Assembly (NCBI GenBank): GCA_038087015.1
Contig: JASBNA010000005.1
Location: 434,001 to 498,000 of the forward strand
Source: Cerrena zonata
Lineage: Eukaryota > Basidiomycota > Agaricomycetes > Polyporales > Cerrenaceae
DNA: 64,000 nucleotides
Direction: 5' to 3'
Shown: one piece after another, positions 1 to 64,000 of the stretch
Layout: each line of letters starts with the position of its first letter
Numbering within the stretch: the first letter of the stretch is position 1
Notes under the pieces: model-generated
The model's database searches: none
Seen by the model: the letters and a program-made list of their open reading frames with translations, nothing else
Told to the model about the DNA's origin: nothing
Translations under genes and position numbers: made by a program

Positions 1-454
1 AACAGGTACACAATGATTTGTGGGGTCGTCCGCGACTTCATCTCTTGACAGAAGACGTCCGATTGGGATTTCGTTGTCGAGATGAGAGACGGTCTTGAGC
101 ATTACCCGGGTACCGTCTGACAAACGGGTTGCGTCAATGACTTCAGATAGCTACGTATAGCTCCTTAGTACTTTAAAGTGTGCAATCATGAGTAGCACGT
201 CGTACCATAGAACATATTGAATCCTCACAGTAACGGGGGTTACGATTTGTCCCCAGCCATGATGGAGTCCATCCAGGTCTAAATCGGGGTCGCAAAAGAT
301 ACCCTTGGCTCTTAAGATAGTTATATCGTTCTCTCCAAAAGACCTCATACGAAAGCAAGTCCCAATGACCTTCTTCCGTGCGCTTCCTAAATCTTTCGGC
401 TTGTTCGTCTGAACATACTGCATAAATCGGAAGATTCGATTCGCCGACATTCAT
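1..454 (-). CDS. AgaK1-like protein kinase, 5' part only (left edge)
   Basis: Start of a kinase-like gene of the cluster family, read leftward from ATG 452-454. Exon 1 is 206-454 (249 nt, the size seen in most paralogues). Exon 2 begins at 150 after a TAG acceptor and is cut by the window edge inside the NHCVP motif. Exon 1 carries the family signatures FWRERY, PRFRPGWTPSWLGTN and CEDSICSM; exon 2 carries VIDATRLSDGTRVMLK, whose Lys fits the ATP-binding lysine. The catalytic loop lies outside the window. It is closest to the paralogues at 36308 and 47903 (LSEVID start of exon 2). Its divergent partner is probably the broken gene at 12839, now separated from it by a LINE insertion. Confidence 0.85.
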
Positions 455-587
455 TTTGGGTCGAGAAGATATTGCGATACCTATTTCATAGCCATTCGTA
501 CAGGGTGTAGATGGATTGTGTTTCGGGTTGGTGAGTGTTTGTACTAAGAACCGGGAACTAGCCACCGGAATACAACATATCTATCTT

Positions 588-597
588 CCCAATATGG
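588..597. promoter_or_regulatory. CArG-like box upstream of kinase
   Basis: CCCAATATGG, 134 bp from the kinase ATG. A matching CC(A/T)5-6GG element lies 122-151 bp upstream of several other kinases in the window (16781, 21440, 33114, 37769, 49355). MADS-box factors such as Mcm1/SRF bind sites of this type; the assignment here is inference. Confidence 0.4.
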
Positions 598-709
598 TAA
601 GATATTAATATTCGCTCAAATTGTTACCCCGAGCTAGTTTGAACGTTTGAACGGTGATATTTTAGTATGTTGGCGTGACTTAAGATATTTTACTTAGACA
701 CTTCATCTT

Positions 710-724
710 ACAATAAGCCTTTAC
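710..724. repeat. LINE target-site duplication, left copy
   Basis: acaataagcctttac, identical to 11998-12012. It directly precedes the first base of the LINE and defines the 5' end of an apparently full-length insertion. Confidence 0.93.
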
Positions 725-1790
725 CCTCCAACATGGTGCTGGCCTCTCCGCGGCTTGGAGGATGAGTACCCTGCTAGCAGGGGAAACTAACGAACACCAA
801 CCAACGAGCCTCAAGGCTCAAAGGCTCACGCCCCACGGACTCACTGTCCCCGCAAGTCGAAAGACACGCGACCGAGACCCACAATCTCGACGACTGAAAA
901 GTCCCTAACTGTGACACCGCAGTAACAAGACGAAAGTCTTATGTAGACCCTACTATAGGCTACCGAGTGTAAAACTACACCTAATTGAATGGACGAAACT
1001 CCAAATAAAAACGATGAGAATCGGAAAAGTACCGAAGAAATGACGGACACGGGCAAAGCAATCGCTCTCGCCCCAGGCCTAACAGCCCTCCCCCCAAGAT
1101 AAAAACATCACAGAAGAAAGTGAAAGAGGGAACCACAGGGCCACAGAGCCACGAAACCACACCAAGGAAGGGAAACACCACCCAATGTGAATCTGAACCG
1201 CACACGGCGACGACGACACAAAACCCAGCGACAGCACCACGGGAAGGAAAATCACCTGTCAAAACACCACGTGAGCTGATCGAAAGAGACAAAACGGTAT
1301 GACAGACGCGCGGGGAAAACCGGACCCCCCCCCCGCGAAACGGGAATGATAAGATCATGATGCAGTAAAGATAAGATTACCTGAAGCAAGGAATATCCAT
1401 CCGCACTAGCATGCCGGTCTGCCAAAACAGACGATGAACGTCAACAGAACGTCAACAGAACGTGGCAGAACTCAACAAAATACACTGCGAGCTAAATGTG
1501 GCAACTCACCGCTACCTACCGCCACGTACCCACCTCACCCCCACCACCACTCATAGTCTCAAAGACTAAGCACCAACATGCAAATAAGACGGAAAGACGG
1601 CAATCAAATCCCTGCGGATGCCACAACTCTAGAATGTCATAGTCTAACCCAAGCCATTGCTAAGGAAATGAAGTGATAGGCGAAATATCATGACATATAA
1701 CGGCAAGATAAATGCCGAAATGGCGAATGAAAGGATCATAAAAAGAAACGTCCAAGCCACTGCAATCCCAAAGCAAACCCACCTCAGCTC
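725..1790 (+). other. LINE 5' untranslated leader
   Basis: No convincing coding sequence. GC-rich at the very 5' end, with short repeats such as three near-tandem copies of a GAACGTCAACA unit around 1436-1465. As in other LINEs an internal promoter would be expected here; I cannot point to one. Confidence 0.5.
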
Positions 1791-2642
1791 ATGCCAAAGC
1801 CCCACTGTCGCTATAAAACCATGCCAATGAACACAACCAAATTCGACACACTCATTAGCCTCCCCAGGAGCAAATTCTCTGATTCATCCTCATCCTCTGA
1901 GCGAACCACACCAGAGCCACCCCACACCAGCCTAACAAGCGAACCGCAACAGAACCACAACCTCATACCCATCCCAAACCGAAAACATGAGAACAAAATC
2001 TTTGCGTGGGTCGACCAAACCGACCCCGAAGGGCCCGGCCCGAACTCCCCTACGCAATTCACCACACCTTCGCCGGAATACTACCCGATCTCGATATGGA
2101 CTCCGCAGCCCACCAAGATCCCCAACACCGAAAAGCACTGGTGGGAGAGAACGAGACAACTAAGGTTTCTCACACGCGAACAGCTGCGAGACCTCGTAAT
2201 GGGCGATCGACCGGTAATCCTCTGTGGCGGAAGAGCCGAATTCGTCACATGCAAAATATGCCGTCGTCGCAACGACCAACTCTTCGTAGGCTGCGAAGCC
2301 AACATCGGAGGGAACTGGGGAAAAGGCGTGATAACAAAGATCACCAGGCAGGAACGAGCGCACGTGGTAGTGCTCGTCGAGGGCGCAGACGTAAACACCA
2401 ACAGCCGAACCGCCAAGGCAAGAATCCGAATCGAGATGTTCCACCTCTCACGCACGGAAAGGCTCAAATGCCTTTACCTGAGACTGAGTAGGAACCTTCG
2501 AGAAGCTGCATCCTCCCCAATGGTAGAACCAGAACCAAAGAAACCCGCCCTCCCAGGTGCACCGGATGCGGACTGGAAGCCGGCATCCTACTCATCCCAC
2601 TCCTACCCACCCTCATTCCTCCCACACACGGAGGCCGAGTAG
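1791..2642 (+). CDS. LINE upstream ORF, unknown function
   Basis: A 283-aa ATG ORF inside the LINE, upstream of the gag-like ORF1 and not needed to complete it. The N-terminal 90 residues are Pro/Ser/Thr-rich and probably disordered. The middle (about residues 110-230) looks folded, with a WWERTRQLRFLT stretch, a C-x2-C pair (CKIC) and a following Cys, and a basic region. The C-terminus is Pro-rich. I do not recognise the family. It could be an extra ORF of this LINE lineage or a captured host segment. Length and composition argue against chance, but there is no homology evidence. Confidence 0.5.
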   Translation: MPKPHCRYKTMPMNTTKFDTLISLPRSKFSDSSSSSERTTPEPPHTSLTSEPQQNHNLIPIPNRKHENKIFAWVDQTDPEGPGPNSPTQFTTPSPEYYPISIWTPQPTKIPNTEKHWWERTRQLRFLTREQLRDLVMGDRPVILCGGRAEFVTCKICRRRNDQLFVGCEANIGGNWGKGVITKITRQERAHVVVLVEGADVNTNSRTAKARIRIEMFHLSRTERLKCLYLRLSRNLREAASSPMVEPEPKKPALPGAPDADWKPASYSSHSYPPSFLPHTEAE

Positions 2643-2832
2643 CGTAGCAATTGTAACCTTCTTGAATCATGACTGGATTCTCTGACCAGACCGACCATGT
2701 AAAACACTGAACCCGCTCAAATATGAAGCGACGGGAAAATAAAGTGTAAATAAGTAAAGCAAAGACCCCAGCTAATACATCACATGGGCAAAAAAGGGAA
2801 AGTTCGGAAAATGACAAACAAACACCCATGAG

Positions 2833-5280
2833 ATGACACGACACCCAAACAACCCCTTAAAAAGGAAAACCGTAGAGCTTAGCCGTAAAAAACGTCGACT
2901 AAACCCCATCCTCTCCGAAAAAACCACCACGCTCCACAGAATGAACATGTCCTCAAACATCTTCGCCGCCTTAACAGTCGAAAGCACACCGACCACCCCG
3001 AACAGCTCTCAGCACAGTTCCCAGGACAACTCTCAGTATGCACCCGGTACGAGAATCCAAGTGAGTAAAAATCCCCACGAAAGAAACACAAATCTTAACC
3101 TGAATCCCAGCCTGGTCAAGCCCCGGGAGACCACGACGAGAAGATGACCTCCCCGTCCAACTCCCCCGAAAATGGTAGAGTACTCGTCCCGAGCACTCCC
3201 ATAAATGGGAACATACCAACCACAATGGCCTCGGCTGATGCCGACGCTGACGCCGAAGGAGAGGATGACGACTCGATACACGACTGGGACCACACCCCCA
3301 CGTCTCACTCGAGCCGTTTCCTCCAACAAATATCCCAAGAGAGGACACGAGAGAAATCTCCGAGCCCCGCAAATCCGAGCCCAAACGGTAAGCTCTCAAA
3401 ATCGTCTAAATCGTCTAGCAATCCACCCTAAACGAAACCAAAGGCGGCACCTTTCTGATTAGACCTGATGGCACCCCCGCAATCCGGGCACCACGAACAC
3501 AACCGGGAACTCCTAGAACTCCAACTAGAAGATCCCAAGGACCGCTGAGCCAACACGGTCCCCTGCGCACCACGACGGTAGAGAGCCCGCAGACACCCTC
3601 ACGCCCCCCAGGACTCCCGTCCCCATTCCTCACTCCGCGCCAGAACGCACCCAATGCCTCTAACGCGCCCACCCCACGACCCATCGTCTCATCCACGCCT
3701 GCAATAAACCAGGTACACCCTCCGAACGCGGAAGCAGGACCGTCTGGGACCACACACCCTCCTGAACAAGCGAACCCCTTCATCACCGCTGGTGTCAAAA
3801 GGAAGCTCACAGACGAAGAACGTGCTAAACGGACGGCCGCAATCGAGAAAGGTCTAGAGGACAGAGTCGAAGAAGTCCGCCGTATCACCAAGGAAAAAGG
3901 AAAGCAGGTCCCAAGGCGTCCTATCGCCAGGCTCCCCAACTTCACCCGCATCCCCTCGAGACATGCCCCTCCTGAACAACCGTCACCGTCAGTGAACATG
4001 CCAGTCACGAAAGAGTACCTCCTCGCCATCGACGAAATGGAGCGAATCGCTCTGGGACCACAGGCGAAAAAAGCTAGAACGGAGGGATACCACACCCCCA
4101 GACCCACCGCCCACCGTCCAACGAACGAAAAGGCCGCGAACTCCTTCCCTCGCCCCATCCGCATGGACAAAAACCGTGCGCCACGGAAGATCAACGATAA
4201 CCACTACCAACGTATCGCTGCGCTCCAGGCAAACAGAGACAACGTAACCGGTGACCCCAAGCTCCACCTCACCCCTCCACCCCCAAACAAGCAGTTCGAC
4301 ATGGTAGAAGGCAACGGCCCCCACGCGTTGTGGGAGAACATCACCGACTGGATCAGAGGAGACTGGGAAGATCTAGAGATCAACAAAGCACTGCTCCAGG
4401 TCTTTGGCATGTCAGCCCACCCATCCCACCCGAGACACGATGCGGTAATGGACCAGCTCCCCATCCTCTTAAACGCAATGTTTGAAACTGAAGGAATCAA
4501 CCTCTCGCGCCCATGCCACGACCCGTCGTACAAGCTGGAACCAAACACTTTCATGCTCTGGGGAATGGACGACGACACGCTGAACACACTGATAGCATAC
4601 CGCGTCTTCTCAACCCCACAATACCAGTTCTTCATTTACCCCTTCGACCCTGAATTCCCTGACTTTATGTGCACCCTCGAGAACTTCAGTCCCTCGCTCC
4701 TCATAAATAAGGGAGCCGATGACACCATACTGAGCATCATAAGGAAGACCCTGCGCAGTCCAGAACACATCGACCGAGTCACGAACGTCGCGCTCGATGC
4801 AACGGCCGACGCAATCGCTGACGCGATTGCGGACGCCGAAGAATCCGGCGAAGATGTCGCGGAAACACAGGAGGTCACCGCTGACGACCTCATTGATGCG
4901 ATATGGATCAAAATCAAACCAGAACTCACCGCTGGGAACATAGCGAAACCTATTGTCAACGTCTACTCCCCCCCGCCATCCAGCTGACCGGTCTTATGGT
5001 CCTCCTGGAAAGCCATCTTCCACCAAGTCAAATTCCGTAGTGGAGTAGCCGGCACGGGCGAATACGTACGAACGCGATACTGCAAAGGATGTCATGGCGC
5101 AGACCACAGCCGAGGACTCTGTCCCTTCGTCGATATACCAGGATGGCACGATGATACTCCCCCCGTCACTGCGAAGCCCGCGCAAAACAATAACAACGGA
5201 CAAGGCCAAGGCCAGGGGGGCAGAGGAAAAGGAAAAGGGAAAGGAAAAGGGAGAGGAAACGGGAACGGCCCTCGAAACTA
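2833..5280 (+). pseudogene. LINE ORF1 (gag-like, zinc knuckle), interrupted by TGA and MITE
   Basis: Nucleic-acid-binding gag-like protein of the LINE. The frame is continuous only if two spliceosomal-type introns are removed: 3061-3110 (50 nt, GTGAGT...CTTAAC...CAG) and 3388-3443 (56 nt, GTAAGC...AAG). Exons are then 2833-3060, 3111-3387 and 3444 onward. A start at 2941 (MNMSSNIF) is also possible. Features in order: a Ser/Pro-rich N-terminus, an acidic ADADADAEGEDDD run, a basic KRKLTDEERAKR segment, and a folded central region (about 4270-4780). An in-frame TGA at 4985-4987 follows. Past it the same frame encodes a perfect C-x2-C-x4-H-x4-C knuckle (5081-5122) and a Gly/Lys/Arg-rich tail. 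The original TAA stop was split by the MITE inserted after 5280. Ancestral length would be about 780 aa. Confidence 0.72.
5081..5122 (+). other. CCHC zinc knuckle of LINE ORF1
   Basis: The frame-2 translation reads CKGCHGADHSRGLC, an exact C-x2-C-x4-H-x4-C. Such knuckles bind RNA or single-stranded DNA in retroelement gag-like proteins. It lies 31 codons after the in-frame TGA at 4985, so it is lost unless the stop is read through. Confidence 0.8.
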
Positions 5281-5995
5281 CACTGGATCGTAGCCCGAAT
5301 TTTAGGCTTCATAAAAGTAAGGTCAAATTTTATAAAAAGTCTCTTACAAAACATGATTTTAAGCACCTAAAAATTGTCAAAAAATGCAGAATTTCAGCAA
5401 AATTTGATGAATCATAAAATCCTTGGCTAATTTAGACTTTTGTATCTAATTTTTAGACTTTAGAAGTATTGAATTTTTGTTTATTTTTTATTGGAGAAAA
5501 GTTTACTATACAAAATTTCAAATTTTGATGCACGTTTGCTTCTCCAAAAGTGATATAAAATTTAAACTGCTAATTTGGAAAGGTCAGTGATATTGCATAC
5601 TTAAATATCTCTATCAGATAGTATAATTGACAGAGACTATGATTTACCAACAATAGTAGTCTATATCTTCTCTCTAGGCTCTCTATTTATAACACTTTAT
5701 TTTGATATATACAATTATATTATGATTTCTAGGGAAATAAAAGTGTATCAAAATTTGGAATTTTGTATAATAAACTTTTCTCCAATAAAAAATAAACAAA
5801 AATTCAATATTTCTAAAGTCTAAAAATTAGATACAAAAGTCTGAATTAGCCAAGGATTTTATGATTCATCAAATTTTGCTAAAATTCTGCATTTTTTGAC
5901 AATTTTTAGGTGCTTAAAATCATGTTTTGTAAGAGACTTTTTATAAAATTTGACCTTACTTTTATGAAGCCTAAAATTTGGGCCACGATCCAGTG
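5281..5995. mobile_element. Nested 715-bp MITE with CACTG ends (CACTA-like)
   Basis: AT-rich element with long terminal inverted repeats (about 250 nt each: 5281-5530 and 5747-5995) and a centre of about 215 bp. The ends read CACTGGATCG...CGATCCAGTG. The flanking 3 bp are CTA on both sides (5278-5280, 5996-5998). CACT(A/G) termini with a 3-bp duplication are the signature of the CACTA/EnSpm superfamily. It has no coding capacity, so it is non-autonomous. Its base composition contrasts sharply with the surrounding GC-richer LINE. The arms could fold into a very long hairpin in LINE RNA. Confidence 0.9.
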
Positions 5996-6707
5996 CTAAC
6001 CACTCATGGTAGACACCTTTCCTATCGGAACACCCTCTAGACAAATATCACGATGTAGACGTCTATAAAATTATCAGCTAGATCACAGACTCTCCCTGCT
6101 CGGATCGAGCCACCCACGACTGCGAAGGCATAGGTAAAAGATGGGAAACCACAAACTGGTTCACACGAACACTAAGGATCATGGTATATGAAAATAGGAA
6201 CCGCAATCCAAGCACACAAACAATTTCGAAAGAAAACCGTGAGCTGAAAACCAGACGCAACCGGTATTAATTTTAATAAAATTAAAACTAAAATAAAAAC
6301 CACGCGACCATCTGGCTGCCTACAAAGCACACACTGCGCGAGAACCGCAGCACAAGAAATGGAACGAAGGGAACAGAACAAACTGAACAAATTGAGATAC
6401 ACCACATATACTGACCGGTCCTCCGCCGGGACAGGAAATGTAACTCAATCCATGCCGCCGTCTAGGAAGGCAGCTGGCAAAACCAGCAAAGAGGAAATAG
6501 ATCTCTCTGATCAAAAAACCCCAACTATGACCTGCGAGAGGCAGATCACTTCCTACACCAGGAAAGGCTCGTCACCGAACCTGGCAAGAAACTCAGACGC
6601 CTACAACGAATATAACAGAGAGAAACAAACACATCACAGTCGGTTCAAAGGCAAACGGATCCACGGCTCCGCAAGGACGAGAGCCCGGGAAAGAAAGCGC
6701 TAACCCC
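5996..6707 (+). other. LINE inter-ORF region
   Basis: Sequence between the original ORF1 stop (TAA formed by 5279-5280 plus 5999) and ORF2. It holds a 114-aa basic ORF (6359-6703, +) that ends just upstream of and in a different frame from ORF2. The ORF2 frame itself is open from 6531 but has no ATG before the endonuclease domain. The short ORF may deliver ribosomes to ORF2 by reinitiation, frameshifting or splicing; the sequence alone does not decide. Confidence 0.5.
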
Positions 6708-9700
6708 GTGCTCGAAGACCCCCCTGCGGAAAACGATAACGCTAAGGAAGGCAAAGCGAAAAGGAAAAAACGCACTCGTGCCTCCCTCACGCTAGCCTCC
6801 CTAAACATGAAGGGAAGAGGCTCAACATCCCCTTTACATCCAAATAACAAATGGAACTCCTTACACCAATTCATTAAGGAAAGACGGATCGCTATACTAG
6901 CGATCCAAGAAACTCACCTAGACGATGCACATACAGAACGACTAGCTGAGCTCTATGGACGTAGGCTCGCAATATATGCCTCTCATAGTGAGAACGCCAC
7001 CACTAAGCAAGGGGTCGCGATCGTAATCAATAGAGACCTTGTTAATGTAACGGACGCGGTAGCAACAGAAATCATCCCGGGAAGGGCAATCCTCATTGAA
7101 CTACCATGGCATGAAGATACTAAGCTACGAATCCTGAACGTATACGGCCCAAACGAGACCGCAGAAAATGCGGACTTCTGGAAGAGCATCGAAGATTACT
7201 GGCGATCAAAAGACCTACCCCACCCTGACGCTGTACTCGGTGATTTTAATGCCGTGGAAGACCCCATTGACCGTCACCCCCAAAGGAGAGACAATCTCCA
7301 GGCGACAGCATCCCTACAACGACTGATGAAGTACATGAGACTCCGAGACGGTTGGAGAGAAAACAACCCGAAGGACCTAAGCTTCACCTTCCCTGTACAA
7401 CATAGAGCAAGCAAGTCAAGGATTGACCGAATCTATGTATCACAGAAAATCCTCAAAATGGCGGAAGACTGGGCAATCGAAATCTCCCAAGTGAACACGG
7501 ACCATAGAATGGTCACAACGCAGATAACCAACATAAAGGCCCCCTTCATGGGACCTGGAAGATGGTCTATGCCGGCAGACCTCCTATCGGACAAAGACTT
7601 TATGACAAAGATAGAACTCCGGACAATCCAACTGAAAAAGGAAGTCAGAGACTCGCTCGATGTCAGAACAGCAGCAAGCAACCCCCAGGTTCACTTCCAC
7701 AGGTACAAAGGCGAAATAGTAGACCTCGCCCGAGAACACCTAAAAACCAAAGTACCAAAAGTAAAACGGGCCCTCGAAAAACTTGCGAAAGACCTGGAAG
7801 AAATCAAAATGAAACCAGAGACGAGCTCGACTGAATCTCTCCAGACCACCATGCACCTGATCGAAGAGAAAATCACTCAACTCCAACTCATGAGCAACCA
7901 ATCGAGGAGACTAGCAACAACCGCCAGGTACAGACTAGAGGGGGAAACAGTCAGCAAATACTGGACATCAATCAACAAGGGGAGATCCCCGAGAGACCTG
8001 GTATACTCCCTAAGGAAACCCAACGTAGACCCTCCCGCATACGAACGGAGGTCAGACAACATGGCGAACCTGGCCAGAGACTACCATGAGAAACTCCAGG
8101 CACACGACCCACCCAGAGGCACAATGAGAAGAGAGCAAAGCATAGACACGGTATGCAACGCCATAGAGGCCAAATACGGGGACTGCGAGGCGAACTCCCT
8201 CGCAGACCCGGTAAATGAGAAGGAAACACTTCTAGCACTACGAGCCTCGGAAAATGGAAAGGCCACCGGAGTCAATGGCATCCCCTACGAATTCTGGAAA
8301 GCTCTATCCACCATCTACGAAAGGGAGCATGAATTTGACAAGGAACCGCTCTCACCAGCGGAAAGAGAAGCCTCAGATGAAGGAGATATAATTTGGACAC
8401 TAACCAAAGTATACCGCGATGTCGAAACATTCGGAATAGCCCCATCGACCAAATTCGCCCTTGGCTGGATGTGTCCCATCTACAAGCGAGCAGGTGACAG
8501 GAGAGTGATCGGAAACTACAGACCAATAACTCTCCTCAACACAGACTACAAGCTGTTTACCAAGGTGCTGGCAATGAAGCTAGCCCAAGTAGCCCCCTCC
8601 CTCATCAACGAAGACCAAGCTGGGTTTGTCCCCGGCAGACAGATCTTCAACCAGATCAGACAAGCGCAACTGGTTATAGACTACTCCGAAGCGGAGGAAG
8701 TCAACGGTGTAATCCTAGCCCTCGACCAGGAAAAAGCATATGACAAAGTAATGCACGACTACCTCTGGAAAGTAATGGAAGCCGCCCACATCCCAGATCG
8801 CTTCACAAGGACTGTCAAAAACCTCTATGCAGAGGCACACACAGTAGTAATGATAAACGGCGAGAGAAGCAAACCATTCCGGGTAACGCGAGGTGTAAGA
8901 CAAGGCTGCCCCTTATCCTGCCTCATCTTCGACCTCGCAATCGAACCACTCGCATGTATGCTACGCCAATCATCGCTACAAGGTATCGACATCCCAGGAC
9001 TATCCAAGAGAATAGTAGCATCGCTCTTCGCCGATGACACCACGGTATACATGTCGGAAAACGACTCGATGGATGTCCTCAACAAGGTCCTAGACACATG
9101 GACTGAAGCATCCGGGGGGAAATTCAACCCTGCAAAAATGAAAGTCATCCCCATCGGTAACAACATCTACAGGGAAAAAGTGAGGCAATGGCGAGCCCCA
9201 AACCAAACCAGCGCACTCTTCCCACCGTCAGTCGAAGTCCTCGAAGAAGGATGCACAATCCGAGTACTAGGCGCATGGATCGGAAACCACCCAGACCCAG
9301 CTGTATCCTGGCAATCTGTAATTGCAAAGATGTCCAACGCCCTCGAGCAATGGTCAAAATGCCACCCCTCCCTAAACGGAAGAAGGCTAATTGTCCAAAT
9401 GGTAATAGGTGGAATGTCCCAATTCCTGGCGAAAGCGCAAGGAATGCCACCCGATGTTGAGAACCAAATAATAGACATGATCAGAGACTTTATCTGGGAT
9501 GGAGCAAAGAAACCTACCGTAAACCTCGAGACTCTCTACCTACCACAGGAACTCGGCGGCATTAAGCTCCTGGACATAAGGGCCCGAAACCAAGCAATTC
9601 ACCTTACCTGGATGAAAGACTACCTCAACCTCACCGAAGAGAGACCGAACTGGGCCTTTATAGCAGACGCCTTGATTGCCCTTGCAATACGACGGAAAGA

Positions 9701-11699
9701 CGGCGGCGTCGATGACAAGGCGAAGCTGAACACCTTCATACAAACTTGGGATATCAACCTCCACTCACAGCGAGCACTACCAAGAGAACTCAGGCAAATG
9801 CTCACCACTGGAAGAAAATACGGAATAAGGCTGGATGCAATAAAGCTCCCAACACCGCTCAAACGGAAGCTACCCATCTGGTTTCACATCGGAGCCGAAC
9901 AAAAACTCCACAACCTCACAAAGGGAAAGCAGAGCCACTGTTTACGACAGAACCACAATGTAGTATCCGTAGAAGACGCGATGAAGGTCGCTCAGAGGAA
10001 TAAGACATCGCAGATGGATATACTAGGAAATCCGAGAGGCCACCTCCCCAGGAAGAACTGTGCGTGCAGACCATGCGTCGACGATAGAAGGAACGGATGC
10101 GAGGACCCCAGCAAATGCTGCAGGAACGCAGAAAAACTCGTAGCCCTACTATTCCCGAAATACGCCCCGGACTCGACACCCCAGGTTGACGGCCTATCCT
10201 TAACACCCAACCGTAAGGAAAGAAACGTCCAGGCCCTACTGAATGATGAAAGGATCGTGTTCGACCCCTCGATAACGGACCCAGAGGACGTCTCGCAAAC
10301 CATACGAGTATTCACAACGGAAAGAGACGCAGTAACGAGCCGTCTCCCATCCCTAAGACCAAGGAATATAAGGGAAACGATCGAAGAGCAAACCGTGTAC
10401 ACAGACAGTGCCAGCCTGAAAAACGGCGACGAAGACAGCAGAGTCGGAAGCGGTGTATGGTTCGGTGCGGATGACCCCCGGAACTCCAGTGTCAGGATCG
10501 GACAGAAAGGAGCAACAAACCAGACGGGGGAACTAATGGCAGTCCTGATTGCCCTCCAGAAAGTTCGCCCAGACATCACCCTACACATCAAAAGTGACTC
10601 TAAGTATGTCATCAACGGCTTAACGAAGCACCTACCGAAATGGGAGGACAACGGATGGATCGATGTCCTCAACACAGACATTTTCCAAGCAATAGTCACT
10701 CACTTAAGACAACGATCAGCACCCACAACATTCCAATGGGTCAAAGGACACGCTGACATCTTCGGGAATGAGATGGCCGACAAACTGGCAGACGAGGGTG
10801 CGAGGAAAGACGAGTGCGACATGATACACATGCCGACACACCCAGGTTTCCTCCTGAGCGGCGCCAAGCTAGCCACCCTCACGCAAGCACTGGCGTACAG
10901 AGGAATTAGACTACGAAGCCCACTGAAACCCAGGCAAAGGTCGTCGAGGATCCTACTCAATACCCAAAACGCGGTACAAAGGAACACAACCAGATTGCGG
11001 CCCCTAAACGCAATATGGAAATCAATCAGATCCAAAGACATAGCGAAGCCGATCCAAGACTTCCTATGGAAAGGGCTCCATGGTGCGCAGCGAGTAGGAA
11101 CCTACTGGAGCCACATCCCGGAATGTGAAAACAGAATACTCTGCCATGAGTGCGGCGAAGAAGACTCCTTGAAACACATCCTCTGCGAGTGCAATACGCC
11201 AGGACAGAAACTTGCATGGAAACTCGCAGAAACACTATGGAGAAGAAAGCATAATGTCTGGAAACAAATCTCTCTGGAGACAATCCTAAGTACAGGACTA
11301 ATGGGCTTTGGCGATGACCACCTCCCCAAAAAAGGTGGCCCCGACCGCCTGTACCGAATTCTAGTAACAGAGACCGCATACCTGATATGGAAAATCCGAT
11401 GCGAACGCGTCATCCAACGCGAGAACGATCCCTCACTTTACCACACCAATATCGAAATTGCAAACCGATGGATGGCAACTATGAACACTCGTCTAACCCT
11501 AGACATACAGATGTCCCGATATAGTCTGAGTAAGAGGGCGCTAAAGAAAGCAATAGTGAAATCCACCTGGCACAAGGTAATCGAAGATGAAGATTCTCTT
11601 CCGAGGGATTGGCTAAAAGCGAAGGAGGTTTTAGTGGGTAGTATCGATCAAGAAGTCCTGCTCGACATGGACATCGATGAGTCCCACACTACCGGTTGA
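6708..11699 (+). CDS. LINE ORF2: endonuclease, reverse transcriptase, RNase H
   Basis: A 1663-codon polyprotein that nicks the target, copies the LINE RNA and degrades it. Residues are counted from GTG 6708. AP-endonuclease: about 28-270, with SLNMKG, QETH at 67-70, GDFNAV, SRIDRIY and TDHRMV. Reverse transcriptase: about 520-860, with NYRPITLLNTDYKL, QAGFVPGRQ, LDQEKAYDKV, GVRQGCPLS and FADD at about 774-777. RNase H: about 1225-1370, with TDS, GELMAV, SDSKYV and GHADIFGNEMAD (all catalytic Asp/Glu present). Near the C-terminus is a CHEC...H..C Cys-His cluster (about 1479-1495). No frameshift or stop is visible. The first in-frame ATG lies inside the endonuclease fold (LNMKG), so the true start must be upstream or non-AUG. 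Confidence 0.93.
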   Translation: MLEDPPAENDNAKEGKAKRKKRTRASLTLASLNMKGRGSTSPLHPNNKWNSLHQFIKERRIAILAIQETHLDDAHTERLAELYGRRLAIYASHSENATTKQGVAIVINRDLVNVTDAVATEIIPGRAILIELPWHEDTKLRILNVYGPNETAENADFWKSIEDYWRSKDLPHPDAVLGDFNAVEDPIDRHPQRRDNLQATASLQRLMKYMRLRDGWRENNPKDLSFTFPVQHRASKSRIDRIYVSQKILKMAEDWAIEISQVNTDHRMVTTQITNIKAPFMGPGRWSMPADLLSDKDFMTKIELRTIQLKKEVRDSLDVRTAASNPQVHFHRYKGEIVDLAREHLKTKVPKVKRALEKLAKDLEEIKMKPETSSTESLQTTMHLIEEKITQLQLMSNQSRRLATTARYRLEGETVSKYWTSINKGRSPRDLVYSLRKPNVDPPAYERRSDNMANLARDYHEKLQAHDPPRGTMRREQSIDTVCNAIEAKYGDCEANSLADPVNEKETLLALRASENGKATGVNGIPYEFWKALSTIYEREHEFDKEPLSPAEREASDEGDIIWTLTKVYRDVETFGIAPSTKFALGWMCPIYKRAGDRRVIGNYRPITLLNTDYKLFTKVLAMKLAQVAPSLINEDQAGFVPGRQIFNQIRQAQLVIDYSEAEEVNGVILALDQEKAYDKVMHDYLWKVMEAAHIPDRFTRTVKNLYAEAHTVVMINGERSKPFRVTRGVRQGCPLSCLIFDLAIEPLACMLRQSSLQGIDIPGLSKRIVASLFADDTTVYMSENDSMDVLNKVLDTWTEASGGKFNPAKMKVIPIGNNIYREKVRQWRAPNQTSALFPPSVEVLEEGCTIRVLGAWIGNHPDPAVSWQSVIAKMSNALEQWSKCHPSLNGRRLIVQMVIGGMSQFLAKAQGMPPDVENQIIDMIRDFIWDGAKKPTVNLETLYLPQELGGIKLLDIRARNQAIHLTWMKDYLNLTEERPNWAFIADALIALAIRRKDGGVDDKAKLNTFIQTWDINLHSQRALPRELRQMLTTGRKYGIRLDAIKLPTPLKRKLPIWFHIGAEQKLHNLTKGKQSHCLRQNHNVVSVEDAMKVAQRNKTSQMDILGNPRGHLPRKNCACRPCVDDRRNGCEDPSKCCRNAEKLVALLFPKYAPDSTPQVDGLSLTPNRKERNVQALLNDERIVFDPSITDPEDVSQTIRVFTTERDAVTSRLPSLRPRNIRETIEEQTVYTDSASLKNGDEDSRVGSGVWFGADDPRNSSVRIGQKGATNQTGELMAVLIALQKVRPDITLHIKSDSKYVINGLTKHLPKWEDNGWIDVLNTDIFQAIVTHLRQRSAPTTFQWVKGHADIFGNEMADKLADEGARKDECDMIHMPTHPGFLLSGAKLATLTQALAYRGIRLRSPLKPRQRSSRILLNTQNAVQRNTTRLRPLNAIWKSIRSKDIAKPIQDFLWKGLHGAQRVGTYWSHIPECENRILCHECGEEDSLKHILCECNTPGQKLAWKLAETLWRRKHNVWKQISLETILSTGLMGFGDDHLPKKGGPDRLYRILVTETAYLIWKIRCERVIQRENDPSLYHTNIEIANRWMATMNTRLTLDIQMSRYSLSKRALKKAIVKSTWHKVIEDEDSLPRDWLKAKEVLVGSIDQEVLLDMDIDESHTTG

Positions 11700-11998
11700 C
11701 CGGTGTGCGCAAAACGCATTTCCCCCATGTGGCTTAGCCAATCCACCCCCCCCTTTTTTCTCCCTGTACCTTAAAGCCTTTTAATTTTCCTCCCCGGGAC
11801 ACGCACTGCTTGTCTCCGGCCCTTCCGTGTTACACTGTCCTGTCCATCCTGTTACGGCCCTGTCTCTTTCTGTTCGTCCCTGTTCTGCCGGAGGGCTCCG
11901 TCCTCCAACCCCAGCGGGTTCTCGGAGCTAGGTGAGTCTAGCTGCTGAGAACCAAGGTCTTTTGACCATGCTCCACAAAAAAAAAAAAAAAAAAAAAA
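11700..11998 (+). other. LINE 3' UTR and poly(A) tail
   Basis: Pyrimidine-rich, non-coding 3' region. It contains an imperfect hairpin around 11911-11965 (GGTTCTCGGAGCTAG... / CTAGCTGCTGAGAACC) and ends in 22 A residues at 11977-11998. Poly(A) directly against the target-site duplication is the hallmark of target-primed reverse transcription. Confidence 0.85.
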
Positions 11999-12012
11999 CA
12001 ATAAGCCTTTAC
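11998..12012. repeat. LINE target-site duplication, right copy
   Basis: acaataagcctttac, 15 of 15 identical to 710-724. Its last three bases coincide with the TA duplication and first base of the adjacent MITE. Confidence 0.93.
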
Positions 12013-12319
12013 AGCCGTTTGCAGAATCCTAGCTCGCCCCCAAAATAAACGAGTTGGAGCTGTGGTGCCAAATTACCACTTTAGGACACCCACGTATTTT
12101 GTGTTGCGCTCTTGAAAGCCTCGATACCTCGTCTAAGCTGCTGGAATAAGCTGGCTCGACCTTGCAGATAACTAAATACTCGTTTGCTGCTGAAAGCACG
12201 AGTGAAAGAGGACTCTTACTCCTGGTTCCTGCGCAAAGGCTCTTCGGCAAGTGGGGTCATGATCAACATTATATAAGCGTGATTTCTGGCAGGGCGAGCT
12301 AGGATTCTGCAAACGGCTG
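12012..12319. mobile_element. 308-bp MITE with TA target duplication
   Basis: Terminal inverted repeats of about 28 bp, CAGCCGTTTGCAGAATCC... at the left and the exact complement at the right end (12292-12319), flanked by TA on both sides (12010-12011, 12320-12321). TA duplication suggests mobilisation by a Tc1/mariner-type transposase. No coding capacity. The LINE inserted exactly at its left edge. Confidence 0.85.
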
Positions 12320-12321
12320 TA

Positions 12322-12838
12322 ATGCTCACAGAGGATGTTTTCGTGCTATTTCTGTTCTCAGCTTAAGTATTGTACTAGTACCGGCGTCCAAGATCAAGAT
12401 TCAAGGACGAGAGATCATTCGTTTCAGACCAGAGAAGCGAGAATTCTTTCTCGCAAGCTTGAAGCTTTCTAACAAGCATGAAATGGAGATCACTTAACAT
12501 CTGAAGGACCCAATATTTTAGTTCTCAATAGTAGTAAGTATTTACAATTGCAACGTGAGTGGCGCTTGGCAACTGATCGGCGGTACCAAATTCAGATCAA
12601 ACTTGAGATCTTGCCAGTGAGAGAGTCCGAAGACCCTGCACCTTGTTGTGATTATCAGAATCTTCTAAAACTCGCATTAGAATGACATGCACGAGCCGCA
12701 TGGGCTGAAGTACCCTGACAACACATGGGGTACCAACAAGACGGCTTCATAAACCTCACCTGAGATGTACTATGACTCACTAACAGCCCCATTCACCCCG
12801 TTCTGCCAGTGTCCAAAGCTGCGAACCACAGCTATACG
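12322..12838. other. Upstream region of partner gene A
   Basis: Non-coding. Around 12698-12720 is a diverged version of the partner-family upstream element (GCATGGGCTGAAGTACCCTGA), and around 12743 a CTTCATAAACC box at the place where paralogues have TACATAAAGTCA. This was the partner-proximal half of the divergent promoter before the LINE and MITE separated it from the kinase at 1-454. Confidence 0.45.
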
Positions 12839-14028
12839 ATGTACTCTGCTTTTGACATAGCTGGGCTTATCCTTGGGATAGCAGGGCTCTCTGGAACAGT
12901 GATGCTCATCCGCTATCTTCTTCCAAAACACCGTATTGCGTCTTCCGAGCGAGTTTACGCGTCAGCCTACACATTATACCAATGCAGCGTATCGGAGGGT
13001 CTTCTACTACCCGAGGAAAAGACGAAGTTACGAGAGAGGCTCAGACGGTAAAGGAATTGCTGTTAAAGAGTACCAAACACTGACTTTCTGTTTATCAGTG
13101 TTCGTACAGACCTCAACAACTTAAAAAATGATGTGACGTGTCTCAACGGCACATGCTATCAGAAGATTATAGGACTCTCTGAGATTTATAGAGGTTTGGG
13201 TGCTATTGATCACACACTTCAATCGATTTGCACCCAGCTTGCTGTGAGGCGCCTCATATGTTGATTTCGATTCTCATTTGACGTCGTTTGAGGACAGTCT
13301 ACCAGCCGTGAAGGCAGAGAAAGGCTAGCGAAGGACGGTATTCCATATGAACCTTGTATGTTTCCACTGGCCGCTACTGTCTCCCACTATCTTGAATCGT
13401 TCAAGGCAAGTGACGCATCAGACGTCGCTCAACTGTTTCCCTCGCAAGGTGTGTGTCAGCATCCGTGATCTCTAATTGTGACGGCCTTGCTGAGATTTTT
13501 TGATCATGTCTAGATGACCTTTCGAGTTGCTCTTCTTCTGACATCACCGTGGATACCGAATCAACTCCTCATGCTGAGACTAACGAACCGCAACCATCTG
13601 TTTGTTCGCATCCAACAAGAGCTCCTCAGCATCGTGATTCCTTCTCTTCCACAACTGCAACAGTGGTAGAAGAGAAATCTTTGTACGATCTTGATCCAGA
13701 TGCTACAGGTATCTCTTCCGACACTAAACCGGTCAATGACGAGCCGGATTTATCGCTTTTGTTACGCTTGCTTCCGACATCGTTTCAGAAGGGAGTGGAC
13801 CCGAGTATTGCGTTGAGCAGCTACTGCACGGATCTGTAATGGCGAATCAGATTGCTTCAAACGGTGTTAATGCCCCCACAGACCTCAGAATCTCCTACAG
13901 CTGATGGCTCAGATTATTCAGCTGATTTGGAAAAGTGTAAAGAGGACCTTATGGCGGTGATGGGACGTTTGTCGAAGGTTTCTGATATCTGGACCCGTCG
14001 TGAGACAGGTCCCGTGTTGCCCATCTGA
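12839..14028 (+). pseudogene. Kinase-partner membrane protein A, nonsense-mutated
   Basis: Member of the four-exon partner family: exons 12839-13047, 13099-13243, 13298-13448, 13514-14028 (340 codons if read through). Exon 1 has the hydrophobic helix (FDIAGLILGIAGLSG) and the YLLPKHRIAS motif. Exon 4 has APQHRDS and the family C-terminus ending TGPVLPI. A CAA-to-TAA change at 13837-13839 (other copies have Gln in DLQWR) removes the last 63 codons, including the conserved C-terminal helix. The frame beyond the stop is still open, so the mutation is recent or the truncated protein of about 276 aa is tolerated. The LINE sits between this gene and its kinase. Confidence 0.8.
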
Positions 14029-15458
14029 GCTATGTTTCCGTGCCAAAGTCAATAAAGGTTCTATTGTTGTACCATCCTATGCTTCTATTACTTGCATCTG
14101 GTATTGTTTTCCTCTTTTCCTGTTCTCTCGGTTCGCCATAAGGCCACTTCCTTGCTTTCCTATCAGCTTTCTTGCCATCCAGGCTGTACATTTTATTTTT
14201 GCTTTGTCCGTCGCCATCGCTCTGTCCTTTGTACTCATATATAGCCGCAATATCATTGTTACCTGTACCGGGTCAATTTGTTTTCCTTCGTTGGTTGTAG
14301 TCTTCAGAAGCGCCAGGACTCAACGCTTGGAGACATCTATCAGATGCCAGATTGGTTTTGTGTCCCTCCCCAGAAGTTCACCGTGGATAGAACGGAGAAT
14401 GGAGAGCGTTGTCCACGGGAGGATAATTATTGCGATGGCGATGTCAAAACGTGTTGTATGTAGCAATTGCGAAGATGCCTCATGGTATTCATAGGTTCTT
14501 AGAACACCTCATTGTGCTTCGTATCTTTCCAAGGAAGGTAAGTGACAGCGCCCAAAGAACCCCTTCTCTTGAACTCTATCGCGATCGGTCGAGCGCGTTC
14601 TCGTGTGAGGATATCCTGATATCGATTATTTTGAGGATAGGACTCAATTTTGAAATCCAGCCAAGGAACTCACTGTATCACTCTATCTGTGTACGATACA
14701 GAATGTGGCATACTATGATGTGATCCATTTAGCGGAAGTGAGGACTTGGATTGATAATCGCTGACACAACATCAATCACCACCGCCGGATCCTGGTCCAT
14801 ACTCTCAGTGCACTCGCCGTTGCGGATATATCTGCGGACGAGAGACAGGTGCCATATTACAGACACCCGAGACACGAGCCAAGTACACCGATCACACCTC
14901 CGCAAATGTGTAAGGCAACATGGCCTAAAAAGCATGCTAAATCATGCTGATGCAAGTGCGTCTGGTGTTGCCGAAAGGAATGTAAGATGAACGAACAGCC
15001 ATCTGGAGACATGACCGGCACGGCGGTATTATTTCAAGGGAGAACACGATGTCAGGTTTAGAATAGGCGACACCACTTCAACGGCGCGGTACGAACCTAG
15101 CGTCACTTGTCACATTGGAATGTTCTATAGCGAAGTCCCGCAAAAAATTCGGTATAAATGGTTTGAACGAATAGATAGAGCAAAACACTTGACAATTCCT
15201 TCCTACAACAAACAAGTCAAAGCGTGTGAGAGCAAAGCGAAAGCGATATTGTGGGTATAAAATCTATAAGGATAATTTTAACACAGATAAAGACTAGGAA
15301 TACTTGTGACTTACAATATGCTACACAATCATACGTTTGATCTTGTATATCCCTTCCCGAGCGACTGCGACCGTGTCGTAGACCACTCGTTCAGGCACCG
15401 ACTCGTTACGCGAACGCAGCCGCCAGCGCAGAGTAGATTCGGATAGACCAGCTTGAAT
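13996..15458. repeat. 1463-bp tract identical to 30329-31791
   Basis: From the last codons of partner A through the intergenic region into exon 5 of kinase B, the sequence matches 30329-31791 without a difference that I could find by line-by-line reading. Just outside both ends the paralogous sequences differ at several percent of positions. The block is best explained by recent gene conversion or unequal exchange. Confidence 0.88.
14029..15320. other. Intergenic region between partner A and kinase B (tail to tail)
   Basis: No complete gene. Left part: degenerate sequence found after every partner gene. It includes a stretch translating to AMAMSKRV and then FPRKVSDSAQ in different frames, and matches a 79-aa ORF at 39791. 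Right part (15203-15314): a likely 3'-UTR intron of kinase B, donor GTAAGT 7 nt after the stop codon, acceptor TTGTAG. Several small ORFs here look like remnants. Confidence 0.5.
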
Positions 15459-16654
15459 CTCGCGGAACATGTCGAAAGCAGCTTGAGCTGTTGGGCGTCT
15501 GAGGGGATCTTCGTGGGTCATGGAGCTAACCAAAGGCGAAAGAAATTCGAGTCCATAGTATTTCTAAGGGGACCTTTAGCGCAGTGAAAGAAAGCAGAAG
15601 ACAAGGGAAAGTACATACTTGAACGAATTCTTTGCGATACAGATTACCAAGAATGAATATATCTAGGGGAAATGGGTTGTATGGTTGGCGGTCGTCAAGT
15701 TCTGGAGGCTCCTTATCCCTCCCTTTGGTTCCAATCGCTAGAGGCACAACCCCAGGGTCGAAACAGGAGGAGAGGCCGAAGTCGATGAAATAATATTTAA
15801 CTGGATGGTCCTGACGAGTAAGGTAAGGCGCGTCGTGAACACCATCCTCAAGATAATCGAGCTGGACCGGATGGTGTCCTTTAGGAAACAAGGGTTCTCC
15901 GTCCATCATAATATTGGCAGCGGCACAGTCACTACATTGTGTCAACTCGAAAGTTGCGAATCAAGTCAAACGAACCTACCGATGTGCAACTCCTTGACGA
16001 TGTATGAAACACAAGCCCTAAGAGCTTAAAGGTTCAGTTGTAAGTTTCCCTCAGACAGATAAACAACTCACCTCCAGCGTTTGAGAAATAAAATCCACTA
16101 CCTCTCCGATCGTTCGTAATTCTGGGTCGTCGAAGGGTCGCAAATACTTCATAACCAGGATTGCTTTGGAGCGATCATGCGCATCCTCTATAGCTTCAAA
16201 AATGGGTACGCAATGGTTGGTCGGATCTTTCAGTACACTGTCTCTTGACAAAAGTCGAGCGATTGGGATTTCGTTGTCAGAACGAGAGACACTCTTGAGC
16301 ATCACCCGAGTGCCATCCGACAGACGAGTCGCATCTATCACCTTGGATATCTGGGTGTAACTTCTTAGCATAATGGGGAGAATGGTCATAAGCAGCACGT
16401 CGTACCATAGAACAGATTGAATCCTCACAAAATGTTGGGTCACGATTCGTCCCCAGCCACGAAGGGCGCCATCCGGGCTGAAAACGCGGTCGTAAAAGAT
16501 AACCCTTGGTTTTAAGATAATCATATCGTTCTCGCCAGAATACCTCATGTGAAAGTAGATTCCAGCGACCTTCTTCTGTTTGTTTCCTGTATCTTTCTAC
16601 TTGGTCGGGGGAACACAACGCATAGGACGGAAGATGAGACTCGTCGACACTCAT
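15321..16654 (-). CDS. AgaK1-like protein kinase B
   Basis: Predicted Ser/Thr-type protein kinase of 373 aa, cytosolic as far as visible. Exons: 16406-16654, 16072-16350, 15980-16017, 15619-15931, 15321-15563. Residues 1-83 form a family-specific N-terminus (FWRERY, GWRPSWLGTN). K102 in VMLK matches the ATP-binding Lys; no glycine-rich loop is recognisable. VAHRD with D190, N195 and DFG 239-241 form the catalytic core; PPE 264-266 replaces APE, and LDIFILGNLY is subdomain IX. The tail LRWRLRSRNESVPERVVYDTV is unique to the family. The 38-nt exon 3 ends within the Arg codon of HRD. The pattern fits the Agaricomycete AgaK1/FunK1-like kinase expansions. The partner gene starts 574 bp away on the other strand. 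Confidence 0.9.
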
Positions 16655-16780
16655 TCTGTCCTAGAAGATATGATATGATGTTTGCGTCAATACAGTTCAT
16701 AGAGAGCAGACATGTAGGAGTTAAACATGCAAGTGTCAGTCCGTGCTAGGGTTCGTGAAATGAGTACTACCGCCCTATTA

Positions 16781-16790
16781 CCAAATATGG
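16781..16790. promoter_or_regulatory. CArG-like box upstream of kinase B
   Basis: CCAAATATGG, a perfect CC(A/T)6GG, 127 bp from the kinase ATG. Position and sequence are shared with the kinases at 1-454, C, F, G and J. Confidence 0.42.
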
Positions 16791-17102
16791 CACTTTGCGC
16801 CGTGTGGACAATTTGAAGATGCGTATGAGTCAATATTATTTGAACAGGGTCTCCTTACAGAGACAACGGTAACATAGTAAGTGCACACTGACTTCTAACC
16901 TTGAACATATCCTCAGCTTCAAAAAGAATGTCATTCTACCTCGCAGTCACAGCCTTCTCAGGACTCATGGACCGCCACCACCAGCCCACGCTAGATCTTC
17001 AAGTTGCCAGAATCAAGATCCCAGTGGGCATGACGAGAGTAGGACAATAATCAGAATTTCTCAAATTTCTCGCTGGAAGGGCACGCGCAAACAGCGTGGC
17101 CC

Positions 17103-17114
17103 GATGGACCCTGA
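17103..17114 (+). promoter_or_regulatory. Conserved GATGGACCCTGA element upstream of partner B
   Basis: Lies in a longer conserved block (CAGCGTGGCCCGATGGACC) 115-126 bp before the partner ATG. The same block occurs before partners E (29030), F (33429) and G (38100). Role unknown; conservation within rapidly diverging intergenic DNA suggests a transcription-factor site. Confidence 0.4.
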
Positions 17115-17142
17115 TCGTGTACATGGGAGAAATCAAGCTGGC

Positions 17143-17155
17143 TACATAAAGTCAC
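17143..17155 (+). promoter_or_regulatory. TATA-like box of partner B
   Basis: TACATAAAGTCAC, about 75-86 bp before the ATG. Near-identical sequences lie 77-91 bp before partners E, F and G, consistent with a core promoter element. Confidence 0.4.
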
Positions 17156-17228
17156 CTTGCAAGATGTATCGCTTTAGCCTGACCCACGCTTTCATTGCCT
17201 CGTCCCTATCTCCCATTGTCTCTGTAAA

Positions 17229-18412
17229 ATGTACTCTGCGTTGGATATCACTGGGCTTGTCCTAGGCATACTCGGTCTTTCTGGGACAGTTATGCTAGTC
17301 CGCTATTTGCTCCCCAAACACCGAATTGCATCCTTAGAACGGGCTCATGCTACAGCATATTGCTTGTATCAATGTAGCGTCTCCGAAGGCCTTCTGTTGC
17401 CTGATGAACAAAAATTGCTGCGAGAAACGCTGCTGAAGTAAATATTGCCAGTTTTGAGATTCAAAGTCACCTAACCTCTTCTTCTATCAGAACACGGATG
17501 GATCTGAACGAGGTGAAAAACGATGTCACCTGCCTTGGTGGTACATGGGGCAAGATCTTCTCGACCCTGAGGAACATATATCGCAGCCTGAGCAAGATTA
17601 ACACCTCGATCCATTCGATTTGCGTACAGGTTGCTGTAAGACGCCACGTCCACTTTAATCTACATATCGAGTTATTTTCTGACGCCGCGCCCGGATAGTC
17701 GTCTAGCGAAAAAGGCAAGGAGAGACTGGAGAAGAATGGGATTCCTTACAAACCTTGCATGTTCCCGCTGGCCACCACTGTCTTTATGGAATCCTTCAAA
17801 ATGGGAGATCATGGTGATACAATAAGCATACATCAACTGTTTCCCTCGCAACAAGGTATGATGGGTATTATGTTATTTTACAATGACACAGCTTAACCGT
17901 CCGTAGATCTGCCTCACATCTTATCCACCAATATCCCTAACGACATCGAATCTGTCCCTTGCTCTGAAAATATCAGATTCGGTTCGCCTTCTCCTCGACA
18001 CGCTCCCCAGCATCGCGACTCTGTCTCCTCTATAGCCACGACAGTGGTAGAGGAATCGTCCTCCTGCGATAGTCATCCAGCTATTGCCGCAGGCACCTCT
18101 ACAAAACATTGCGATACTGAACCGGAGAAGAACGAGGTGAATGCGTCACCGTCACTAGGTTTTCTTCTAGCGGCGTTACAGAAGGGAGTTGACTCGAGCA
18201 ATGCAGTCAGCAACTGCTGCACAGACTTACAATGGCGAGTCAATTTACTCCAAGCGGTGTCAAATTCTCTACATAGTTCGGAGTCGCAGGGCTCAGACTA
18301 CTCGGCCGACTTGGAACAGTGCAAAGAGGACCTTTCGGCAGTAGTGAGACGTCTGTCGAAGGTTTCGGATATCTGGGCTCGTCGCGAGACAGGTCCCATG
18401 TTACCGATTTGA
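17229..18412 (+). CDS. Kinase-partner membrane protein B
   Basis: Predicted 338-aa protein of unknown family; exons 17229-17437, 17491-17635, 17699-17855, 17907-18412. Residues 5-27 form one hydrophobic, Gly-rich helix (LDITGLVLGILGLSG), followed by a basic YLLPKHRIAS and two amphipathic helical segments (exons 1-2, with CLGGTWGKIF). Exon 3 has GIPYKPCMFPLATT. Exon 4 is Ser/Thr-rich with APQHRDSVSS and an acidic follow-up (TTVVEESS), then a helical C-terminus (DLEQCKEDLSAVVRRLSKVSDIW) ending TGPMLPI. Topology suggests an N-terminal membrane anchor with a cytosolic tail. It is head to head with kinase B, so the two may be co-regulated and act together. Confidence 0.82.
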
Positions 18413-19943
18413 GCTATTTTTTGCGTCCCAAGGATAAAGGAGTTTCCACAGTCGTCGTGTCATCCTATGCATCTCAATTTCTTTACTGGTATTGTTCTCT
18501 GTTATTTTAGTCCTCTTTCGACTCACCATATGCCTACCTCTTCCTTTCCCACCTGCGCCTCTTGTTTTTGTTTTGTCTGTCGCTATCGCTTGATCCCCTT
18601 GTGTTAAAATATGGTCACAGAGCCCAAAATGTACACAGTAGAATATTATTATCGGAACCAAAACAGATCGTTTCCCTTCACTAGTTACGGTCTTGTTCAA
18701 CCTGTCTCAAACTGGCCAACGCCAATTTTTCCATGCTCAGAGATGACCATCAGATATCAGACTACTATGCTTTTGTTTCCCTCCCATGGAGATCACCCAG
18801 ATAGAACGGAGAACGGAGAACACTGGCCATGGTAGCATGATTATTGCGATGGCGATGTCAAAACGTGTTGGGTGGGGCAATTGGGATGGTGCATCATGGG
18901 GTTACTCGGTCCTTAGAAGACTTCATCCAGACGCATTGTCCTTCGTGCCTTTCTAAAGAAAGTAAGCGGCAGCGCCCAAGGAGCGTTTTCTATTGAACTC
19001 TATTAATGGAGCGGAGCAGGTTCTCGTCTGCTTTCATAAGGACATCAAAATCCTGTGTAGAAATGCGATATCAAAGAAATCGAGCCTACAAGCAGACCTT
19101 TACAGATGTCTGATTCGTGCCCATATTGATACGGCACGTAGAAAAATCATGTCTATTTCATAGGCTGACACGGAGGATCGGTGCGTGCAGGATTACTCAA
19201 TGAGAACACGGGTATTATGCTTCGATCATCGCTACCTAAATGTGGAGAGTAAGATCATGCTGTAAGAACAGATGTCAAAAAGCCATGTTGTCAGCATGCC
19301 GAAGGCACTACGTGTGCGCTTCGTTTTACCGAAAACGAAGCCATGTCTGCGCCGCATGTCGAGGACATAGTCCGATATGAGCGGACAAGAAGATAAAATG
19401 AAAACTGTGCTGGAACAAGGAATAACTTCAAGCCTTCCGGATCTGGAAACAATTAATCGCTTTCAGCAGTGATTGACAGGCCCCGGAGGGCTATAATTCG
19501 CCATGTAATGAGGTGCACTATACCAAGAACGCACGCTATGCCACGCCTATGCAATTTGCGTACGTCTTGTCCGAGGGAATGCGACATGAGTGCTAATAGA
19601 CCCCCGGGAATACGGCCTGAATATTCTATCCAGAGAAACGGGATGTCCAGAGCCGAGACCCGGCAGCTCAAGGATGCAGTGCAGAGAAATCCATTCAATG
19701 ACGTGATACAGATGTTGTGCAGCCTGGCGTCACCGGTGGTATTAGAACATTCTATAGCAAGGAATGAGAGAGATCGAATGGGAATAAATGGTTTGAATGA
19801 ACAAAATACTTGACATATCATTTCCTACAACACACAAGTCAAAGCATGTGAAAGCAAAGCGAGAGCGATATAGTTGGGTATAAAGATCTAGGAAGAAGAT
19901 CAGTAAGTACCAATATTAGAGATGTTCTATGACTTACAATATG
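18413..19943. other. Intergenic region between partner B and kinase C
   Basis: No intact gene. The 3' flank of partner B (a TTAAAATATGG...CCCAAAATGTACAC stretch near 18605-18635 is shared by several partner genes) is followed by the degenerate AMAMSKRV-type remnant near 18850. On the minus strand 19453-19821 holds a 122-codon ORF directly after the presumed 3'-UTR intron of kinase C (19825-19937). It resembles the small ORF at 26764-26964 and is more likely UTR or remnant than a gene. The region is closely related to 34753-36307. Confidence 0.5.
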
Positions 19944-21289
19944 CTACACCATCATACGTTTAATCTTGTAGATCCCTTCTCGAGCGACAGCCACTGTATC
20001 ATACACCACTCGCTCAGGCACCGACTCTTTACGCGAACGTAACCGCCAGCGTATGTTGGACTCGGTTAGACTAGCCTGTATTTCGCGAAACATGCTGTAA
20101 GCAACTTCAGCTGTAGGGCGGTCCTTGGGATCTTCCTTGGTCATAGAGTCTATTAACGGCCCAAGAAATTCGAATCCATAGTATTTCTACCAACAATAAT
20201 AATAAGTCGTGTAAGGGCACGTAAGCAGCAAAGAGCAAATGGAGTCAAAAACATACCTCGACAAATTCTTTGCGATACAGATTACCGAGAATGAATATGT
20301 CTAGAGGAAACGGATTGTACGGTCGATGATTGTTAAGTTCTGGGGGATCTTTATCCCTCCCTTGATCCCCAATTACCAAGGGAGTGACTCCAGGGTCGAA
20401 ATACGACGAAATGCCGAAGTCAATAAAGTAATATTTGACTGGATGATCCTGACGGGAGAGGGAAGGTGCATAATGAATACCATCCTCAAGATAGTCGAGG
20501 TGAACCGGATGATGACCCTCAGGAAATAACGGATCTCCGTCCATCATGATATTTGCAGCGGCGCAATCTCTTGTCTCTGTCAACACCGGGAATACATGGA
20601 TAATTAGAAAGACAAACCTGTGTGCGACTCCTTGACGATGAATAAACCATATGCCCTATGTATCCGAATGTTTCGTCAAACGTCTTCGAATCGGCGAATG
20701 TCATACCTCGAGGGTTTGGGAAATAAAATCCGCTACTTCTCCAACGGTACGAAGTTCTGGTTTATTAAACGGACGCAAGTATTTCATGACAAGAATGGCT
20801 TTCGATTGATCAATTGGATCCTGAAGAACCTGGTACACAGGTACACAGTGATTGGCCGGGTTATTCACGACCTCATCCCTTGACAGAAGGCGTCCGATTG
20901 GAATTTCGTCACCAAGATGAGAGACAGTCTTGAGCATCACCCGAGTGCCATCTGTCTGTCGAGTTGCATCCATTACCTTGGAAATCTAGGCATACTTGCT
21001 TAGCATTTGGATTGGAGCAAACATGAGCAACGCATCGTACCACAGAATGGATTGAATCCTCACAGTAATGAGGGTTGCGATTTGTCCCTAACCATGAGGG
21101 AGTCCATTCAGGTCTAAATCGTGGCCGTAGGACATATCCTTGACTCTTAAGATAGTCATATCGTTCTCTCCAAAAGACTTCCCAAGAAAGGAGGTCCCAA
21201 CGACCTTCTTCCGTGCGTTTCTTAAACTTTTCCACTTCCTCGGGCGAGCACACTGCATAAAAGGGAAGGTCCGTTTCGTCGACGCTCAT
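19944..21289 (-). CDS. AgaK1-like protein kinase C (orphan)
   Basis: 373 aa; exons 21041-21289, 20707-20985, 20618-20655, 20257-20569, 19944-20186. The kinase core is complete: MLK, VAHRD, DFGISS, DPPEL. Exon 1 ends in SV instead of SM. Distinct from B-type kinases by PIGRLLSRDEV and a YYFIDFGISSYF activation segment start; closest to kinase G, its segmental duplicate. There is no partner gene upstream. The region where one should be (21560-21690) passes directly from promoter-like sequence into the sequence usually found downstream of a partner, so the partner was deleted. Confidence 0.88.
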
Positions 21290-22386
21290 TTTGACTCCAA
21301 CACAAAATTGTGGTGTCTACTGTGCAGTCATTCGAAAAGGTCATAGACGAGTTTAGCGTTTCGCGTGAGCTTGAAGATGAGTGTTTATGCCAAGATAGAA
21401 TGATAGTTATTTAAATTTAGCCACGTTGCATCAACCTTCCCAATATGGCATTGTCTGCTACGTTAAGCGATGAATCCATTACTTACATAACGTCTGCGAT
21501 GTCATGGTAGCAAGTAATATGATCAAGTACTACCTAGATAATTTCAAGCTGAAGGATCGGTGCTCGCAAGCATATACTGTACTCACTGATTTCCTTCTTT
21601 CGGAGGCTGTGAGCCTCCGAATTTGTGATTGTAAACTTTATACAGTACCATTGCGGAAGAACAACAGCATCGCCTTCGTCTAGAGATGGTTAATGTCAGC
21701 GCCCAAAGATCCTCCTCCCATCAAAATCGACTCATGGCTTGTGATTATATCTTTTCCGTAGTCATAAGGGACAATGAAATATTAACATGTTGTATAGGCG
21801 TGTTCATCTTGAGCATGGAGGTCAGGTCCCAAGCGAGCAGCCTCGCCTGGATTGCTACGTACAGCTTCGTCTACGTTCAACGTTCATTGCGGCCGGTGGT
21901 GTTCGTCATTTGGTAGTGCCGAAATGGACCTTCCGGCTACGCGTGACTGGTGAACCTCATGCTATTATGACCGATACAGTGGATAAGTTCTTTCCGGCCG
22001 CAGCTTGAACTAGTCTCCATCAGTGTTGACTAAACACTATTGGGTGGTAGTCCATCCAAATCCGGTATATAGGTTTGGGATCTGATGTCAAATGAGGATC
22101 GGCAAGAGGTTCCAAAAAGGTAGGAAGAGGTGCTCATTTACTCGATGAGAGCAACAAGGTAATACGGTAATGACTTCTGGGCTTCGAATATCTATGGCTG
22201 CGTCTAGAGCGGATCTCGTCTATGTCAAATGTGAATAGAATTCCGAATAGCATTGTCAAATAGCCTAAGAAAAACACAGCAGTAAAGCGATAGCAGAGCG
22301 GCAGCAATTGTTGGGGTATGGCAGGGAACTAGACGTAGAGTAAACATTCGGCCTACATCGAATATTGTTACGAACTTACAAAGGTA
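21290..22386. other. Upstream region of kinase C with partner-gene deletion scar
   Basis: Contains a CArG-like box (21440-21448), a perfect hairpin TCGGAGGCT-gtg-AGCCTCCGA (21600-21620), and from about 21690 the GTCAGCGCCCAAAG stretch that normally lies several hundred bp downstream of partner genes. Everything of the partner gene between them is missing. The rest (21750-22386) is 3' flank of kinase D without recognisable genes. Confidence 0.55.
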
Positions 22387-23719
22387 TTATACAATCATTT
22401 GCTTGATTCGGTAAATTCCTTCTCGTGCTACAGCGACGGTGTCGTAAACCACTCTTTCGGGTGCGGTTTCTTTATAAGAACGTAATCGCCATCGCAAAGT
22501 TGACTCAGTCAAACTAGCCTGAATCCCTTGGAAGATTGCATAGCAGGCTTGGGCGGATGGACGATTATTGGGGTTAACTTGAAGCATGGGTACGGTCAAC
22601 GCATTGAGGAAATCAAGACCATGATATTTCTACAAGTGCATTAAGTAAATATGCAAATGAAGCACGGGAAAAACTCACTTGTACAAATTCGTGAAGATAT
22701 AAATTACCGAGTATAAATATGTCTAGTGGGAAGGGATTATATGGATCTGAGTCCGATAGTTCAGGAGGTTCCTTATCTCTGCCCTTCGTTCCAACAACAA
22801 GAGGGACATCACCACCTTGGAAACGTGACGAAAGACCGAAGTCGATGAAGTAATATTTGACGGGGTGGTCCTGACGATTTAGGGCTGAGATTTCATGAAC
22901 TCCGTCAGGACTGTAGTTCAGGCGAACGGGATGGTGTCCTTGAGGGAATAGGGAGCGAGCATCCATCATGATATTCGCTGCCGCGCAATCTCTATGTGAT
23001 GTAAGACCAACAAAGTATGGAGAACAGGGTGGGACCAACTGACCTGTGTGCGACTCCATGAGCATGAATGAAACAGAGTCCCTATGTAACGCAATTGTCA
23101 ATGGTTGAGTATGATGGAGAGCTTTAATCTTACCTGCAAAGTTTGCGAGATAAAATCGACTACCTCTCCAATTGTACGCAGCGGTGGATTATCGAACGGG
23201 CGCAGGTAAGGCATTACAATCATTCCTTTAGAGGAATCGTGAGGATCGTCCAGAACGTCAATGATCGGTACACAGTGATTCGTTGGATCCTGTAATAACT
23301 CTTTGGATGATAAGAAGCGGCCAATGGCTATCTCGTCGGATGCGCGTGAGACAGTCTTGATGGTGACGCGAGCACCGTCAGATATTCGAGTAGCATCAAC
23401 GATGATATGTTTCTAGCGAGCGAGTCCTCTCAGCACTTTGATCGGTGGAGATGTGTTGAGTACGTCATACCATAGAAAGAATAGAGTCCTCACAGAAAAA
23501 GGGATCATAATTTGTTCCAATCCAAGAGGGGGTCCAGTTGGGTGCAAACCGTGGTCTTAGTTGGTACCCATGTTCTTTAAGAAAGGTAAATCTCTCCTGC
23601 CAGAACACCTCATAAGACAGAAGACTCCATAGGCCCTGGTATGTGTCCTCCGCGTATTTAGCTGCTTGCTCTGCCGAGCATGTTGCAAACGATGGAAGAC
23701 GAAGAGTATCGCCGGTCAT
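22387..23719 (-). CDS. AgaK1-like protein kinase D
   Basis: 373 aa; exons 23471-23719, 23134-23412, 23044-23081, 22679-22991, 22387-22629. A more diverged family member: exon 1 starts MTGDTLRLPSF and has NWTPSWIGTN; exon 2 starts KHIIVDATR with VTIK as the lysine motif. The catalytic VAHRDCAAANIMMD, DFGLSSRF and EPPEL are all present, so it should be catalytically competent. The equally diverged partner D starts 429 bp away on the other strand, which suggests that pair members evolve together. Confidence 0.88.
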
Positions 23720-24148
23720 TTAACCAGGAGGAAATACGAATGATGGCAATGTCACAATTGTGGAAAACATGCAGGAACATTGCAGTCTGCGTTAGTATAA
23801 TGCTACGTTCTGCTCGACGTGGGCATCGGCAGTTGCCGGATGTATAGGCTTGTATAGGCTACTGGCATAAACCCGATCCCCCTTTCTCCCTCCAGCCTAA
23901 TTTCTGTAGTTCCAGCCGGCGAGTACGGCATACTGACATGTCCGGACGGAAATAGTTCAAAGACCGATTTGTATGGCTGGACAGCCTCGATATACTTAAA
24001 TCGTTCCCAAGATCAGTCGAAGGATTCCAAAGATGTCATGTGTATAACGCATGGTGATGCTACAGAATACGATATCTCATAAAGAATGCAACAGTAAAGC
24101 TACCGGAGATTTTGCTACTATCGGATTCTCCCCAAGTCAGCTGTAGCA
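23720..24148. promoter_or_regulatory. Divergent promoter region of kinase D and partner D
   Basis: A 429-bp non-coding gap between two start codons facing away from each other. The GATGGACCCTGA and CArG-like elements of the B/F group are not recognisable here. A GGCAGTTGCCGG motif near 23830 resembles GGCAGTTGCCGAG near 57860 (kinase L). Confidence 0.5.
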
Positions 24149-25334
24149 ATGTCCTCGACCACACAAACTGATACCCCGTCGTTCTTCGATATTAGTGGCT
24201 TTGTCTTCGAGCTACTTGGCATTGCCGGGACTTTCCAAATCATTTGTGTCATCATTTTCTACTATTTTCCAAGGCGTAGATTGCATGGTCTGGAAACAAC
24301 ATATGCGGAAGCCTACTCCCTTTACCATTGCGGCTTGGAGGAAGGTGTATTGGACTCAGACAAACGACGCATAGAGGAAAGTCTGTTACGGTACATTTAC
24401 TCTCTCTTTCGGAGATGACTCGAGCTGAAAGCCGCATGCACATAGAACCAGAAGAAAAATCACCCAAGTACGTTCTGAGGTATTCTGTCTTGGGGGCTTC
24501 TGGCGGCAGGTCTTTGCCATTTTTGGAAGACTGTCTCAGAAATTCAGTTATTTGGATGCTGCAGTGAAGGAGCTGTGCGCAGATATTGCTGTAGGTATTC
24601 ATTCTTACATGTGTGGACCGTACTCAACATACCGCGACATTAGTCCAGCAGCCAGAAAGGCCGACGTGATCTCGAGGCGAGAGGGCAGTCTTATACACCG
24701 TGTATGCTTCCCTTGATGAGATCTGTCCCGATTACGCTCGGTCCTACCGGCACGTATACGCGACCTACTCGTGGTGCCGACCAGCCTCACAATCCGTATA
24801 CTCGTATGTCGTTCATGTTTTTTGGTTGTTGTCGTTATTGTAATCCTTCTTTTAGAATCTGACTCTCCACATTGCGCCTTGACGCCACATCAGCTTCAGG
24901 GTCACCATAGCACCGAGCCAGATTCTACACCTCCATTTGCATCCCACTCTGCTTCAATTGATTTCAGAAGATCTCCAGTGCACAGAGACTCGTTGTGCTC
25001 TGTGTCGACTTCTTCGACGGCTGTAAACACGGACTCTGTACAACTGGGCGAGCTCGGGTATCAGCAAGCCCCAAGTCCAGATATCTCCCAAACGACTCCG
25101 TTAGCCGAAGATCTCAAGAAAACCATCGATCCAACCATCCGGATCGATGCGCGTTACAAAGATATACATCATCTCATGGAATTGTTATTATTCAAACTGC
25201 ATCACCTCCCCGAGCTTTGCCAGAAAACCGAGGAGAGAGATATATCGGACGAGTTCTCGGCCTTCGAATCTCGTCTGTCCAAGCTCCAACATACTTGGAC
25301 ACCCTCGTCAAGACCACCTATACTGCCACTTTAA
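24149..25334 (+). CDS. Kinase-partner membrane protein D
   Basis: 341 aa; exons 24149-24390, 24446-24590, 24644-24803, 24856-25334 (1026 nt, frame closed). Exon 2 is recognisable only in the frame giving FCLGGFWRQVFAIFG, which matches CLGGTWRKIF of partner F. The N-terminal helix (ISGFVFELLGIAGTFQIICVIIFYY) is longer and more hydrophobic than in B/F. Exon 3 has QSYTPCMLPL, exon 4 has SPVHRDSLCSVSTSSTAV and a C-terminus ending PPILPL. Despite low overall similarity all intron positions match the B/F group. Divergently paired with kinase D. Confidence 0.78.
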
Positions 25335-27194
25335 TACAATGATACAGGTTGCATCGTCTGAAGAAGTGATACATTTGCCATTGTCTACCATGTACTACCA
25401 TCAAACTCTTTGTTATATTCTCCGAAAGGAAGTCCCTCGCAATCTAAAGGAGCGTTCTTCACTTTTGTATCTTACCATTGCTTTGCCCAATACTCTATTA
25501 TCTCTGTCCCTTTGCTACATTTGTTTTCTTTCGTCCATTATTGTATCTTAAAAAGACTGCTCGGCATCAGAAACTCACACCTCTCAATGCGTATCTCGAT
25601 TTTCATCCTTGAAAATGAACAATGTGATGATAGTGGAGGTATGGTTTTGGCGTACAGCTGGTAAGTGAACATGTTGTGATTATCACGGGGCCGCATGTAT
25701 GAAATGAGAAGTTACAATATCTCAGACCTCCGCCTTCTTCGAGGATCGTGTGGCCTCTGGACACTCGGGAAATGGAGAGGATCATGGATCTACCAATGCC
25801 GGTGCCGAAGGCTGTCATCATTGCCTCGTGTTCTCGCTTTGGAAGTCGAGAGAGAACAACGCCTTACTGTCATTCCCAAGAAGGTGAAGATCAGCGCCCG
25901 ACGATCTTCTTGTCGAACTCTACTCGTATACGGTGTCTGCCTTCTATTGGATGGCTATACCCTCGCAGCATATAAAACGAACAGAGTTTACCACTTCAAT
26001 TGTAGAGACCCCAGCCCCACGCCTGAAAGATCGGTTCAGTAACAGACATTTGTCAGTGATAGAGAACTGGGATGGAATCGATGAACGCGGAGACCCTGAA
26101 CGCACGCATTCGCAGGGGAAGTAACGTTCTGGACAGGTGACATACCATGCGGTAGATTGACATTGTCCGAACCGTCTCCCGGGGTGAACCCTGTAGAATG
26201 GAGAGTATTGGCCCAAGTAACAGCATGGTATTTTGATTTGTTGCAGGGGCGATGCCTTACTTTCTGTTTGGATATCTTGTGTTCCCACTTTACAACAAAT
26301 CGTCGTTGTATGGTTCTGATAGAACATTCAATAAGGCTCCTTCATAAGGCTCCCACCCGTCGAGAGGTGCGATGTCCTATTGATAGGATACAATATGTGA
26401 GAAAATGGGATAGAACAATGAGATTTTTGGTAACCTATCTCGTTCTGCAATTATCATTTTGAGTGTCAGAGAAAGACTCGTATGTCAACCACAGTCATAC
26501 ATCCGCTCGTAGAGGTATTGGCCAGGTCTCAAACATGAGTTTCTACAAGCCACCATGTACGTGAACGTCCGATTTAGGCGACGATGAGATGATGAATCAG
26601 GCGTATTCAAATAATTCATAACATCCCTAAATTAATGACCTGGTCACCCCTGCTCTGAGCAATGCACCTAACGCACTCGTCTGTACGGAAATATTGGTGG
26701 TGGATGAGGGACAAATGTCATATCCGTATCACAGTCACTAGAAATACGAGCCAAATATACCGATCACACCTCCCCAATCGTGTTGGGCGAAGTCGTGCCG
26801 AAAAGCCGTGCATTACCGTGCCGGTGCAGTTCGTGTGCGTCCTGTGTCATCCGAAGGAGTGCGTCATGGGTACCTTTTAACGACTGCATAGCCCGTTCTA
26901 TCAAAAGAAACGCGATGTCGTGTGCAGGACCGGGATCTGCAATCAAGGCTGGGAGAAGATCCATTGAATAGCGTGATTTCTTGCAACTTGATGTCGCTTG
27001 TTGCGTCGGAAACGTCGGCGAAAGATAGAATCAGGATAGATGATTCGAACGGGGAGAGCACTTGATAAATCCTTTCCTACAACAAGCAAGTCAAAGCATG
27101 TGAAAGCAAAACGAAAGCAATACAGTGGGGTATAAGATCTAAGAAGGGTATCAACAACGATAAAAACTAGTGATATTTTGCGACTTACAAAATG
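25335..27194. other. Long intergenic region between partner D and kinase E
   Basis: 1.86 kb without a confident gene. The left part resembles other partner 3' flanks (MERIMDLPMPVPKAVIIAS near 25772 corresponds to MESVDRMILAMAVSQRV at 39791). The right part carries the kinase 3' block: a presumed 3'-UTR intron at 27077-27188 and a 66-aa minus-strand ORF (26764-26964). Confidence 0.5.
26764..26964 (-). other. Small conserved ORF in the kinase 3' block
   Basis: 66 codons on the kinase strand, about 230 bp after the stop of kinase E and downstream of its presumed 3'-UTR intron. The translation is helical and polar (AHDIAFLLIERAMQSLKGTH, ALLRMTQDAHELHRH). Related but frame-broken sequence follows kinases C (19453-19821: GGLLALMSHSLGQDVRKLHR) and G (35821-36090: HVAFLRMAQDAYKSYRHDIA). 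Either a decaying third gene of the ancestral unit or conserved 3' UTR. Confidence 0.3.
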
Positions 27195-28530
27195 CTACAC
27201 AATCATCCGTTTAACCCTGTAAATCCCTTCTCGAGCAACAGCCACTGTATCATACACCACTCGCTCAGGCACCGACTCGTTACGCGAACGCAACCGCCAT
27301 CGTAGGGTAGACTCGGCTAGACCAGCTCGAATTCGCCGAAACGTGTTGAAAGCAGCTTCAGCTGTTGGGCGACTCCGTGGATATTCGTGAGTCATGGACT
27401 TGATCAGCGGCTCCAGAAATTCGAATCCATAATATTTCTAGCCATACAATATGAGACGAAGGCAGTATACAGGACACAGTAAAAACATACTTCAAGAAAT
27501 TCTTTGCGATACAAGTTACCGAGAATGAAGATGTCTAGAGGAAACGGGTTGTATGGTCGATGGTCGTCAAGTTCTGGAGGTTCCTTATCTCTTCCTTTAG
27601 TTCCAACCACTAGTGGAACAACTCCAGGATCAAAGCAGGAGGAGAGGCCGAAATCGACAAAGTAGTATTTAACCGGATGGTCCTGACGAGACAGGCAGGG
27701 TGCATCGCGAGCGCCGTCTTCAAGATAGTCGAGGCGAACCGGGTGGTGTCCTTTAGGAAACAAGGGCTCTCCGTCCATCATAATATTGGCAGCGGCACAG
27801 TCCCTACAATCGTGTTAACTCAGAAATTGTGAATAAAATCATGATGCGCTTACCGATATGCAACGCCTTGGCTATGTATGAAGCATAAACCCTAGGGGCA
27901 CGAGATTTTAGCCGTAAGCTTAACATTTAGACAAAGGGTTAGCTCACTTCCAACGTCTGAAACACAAAGTCTACTGCTTCTCCGATCGTTCGTAATTCTG
28001 GATTGTCGAAGGGCCGTAGATATTTCATGACCAGAATTGCTTTGGAGCGATCATGCGCATCTTCGATAGCTTCAAAAATGGGTACACAATGGTTGGTCGG
28101 ATCTTTCGATACACTGTCTCTTGACAAAAGTCGAGCGATTGGGATTTCGTTGTCAGAACGAGAGACACTCTTGAGCATCACCCGAGTGCCATCCGACAGA
28201 CGAGTTGCATCAATTACTCCGGATATCTATGTGTACCTTCTTAGTGTCCCGATGAAGTCGATCATAAGCAACACATCGTACCATGGAAGAGATTGAGTCC
28301 TCACAAAATGTAGGGGTACGGTTTGTCCCCAGCCACGATGGGGTCCATCCGGGTTGAAAGCGTGGTCGCAGAAGATAACCCCTAGCTTTAAGATAATCAT
28401 ATCGTTCTCGCCAGAAGACCTCAAATGAAAGTAAGTCCCAGTGACCATCTTCTGTTTGTTTCCGGTATAATTCTACCAGGTCTGGTGGAGCTAATGCATA
28501 GGACGGAAGATGAGACTCATCGACGCTCAT
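27195..28530 (-). CDS. AgaK1-like protein kinase E, HRD changed to YRD
   Basis: 373 aa; exons 28282-28530, 27948-28226, 27854-27891, 27491-27803, 27195-27437. The micro-exon 3 reads GLCFIHSQGVAYR, so the catalytic-loop histidine is Tyr in this copy only (GCATATCG instead of GCACATCG). The catalytic Asp and Asn (DCAAAN), DFG and the ATP-binding Lys are intact. YRD loops do occur in active kinases, so activity cannot be excluded. Exon 1 has SYALAPPDLVELYRKQTEDG, diverged from the SYALCSPDQVERY of its sisters. Paired with partner E, 627 bp away. Confidence 0.88.
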
Positions 28531-29157
28531 TCTATCCTAGCAGATATGCTACGAGGTTTGTGTTAAGGTAATTTATGAAGGATGCATGCAAACTAGATCA
28601 TCTAGCTCAGTGGCAGGTAGAAACATGTAATGAGAGCCCGGCGTGAGACGAACGTTATTGCGTCCCATTACCAAAAGCGGTATCTGAACGATCAACCCGC
28701 TCTATATATTGAAGCTGTTTCAAGTTCGCTGCTTGCTCCTATATACCTGTCAGAACGGTCAGCAGAATCGAGCTAAGGTATTCCTTGCTTAGCTAGATAT
28801 CTAATCCACATCCCGCACACAAGCTTCAAAACCAGAAATCGCGGATTCTCTTATGTACCTGACCTCCGTCTTACGGCCATAGCTGTTATAGTGCTCGTGG
28901 ATCACTGTCAGCTGCTCGGCGAATTGGACCCTCCCATCATCAAGATCTGAGTAGCCATAGCGAGTGTAAGATAATAAATAGAATCTTCCCAAACTCACAC
29001 CGGTACTACACGCACAAGCAGCATGGCTCGATGGACCCTGACCGTGGACAGGCGAGCAAACAAGGACCATTTTGCAGCATAAAGCCACCGTATACATCGC
29101 GATGTATCGCTTTGATACAACCAATCCTGCTATTTCCTCGCCCCTCTGCTTCCTACA
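28531..29157. promoter_or_regulatory. Divergent promoter region of kinase E and partner E
   Basis: 627 bp without coding sequence. On the partner side, GATGGACCCTGA at 29030-29041 and AGCATAAAGCCAC at 29076-29088. On the kinase side the CArG-like box is degenerate (CATTACCAAAAGCGG near 28670). Confidence 0.5.
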
Positions 29158-30361
29158 ATGTATTCAGCATTGGATATAACTGGGCTCGTCCTCGGCATTC
29201 TTGGCCTTTCTGGCACAGTTCTGCTTGTCCGATATCTACTACCTAAACACCGAATTGCATCCTTAGAACGAGGTTATGCTAGTGCATATTCATTATATCA
29301 ATGCAGCATCGCAGAAGGTCTTTTGTTACCTAGCGAGCAAAAACTGATACTACGACGGTAAATGTTTATAGCCTCGAGAATAGATCCCATCTGATCGCCT
29401 CTTCCCGTCATATAGTACTCGGACACAACTCAACGATGTGAAAAACAATGTGACTTGTCTCGGTGGTACATGGGGAAAGATACTCTCGACTCTGAAAATC
29501 ATATACCGGATTTTGAGCACAATCGACAGTACGATCCATTCGATTTGTATACAGATTGCTGTAAGACACCGTGTCCATTTTCCGTGTTACCGATTCTTCA
29601 TTTGACACTATATACGGATAGTCATCCAGCCAGAAAGGCAAGGAAAGACTTAAGGAGCATGGTATTCCTTATGAACCATGTCTCTTCCCGCTGGCCACTA
29701 CCGTCAATTCTCTGTCAATGGAGTCGTTCAAAATGGGCGATCATTGCGATCCAGTTACAATACATCAGCTGTTTCCTTCACAACAAGGTATGATATGGTT
29801 CATCCCATCTCAAGTTGACTTCGCTAACATGATACGTCTACAGAGCTATCACATATCTCTTCCAATACCTCTGACGACGTCGCATCCGTTCCTAACTCTG
29901 AACATATCAGATCTATATCACCTTTACCTCGAAATGCGGCTCCTCGGCATCGCGACTCCGTCTCATCCACAGCCACGACAGTGGTCGAGGAATCATCTTC
30001 CTGCGATGTTCGTCTAGATATCGCCGCAGACACGACCCCAGAGCATTATGGTACCGAATCGGCGGTAAGGGGCGAGTTAGATCCCTCGCGTTTGTTACGC
30101 CTTCTTCCAGCATCATCCCAGAAAGAGGCCGACCCGAGTGATGCGGTGAACAGCTATTGCACAGACTTGCAAGGGCGGCTCAATCTACTTCAATCGGTGT
30201 TAAGCCCCCCACAAACCTCGGAGTCACCTACAACCCAGAACTCAAACTACTCGGCCGATTTGGAAAAGTGTAAGGAGGACCTCTTGGCGGTAATGGGTCG
30301 TCTGTCGAAAGTTTCAGATATTTGGGTTCGTCGTGAGACAGGTCCCGTGTTGCCCATCTGA
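29158..30361 (+). CDS. Kinase-partner membrane protein E
   Basis: 342 aa; exons 29158-29357, 29416-29560, 29622-29787, 29844-30361. Exon 1 is 9 nt shorter than usual (loss of three codons before the intron) and exon 3 is 9 nt longer than in B/F, so the frame stays open. N-terminal helix LDITGLVLGILGLSG, exon 2 CLGGTWGKIL, exon 4 APRHRDSVSS and C-terminus ending TGPVLPI. The last codons belong to the 1463-bp identical tract shared with 13996 onward, so the extreme C-terminus is probably a conversion product. Head to head with kinase E. Confidence 0.82.
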
Positions 30362-31791
30362 GCTATGTTTCCGTGCCAAAGTCAATAAAGGTTCTATTGT
30401 TGTACCATCCTATGCTTCTATTACTTGCATCTGGTATTGTTTTCCTCTTTTCCTGTTCTCTCGGTTCGCCATAAGGCCACTTCCTTGCTTTCCTATCAGC
30501 TTTCTTGCCATCCAGGCTGTACATTTTATTTTTGCTTTGTCCGTCGCCATCGCTCTGTCCTTTGTACTCATATATAGCCGCAATATCATTGTTACCTGTA
30601 CCGGGTCAATTTGTTTTCCTTCGTTGGTTGTAGTCTTCAGAAGCGCCAGGACTCAACGCTTGGAGACATCTATCAGATGCCAGATTGGTTTTGTGTCCCT
30701 CCCCAGAAGTTCACCGTGGATAGAACGGAGAATGGAGAGCGTTGTCCACGGGAGGATAATTATTGCGATGGCGATGTCAAAACGTGTTGTATGTAGCAAT
30801 TGCGAAGATGCCTCATGGTATTCATAGGTTCTTAGAACACCTCATTGTGCTTCGTATCTTTCCAAGGAAGGTAAGTGACAGCGCCCAAAGAACCCCTTCT
30901 CTTGAACTCTATCGCGATCGGTCGAGCGCGTTCTCGTGTGAGGATATCCTGATATCGATTATTTTGAGGATAGGACTCAATTTTGAAATCCAGCCAAGGA
31001 ACTCACTGTATCACTCTATCTGTGTACGATACAGAATGTGGCATACTATGATGTGATCCATTTAGCGGAAGTGAGGACTTGGATTGATAATCGCTGACAC
31101 AACATCAATCACCACCGCCGGATCCTGGTCCATACTCTCAGTGCACTCGCCGTTGCGGATATATCTGCGGACGAGAGACAGGTGCCATATTACAGACACC
31201 CGAGACACGAGCCAAGTACACCGATCACACCTCCGCAAATGTGTAAGGCAACATGGCCTAAAAAGCATGCTAAATCATGCTGATGCAAGTGCGTCTGGTG
31301 TTGCCGAAAGGAATGTAAGATGAACGAACAGCCATCTGGAGACATGACCGGCACGGCGGTATTATTTCAAGGGAGAACACGATGTCAGGTTTAGAATAGG
31401 CGACACCACTTCAACGGCGCGGTACGAACCTAGCGTCACTTGTCACATTGGAATGTTCTATAGCGAAGTCCCGCAAAAAATTCGGTATAAATGGTTTGAA
31501 CGAATAGATAGAGCAAAACACTTGACAATTCCTTCCTACAACAAACAAGTCAAAGCGTGTGAGAGCAAAGCGAAAGCGATATTGTGGGTATAAAATCTAT
31601 AAGGATAATTTTAACACAGATAAAGACTAGGAATACTTGTGACTTACAATATGCTACACAATCATACGTTTGATCTTGTATATCCCTTCCCGAGCGACTG
31701 CGACCGTGTCGTAGACCACTCGTTCAGGCACCGACTCGTTACGCGAACGCAGCCGCCAGCGCAGAGTAGATTCGGATAGACCAGCTTGAAT
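30329..31791. repeat. 1463-bp tract identical to 13996-15458
   Basis: Second copy of the identical tract. It begins in the C-terminal codons of partner E and ends in exon 5 of kinase F, where the first difference is GAATTT against GAATCT at 15459. Confidence 0.88.
30362..31653. other. Intergenic region between partner E and kinase F
   Basis: Lies entirely in the identical tract and therefore holds the same remnants as 14029-15320, including the presumed 3'-UTR intron of the kinase. Open frames of 60-164 codons here are duplicated exactly because the DNA is identical, not because they are under selection. Confidence 0.5.
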
Positions 31792-32988
31792 TTCGCGGAA
31801 CATGTCGAAGGCAGCTTGAGCTGTTGGGCGACTGAGGGGATCTTCGTGGGTCATGGAACTAACTAAAGGCGAAAGAAATTCGAGTCCATAGTATTTCTAA
31901 GGGGACCTTTAGCACAGTGAAAGAAAGCAGAAGACAAGGGAAAGTACATACTTGAACAAATTCTTTGCGATACAGATTACCAAGAATGAATATGTCTAGA
32001 GGAAACGGATTGTATGGTCGACGATTGTCAAGTTCTGGGGGGTCCTTGTCTCTCCCTTTAGTTCCAATCGCTAGAGGTACCACTCCTGGGTCGAAACACG
32101 ACGAGATGCCGAAGTCGATGAAATAATATTTAACTGGACGGTCCTGACGAGAGAGGTAAGGCGCGTCGTGAACACCATCCTCAAGATAATCGAGTCTGAC
32201 TGGATGGTGTCCTTTAGGAAATAAGGGTTCTCCGTCCATCATAATATTGGCAGCAGCACAGTCCCTAATTTGTGTCAACTGAAAAGTCGCGAATCAAGTC
32301 AAGACGAGCCTACCGATGTGCAACTCCTTGACGATGTATAAAACACAGTCCCTAAGAGCTTAAAGGTTCAGTTGTAAGCTTCCCTTAGACAGATAAATGA
32401 TTCACCTGCAGCGTTTGAAAAATAAAGTCCACTGCCTCTCCGATCGTTCGTAATTCTGGGTCGTCGAAGGGTCGCAAATACTTCATAACCAGGATTGCTT
32501 TGGAGCGGTCATGTGCATCCTCGATAGCTTCAAAAATGGGTACGCAATGGTTGGTCGGATCTTTCAGTACACTGTCTCTTGACAGAAGACGAGCGATTGG
32601 AATTTCGTCGCCCGAGCGGGAGACGGTCTTGAGCATCACCCGAGTACCATCCGATAGACGAGTCGCATCTATTAGCTCAGATATCTAGGTGTATCTTCTC
32701 AGCATGGTAGTGAAGATGATCATAAGCAGCACGTCGTACCATGGAACAGATTGAATCCTCACAAAATGATGGGTCACGATTTGTTCCTAACCATGAAGGG
32801 ATCCATCCGGGTTGAAACCGCGGTCGTAGAAGATAGCCTTTGTTCTTAAGATAATCATATCGTTCTCGCCAGAAGACTTCATATGAAAGCAGATCCCAGC
32901 GACCTTCTTCTGTTTGTTGTCTGTATCTTTCTACTTCGTCGGGTGAACATAGCGCATAGGACGGAAGATGAGACTCGTCGACACTCAT
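31654..32988 (-). CDS. AgaK1-like protein kinase F
   Basis: 373 aa; exons 32740-32988, 32406-32684, 32314-32351, 31952-32264, 31654-31896. Segmental duplicate of kinase B with all catalytic motifs (VMLK, VAHRDCAAAN, DFGISS, DPPEL). It differs from B by ISSCF for LSSCF after DFG and by exon 2 ending in TLQ rather than TLE. The C-terminal part of exon 5 is identical to kinase B because of the conversion tract. Partner F starts 570 bp away. Confidence 0.9.
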
Positions 32989-33558
32989 TCTGACCTAGAA
33001 GATATGATACGGCGTTTGTGTCAATATAGTTCATAGGGAGCATACATGTAGGGGTAAACATGCAAGTGTCAGTCTCTGCCGACGTTCGTGAAATGGGTGT
33101 TACCGCCTTATTACTAAATATGGTATCGGTATGCGCTGTGTAGACAATGATCCAATTCCAAACGGACTGTCTTTCCTTGCAGTAACAATGAAAAGCAAAC
33201 ATAGTAGGTGCATACTGACTCCTGACTGGGACCGTTGATATATCCTCAGCTTCAGAAAGAATGGCTTTCTACCTCGCAGTTACAGCCTTTGAGGACTCGT
33301 GGATCACCGCCACCAGCCCGAGCTGGATCTTGCCACAATCAAGATCCCAGTGGGCATGACAAGTGTAGCACAATCATCAGAATTTCCCAACTTTCTCGCT
33401 GGAACGACACGCGCAAACAGCGTGGCCCGATGGACCCTGATCGTGTGGATGGGAGAAATCAAACTTGCTACATAAAGTCACCTTGCAAGTCAAGATGTAT
33501 CGCTTAGCCTGACTCACACGTCGATTGTCTCATCCCTGTCTACTATTCCCTCCGCAAA
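32989..33558. promoter_or_regulatory. Divergent promoter region of kinase F and partner F
   Basis: 570 bp. CTAAATATGG (33114-33123) sits 126 bp from the kinase ATG. GATGGACCCTGA (33429-33440) and TACATAAAGTCA (33469-33480) sit before the partner ATG in the same order and spacing as in unit B. Confidence 0.55.
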
Positions 33559-34752
33559 ATGTACTCTGCACTGGACATAACCGGCCTTGTCCTAGGGATA
33601 CTTGGTCTCTCTGGGACCGTTCTGCTAGTCCGCTATCTGCTCCCCAAACACCGCATTGCATCCTTAGAACGGGCGTATGCTACGGCATATTGCTTGTATC
33701 AATGTAGCGTATCTGAAGGCCTTCTTTTGCCCAATGAACAAACAAAACTACGAGAAAAGCTACGGAGGTGAAGATCTACAGTTCTGTGATGAGCGACCCC
33801 AGATTAACTAATTCTCTCTTCTGTCAGAACACGGACGAGTCTGAACGAAGTGAAAAACCGCGTCACTTGCCTTGGTGGTACCTGGCGCAAGATCTTCACG
33901 ACTCTGAGGAGAATATATAGGAATTTTGGCGAGATTAACAGTTCGATTCATTCAATTTGCGTACAGGTTGCTGTAAGACGCCACATCTACTTTCATTTAC
34001 CTATCGAATTACCTTTTGACGCTGCGCTTGGATAGTCGTCTAGCGAAACAGGCAAGGAAAGACTAGAGAAGGATGGCATTCCTTACGATCCTTGCATGTT
34101 TCCACTGGCCACCACTGTCTCTTTGGAATCCTTCAAAATGGGCGACCATGGTGATACAATAAGCGTACATCAACTATTTCCCTCGCAACAAGGTATGATG
34201 GGTATTATGTTGTTTTGCAATGACACAACTTAATCGTCCGTAGATCTGCCTCACATCTTCTCTACCAATATCCCTAACGACATCGAATCCGCCCCTTACT
34301 CTGAGATTATCAGGCCAAAACCGGCGCCTTCTCCTCGACACGCTCCCCAGCATCGCGACTCCGTCTCATCCACAGCCACGACAGTGGTAGAGGAACCATC
34401 CTCCTGCGATGACCATTCAACTATTACTACAGGCACCTCTACAAAACATTGTGACACTGAACTGGAGAAGAACGAGGTCCATGCGTCACCGTCACTAGGC
34501 TTTCTTCTAGCGGCATTACAGAAGGGAGTCGACCCGAGTAATGCAGTCAGCAACTGCTGCACCGACTTGCAATGGCGAGTCAATTTACTCCAAGCGGTGT
34601 CAAATTCTCTACATGCTTCGGAGTCGCAGGGCTCAGATTACTCGGCCGACTTGAACCAGTGCAAAGAGGACCTTTTGGCAGTAGTGGGACGTCTGTCGAA
34701 GGTTTCGGATATCTGGGCTCGTCGTGAGACAGGTCCCATGTTACCGATTTGA
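33559..34752 (+). CDS. Kinase-partner membrane protein F
   Basis: 339 aa; exons 33559-33767, 33828-33972, 34036-34192, 34244-34752 (1020 nt). Hydrophobic helix at residues 5-27, HRDS at 207-210 in a Ser/Thr-rich linker, C-terminal helical segment and TGPMLPI end. Intron 2 has donor GTAAGA and intron 3 GTATGA, as in all paralogues. Very close to partner B. Differences concentrate in exon 2 (KNRVTCLGGTWRKIFTTLRR against KNDVTCLGGTWGKIFSTLRN) and in the linker. Confidence 0.83.
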
Positions 34753-36307
34753 GCTATGTTTTGCGTCCCAAAAGTAAACGAGTTTCCATCACCGTCATGT
34801 CATCGTATGCTTCTCAATTTCTTTGTGTGTATTGTTCTCTGTTTTCTCCTTGATTCTCGCTCAACTCGCCATATGGCTCTCTTTTTTGCTTTCCCACCTG
34901 CACCTCTTGTTTTTGTTTTGTCTGTCGCTATCCCTTGATTCCCTTGTATTAAAATATGGCCACAGAGCCCAAAATGTACACAGTAAATATTATTATCGGT
35001 ACCAAAACAGATCATTTTCCCTCACTAGTTATGGTCTTGTTCAACCCAGATGGTGTCTCAAACTGGTCAACGCCAATCTTTCCATGCTTAGAGATGACCA
35101 TCAGATATCAGACTACTATGCTTTTGTTTCCCTCCCAGGGAGATCACCCAGATAGAACGGAGAACGGAGAGCACTAGCCATGGTAGCATGATTATTGCGA
35201 TGGCGATGTCAAAACGTGTTGGGTGGGGCAATTGGGATGGTGCATCATGGGGTTACTCGGTCCTTAGAAGACTTCATCCAGACGCATTGTCCTTCGTGCC
35301 TTTCTAGAGAAGGTAAGCGGCAGCGCCCAAGGAACGTTTTCTATTGAACTCTATTAATGGAGCGGAGCAGGTTCTCGTCTGCTTTCATAAGGACATCAAA
35401 ATCCTGTGTAGAAATGCGATATCAAAGAAATCGAGCCTACAAGCAGACCTTTACAGATGTCTGATTCGTGCCCATATTGATACGGCACGTAGAAAAATCA
35501 TGTCTATTTCATAGGCTGACACGGAGGGTCGGTGCGTGCAGGATTACTCAATGAGAACACGGGTATTATGCTTCGATCATCGCTACCTGAATGTGGAGAG
35601 TAATATCATGCTGTACGAACAGATGTCAAAAAGCCATGTTGTCAGCATGCCGAAGGCACTACGTGTGCGCTTCGTATTACCGAAAACAAAGTCATGTCTG
35701 CGCTGCATGTCGAGGACATAATCCGATATGAACGGAGAGGAAGAATAAGATGAAGACGGTGCTGAAATAAGTAACTTCGGACCTTCCTGATCTGGGACGA
35801 TTAACCGCTTCCAGCAGTGGCTAAACGGCCCCGGAGGAGTACAATTCGGCATGTAATGAGGGAATCATACCGAAAACGCACGCTATGTCATGCCGATACG
35901 ATTTGTATGCGTCTTGCGCCATCCGAAGGAATGCGACATGAATGCTGCCTTTTAGTAGCCCTTCGGGAATACGGTCTGCACTTCTAGAGAAACGGGGTGT
36001 CCAGAGCCGGGACCCGGCTGGCCAAGGCTGCAGCGCAAAGGGAAAATCCATTCCACGACGTGATGTGGATGTTGTACAGCTTGATGTCACTGGTGGTATT
36101 AGAACATACTACAGCAAGGGGTAGAGAGAGTTGAAATCGGAATAAAAGATTTGAGCAGATAGTGCAGAACACTTGATATATCATTTCCTACAACAAACAA
36201 GTCAAAGCATGTGAAAGCAAAGCGAAAGCGATATAGTTGGGTATAAAGATCTAGAAAGAAAATAGGCAGGTATTAGATATTATAGGAAAGTCGTGACTTA
36301 CAATATG
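34753..36307. other. Intergenic region between partner F and kinase G
   Basis: Duplicate of 18413-19943, about 97 % similar by eye. Same partner 3' flank, AMAMSKRV-type remnant and, on the minus strand, a degenerate copy of the small kinase-3' ORF (35821-36090). No intact gene. Confidence 0.5.
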
Positions 36308-37637
36308 CTACACAATCATCCGTCTAATCTTGTAGATCCCCTCTCGGGCAACTGCAACTGTGTCGTAGACCACTCGCTCAGGGACAGACTCCTTACGCGA
36401 ACGTAACCGCCATCGTAGAGTAGACTCGGCCAGGTCAGCTTGAATCTTGCGGAACATGCTGCAAGCAGCTTCGGCTGTGGGGCGTCTTTGGGGTTCACGC
36501 TGGGTCATAGAGCTGATTAGTGGTTCAAGAAATTCGAATCCGTAGTATTTCTAGGATGCATGGTCAGATAGGACGGTTTCAAAAATTGGGAAATATAACG
36601 TACTTCAACAAATTCTTTGCGATATAGGTTACCAAGAATGAAGATGTCCAGAGGAAATGGATTGTAGGGTAGGCGATCGTCAAGTTCAGGTGGTTCCTTA
36701 TCTCGCCCTTGTGTTCCAACCACTAGTGGGACAACTCCGGGATCGAAGTACGACGAGATGCCGAAGTCGATAAAATAATATTTAACCGGATGATCTTGAC
36801 GGGATAGGTAGGGTGCATAGTGCATTCCGTCCTCGAGGTAGTCAAGCTGGACTGGATGATGACCTTGGGGAAACAAGGGTTCTCCGTCCATCATAATATT
36901 TGCAGCGGCACAGTCCCTGGTTTTTGTCAACGCAATGAACGCAGAGTTTGAGGAAGACGAACCGATGTGCGACTCTTTGACGATGAAGAAAGGATATGCC
37001 CTATGTATCCGGAGGCTTTGTCAAGAACCTTGATTTGATTAAAGGTAAACGAACCTCAAGTGTTTGTGCAACAAAATCCACCACTTCTCCGACAGTGCGA
37101 AGTTCCGGGTCATCAAATGGTCGCAAGTACTTCATTACAATAATGGCTTTCGATTGATCAATTGGATCCTGAAGAAGTTGGTAAACAGGCACACAGTGAT
37201 TTGTCGGGTCGTCCGCGACCTCATCTCTTGACAGAAGACGTCCGATTGGGATTTCGTCGTCAAAATGAGAGACAGTCTTGAGCATTACCCGGGTACCATC
37301 AGACAGACGAGTTGCATCAATGACCACAGATAGCTATGCGTAATTGCTTAGCATTTGAATTAGAGCAAGTATGAGCAGTAAATCGTACCACAGAATAGAT
37401 TGAATCCTCACAGTAATGAGGGTTACGGTTTGTCCCTAGCCATGAAGGAGTCCATCCCGGTTTAAATCGTGGTCGTAGGAGGTATCCTTGACTCTTTAGA
37501 TAATCGTATCGTTCTTGCCAAAAGACCTCCCAAGAAGTGAGGTCCCAGCGACCTTCTTCTGTGCGTTTCCTAAACTTCTCCACCTCCTCGGGCGAGCACA
37601 CTGCGTAAAAGGGAAAGGTCGTTTCGTCGACACTCAT
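36308..37637 (-). CDS. AgaK1-like protein kinase G
   Basis: 373 aa; exons 37389-37637, 37055-37333, 36963-37000, 36604-36916, 36308-36550. Duplicate of kinase C, complete catalytic core (VAHRDCAAAN, DFGISSYF, EPPEL). Introns 2 and 3 (after exons 2 and 3) both use the rarer donor GTTCGT. Unlike kinase C it still has its partner: partner G starts 589 bp away. A CArG-like box CCAATATGG (37769-37777) lies 132 bp upstream of the ATG. Confidence 0.9.
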
Positions 37638-38099
37638 TTTGACTCCAACGCAATATTGTAGTGTCTATTGTGTAGTCATTCGAAAAGGTCATAGACGAAT
37701 TTAGCGTTTCGCGTGAGTTTGAAGGTGAGTGTTTATGCCAAGATATGTTACACGCTACATTGACCTTCCCAATATGGTATTATCTGATCTACATTTTCCT
37801 GTCAGTACGCGTAATAGAGTTCAGTATACTACTTATTCAAAAAGAGACACTCTGACAGATCTTACTAGGTGTATATCTCATGCCGAAGCACCATTATCAA
37901 GAGTTTCTAAATCTACACCCACTGAATATTGTCTTCAGGTTTCGGAGGCTGTGGTTGTAATTAAAGCATATACACACCACCTGGACCCTGTCTACCAAAT
38001 CCAGATCCCAGGGTCATGATTTTAATCGTCAATTCGCATGCGCAACAACAACACAATCAGAAAAGTCGCCTTGGAAGACACGCATAGACAGCATGGCCT

Positions 38100-38111
38100 G
38101 ATGGACCCTGA
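38100..38111 (+). promoter_or_regulatory. GATGGACCCTGA element upstream of partner G
   Basis: Inside CAGCATGGCCTGATGGACC, with a TAACATAAAGTCAT box at 38137-38150. Same arrangement as before partners B, E and F although the coding sequences are clearly diverged, which argues for function. Confidence 0.42.
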
Positions 38112-38226
38112 CAACATCCGAAGCGGCTTAGAGGTGTAACATAAAGTCATTGGTCTATCAGGCTGTATCGCCCTGTTTTGGTTCCCACTCAGGCTTTTGC
38201 TACCCATCTGTCTTCGCATCCAAACA

Positions 38227-39414
38227 ATGTATTCTCCGTTAGACATAGCCGGTCTCATTCTCGGAATACTGGGCCTCTCTGGATCAATCATGCTTGTCCG
38301 CTATCTGCTACCTAAGCATCGGATCGCATCTGCAGAGCGAGTTTACGCCACTGCATACTTGATGTATCAGAGTAGCGTATCAGAAGGGCTCTTGCTACCT
38401 GAAGACAAAGTAAAGCTACGCGAAAATCTTCGTCGGTAAGGCTATCGTCGCTGAAGTATCACTGCTTCTAACCTCTCGTACTATACTAGTGTTCGAGGTC
38501 GACTTAATGACTTGAAAAACGATGCAATATGTCTCAGCGGTACATGGCGTCAGGCAGTTTTGGCATTGCTGGAAATTTATCGATCTTTAAATGCGGTAGA
38601 TCGTATACTTCAATCTATCTGTGTCCGGATTGCTGTAAGACCTTTTAACCCCCATGTTGATTTTTATTTGATGCCATTCATCATGCAGTCAACTAGTCGA
38701 CAAGGGAGGGAAAGACTAGCGAAAGATGGGATTCCTTATGAACCCTGTATGTTTCCGCTGGCAGCTACCATATCCGACTATCTTGAGGTGTTCAGGGGGG
38801 GTAACAATGATACCTCAAACATCCATCGATTATTTTCTTCGCAGGACGGTATGCCTCAAATTCACTCATATTCGGTGTCATCACCTATAGAATTCATTTA
38901 AATTAATTTAGACATCCCTCGTTGTTCGACTCCCGAGACCTCAGAGTATCCTCCTCCCTGTCCTGAACATAACGAACGACGACCATCCACTTCCTCCAGA
39001 ATTCCCGAGCACCGTGACTCTGTGCTGTCTACAACAACAACGGTAGTCGAGGAAGACGATGCACATGATATGCCTCTGGACACGGCTAAAGGCCTCACTC
39101 CCTGTGACCCTTCACCAGAAAAAGACCAAGCGAGTCTAAGCTCGTTCAATCCCTCTCCTCGATCCTCCTTTTCGAAAGAAGTAGATCCGGGTCTTGCATT
39201 AAGCAATCTCTGCATTGATTTACAATCGCGAGCGGAACTACTCCAATCTGCGTTGACTCTCTCGCAGACGTCTGAATCACCTTCAGCTCTTGGCCCCGAT
39301 CATGCAGCTGACCTAGAAATATGCAGAGATGATCTTTTGATACTGGTGGGGCGTTTGTCGCGAATCTCGAATGTCTGGACCCGCCGCCAGACTGGTCCCG
39401 TTTTACCCATTTGA
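38227..39414 (+). CDS. Kinase-partner membrane protein G
   Basis: 338 aa; exons 38227-38435, 38490-38634, 38689-38848, 38912-39414. Intermediate between the B/E/F group and partner A: LDIAGLILGILGLSGSIMLVRYLLPKHRIAS at the N-terminus (split here for length: LDIAGLILGIL, then GLSGSIMLVRYLLP), exon 2 CLSGTWRQAVL, exon 3 GIPYEPCMFPLAATI, exon 4 IPEHRDSVLSTTTTVVEED and C-terminus TGPVLPI. Intact, with canonical introns of 54, 54 and 63 nt. Paired with kinase G. Confidence 0.82.
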
Positions 39415-41006
39415 ACCATACCAATGATTCAAGATATCACGCTGGAGACTCTTGAAGACATTTCTTTTATTATGCATTCACTCTATCGCCCTCAACATCT
39501 TCTATTGCCTTTGCTGTCTGATGGACTTTTTGTACCACACACATGTACTACTTGCTTTCCCGGTTGCTTTCTTCGCTCTGTGTTCGCTTTGTTGTTACCT
39601 CTCGTTTGTGCTTTGTTGTTTTGTATTAAAATATGGTTACAAGGCCCCAAATGTACACATTTAATAGTACTGTATCTAGAGCAGAAATAACCAATCTCAC
39701 CAGACAGCGTAATGACGGACGACTATCAGATACTCCACTGTATCTCGATTCTCTTCCTTTTAGAGCAAATCGTGGACTACAAGACGAAGAATGGAGAGTG
39801 TTGACCGCATGATTCTTGCAATGGCGGTGTCGCAACGTGTAGATGGAGAGCTTGGATTACGCCTCATGGTGTCCTTCCTCAATCATTGGAAGACTCTGAG
39901 AGAAATCGTTACGCTTCGTGCCTTTCTCAAGAAGGTAGGTGACAGTGCACAGGGAACCTCTTCTCCCGAGTTGATTGAACTCTATCGGTCGAGTGAGTTC
40001 TCGTGCTTTCGAAACGAAGGCCAGAGCTAGTAGAAATTCCTGGCCTTCCCGGGTGTAGTTCATGCCTATATTACTGAGTATGTCACTTGGAAAACCACGT
40101 ATCGTGCGGCTTGCAGCTTCACAGTGATGCAGATAATTCAAGATTCTATGGGTGATCATTCAGATATTCACTAGGCTGGCACATTAAAGATGAAAATTAC
40201 CCCGAGAGAACATGGTCTAGCGATTATCGCTATCCAGATACGAAGTGTAAGCCCATGCAGAATGACATTAAAGGAACCATACAGCATGCTTGATGCTAAG
40301 TTACTACGTGTGCGCGTATTACCGAAAATGATGTATCGCTACATATCGTCCTGTGTCTAGAGCGTGTTACCCACTTTTAATGTGCGATGAGAGTACGAAG
40401 CGGCACTAACGTGTTTACAACGAGCAATCTGGAGGAACACTTCGAACGTCGCCACATACAGCTAGCCGACCGCTTGCGGCAATTGCCGGCAGCCTCAGGA
40501 CCGTATACCGTTACGGTAATGATGCAGGGGCCTTGTGACTCTGGACTTGGACCGTTTGACTATCTCAATACTCTGCTTCTATCGTTCTGTGTAATGCTTC
40601 AATGAATATTGACAACGGGCTCTTCATGGTACATTACCTCTCGTTTTATGACGCACAGAACAGACAATTGTGATCCTTGTGACCACACCTGCCACTGCCA
40701 GCTTGCCACTTAAGATGGTACGTCTCCGTAACACACTTGTACTCATAACTGAATTTCATAAAACACAAACTTGATGTAGCTTATTACGGTCTAGAACGTA
40801 TTGTTTGTATTGAATGCGATCGATTTATGTCTCACTCCAAGACTTTCAGAGAAATGAGAAAGCCGGGAAAGCCGTGTTCCTCGATTGGTCCGTGCAATCG
40901 ATAATACGCTCATAGTCAGTCTGATAGGTTTGAATTTTTGTCAACATAAATACTCGTAAAGATCACTCTCACTCATAATAAATCCCCCTCGAACCCCCAT
41001 CCCATC
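39415..41006. other. Intergenic region between partner G and the O-methyltransferase gene
   Basis: No supported gene. The partner 3' flank here contains the best-preserved version of the recurrent downstream remnant: a 79-codon ORF (39791-40030, MESVDRMILAMAVSQRV then TLRAFLKKVGDSAQ). From about 40860 the sequence is the upstream region of the O-methyltransferase gene, with AT-rich stretches and a CACTC-rich segment just before the ATG. Confidence 0.45.
39791..40030 (+). other. Small ORF in the partner 3' flank
   Basis: 79 codons, starting MESVDRMILAMAVSQRVDG and containing LRAFLKKVGDSAQG. Frame-broken relatives occur downstream of partners A/E (MESVVHGRIIIAMAMSKRV, 14399), D (MERIMDLPMPVPK, 25772), B and F (LRAFLKKVSGSAQG). 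Only this copy is open. It may be the remnant of a third gene of the ancestral unit, or conserved non-coding sequence. Confidence 0.3.
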
Positions 41007-42844
41007 ATGTCCTCACAACTTTCTGAATTGGTTGCACTTATTACTAAAGCCACAAAGGTGGTGGAAGCGGAATTTGCTAAATCTGCAAAACCAGAAATTC
41101 CATCGCTCGACGATACAGCTCCTCATCCGCTCGATGGATTATCATCGATGGAGACTAAAGAGGCCGTAGCGATCATAGAAGGTGCCTGTGCCCAGCTCTG
41201 TGCTTTGGTCGCCCGCCCAAGCCACACCGTCCTAAATGTATGTTGAAGCCTCCACTATTATTCGTTTGCATACTGAGAATAATTATAATTATCAGAAAAT
41301 GTTTGGGGTATGTCCAAGATGAGTTTGCGATACCTCAACTGACCATTTCTAAATCCAGATATTTGAACCAGCATGCATGAATGTCGTTGTCACATTCAAA
41401 ATTCCCGATCTTTTGCTAGATAACCCCAAAGGCTTGCACGTCTCAGAGTTGTCCAAGCTATCTGGCTGCGAACAAGGGAAGCTCGCTAGGATCTTACGAC
41501 TTCTAGCGACCAAACATTGTTTTGTTGAAGGTTTGTTTCGAAATTCCTCCGACAACTGAAGTGTTAATATCGTTCATGTTAGTGGAAAGGGATGTTTTCT
41601 CCAACAATCGATTGAGCATGATGCTTCTTAGCACCAATGGCTTATCAAATCTCACTTTCCATATGTACGTACATCCTTATGTGAACGCCAGACTCTAACC
41701 TGACTCAACTAACATACAGCACGGACGATGCTAATAAATGTGCATCCGTTTTGTCGGATAATCTTACCGATCCCAACTGGGGACATTCGTACTCGCCATC
41801 TCAAACACCTTTCAATACTTATACAAAGTATTCGGATACCTTCTTTTCTTATTTCGTGCGTCGTTATTTTCCTACCATTTCACAACGACGTACTGACATA
41901 ATTATCTTCTAGGATACACCTGAGGGTAAGTCAATGGGACACAGGTTTGGCCTCGGAATGCAAGGATGGGGCCAAGGTACCGAGGCTGGCGCTGTTGTAC
42001 GAGGTATAACCATGTGTGTTTCCGAGAATGTGAGGCCCTTGACTAAACGCACTTCCATAGATTACCCTTGGCAAGATCTCCCCGAGGATGCAACAGTGTG
42101 CGATGTCGGTGGAGGGATAGGGCATATTTCTATGCAATTATACAAAGCGCATCCGAAGCTCCGGATCATACTCCAAGACCTGCCTGACACCATCAAACAA
42201 GCGGAATCAGAAGTTTGGCCTTCTCTTTGCCCAGAAGCTATCGAGAAACAAAGAGTTCAATTCAAACCATTCGACTTCTTTGCGGAGTCCCCGGCATCCG
42301 GATGTGATATCTATTTCGTACGTCATTTTCACTGTATCATATACATTCCCCTCTCAAAATAAAAATAATGGCATTGTTAGCTCAAAAATATCATGTAAGT
42401 GCTTTTTGAGTCATGACGCTGTGGTATTTTGATGTTTTATCCTATCAGACATGACTGGCCCAACAAGGAATGCGTCAAGATTTTGACTGGAATAAAGGGA
42501 GCGATGACATCTAAAAGCCGAGTCTTAATCCGTCTGTATATTTCCTCGGTGTCTTGTTCGTTCGTGTAGCTCATCCCTGTCATCTAGAGGAATACATCTT
42601 GCAAACCGCCAATAAGGAAAACGAACCAGGTGCTGCAATTAAACCTGCACCCGCCCCGTTGCTTCCCAACTATGGAGCAGGCAATATTCGTCCCTATAAC
42701 CTCGATTTGGATATGATGGTCCTGTTCAATAGCCAAGAACGTCACCTGAATCACTTCATCAAACTAGGGGAACAAGCTGGGCTCAAGTTTGTCAGAGTCT
42801 GGGATCTGAAAGAGACAGGAGTGGTTGAATTTATGTTGGCATAA
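41007..42844 (+). CDS. SAM-dependent O-methyltransferase (COMT-like)
   Basis: Predicted 440-aa class I methyltransferase that transfers methyl from S-adenosylmethionine to a hydroxyl, typically of a small aromatic or secondary metabolite. Nine exons: 41007-41237, 41359-41530, 41583-41664, 41720-41855, 41913-42003, 42061-42317, 42381-42394, 42449-42531, 42588-42844, all phases consistent. An N-terminal winged-helix dimerisation region (LSKLSGCEQGKLARILRLLA) is followed by the SAM motif VCDVGGGIG, LQDLP, NIIHDWP carrying the catalytic His of COMT-type enzymes, and ILQTANKEN. A 14-nt exon 7 is required to create NIIHDWP. Intact. No other secondary-metabolism gene is nearby, so the substrate is unknown. 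Confidence 0.88.
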
Positions 42845-43433
42845 ATTCGATTTCAGAAACCCTTCGATGCTTTCAAATCATGTATTTATACGCCGCTATG
42901 TGATTGTAAGGCTACATATGTTTCATACAAGCGATATGCGTGAACGCTATATCTCACTGCAGCCCATTGAAATCTAATCCCAAGGGCCATGGTGTCGCCA
43001 AATATGAGTTAATGATCTATCATCTCGTCTATCGTGGGACGGGGCAGGGCACTCCGGATAGAATGATACAATGAATATCGCATGAAGACAGCCTGATATT
43101 CTTCCCCCTTGCGAGCCGAGAAACCCACATTCAGCGGTCACAACGCACGATTTCATGGTGTTGGCCATAGAACTTCATCTGCTGCTTTATGTTGGGGGCA
43201 AAGTTAGTTGATCATGCCCGCACGGTGACAAGTGAGTAGGGTGAGTGGGACATACGTGTCCACAGAACAAGCTATCGTAAAGCCACGACAGCGATGAAGT
43301 GATACCAATTATAGATACGGCATTGTTCCTAGCAACATTAAAGCACAGCGGGATAGCGAGATTGGAAGGATATAGATTTCTGCAGACCGTTGTGAATTAA
43401 CTTCAATCACGGTTCACGATAGAACTTACGGTT
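42845..43433. other. Convergent intergenic region, O-methyltransferase / kinase H
   Basis: Both flanking genes end here. No recognisable coding sequence; a GTAAGT donor directly after the stop of kinase H matches the 3'-UTR intron pattern of the family. Confidence 0.5.
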
Positions 43434-44765
43434 TCATGTCATCATCATACGTTTAAGCTGATAAAGACCTTCCCGGGCAACTGCTATGGTGTCATATACA
43501 ACGCGCTCCGAAGTACCTTCTTGACGAGATCGTAACCTCCAACGCAAGGTGGTTTCGCCCAGCGTTGTGCGTAGTTCCCGTAGACTTTGATGCGCAGATT
43601 GAGCAGTTGGCCTTTGGTCCGGTTGTCGATGAACCATAGACACAACCAAGGGTTCAAGAAAGTCGAGGCCGTGATACTTCTGGTAAGGAGAATTGATTGA
43701 AGATGACCAATTCAGAGGAGAGCCGTCACTTACTTCCAAGAAACCTTTCAAGTATAAATTTCCGAGTATGAAAATATCCAAAGGAAATGGGTTGTAGGGT
43801 TGGCGGTCGGAGAGTTCAGGTGGCTCCTTATCTCTTCCTTTCGTGCCTACAACGAGAGGCGATTCATCCGGTTTGAAGCGAGAAGAAAGTCCGAAGTCAA
43901 CGAAGTAGTATTTGACCGGATGATCTGAGCGGGTTAAATGGGGCGCGTCGAAGACTGCATCTGCGGTATACTCTAAACGAACAGGGTGATGACCTTTTGG
44001 AAACAAATGGCTGGCGTCCATCATGATATTGGCTGCGGCACAATCACTGAGGGTGGTTTATTATGGGTCATAGAAGGAGTTGTGCTGTAAACTGACCGAT
44101 GTGCGACCAGATGACTATGTATAAAACAAAGACCCTATAAGATAACATTAGAGCATAGAAGTATAATCATGTTCGTTTATCTTACTTCAAGAGTCTGTGC
44201 AACGAAATCTACCACTTCGCCGATGGTTCTGAATTCAGGCTTGTCGAAAGGTCGGAGATATTGCATTACCATCATGGCCTTGGATGCATCATGAGGATCG
44301 TCAACAACACCAAATACTGGTACGCAATGGTTTGTTGGATCCTGTACTAAGTCCCCCGACGTTAGGAAACGAGCAATAGGAGCTTCGTCCTTTATTCGCG
44401 ACACGGATTTAATCATCACACGGACTCCATCGGACAAGCGAGTTGCATCTATTATGCCTGATTTCTGTCGTATTGCACTCAGCACTTGCAACATGAAGGT
44501 AATATGTATATCGTACCATAGAAATTACAGAATCTTCACAAAAATCGGGATCACGGTTGGTTCCAAGCCAAGAAGGCGTCCAGGTGGGATCGAAGCGAGG
44601 TCGTAACTTATATCCTTTGCTCTCGAGATAGATATATCTTTCGCGCCAGAAAGTCTCGTGTGGAAGAAGATTCCAGTGACCCTCTTTGGTATCTCTCGCA
44701 TACTCCTCCGCTTCCTCCGGTGTACATAGCGCGTACGAGGGAAGTTTCTGAGCAGCCACGCTCAT
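43434..44765 (-). CDS. AgaK1-like protein kinase H (orphan)
   Basis: 374 aa; exons 44517-44765, 44186-44464, 44097-44134, 43734-44046, 43434-43679 (exon 5 one codon longer). A diverged member: AAQKLPSYALCTPEE, KSGIIDATRLSDGVRVMIK, VAHRDCAAANIMMDAS, DFGLSSRFKPDES, tail RQEGTSERVVYDTIAV. All catalytic residues present. The last intron (43680-43733, 54 nt) is a multiple of three without a stop, so its retention would insert 18 residues. There is no partner gene on either side, the clearest orphan kinase of the array. Confidence 0.87.
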
Positions 44766-45371
44766 ACTCCCGAGTAGATGCTAACCTTTGAACTATGTCA
44801 GCGCTGTGAACAGAACATATGATATGTTTCAAGTTGAACGTTGAAGCTAGGGCGTCACTCGACGCTAGCACGGAGCCGGATCCGGGAGATGCCGAGAGGT
44901 TTGTGCAGTCACAGCCACTCCGAGTCCGTCCCAGCTACAGCTTGGACCCTGACTCTCAGCTTCACCTGGTGACCTCGCACTACAAGGTGCTTAGATACCG
45001 CCAGCGTGATGTTGCTACTAAATATAATTAGAAGAATCAGATTTCTCAAGAGGACACGCATATTGAGGCCTGAGCCTGCATAGCTGCTGCTAACTCCGGA
45101 TGATCCATCACCTCCACCTGAGAATAGCCTCGATGAAATGACGTGCATGTGCGAATGTTGAGGGGCAGAACAACCACTTTGGCAGCCATTGCGGGCTGAG
45201 AACAAGGTCTACACAATATCATTCTATCCAGAAAAGCAGGATTTTTATTGCCGCGACTCAACACAAGGATGCAGTGCAGAAGGAAAAACTATTCAATAGC
45301 GTGATATACATGATCTAAGAAGAGACTCGGTGAGTGTTAGATATTGGAGATATTTTGTGACTTACCACATG
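44766..45371. other. Intergenic region between kinases H and I
   Basis: No gene. Contains one copy (about 45061-45150) of a 90-bp repeat also found at about 55910-56000, and a degenerate kinase 3' block near 45230-45300. Confidence 0.5.
45061..45150. repeat. Dispersed 90-bp repeat, copy 1
   Basis: Shares CTGAGCCTGCA, CTCCGGATGATC, CCTGAGAATAGC and GAAATGAC-TGC in the same order with 55910-56000, roughly 85 % similar by eye. No coding signal common to both. Origin unknown. Confidence 0.55.
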
Positions 45372-46706
45372 CTACAAAATCATACGTTTAATCTTGTAGA
45401 TCCCTTCCCGAGCGACCGCAACTGTGTCGTAGACCACTCGTTCAGGCACCGACTCGTTACGCGAACGCAGGCGCCAGCGCAGAGTGGACTCGGATAGACC
45501 GGCTTGAATCTCGCGGAACATGTCGAAAGCAGCTTGAGCTGTTGGGCGTCTGAGGGGATCTTCGTGGGTCATGGAGCTAACCAAAGGCGAAAGAAATTCG
45601 AGTCCATAGTATTTCTAAGGGGACCTTTAGCACAGTGAAAGAAAGCAGAAGACAAGGGAAAGTACATACTTGAACAAATTCTTTGCGATACAGATTACCA
45701 AGAATGAATATGTCTAGAGGAAACGGATTGTATGGTTGGCGATCGTCAAGTTCTGGAGGCTCCTTATCTCTCCCTTTGGTCCCAATAGCTAGAGGTACAA
45801 CTCCAGGATCGAAGCAGGAGGAGAGGCCAAAGTCGACAAAGTAATACTTAACTGGATGGTCCTGACGAGTAAGGTAAGGCGCGTCGTGAACACCATCCTC
45901 AAGATAATCGAGTTGGACCGGATGGTGTCCTTTAGGAAACAAAGGTTCCCCATCCATCATAATATTGGCAGCAGCACAGTCACTACATTGTGTCAACCCG
46001 AAAGTCGCAAATGAGGTCAAGACGAGCCTACCGATGTGCGACCCTTTGACTATGTATGAACCACAAGCCCTAAGAGCTTAAAGATTTGGTTGTAGGCTTT
46101 CGTTAGACAGATAAATGACTCACCTCCAGCGTTTGAGAGATAAAATCCACTACCTCTCCGATCGTTCGTAATTCTGGGTCGTCGAAGGGTCGCAAATACT
46201 TCATAATCAGGATCGCTTTGGAGCGGTCATGTGCATCCTCGATAGCTTCAAAAATGGGTACGCAATGGTTAGTAGGATCTTTCAATACAGTATCTCTGGA
46301 TAGCAGGCGAGCGATTGGGATTTCGTCACCCGAGCGGGATACGCTCTTGAGCATCACCCGCGTACCGTCCGATAGGCGAGTCGCATCTATTAGCCCAGAT
46401 ATCTAGATGTAGCTTCTTAGCATGATGGTGAGGGTGATCATAAGCAGCACGTCGTACCATGGAACGGATTGAATCCTCACAAAAGTTAGGGTGACGATCT
46501 GTCCCCAGCCACGAAGGGGTCCATCCGGGTTGAAAACGCGGTCGTAAAAGATAACCCTTGTTTTTGAGATAATCGTATCGTTCTCGCCAGAATACCTCAT
46601 GTGAAAGTAGGTCCCAGCGACCTTCTTCTGTTTGTTTCCTGTATCTTTCTACTTGGTCGGGTGAGCACAGCGCATAAGACGGGAGATGAGACTCGTCGAC
46701 ACTCAT
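45372..46706 (-). CDS. AgaK1-like protein kinase I (orphan)
   Basis: 373 aa; exons 46458-46706, 46124-46402, 46032-46069, 45670-45982, 45372-45614. Very close to kinases B and F (exon 1 nearly identical to B; exon 5 and the last intron almost identical to B). Ends RMIL where sisters end RMIV. Catalytic motifs intact (VAHRDCAAAN, DFGLSSCF, EPPEL). First gene of the third copy of the duplicated block; the partner that should start about 570 bp upstream is missing. Confidence 0.9.
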
Positions 46707-47902
46707 TCTGTCCTAGAAGATATGATACGACGTTTGTGTCAATACATCTCATCGGCAGGATATATGTAAGGGATAAACTGGTATTCGTGAGAGACAGCTA
46801 TCCGATATCAGATTGTCTTTTGTATTCCTCCCAGGGACATCACCGGCACCAGTGATGTAACGGGGGATGGAGAGTTTTGGCCATGGCAGCATGATTATTG
46901 CGATAGAGACGTCAAAACAACGGGATTGATGCCTCATGATGTTCCTATGCGCGTCAAGGACTTCATTGTGGAATTTGTCCCTTTCTAAAGAAGGTGAATG
47001 GCAGCGCTCACGACATCTTTCTATTGAAATCCACTCTCAGTGGAACACGTTCTCATTCGACTTTATTCTCATGAGGATAGAAACCAAGTCCATGCTTACT
47101 TGATCCGCTATACACTGGCAGGCATCTAGAATCTGATTCGTAGTCGTATTGATACGTCACTTGGAAGATCATGTACTTGTGCGGCTCCAGGATGTCGACA
47201 CGACGACTTTCAATAACCTCTTAGAAAGGCTGTCTAGATGCATGCAATAATAGAATGACCTTGATGAGAACACGGGGCTTAATTAAAATTTCAAACAACT
47301 TACCTGTGGAGGGATATGCGAACAAATTACAACAAAATCATGTATTCAACATGTCAATTGGCATTGAAATGGCAAAGCACTATATGCGCGCCTCATATTA
47401 CCGAAAACAATGTGCTGCCTGTGCTTGCGTCTTGAGTACGTAATGTTAGAAGAGGATGAAGAGAGTATGGAATAAAAGTTATGAAACAGCGCTCTATAGC
47501 GTGTGTATGACATGAGGGGGGACCCTCTCAGTGTCGATGACACCCATGTATGCAGAAGACTGCAGAAAGCCCTGAGCTCCCTGCGACAACCCCATATACT
47601 TATTTCTTTTGCTGTTACTTTTTCTGCTATTCGTTACCTTTTTTCTTTGGAGGGAAGACCAATGCAATCACGTAGTATGGATGTCGTGTAGCCTGATATC
47701 CCTTTCTCGCACTAGAACATTCTATAATGAGACTGAAACGGGATGAATGGTTCGGGTAGATGATAGAGCAAAACACTTGAAAAACACCTGTCTAAAAATA
47801 AGGCAAAGCATGGGAAAGCAAAGCGACAGCAATATTGTGGATGTGAAGTCTAGATAGAAAGTTAGTAAAGATAGAGCGGTAATATGTGTGACTTATGATA
47901 CG
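46707..47902. other. Region of partner-gene loss between kinases I and J
   Basis: After about 80 bp of kinase upstream sequence the DNA switches directly to sequence that lies some 350 bp downstream of partners B and F (46790 onward). The whole partner gene and its promoter are deleted. The remainder resembles 18900-19900. No open gene. Confidence 0.6.
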
Positions 47903-49233
47903 CTATTTAATCATATGTTTAATCTTGTAGATCCCTTCTCGAGCAACCGCTACCGTGTCATAGACCACTCGCTCAGGGACAGACTCTTTCCGCGAACGTA
48001 ACCGCCAGCGTAGAGTTGACTCGGCTAGGCCAGCTTGAATCTCGCGGAACATGCTGTGAGCAGCTTCGGCTGTAGGGCGTTCCTGTGGTTCACGTTGGGT
48101 CATTGAGCTAATCAATGGCTGAAGAAATTCAAATCCATAGTATTTCTAAGCAAACATCATAAGAGAGAATGAAGGTAAAGATCAGAAAACACAACGTACT
48201 TCAACAAATTCTGTGCGATACAAGTTACCAAGAATGAAGATATCGAGAGGAAATGGGTTGTAGGGTCGATGGTTGTCGAGTTCAGGAGGTTCCTTATCTC
48301 GTCCTTGAGTTCCAACCACTAGCGGATTGACTCCGGGATCGAAGTACGACGAGATGCCGAAGTCGATAAAATAATATTTGACTGGATGGTCTTGACGGGA
48401 TAGGTAGGGTGCGTAGTGCATTCCATCCTCAAGGTAGTCGAGCTGAACCGGATGATGACCCTGAGGAAATAAAGGTTCTCCGTCCATCATGATGTTTGCA
48501 GCGGCACAGTCCCTGGTTTTTGTCAACGCAAGAAACGCAGAGGGCGAGGAGGACGAACCGATGTGCGACTCTTTGACGATGAAGAAATGATATGCCCTGT
48601 TTATCCTGAAGGTTTGTCACGGCCTTTGATTTGATTCCGTACAGACGTACCTCGAGAGTCTGCGCAATACAATCCACTACTTCTCCAATGGTACGAAGTT
48701 CTGGGTCGTTGAATGGCCGCAAGTACTTCATGACAATGATGGCCTTGGATTTATCTATCGGATCTTGAAGAACTTGGAAAATAGGTACACAATGATTTGT
48801 CGGGTCGTTCGCCACATCATCTCTTGACAGAAGACGTCCGATTGCAATTTCGTCGCCGAGATGAGAAACAGTCTTGAGCATTACACGAGTACCATCAGAC
48901 AAACGGGTTGAATCAATGACTTCAGACAGCTACGGATAGCCCCTTAGCAATAGAATGTGGAAAGTCATGAGCAGTACGTCGTACCATAGAACAAATTGAG
49001 TCCTCACAGTAATGAGGGTTGTGGTTTGTCCCTAGCCATGAGGGAGTCCATCCAGGTCTAAATCGTGGTCGTAAGAGATATCCTCGACTCTGAAGATAGT
49101 CATAACGTTCCCGCCAAAAGACCTCCCAGGCGAGGAGGTCCCAGAGGCCTTCTTCTGTCCGCTCTCTGAATCTTTCTGCTTGTTCGGGCGAACACACTGC
49201 ATAGAACGGAAAGTTCGGTTCGCTGACATTCAT
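47903..49233 (-). CDS. AgaK1-like protein kinase J (orphan)
   Basis: 373 aa; exons 48985-49233, 48651-48929, 48559-48596, 48200-48512, 47903-48145. C/G-type kinase, but exon 1 (MNVSEPNFPFYAVCSPEQAERF) is closer to the left-edge kinase. Catalytic core intact: VAHRDCAAAN, DFGISSYF, EPPEL. The C-terminus ends KHMIK instead of KRMIV, and the GT of the post-stop donor seen in other copies is lost (ATAAGT). In place of a partner gene, an O-methyltransferase fragment begins only 155 bp upstream of its ATG, so its promoter has been rebuilt, although a CArG-like box (49355-49364) is kept. Confidence 0.89.
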
Positions 49234-49354
49234 TTTGGGCCAAGAGGATATTGTGATACTTATGTCATAGTCATTCGTAAAGGGTGTAGATAGTTTGTGT
49301 TTCGGGTTGATGAGTGTTCACTGTTCGTGCCAAGATCATCGGCCTCCAGCTCTT

Positions 49355-49364
49355 CCAAATATGG
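49355..49364. promoter_or_regulatory. CArG-like box upstream of kinase J
   Basis: CCAAATATGG, 122 bp from the ATG, retained although the sequence beyond it has been replaced by an O-methyltransferase fragment. Confidence 0.42.
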
Positions 49365-49388
49365 TAATGGATCGTTTGTTGTCGTATC

Positions 49389-50175
49389 CTTGACAGAACG
49401 TACTTCTGTCGATTATCCCTGGCAGGATCAAGTTCCCGAAGATGGAACAGTGTGTGACGTCGGCGGAGGAATAGGCTATAATTCTATGCAATTACACGAA
49501 GCGCATCCGAAGCTCCAGATCATACTCCAAGACCTGCCTGACACCATCAAGCAAGCGGAGTCGGAAGTATGGCCTACCCTTTGCCCGGAAGCTATCGAGA
49601 AACAGAAGGTGTAGTTCAAGCCATTAGACTTCTTTGCGAAATCCCCGCTATCTGGATGTGATGCCTATTTCGTACATGACGTCCAGTTTACCGTTCTGGG
49701 GTTGCTAGCTCAAGAATATCATGTACGTGCTGTTGAAACCATAACTCTTCTTTATTTTATATGTATTATCAGACATGACTGGCCCGACAAGGAATGCGTC
49801 AAGATTCTGACTGGAATTAAGGGAGCGATGTCATCTAAAAGCCGGGTCCTAATCTGTGTGTATATTTCTTCTAGTGTTCTACATATTAGTGTAGCTGATC
49901 TCTATCCCTATCATCTAGAGGAATACATTTTGCATACAGCCAACAGGGAAAATGAAACAAGTGCTGCAATTCAACCTGCACCCGCCCCGTTGCTTCCCAA
50001 CTATGGTGCGGGGAAGATTCGCCCCTATAACCCCGATTTGGATATGATGGTCTTGTTCAATAGCTAAGGACGTCACCTAGACCACTTCATCAAACTCGGA
50101 GAACAAGCTGGGCTCAAGTTTGTCAGAGTCTGGGATTTGAAGGGGACAGGAGTGATTGAATTTACATTAGCATAA
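49389..50175 (+). pseudogene. 5'-truncated O-methyltransferase pseudogene
   Basis: Copy of the gene at 41007 starting in the equivalent of its fifth intron (CTTGACAGAACG against CTTGACTAAACG) and running to the C-terminus. SAM motif VCDVGGGIG and HDWPDKECVKIL are preserved. In-frame stops occur at 49612-49614 (before FKPLDFFAK) and 50065-50067 (FNS-stop-GRHLDHF); the exon upstream of HDWP is altered. About half of the protein, including the dimerisation region, is absent. Not functional. Its breakpoint lies inside the upstream region of kinase J. Confidence 0.88.
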
Positions 50176-50507
50176 ATACTTCGAAACTTCCTTCTCGATG
50201 TATGTATTTGTATGACACTGCAAACGATGTTAAAGATACTATGTTACATTGCCAGTAAAAATATAAAATACAATGAAAGCGAGGATGGTGAGAACAACAG
50301 AGATTTGATGATAAGCAGCGAAAGCTGAGGGAAGTAGGCTTTGTGGTGGTAGATAACATTACAGAAACTGCACTAGAGCAGTCTTTTGTAATTCAAGCAA
50401 TTGAAAAGGTGAGGAGATAGATAATAGGCATACTATGCTCGAGATATGTCCGGGCGCAGTACCCTGGACGGGAGATGTTCGATACGGTTGGTGTTCGTGT
50501 GGCTGTA
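50176..50507. other. Intergenic region, O-methyltransferase pseudogene / partner K
   Basis: 332 bp between two convergent 3' ends. AT-rich, no coding signal seen. Confidence 0.5.
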
Positions 50508-51730
50508 TCACACTGGTAAAAACGAAGTGTTTCGAGAATGACTCCAGGCGCGAGGTAGTGGTATCTTCGAGATAATAGACGGTCGGTCATGGTCGCCAGT
50601 ATTGTCCTGAACGGGATTTCCACCCATCTGCTGTTGTCGCATGATGGATGATAGTTCATCGAAACGGCGATGCAAGGTCTCTAGTTCACGTTGGAAGGAG
50701 ATACTGGAGTCAGTCTCAGGTTCTGCTGTGAACACGTGGGATGATGGTCGATGAATATAAGTTTTCTTCAGGAGCATGTCAGCGATGACTGTTCCCACAG
50801 ACCGTGGCGTTTTGAACGCCGGAATGGTACGTCCTGAGAGCAGTTCACCACTCTCGAGATCAGGTGCAGCATAGAACCCTTCAGTTTCCACGACGGTGCT
50901 AGAGGTTAACACAGAGGAGATCGAATCTCGGTGTGTACGAGGAGGAGAACATATCGAGGGTGCTCGTGACCGAGTGACATGTGTATCCGACGCCTGGTGA
51001 GTATCTGTAGAGACAGTTCTGGGCGGACAATCACTTGCGAGATGTTCTACAATCCGATAGAGCCTATCAGTATTCTTCTCCTTCGGAAAGTGAGTACAGA
51101 TCATCTTACCGTTGGACCCCGGACCAAGAGGATTAACAGTCTCTAATGATTGCCGACCATTCATGATGGTCGCCTCAAGAGGGAGCATGCAAGGGTTGTA
51201 TTGACGACCTCTAGCTTCAAGTTCTAACTTAGCCTTCTCGCTTGTAGACTGGGAAACACGAAATACGAATAAGCATCCACATGAATGCAACATGAGGAGA
51301 TTAGACTCTTACAATGATTGTAATGCGCAATTCCTTCATTGATCGATCGATATGGCTGATCCTGCGTGTCAACGGGAGATTGCTGAACAACGCTCGGATT
51401 TGGAGCCATATGTTACCAAGGGAGACAACCTCAGTACGGACCACATTTATATCGCGTCGGGCACTGGAGATAGCATAAGACTGATGCAAAAGAAGGAATA
51501 TAAGTTGAACACTACTTCTTCAACTTCTCTTCCAATCTATCCGATTCATCCTTGATGAGACCCTCCTTCACTCCACAACGGAAGAGACAATACACATCTG
51601 AAAAGGCTTCCTCAAGGGCCTTGAGACGATTTTTGGGAAGGAAATTAGAGCAGGTTGAGCAAAGAAGTTGAAAGACCCCACAGCCCAGCACGCCAAGGAT
51701 GAAGCCGCTAAGGTCAAAAAAGAGGCCCAT
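50508..51730 (-). CDS. Kinase-partner membrane protein K
   Basis: 347 aa; exons 51516-51730, 51313-51463, 51110-51248, 50508-51046 (1044 nt, frame closed). Diverged member: FFDLSGFILGVLGCGVFQLL helix, FLPKNRLKALEEAF, exon 2 SLGNIWLQIRALF, exon 3 GRQYNPCMLPLEATI, exon 4 PRTHRDSISSVLTSSTVVETE. The C-terminal half differs from the B group and ends SFLPV, so only the last LPx is kept. Intron 3 (51047-51109, 63 nt) has no stop and a length divisible by three, so intron retention would be tolerated. The only partner on the minus strand; its kinase starts 442 bp away. Confidence 0.77.
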
Positions 51731-52172
51731 AGTGGTATAATCGCGACGAAGACAATGGGATGACTCGTTTGAACCTGGACGCTAAATCGCGCCGCTATAA
51801 GTATGTCGTACGTCCTTGGGAACCATTGTGCAACTGGGCAGCCTCAAAGGAGCTATACCCTGAGCATGCTTTTTACACATGTTGAAGAACAATCTGATGT
51901 GTCTGATCGTTATGGGTTTCGCACAAGGGTCAGTGCTAATCAATTTGCGACATACCTCATGAGGTCCTTAATAGGTTCATGAGAGCCATGAAGTTGTGGT
52001 ACAGTCGTAACACGACGATAACCTAAGCTATCACAAAACAAAGTTGTAAGTTCGGCTGTGATTGTTACGGCGTCTTTTGTCTCTTTTTGGTAACCAGACT
52101 CCGAGTCGAGTCGTTCCAATAATCATTCCATTCGTCGACGTTCTTCACTACCTCAACCGAAGAAACTGACTT
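51731..52172. promoter_or_regulatory. Divergent promoter region of partner K and kinase K
   Basis: 442 bp between two start codons facing outward; the arrangement is inverted relative to the rest of the array but still head to head. None of the B-group motifs is recognisable. Confidence 0.5.
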
Positions 52173-53492
52173 ATGAACGCCGATCTCCCTTCTTATGCAT
52201 TTTGCACACCAGAACGAGCGGAATACTACGCAAAAGAGACTGAAGAAGGTCACTGGAGTCTTCTCTCGTACGAGGTTTTCTGGAGAGAACGATGTGTTCA
52301 CCTAAAGAGTAGAGGATATCTACTACGTCCCCGATTTCACCCAGGATGGGTTCCGTCATGGCTGGGGACAAATCGCGACCCTGACTTTTGTGAGGACTCT
52401 ATCCGTTCTATGGTGCGACGTACTCACAAATAATGATATACAAGCGCTAAGAAGATGGGTTAGGAGTCTTGGGTTATAGATGCGACCCGCAGCTCTGATG
52501 AATCTCGTGTCATGATCAAGCTAGTCTCAAAGACTAACAACGAAGTTCCTATTGCTAGCTTGCTTTCAACTCCAGAGCTGCTACAAGATCCAACCAATCA
52601 CTGTGTACCTATATTCGATGTCCTCGACGATCCATTAGAGCCCACCAAGGCTTTGTTGGTAATGCCGTATTTACGACCTTTCGATGACCCAGAATTTCGC
52701 ACAATTGGAGAAGTTGTGGATTTCGTCTCCCAGACCCTCGAAGTAGGAATTTATTTCGAGTATACTCGAATAGCTGATTGAGGGACCGGTGCAGGGCCTA
52801 GTTTTCATTCACAAGCAGAATGTTGCTCACCGGTTTGTCTTCACCAGTTGGCTTCTCCTTCTCTTACTAACGGACCACAGAGATTGTGCAGCTCGGAATA
52901 TAATGATGGACGGCCGGCTGTTATTTCCTCAGGGACATCATCCCGTGCGGTTAGACTATCTCGCTGATGGGGTTCGAGACGCACCTTGTCTGAATCGACA
53001 AGACCATCCAGTCAGATACTATTTCATCGACTTCGGTATATCTTCACACTTCAAAGAGGGTGACAGTCTTCTTGTCCTTGGAACGAAGGGGAGAGATAAA
53101 GATCCGCCCGAACTTTCTGAGTATCGGCCGTATAATCCATTCCCACTAGACGTATTTATCCTTGGTAATGTTTATCTCAAAGAATTTGTTGAAGTAAGTG
53201 TCAATTTAGCTATCTGTGATGGTGATGTCACTTATATCCTTTTGTCTAGAAATATTACGGACTTGAATTCCTTCATCCGTTAATCTCCTCAATGACCCAT
53301 CCTACACCGGAACAGCGACCCACAATAGATACTGCCTATAAACAGTTTCAACGAATTCAGGCCGGCTTGTCAGATTCTACTCTACGTTGGCGATTACGTT
53401 CGCGCAAAGAGTCGGTGCCTGAACGAGTGGTTTACGATACGGTGGCGGTTGCCCGAGAAAGTCTTTATCGTCTCAAACGGATCATTGTGTAA
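52173..53492 (+). CDS. AgaK1-like protein kinase K (inverted unit)
   Basis: 370 aa; exons 52173-52412, 52464-52742, 52795-52832, 52881-53193, 53250-53492. The only plus-strand kinase. Starts MNADLPSYAFCTPERAEYY; exon 1 is 9 nt shorter than standard. Exon 2 begins ESWVIDATRSSDESRVMIK. The loop reads VAHRDCAARN (Arg before Asn, closer to classical kinases than the AAAN of the others), then DFGISSHF and DPPEL. Intact. Exon 2-4 sizes equal those of the minus-strand copies, so the whole pair was inverted as a unit after the gene structure was fixed. Confidence 0.9.
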
Positions 53493-53993
53493 TATGCTAT
53501 GTACGTTCCGTCGATTGGATCTATGGATTTCTCCTCACGATTTGTAAATTTAGATACCCACAGCATTGCTTTCATATCGCTTTGTGCTCTGCCCAGAAAA
53601 ACGCTATACCTCGTTTCATGTTGTATGTTCGGATTCTACATTCGCTTTCTAGATCAAACCAATAAACCCCCTAGTGATAACGCAACCTGGTATATGGATG
53701 AACGGAAGAGTGTATCTCGTCCATTCTAAGTGAACTTGTGGCATTAGTCTTGTCCAACTGAGAAAGGCGATAACATACTCCACGAATCACTCCTTGCGTT
53801 AAGCTATTTCATCCACTAATCCTGTTACGATGTGATTTCCCTATCTTCGTCATGTTATCTGTCCTCTACACGCCTCCATACGTAGGTTGGGAGTTCAATT
53901 CCGAGCCTGAGGGTCTAACACTAAACCGTTGAGCATTTTATACGATAAAGGCCGACGTGTGTAACATACTGGGTAATTCACTGATGCACCGCT
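53493..53993. other. Convergent intergenic region, kinase K / F-box gene 1
   Basis: Begins with a GTACGT donor 11 nt after the kinase stop, matching the family's presumed 3'-UTR intron. From about 53860 it is duplicated at 62200 onward together with the adjacent F-box sequence. Confidence 0.45.
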
Positions 53994-55530
53994 TTACTCT
54001 ATGTCTTCCAGCTGTCCTTCATGAATAACTGCAGCAGGTAATTGTGGTTGCAACCTTTGCAATCGCCTTATAGCGGTACCATCGTTGAAGCTATCTCTCC
54101 AAATATGGAAGTGCGAAAGAGGTTCGAATATTGTCTGTCCGGGCTGTAGGAGCTCGTGCAGAGTTGGGTCTGTCGTATAAAGTGATACAAGATGGGGTAC
54201 GTATATCTCCTTCAATGCAGGAAAGATGAATCGAGAACCGGAGGAAAGGGGTCTTCGCTCGCGAAGAACCATGTACAATTTAGTAAGGTGCCAACGAAAG
54301 GCGATCAAAACCCGAAGATGCATCAAATTACGGAACGAATCAGCTATTGCCAACGCTGTATCAGCTCTCCACCATTGCTGATTGTATGACAATCCGAGAG
54401 ATAATGTCTCGATAGAGGAGATGTCTAAGCATTGCTGGACGGCCTAGTAAATTCGCAGGATATCGGTCGAGGAACTGTTGATGAGGGATAGTTCAAGCTC
54501 AGCCGGTTGAGTTGTACTCTCGACTGTGCCTTCCTCTACATCAAATTCGACGTCTGTTGTCCAACACTTGAGAATAAACGACCACCGTGGAGACTGGTAA
54601 AGCTCTAGTGAGCGTACCGCTTTCCTGGATGAACCTGGGGATGCTAGCCCACAAGCAGCTATGCAATGCATGAGAGCTTCCTGGAAACTGTCTCCGTTAA
54701 AATTATAACACTGCGCGGTGAGGTGGAGCCTTAAACCAGGAGGGAGCTTCAAGCAGTTGAGGAAACTGGCGTCTAGGACATTCAGTTTAACCTTTAGGAC
54801 TTGGAGATGCTGCAAAGAAACCACTGGGAATGGAGATGAAAGCCGATGCGTATTGTCCAGCCAGGTGCGGATATTGACGTATTCTAGCCATGGCGTAGCG
54901 CGTAGAAGGTCGTAAATCTCATCTATCCGGGGCGAGATGTTACCTTCAATATCTAATAGAAGGGTGATATCTAGGTTGTAGCAGACGTTTTGCTTTTACC
55001 AGTTCATAACGAGTGGTACGTAGTGTGGATAAGTGTGGCATGTTGAAGAATGGAAATGGCTCGGGTAGGCTGGGTGTGAGAAAACCAGGAAAACGATAAC
55101 CTTCGGCAATCTTGAGAGACTTGAGTATTGGTAGGGGTAGTGGTAAGGGTAACGCCTTAAGCACCTCATCGTGATCCCATGTCATTCTGATGGAAAGATG
55201 TTGTATGCGATGGGCCTCTCCGAGAAGAAGTCTCAAGGATTTGGCATGCCACCTCCTGTCTGACTCATTGAGCTCGACTCGAATCGGTACTTGTTTTGAG
55301 CGACTTAGGAATAGTTTGACACGGATGGGAGGAAGGTTTGAGATGATATAGTCCCACAGTTGTAGACAACCTATCGTTGTGTGATACCAGTATTGACACA
55401 CGGTTAGCATGTTGTACCATTCCACATAAGCGGAACCTTCGATCATTTTGCCCCCAAAGTTCGGCTGTTCATCTCGAATTTTGAACAGAAATATCCTGGA
55501 GAGTAATTCGGGCGGGAGATCTTCAGTCAT
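53994..55530 (-). pseudogene. F-box/LRR-like gene 1 with internal TAG
   Basis: Encodes an F-box protein, normally an adaptor that brings substrates to SCF ubiquitin ligases. Exons 55020-55530 and 53994-54970 (51-nt... 49-nt intron, GTACCA...CTAG, giving LSTL-HITLLLDIEG). N-terminus LPPELLSRIF with later VCQYW and LW is a typical basidiomycete F-box. The rest is leucine-rich (LQHLQVLKVKLNVL). Read through, 495 codons, but codon 346 is TAG (54444-54446: DILRIY-stop-AVQQCLD). The paralogue at 62288 has CAG there (DILRVYQAVQQCLD), so this is a C-to-T nonsense change. A truncated protein that keeps the F-box remains possible. Confidence 0.72.
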
Positions 55531-56371
55531 GATGGCGTAGTGCGGAGTAGCGTGAATGGGTTTGTTGATCCTTGGATTATGCGATTGACGAGCGAAAGAA
55601 ACGCGCAGAATTAGAATGGAGGGTAAAGATCAGGTTCATGACGGAGGTCTGCGCCTCTATCTGGCCTTCCTGGCATGAAAGAGCGAGCAAGAAGATCCTG
55701 AGAGATAGTCAGTGATCACTGTGGTACCTAAGGTTCACTTCTCGATACGAAGATGTCGGATGATGAGAAATACGAAATGAAGGTTCCATTGAACAGCCAC
55801 AAAACATGCCCTTGGCTCCTTCTCGAGAAGCATTCGGTAAAACTCTGCATACCGAAAGGCGTCGTACGCCTTGTGTAATGCCGCAAGGGTCGTGGTACAC
55901 ATACTTTCTAGACCCTGAGCCTGCAAGTGGCTGCTGCTGACTCCGGATGATCTACCATCTCCGCCTGAGAATAGCTTCGAGGAAATGACATGCGTGTGCA
56001 AGGTCAGAACAATTACCCGCATACAAATCAGATGGGTAATCAAATGGCGATGTAGATATTCATCCGCACCACTGATCCTTCAGGTGAAGATTTGAATAAG
56101 AATATTCGTCATCACTTTCCGGATACTACGTATTCCTGTCGTTAGTTTTAACTAGAAGTGTGTTCACCTTACGAAGTCAGCGAAATAGTGGCGAATTTAA
56201 CTACTTCGGCGTGACTTGAATATTAAATCCGAATAGAAGGGGGCATAACATCGATCACCGTTTGAACGTAGGAAGCAAAGCAATGTAATAGCAAAACGAT
56301 AGCAATATGAATCTGTGCCCGGGATGTCAAGCAAATTCACCAATTGTGGTAGAACTGAAACTCACTTTAAA
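55531..56371. other. Intergenic region between F-box gene 1 and kinase L
   Basis: No gene. Includes copy 2 of the 90-bp dispersed repeat (55910-56000). Kinase L is followed by a GTGAGT donor 7 nt after its stop, again the 3'-UTR intron pattern. Confidence 0.5.
55910..56000. repeat. Dispersed 90-bp repeat, copy 2
   Basis: Counterpart of 45061-45150, same orientation. Both copies lie in intergenic DNA 3' of a kinase (kinase I and kinase L). Confidence 0.55.
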
Positions 56372-57702
56372 CTAAATCATCATACGTTTGATTCGATAGA
56401 TTCCTTCGCGAGCAGCTGCCACTGTATCATACACGACACGCTCTGGTGCTGATTCCTGTCGAGAGCGCAATCGCCATCGCAGTGTCGATTCGGTCAAGCT
56501 AGACCGGATCTGCTGAAACATATCAAAAGCTGCGTCTGCCGTGGGTCGATGTTCTGGTTGTAGGTGGACCATAGCTGTAGTTATAGGCTCGAGGAATTCG
56601 AGCCCGGAATATTTCTATAAGCAACCAAGTAAGCATAGCCTCTCAAGAAAGTCAGGCCCAGACATACCTCGAGGAATTCCCTACGATATACATTACCAAG
56701 GATAAATATATCTAACAAGAAAGGATTATATGGTATATCTTCATCAAGTTCTGGAGGGTCCTTGTCTCTTCCCTTCGTACCCACAACAAGGGGTGACATC
56801 CCTTGTTCAAAACGGGTTGAAAGCCCAAAGTCGATGAAATAATATCGAACTGGACGGTCTTGCCGATGTAAATAAGGCGCATCGCGAGCTCCATCATCAA
56901 GGTAGTCCAGTCTAACAGGGTGGTGTCCCTGAGGAAATAAAGGCTGTCCATCCATCATGATGTTAGCCGGAGCACAATCCCTACCTTCGCTTAGTACAAT
57001 GAAAACAAGTAATACAAAAAAAATCCTACCTATGTGCGACTCCTTGGCGATGAATAAAGCTCAGCCCCTAAGACGCAAAAGAAAATCGGTATGCACTTCG
57101 AAATTGAACCTCCAGAATCGTACCTCAAGTGTTTGGTGAATGAAATCTATTACTTCGCCAACGGCTCGAAATTCAGGATCGTTGAACGGTCGTAGATATT
57201 TCATAACCATTAACGATCTCGAAGGATCAATTGGGTCATCAAAGGCATCAAATATTGGTACGCAGTGGTTCATTGGATCCCGAAGTAAGTCATTTCTTGT
57301 CAAATATCGCGCTATGGATATTTCGTTGTCTACTCGAGAGACGACCTTTATCATCACGCGATTGCCATCTGAGGCATGAGTTGCATCCATGACCTTGGAT
57401 TTCTAGCTATATGGTTTAGTACTTGGTATGGACAGAGCACGGGTGTACTGTACCATGGAACGGATGGAATCCTCACAAAAGTTAGGATGACGGTTGGTAC
57501 CTATCCACGAGGGAGTCCACTCAGGTTTGAAACGAGGGCGCAAGATATAGCCTCTATCCTTGAGGAAGTCGAATCTTTCTCTCCAGAACACTTCATAGGA
57601 GAGAAGATTCCAGTTGCCCTGTTCTGTATATTTTGCATATCTTTCTGCTTGTTCTGGAGTTAGAATTGCATAAGACGGGAGATGGGACGTAGTAATGCTC
57701 AT
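56372..57702 (-). CDS. AgaK1-like protein kinase L
   Basis: 373 aa; exons 57454-57702, 57124-57402, 57030-57067, 56668-56980, 56372-56614. L/M subtype: EQAERYAKYTEQGNW, PSWIGTNRHPNFCEDS, PYNPFLLDIFILGNVY and a VAAAREG tail. Catalytic loop HRDCAPAN (Pro before Ala-Asn, unique here), DFGLSTRF, DPPEL; competent by motif. Its partner survives only as a stump at 58281. Kinase M is its closest relative. Confidence 0.88.
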
Positions 57703-58280
57703 TTCGAGTCTAATAATGTGTAATGTTGGCTATGTTGGGGTCATCCAGAGAAAATGGCGAGTCCTGAAAGCAAGTTGAGAAGTGGAACATCTTACAGTAG
57801 CACCAGCAGCCATCCGACTCTGAAAGAAATTACATCAATTACCAAATACGGGAACTGGCAGTTGCCGAGTTGGACTTCAAAGTTAGCCGATTCTGGCAAC
57901 GGGCTTGACGGTTGCTCTTGTTCTAGTACCAGCTGGGAGTCCTGATCTACTGCCGCAAACAACTAGTGACTGGATCGAGACTACATGGTGAGGTGTAACA
58001 CAAAACCAGCTTATGATTTCATTCTAGGCAAGTATGCACATGCGTGACCACATGTAGAAGAGCGCATTGACCAGCCTCAGAACCCTGAGTGAAAAGCAAT
58101 CAAGATCCCTTTCATCTGACATGCGTATCAGGCGTGTTCCTCGTTAATGGTAGTACTCTTCGAATCAGAAACGTCCATCATGGGCTGTTCGACCGGTATA
58201 CTATATAGTCTCTGAGGCGATAGCTCACACCGACCTGTTTGTTTGCCCTATTGTCCAAAGAGCACGACTATATCTCCCTC
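57703..58280. promoter_or_regulatory. Upstream region between kinase L and the partner L stump
   Basis: 578 bp, non-coding. CCAAATACGG near 57840 may be a decayed CArG-like box, and GCATTGACCAGC-CTCAGAACCCTGA near 58060 resembles the partner-side GATGGACCCTGA block. Confidence 0.4.
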
Positions 58281-58355
58281 ATGTCGTCAGACAATTCTTT
58301 CAACATTGTCGGATTAGTCCTTGGTCAAATCATCGTCAAACCCGGTAACTTGTAA
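58281..58355 (+). pseudogene. Partner L stump
   Basis: The first codons read MSSDNSFNIVGLVLGQIIV, clearly the N-terminus of a partner gene (partner M: MSLDISFNIAGLVIGILGL), then break off after about 20 codons into kinase M 3' flank and a stop. A deletion removed the rest of the gene. Confidence 0.75.
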
Positions 58356-58552
58356 GTAAAAGACGCAGAAGGTATAAAGAGCTTGGGAGAATTCGACAAA
58401 ATGAAGCAGGCAGAACAGAGCACCATCATAACATAGATTAACATTGCGATATACACAAGACAAAGCACTAAAAGCAAAACAAAAGCAATCCTATAACGCG
58501 AGTTTAGGATGGGGTTGTTTTACTCGTAGTATAGTAGACACTTACTTTGAAG

Positions 58553-59883
58553 CTACACTATCATACGCTTGATTCGATATATACCTTCACGGGCGGCCGC
58601 TACCGTATCATACACGACACGTTCTGGTGCTGTCTCCTTTCGTGAGCGTAATCGCCATCGTAATGTTGGTTCGGTCAAACTGGATTGTATTTTCTGAAAA
58701 GTGCGAAAAGCAATCTCTGCTGTTGGTCGATCTTCGGGTTCAGTTTGAAGCATGTCGTCTATGAGGGGCCCGAGAAATTCGAGTCCGTAGTATTTCTAGA
58801 AGATGAGAAATCCAATAAAAGCATAGTGGAGTGAGCGTGAAATTCGAACTAACCTCGGCAAACTCTTTGAGATACACGTTGCCAAGGATAAATATGTCCA
58901 GCAAGAAAGGATTGTAGGGTGTTTCGTCATCAAGTTCTGGCGGTTCTTTGTCTCGTCCCTTCGTTCCCAGAACAAGAGGGGTTTGATTTTCCTCGAACCG
59001 GGATGAAAGGCCAAAGTCAATAAAGTAGTATTTGACTGGCCGTTCTTGACGACTTAAACAAGGAGCCTCATGAAGGCCATCTTCGAGATAGCCCAGCCTC
59101 ACAGGATGGTGACCCTGAGGGAATAGAAGTTGAGCGTCCATCATAATGTTGGCGGAAGCACAATCCCTAACGATTGACAATGATTTGTGCGTTTAATGGA
59201 AAGTGTATCGGGGCACATACCGATGTGCAACACCTTGATTATGAATAAAACATAGACCCTTTGCGTCCATAACGTTAATTATTGGCCGATCTTTATAATT
59301 GATTCTCTCACCTCAAGGGTTTGAAAGATGAAATCTGTCACGTCCCCGATTGTCCGGAGTTCAGGATTGTCAAACGGACGCAGGTACTTCATCACCAACA
59401 TGGCCAGAGAAGGGTCGATTGGATCATCGAAAATATCCAGGATTGGTACACAGTGATTGGTTGGGTCCTGAAGTAGGTTGTCCGTCGATAGAAAACGGGC
59501 AATGGGTATCTCGTCATCCGTTCTTGAAACCGACTTTATCATTACGCGAATACCGTCGGATAGACGGGTGGAATCAATGACTCTGTATTTCTGGAGTTTT
59601 TTTTAGCACTCAAACTGAAATGAGCATGGACGTACCATACCATGGAGCGGATTGAATCCTCGCAAAAATGAGGGTGTCGATTTGTTCCAATCCAGGAAGG
59701 TGACCATCCAGGCTTATAGCGTGGTCGTAGGAGGTACCCTCGACTATTCAGGAAGTCAAACCGTTCTTGCCAGAATATCTCGTAAGAAAGTAACTTCCAA
59801 TTGCCCTGCTCTGTGTACTTCGCATATCTCTCTGTTTGCTCTGGAGAACACAATGCATAAGAAGGAAGATCGCTGGCGCTCAT
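58553..59883 (-). CDS. AgaK1-like protein kinase M
   Basis: 371 aa; exons 59641-59883, 59312-59590, 59221-59258, 58854-59166, 58553-58795. Exon 1 is 6 nt shorter than the standard. Motifs: KYRVIDSTRLSDGIRVMIK, VAHRDCASAN, DFGLSSRF, EPPEL, tail RSRKETAPERVVYDTVAAA. Intact. Partner M starts 652 bp away on the opposite strand, completing the last full pair of the array. Confidence 0.89.
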
Positions 59884-60535
59884 CCCGACTCCGTTGCAAC
59901 GGCTATGTTGGAATCATGCAGGACACATGGCGACTAATGTTCAAGTCGGTCAAGCCTTTCTACACACTTACACATCGGCTACCAAATGTGGAAGGTGGCA
60001 AATGCCGAGGATCAAAACCTTGTGCCGCATGCCAGTGTCAGCCTAAGGCTTCGTCACGGTCATGGGTAAGTACCAGTGCTAGTAGCAGCATGAATAGGAT
60101 GCATCCGAGTCGTGCAAAGCGGTTGATAACCGGTCCTGGAGGATCGCAACCTGATACTATACACGGTGCACTTTCGAAATCCGCATTTTTCTCTTACACC
60201 TCGCTCCCATGGCATAACGCACACCGGCCCAAAGCCAACGTTGACGCTTCTGCCAATGGTTCTCATGATGATAAAATCAAACCGATGGTAGGGCCTATCC
60301 TACCAAAAATGTACAAACCAAGAACATCAACGCAGCATGATAAAAGTACCTCCCTGACTAACTTCACACGCATGGCAGGTGTGGCAGTCGTGAGGCGTAG
60401 CAACGTTCGAATCAGAAATGCGACCCAAACCATAAACAAACAAGAACACCATGCTACTGCATTTAACTCAAGGCCGTTTATTTAATCTTCAATTCCCTCC
60501 CCATCAAATCCCTACTAGTACGAAGCTGACCGACC
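59884..60535. promoter_or_regulatory. Divergent promoter region of kinase M and partner M
   Basis: 652 bp. CCAAATGTGG near 59981 is a possible degenerate CArG-like box. Several out-of-frame ORFs cross the region but none has homology or intron support. Confidence 0.45.
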
Positions 60536-61702
60536 ATGTCATTAGATATCTCCTTCAACATTGCTGGATTGGTCATAGGCATCTTAGGGTTAGGTACCTT
60601 TCAGATGCTCATCTTCGTCATCCGCTCTCTGTTACCACACCATCGTCTTGCTTCTCTCGAAAAGGACTATACCGCTGCTGTAAATCTCTTTGAATGCAGC
60701 CTCGCAGAGGACCTTCTTTTCGATCGCGAGGTCATCCGCATTCGGGAGACCTTAGAAAGGTAGCCATGTAGTCACTTGATCTACATATACTTATCAGGTT
60801 GTCCATCCAGTATTCGTGCTTCCATGAACCTTTTGCATAACGAAGCCATAGGTCTTCGCAGCGTGTGGCAACAACTTTCTGCTATATTTCGCACGATGTC
60901 CTCAGAGCTTGGGGAGTTGTGTGACAGGATCCATGAGGTTCGCGTTGTACTTGCCGTAAGATTTCGCTTTCTGATCTCTTTCCTTTTGCCTGAGTATTTG
61001 CAGTCTAGTAGTCAAAATGGTCGAGCGAGACTTCAGGAAACCGGACGGCGCTATAGACCGTGTATACGTCCATCAACAACGACAAGCTCGAATGCTCGTT
61101 CTTCACGAATGACTTATGTCATGCCGATGGGATCACAATCTTCCCCTTCAGACGGTATGTCCTAAACTACTTGATGTGAGGAACCTAACTCTTATACTTA
61201 TACCGTAGTCCTAGATCGTTCTGCTGGTAGTGATATTGTTCCGAATCAACCGCGATGCCTCGATGCGCCTCCCTCTGGGAGTAGTAATCATTCTACGTCG
61301 TCTCTGCCTTCGACTCAACCCCCCGCCCGTCGTGACAGTACCCATTCCACTGTATCTACAGCAGATACAATGGTCGATCTCGAGGCTTCAGATATTACAA
61401 AGTCTAGCGCTGATCAAGCTACCCCGAGCCACACATCGGGCACATCGTTGAACCCGCAGACATTGCCTATCCTTGACCGTTCTGATACTCTATCGGCCGC
61501 AAATTCTCTAAGAAAATATTGTGCAGATCTAGTTGATCATGTTGACTCTATCCAATCATTCCTCAGTCTTCCATCTAGTCGCCTGGATCCTGACGTTGAC
61601 ATCGATGGTCTCAGCGAGGGGCTGTCAGCGTCGAAGGCCCACCTAGCATCCTTATCTCGATTTTGGAGTCGTCCTGAGACGGGACTACTTTTACCTTCGT
61701 AA
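60536..61702 (+). CDS. Kinase-partner membrane protein M
   Basis: 337 aa; exons 60536-60759, 60811-60955, 61004-61154, 61209-61702 (1014 nt). Helix FNIAGLVIGILGLGTFQMLI, SLLPHHRLASLEKDY, exon 2 RSVWQQLSAIFRTM, exon 3 GRRYRPCIRPSTTT (diverged from PCMFPL), exon 4 PPARRDSTHSTVSTADTMVD, C-terminus FWSRPETGLLLPS. The R-D-S motif and the W-x-R-x-E-T-G end are conserved although most of the linker is not. Exon 2 is 145 nt, as in most members. Confidence 0.8.
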
Positions 61703-62287
61703 ATTCTTCCAGAGTTGAGAAAGCGTTGATATACAGTGCTTTCTCGCTTCGTCACCATCAAGCCCTACTGCTCTTGCATGGGCCTTTCATATGAAGTTTT
61801 ATTGTTCCCCATCACAATTGTTTACGTTTTACTGCTGCATTCATACTAGCTCATATTGCTGTGTAATACTATCTGTTGTTGTTTTTTGCTCTTTTGCTTT
61901 GCTTTTTGTTATACTCAGTCTAGTTTATTACTGTTCTTAACCTTGTTGTCATAACGCCCAAAATCTATGCTCTATCTCAGTATACCTTTTAGTTGTGTAT
62001 TGTGACGGTCGCCCCAGTACTATACACGCTATAATTATTCTTGTATACAATGACACTGTTGGTTATATCGACCATATGACCATCATCTGTGTAAGCTGAT
62101 TAGAGGTTTTATGGACAACAGCTACGATATGGTACACAACATGTTTTAAAGGACTTTCCTGGTGACTCTGAGATCGTCATCTCCAGCGCAAGGTATTTCC
62201 CGCACTCCTCCCCTTCGTAGGTAGGGTGATCAGTTCGGAGTCCTCTACGAAATCATTGAGCATTTAATACGATCACAGACAAGACGA
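61703..62287. other. Convergent intergenic region, partner M / F-box gene 2
   Basis: T-rich 3' flank of partner M; CGCCCAAAATCTATG near 61957 resembles the CCCAAAATGTACAC block after other partners. From about 62200 the sequence is duplicated from 53860. Confidence 0.45.
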
Positions 62288-63180
62288 ATAGTATAACACG
62301 CTAGATAACTCACCAATCTATCGCATCACTCTGCGTCATCCAGCCACCCTTCATGAATAGCTGCGATAGACGATTGGGTTTGCAACTTTCCAATCGCCTT
62401 TTAGAGGTGCCATCGTCGAAGATTTCTCTCCAGATAGGGAAGTGCGAAAGAGGTTCGAATATTGTCTGTCCGGGTTGTAGGAGCTCGTACAGAGTTGGGT
62501 CTGTCGCATAGAGCGATATAAGGTGGGGTACATATATCTCCTTCAATGCAGGAAAGATGAATCAAAAATTGGAGGAAAGGGGTATTCACTCACAAAGAAC
62601 CATGTACAACCTAGTAGGGTGCCAACGGAAGGCGATCAAAACCCGAAGATTCGTCAAATTACGGAACGAATCAGCTATTGCCAACGCTGTATCAGCTCTC
62701 CACCATTGCTGATCGCATGACAATGTGAGAGATAATGTCTCGATAGAGGACATGTCTAAGCATTGTTGGACGGCCTGATAAACTCGCAGGATATCAATCG
62801 AGGAAGGGTTGGTGAGGAATAGTTCAAGCTCAGCCGATTGAGTTGTACTCTCGACTGTGCCTTCCTCTACATCAAATTCGACGTCTGTTGTCCAACACTT
62901 GAGAGTAAACGGCCACCGCGGAGATTGGGAAAGCTCCAGTGAGCGTACCGCTTCCCTGGATGAACCTGGAGATGCTAGCCCACAAGCAGCAATGTAATGC
63001 TTGAGAGCTTCATGGAAACTGTCTCCGTGAGATTATGACACTGTGCGGTGAGGTGGAGCCTTAAACTAGGAGGGAGCTTAAGCAGTTGAGGAAACTGGCG
63101 TCTAGAGCGTTCAGTTTAACCTTTAGGACTTGGAGATGCTGCAAAGAAATCACTGGGAATGGAGATGGGAGACGATGTGG
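62288..63180 (-). pseudogene. F-box/LRR-like gene 2, truncated copy
   Basis: Matches the C-terminal two thirds of F-box gene 1 (54840 down to about 53980) but lacks the F-box. Two single-base losses relative to gene 1 (AACTGCTTAAGC against AACTGCTTGAAGC near 63080; CATAATCTCACGG against TATAATTTTAACGG near 63035) shift the frame. The homology stops abruptly at 63180. It keeps CAG at the site of the TAG in gene 1. Confidence 0.75.
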
Positions 63181-63376
63181 ATCGCTAAGGAATTAAGGTA
63201 AATATGTGAATGCTTCGAGGATGTATATGGTCTCTACCTTTGGGCCTGTACTGGAAGACGAATTTAGCCCAATAGTTTTCCCAAGGATACATCTGTATGG
63301 CACTTACGCTTGTGACATTCTCACATTTGGTAGCATTTCTGTACCTTGATTAACTGGGATGTCAGTTTCAGAACCA

Positions 63377-63973
63377 CTAGAATCGCAATATTATCACATA
63401 CGAGACACAATGACCCCCAACCTTCTTGCTCTTCTCGTGAACCGGACCTACGCCCTTGAAACCTGGAAGTAGCAGGGGTGGACAAGAACCCGCGAGGGTG
63501 ACGCGAATAACTTCCATCTCGATAGTACCCAAGTTTTCCAAGACCGCATCGTTCAAGAAGAGGCTCTCGTCGCCTAGTATTTGTTAATGACACACATACC
63601 ATAAAGATAGACTACTTGCCTAACAGAACTAAATCTGAAGATAGCATATGCATACACCGATTACGCGCGACATATACCCTTCTCGTGCAAGACTTCCCGA
63701 ATGGCGAACAGATTGTTCGACATATTTCTTGGCCGTCAATGCGACGAATCGCACTCAAGTTTTCGAGCCTTTGAGAGCTCCAATAGATTCGAAATTTCTA
63801 AATCATTCTTTCAGTGCTCGAATTCAGTGCTCTGAAAACTGGAGACATACTTCACCGGCCTGAGTAGGGATGAAAGACGTTATGGTTCGTGTGTTACGAT
63901 CTTTTCTTACTTCGTATTCAGGTAAGGGTTGACCCTCCGAATATACGTGAAAGTCAAGACCGTTGAGTTTCAT
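63377..63973 (-). CDS. DUF7918-like hypothetical protein (exon structure uncertain)
   Basis: Read on the minus strand, first exon from ATG 63971-63973: MKLNGLDFHVYSEGQPLPEY ... TSFIPTQAGE, ending near 63855 at GTATGT. A middle segment around 63600-63760 gives ENLSAIRRIDGQEICR. A last exon around 63377-63570 gives SLFLNDAVLENLGTIEMEVI and later VHEKSKKVGGHCVSYV. The order PLPEY, then a short acceptor region, then LGTIE and a SKK-GGH motif matches what I know of the DUF7918 family common in Agaricomycetes. Function unknown. I could not close all splice phases, so the gene may be broken. Most of the family's usual C-terminus is not seen. Confidence 0.42.
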
Positions 63974-64000
63974 AGTGATGATATGGGTTGAGAACAAAGA

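What the first reader, a model, noticed from the sequence alone, without database searches (positions are those of the whole stretch)
15321..61702. Array of divergently paired kinase and membrane-partner genes
Thirteen kinase genes and nine copies of a second, unrelated family alternate, and every surviving pair is head to head (units B, D, E, F, G, K, M; unit A split by a LINE). Pairing survives strong divergence (units D, K and M are far from B and F) and an inversion (unit K). Amplification of a two-gene cassette, rather than of a kinase alone, suggests the two products work together. I know of no described system combining an AgaK1/FunK1-like kinase with such a partner.
Basis: partly seen in the sequence, partly recalled or inferred. 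Interest (0 to 1): 0.9.

Follow-up and report, generated by a model that had tools for sequence, protein, structure and literature searches.

The report
Amplified kinase and membrane-protein gene pairs
A wood-decay fungus carries a tandem array in which a protein-kinase gene and a little-known membrane-protein gene were duplicated together, back to back, many times, so the two may form a signalling pair, although they could also just be inherited neighbours.

Summary
The array is real. The window is from Cerrena zonata. It holds 13 kinase genes (one crosses the left edge) and 8 partner genes, not 9. All 8 pairs are head to head; seven have gaps of about 430-650 bp, and unit A is split by an 11.3-kb LINE with a 15-bp direct repeat. 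Two more pairs and a further partner exon lie just upstream. All 15 kinase models are open; one of 10 partners (A, the split one) has a premature stop. Kinase and partner sequences co-diverge (r=0.93; re-assorted trees rejected) and both are under purifying selection. Partners have one N-terminal membrane segment, helices and, in a fast-evolving linker, a motif RDSxxS found in 10 of 10. Against obligate cooperation: five array kinases and a relative on contig C11 lack a partner, and two distant partner relatives (C14, C147) have no listed kinase. Cassette amplification is firmly supported; joint function is plausible but unproven, because linked duplication alone gives the same trees. My guess is a membrane-anchored adaptor and substrate of its neighbouring kinase. 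FunK1 (PF17667) was tested and not met.

The parts
1..454 (-). kinase A, 5' part; runs off the left edge to C5:433128
   Evidence: spliced model K_A over the fetched flank, 373 aa, open
710..12012 (+). LINE insertion splitting unit A, with 15-bp direct repeats at 710-724 and 11998-12012
   Evidence: direct repeat; endonuclease, reverse transcriptase and RNase H in ORF 6531-11699
12839..14025 (+). partner A, 4 exons, one premature stop in the last exon
   Evidence: the public model P0004 ends at the stop
15324..16654 (-). kinase B
17229..18409 (+). partner B
19947..21289 (-). kinase C, no partner
22390..23719 (-). kinase D
24149..25331 (+). partner D
27198..28530 (-). kinase E (public protein P0007, identical); catalytic loop YRD instead of HRD
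29158..30358 (+). partner E (public protein P0003, identical)
31657..32988 (-). kinase F (public protein P0006, identical)
33559..34749 (+). partner F (public protein P0002, identical)
36311..37637 (-). kinase G (public protein P0008, identical)
38227..39411 (+). partner G (public protein P0001, QCA50_004835, identical)
43437..44765 (-). kinase H, no partner (the 373-aa model ends at 43440; one more codon before the stop)
45375..46706 (-). kinase I, no partner
47906..49233 (-). kinase J, no partner
50511..51730 (-). partner K, 3 exons
52173..53489 (+). kinase K, inverted unit (public protein P0009, identical)
56375..57702 (-). kinase L, no partner
58556..59889 (-). kinase M (model start 59889; first ATG 59883)
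60536..61699 (+). partner M

Best explanation
A two-gene cassette of a soluble protein kinase and a divergently transcribed single-pass membrane protein was duplicated at least nine times in the Cerrena lineage, by local duplication with occasional loss of the partner. Shown: the cassette, its co-divergence and the selection on both genes. Inferred: the partner's C-terminal part faces the cytosol, its helical region holds the neighbouring kinase at a membrane, and the kinase phosphorylates the conserved RDSxxS/T motif in the partner's flexible linker, so that each pair is a small membrane-based signalling unit expressed from one shared intergenic promoter. The confidence covers this mechanism; the cassette history alone I would put at about 0.95.
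For: Seven compact head-to-head pairs in the window plus X and Y, gaps about 430-650 bp, and pair A now split by its LINE. Co-divergence r=0.93, Mantel p=0.0002; 20 of 20 random re-assortments rejected by AU for both genes; of 8 single-pair swaps, 8 rejected by AU for partners and 7 for kinases. dN/dS 0.08-0.13 for kinases and 0.16-0.30 for partners in the 13 comparisons with kinase dS below 1.5. Catalytic K102, E110, R189, D190, N195, D239, F240, E266, D279 and R316 invariant in 54 chosen rows, H188 and G241 nearly so, and a confident kinase-fold model. 10 of 10 partners: one hydrophobic segment near the N-terminus, more K/R after than before it. RDSxxS present in 10 of 10, with R206 D207 S208 S211 T215 V217 invariant in the alignment inside a linker of higher dN/dS. 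The only modelled partner with a stop is the one cut off from its kinase (one case).
Against: Linked duplication explains the co-divergence without interaction. Six kinase-only copies have open models; four of them (C, I, J, L) gave dN/dS 0.07-0.13, as low as paired ones (H was saturated, C11 not computed). Distant partner relatives at C14 and C147 have no listed kinase of this family. Partner data reject the exact kinase tree by AU (0.010; SH 0.81), through the order of X, Y, D and of K, M; by the milder SH test six of eight single swaps stand for kinases and five of eight for partners. Kinase E has YRD for HRD, so not every copy need be active. No clear shared promoter motif. Seven kinase positions are fixed in the 10 paired kinases and in at most 15% of 48 outgroup rows, but most are also kept in the unpaired copies, so no pairing signature was found. 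No expression or interaction data. The partner model is low-confidence (pLDDT 50).
Confidence: 0.4

Rival explanations
1. Passive linkage. The two genes happened to be neighbours when a tandem array began to grow; the duplicated segment carried both. Each product has its own role and selection keeps each for its own sake.
For: Co-divergence is expected from linkage alone; kinase-only copies C, H, I, J, L and C11 persist with open models; partner relatives exist without a listed kinase; relatives of the kinase share scaffolds in other species, which suggests arrays there, while the partner searches of the same protein database gave only Cerrena zonata and one unnamed contig protein.
Against: Pairing survives at saturated dS between the lineages X/Y/D, K, M and A-G and an inversion; inside the array the reverse, a partner without a kinase, is seen at most once (C5:421.6 kb, only its first exon read).
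Confidence: 0.4
2. Self/non-self or killer-antidote pairs: the membrane protein is a membrane-active executor kept in check or triggered by its own kinase, and the array is a fast-changing repertoire.
For: Local amplification, fast-evolving linker, hydrophobic N-terminal helix followed by helices.
Against: No HeLo or other executor family among Pfam matches (10 partners at E<=5; five N-terminal pieces at E<=10; HMMER filters drop most matches above about 0.1); no fold match at E<=0.001 (weak model); low dN/dS in the helical part; kinases without partners are tolerated.
Confidence: 0.06
3. Co-expression only: the shared intergenic region is a bidirectional promoter that keeps two functionally related but not physically interacting genes on at the same time.
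For: Constant divergent layout and similar gap length.
Against: Intergenic sequence is little conserved between lineages: 9-mers in three or more lineages 8 (both strands counted) against 0.9 in 20 shuffles, 8-mers 31 against 24.9, 10-mers 0 against 0.
Confidence: 0.14

Closest known systems
Agaricomycete-expanded protein kinase families (AgaK1, FunK1, FslK)
   Same: A kinase family with many members in mushroom-forming fungi, several on shared scaffolds: 490 proteins at E<=1e-10, 120 listed; by recalled taxonomy the listed ones are mostly Polyporales with some Russulales and Boletales.
   Different: No PF17667 (FunK1 by recall) in six public C. zonata kinases and one composite; AgaK1 has no model here; FslK phylogeny not tested. 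None of the passages or sections I read describes a paired membrane gene.
Distant partner relatives at C147:10704-11093 and C14:425582-425971 of the same genome
   Same: Similar first two exons: membrane segment, LMP/LLP, then helices; the joined two-exon piece of the C147 gene scores 35.5 bits against the partner profile, best of 2000 local shuffles 15.7.
   Different: About 26-34% identity in the aligned pieces; no kinase of this family listed on either contig.
Receptor-like or membrane-recruited kinases (soluble kinase with a membrane partner; recalled, not compared)
   Same: Would work alike: a soluble kinase held at a membrane by a single-pass protein.
   Different: The partner has almost no part before its membrane segment (it begins at residue 6-19) and no known domain.

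Membership tests
Eukaryotic protein kinase (PF00069) | Pfam match above cut-off (31.7 bits) | tested here: met
   4 of 6 public C. zonata kinases above the cut-off (33.6-37.1 bits), F and E just below (30.3, 31.5); composite 35.4
Eukaryotic protein kinase (PF00069) | catalytic residues and kinase fold | tested here: met
   invariant residues in 54 rows chosen from 120 listed; HRD in 14 of 15 array kinases, YRD in E; model pLDDT 92 and kinase matches in PDB
Eukaryotic protein kinase (PF00069) | glycine-rich loop GxGxxG | tested here: not met
   0 of 16 models (15 array and C11) have GxGxxG in residues 56-105
FunK1 (PF17667; the equation FunK1 = PF17667 is recalled) | match to the Pkinase_fungal profile | tested here: not met
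   none in 6 of 6 public kinases at E<=10 nor in a composite at E<=1; 116 PF17667 matches listed in the genome (107 of 213 candidates scored), none in C5:421-498 kb
AgaK1 | membership in the Coprinopsis-based kinase class | not testable with these tools
   no model or reference sequence held; only labels seen in paper passages
FslK (Zhao 2014, PMC3937382) | clade sister to tyrosine kinases, lacking AARN | not tested
   catalytic loops are DCAAAN in 12, DCAARN in K, DCAPAN in L and DCASAN in M of 15; no tree with FslK rows was made
Divergent gene pair with shared intergenic region | head-to-head genes with a short common gap | tested here: met
   9 of 10 modelled pairs with a gap of about 430-650 bp, the tenth (A) split by a LINE
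Divergent gene pair with shared intergenic region | co-expression | not testable with these tools
   no expression data
HeLo/MLKL-like membrane executors | recognisable N-terminal helical executor domain | tested here: inconclusive
   no HeLo match in Pfam, no significant fold match, but the model is weak
Wider partner-like family (C14, C147 genes) | profile similarity over exons 1-2 | tested here: met
   35.5 bits against 15.7 for the best of 2000 local shuffles, query joined from two exon pieces

The most novel reading that the evidence does not exclude
Each pair is a private two-component membrane signalling unit, specific to the Cerrena lineage: a single-pass partner that is both anchor and substrate of its own kinase through the RDSxxS/T motif, diversified by duplication into at least four deeply separated pair lineages, which would make the array a readable record of how a kinase and its substrate evolve together.
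Probability: 0.25. Interest if true: 0.75.

Novelty: new variant of a known kind. Interest (0 to 1): 0.5.

Why it matters
Mushroom-forming fungi carry large kinase families whose inputs and substrates are, as far as I know, undefined. A kinase that travels with one specific membrane gene, for which no described family was found, through many duplications names a candidate partner for direct testing, and ten diverged natural pairs give an unusual test set for the evolution of kinase-substrate specificity.

Tried and rejected
Nine partners: only eight found in the window after exon-by-exon and DNA searches. Partner remnants beside the five lone kinases: none; the rows outside known partners have E of 0.11 or more in tblastn, and its DNA rows are kinase ends, a 31-bp inverted match at 12009-12039 and one stretch at 42484-42846. 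FunK1 membership: not met. HeLo or other executor domain in the partner: no match. PDB relatives of the partner: best sequence E 0.26, best fold E 0.27, neither credible. A conserved bidirectional promoter motif: weak excess of 9-mers only. A pairing-specific kinase signature: the seven positions found are mostly shared with unpaired copies. Partner-like genes upstream of 11 other kinases (nine of this family: C39 two, C92, C31, C4:258 kb, C4:732 kb, C4:2082 kb, C7, C12; two PF17667-type: C16, C26): none recognisable in the flanks held, which for C7, C4:732 kb and C12 are only about 1.7 kb. The roughly 25-gene kinase array at C4:355-459 kb could not be read. Homologues in other fungi: two protein-database searches gave only C. 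zonata and one unnamed contig protein, P0005; that search needs shared five-residue words, scored a capped candidate list, and would miss partners of low identity. Genome searches score only the best candidates, so absence on C14, C147 or elsewhere is not strict. A self-BLAST of the window failed to list the 1463-bp identical block that one search shows, so its list is incomplete. No title or abstract start in the listings describes such a pair (one search found none; 36, 73 and 95 show only part of their hits).
Full report
Source. Three partner models (E, F, G) and five kinase models (E, F, G, K, Y) are letter for letter public proteins of Cerrena zonata, QCA50_0048xx, on a contig of the same length as C5, 2,072,551 bases. 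The window is C5:434001-498000 of a 55.5-Mb assembly of 171 contigs.

The array. Exon searches and spliced alignments give 15 kinases: A-M in or across the window and X and Y just upstream. All 15 have five exons of 249, 279, 38, 313 and 240 bases (kinase K has 240 in the first) and no internal stop. Ten partners were modelled (X, Y, A, B, D, E, F, G, K, M); nine have four exons and K has three. Only four of the ten turned up as public proteins in two searches: A (ending at its stop), E, F and G. Locus tags alternate kinase and partner for E, F and G: 4830/4831, 4832/4833, 4834/4835.

Layout. Nine of ten modelled pairs are head to head with gaps of about 430 to 650 bp between start codons (start codons of X, Y, D and M). 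The tenth, A, is split: a 15-bp direct repeat stands at 710 and 11998, and the insert carries endonuclease, reverse transcriptase and RNase H domains in one open frame. Unit K is inverted. Kinases C, H, I, J and L have no partner and no remnant; the sequence that copies I and C share with paired units ends about 70 and 110 bp upstream of their start codons, as if the kinase alone had been copied or the partner cut away.

Outside the window. Own-genome searches with partners G, Y, M and K place every clear partner hit at C5:421.6-495.7 kb; one search also lists C147 (E 0.79) and C10 (E 2.9). One C5 hit is an eleventh partner exon at 421611-421811 (E 2.5e-5, 0.0015). No kinase exon was seen in the 1.2 kb to its left, in the six-frame translation of L075 read by eye, and searches list none there. 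The closest kinase outside the array, C11:51630-52949, has an open model. Beside it lies a 313-bp stretch, 71% identical to the region upstream of that eleventh partner and including its first codons, in inverted orientation (C11:53707-54019 against C5:421312-421628, E 6e-36); the start codon is not kept. This suggests, but does not prove, that the C11 copy once had a partner too. Eleven other kinase loci, nine of this family, have no recognisable partner in the flanks held.

Distant partner relatives. Two near-identical genes at C147 and C14 score as relatives: the first two exons of the C147 gene, joined by eye, give 35.5 bits against the partner profile, the best of 2000 local shuffles 15.7. 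No kinase of this family was listed on either contig (both score only their best 110 candidates, of 165 and 153). So the partner probably belongs to a wider, poorly described family that need not be paired.

Trees. The 15 array kinases and C11 fall on one side of a branch (97/90 support), with a Somion occarium protein as next relative and two Panus proteins after it (35 rows chosen by me, midpoint root), so the expansion seems to sit in the Cerrena lineage. The lone kinases are spread over the tree: C and J with A and G, I with B, L with M, H unresolved near the base. If the pair is ancestral, the partner was lost, or left behind, several times. The partner tree shares 5 of 7 splits with the kinase tree. 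The kinase data do not reject the partner tree (AU 0.134); the partner data reject the kinase tree by AU (0.010) but not by SH (0.81). All 20 random re-assortments are rejected for both genes by AU and SH; of eight single swaps AU rejects all for partners and seven for kinases (the K-M swap stands), while the milder SH rejects three of eight for partners and two of eight for kinases.

Selection. In the 13 comparisons with kinase dS below 1.5, dN/dS is 0.08-0.13 for kinases and 0.16-0.30 for partners; these comparisons are not independent. Between the deep lineages dS is saturated or above 1.6. Of the kinase-only copies, C, I, J and L give 0.07-0.13; H is saturated and C11 was not computed. Within the partner, over ten comparisons, the membrane and helical part gives 0.07-0.24 (8 finite), the linker before the motif 0.21-0.79, the 14-column motif block 0.02-0.20 (6 finite, few sites), the linker after it 0.29-0.50 (8 finite) and the C-terminal part 0.17-0.42.

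The partner protein. It has 316-368 residues with one hydrophobic segment starting at residue 6-19 and more K/R after it than before it in 10 of 10, which by the positive-inside rule (recalled) puts the rest in the cytosol. It has no credible Pfam or PDB match. A weak AlphaFold model (mean pLDDT 50, four sequences) shows helices to residue 131, mostly unconfident sequence from 136 to 265 and two C-terminal helices. RDSxxS is present in 10 of 10, preceded by H in nine and R in M.

The kinase. Of six public copies four pass the PF00069 cut-off and two (F, E) fall just short; none matches PF17667. Catalytic residues are invariant in 54 rows chosen from the 120 listed; within the array HRD stands in 14 of 15 and YRD in E. 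The model is confident (pLDDT 92) and matches many kinase structures. There is no GxGxxG loop in 16 of 16 models. The family is broad: 490 proteins at E<=1e-10, several on shared scaffolds, for example eight Panus rudis entries with the contig length 212,973.

Recent exchange. A block of 1463 identical bases joins the end of partner A to the end of kinase B (13996-15458) and, equally, the end of partner E to the end of kinase F (30329-31791). It points to very recent exchange between units, or to an assembly fault; dS in the last kinase exon is low (B-F 0.07).

Literature. Searches for FunK1, AgaK1, Cerrena zonata, fungal kinomes, Polyporales kinases, divergent kinase genes and fungal innate immunity showed no description of such a pair in their listings. 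I read the abstract, part 1 of 2 of section 4, and section 9 of PMC3937382, and single passages of PMC4704728, PMC13214342, PMC4215621 and PMC3777111. A table passage of PMC4704728 lists one Coprinopsis 'AgaK1 protein kinase' with values 5.9 and 7.1 under the two bacterial challenges. The library lacks most subscription papers, and the Coprinopsis genome paper is not held.

Verdict. The duplicated unit is a gene pair. That the products work together is the best single mechanistic reading but is about as likely as passive linkage on present evidence. The missing evidence is neighbour data from other fungi and expression or binding data.

Noticed in passing
window 710-12012: An 11.3-kb LINE with a 15-bp direct repeat and an open 1722-aa frame interrupts the intergenic region of pair A; partner A is the only modelled partner with a premature stop.
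   Followed up: yes
window 13996-15458 and 30329-31791: 1463 identical bases at two inter-unit junctions: recent exchange between units or an assembly fault.
   Followed up: partly
L035/L071, C11:53707-54019: Remnant of a partner upstream region and first codons beside the only close kinase found outside the array, inverted.
   Followed up: yes
L076 (C147:10600-11100) and L077 (C14:425750-425960): Two near-identical distant relatives of the partner with no listed kinase of this family on their contigs.
   Followed up: partly
window 27198-28530: Kinase E has YRD in place of HRD in the catalytic loop, alone among the 15.
   Followed up: partly
window 41913-42362 and 49615-50067: Two O-methyltransferase-like fragments between units; the second is below the Pfam cut-off.
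   Followed up: no
window 53994-55629: Open frames with a weak F-box-like match (below the Pfam cut-off); by eye a similar frame stands at 62586-63032 (no Pfam match).
   Followed up: no
G000 C4:355-459 kb: A second, more diverged array of about 25 related kinases with a strand change in the middle; what lies between the genes was not read.
   Followed up: no
Dentipellis fragilis EVG20_g9647 and g9649: Two related kinases with one gene number between them, both with contig length 9307; the gene between could be a partner.
   Followed up: no
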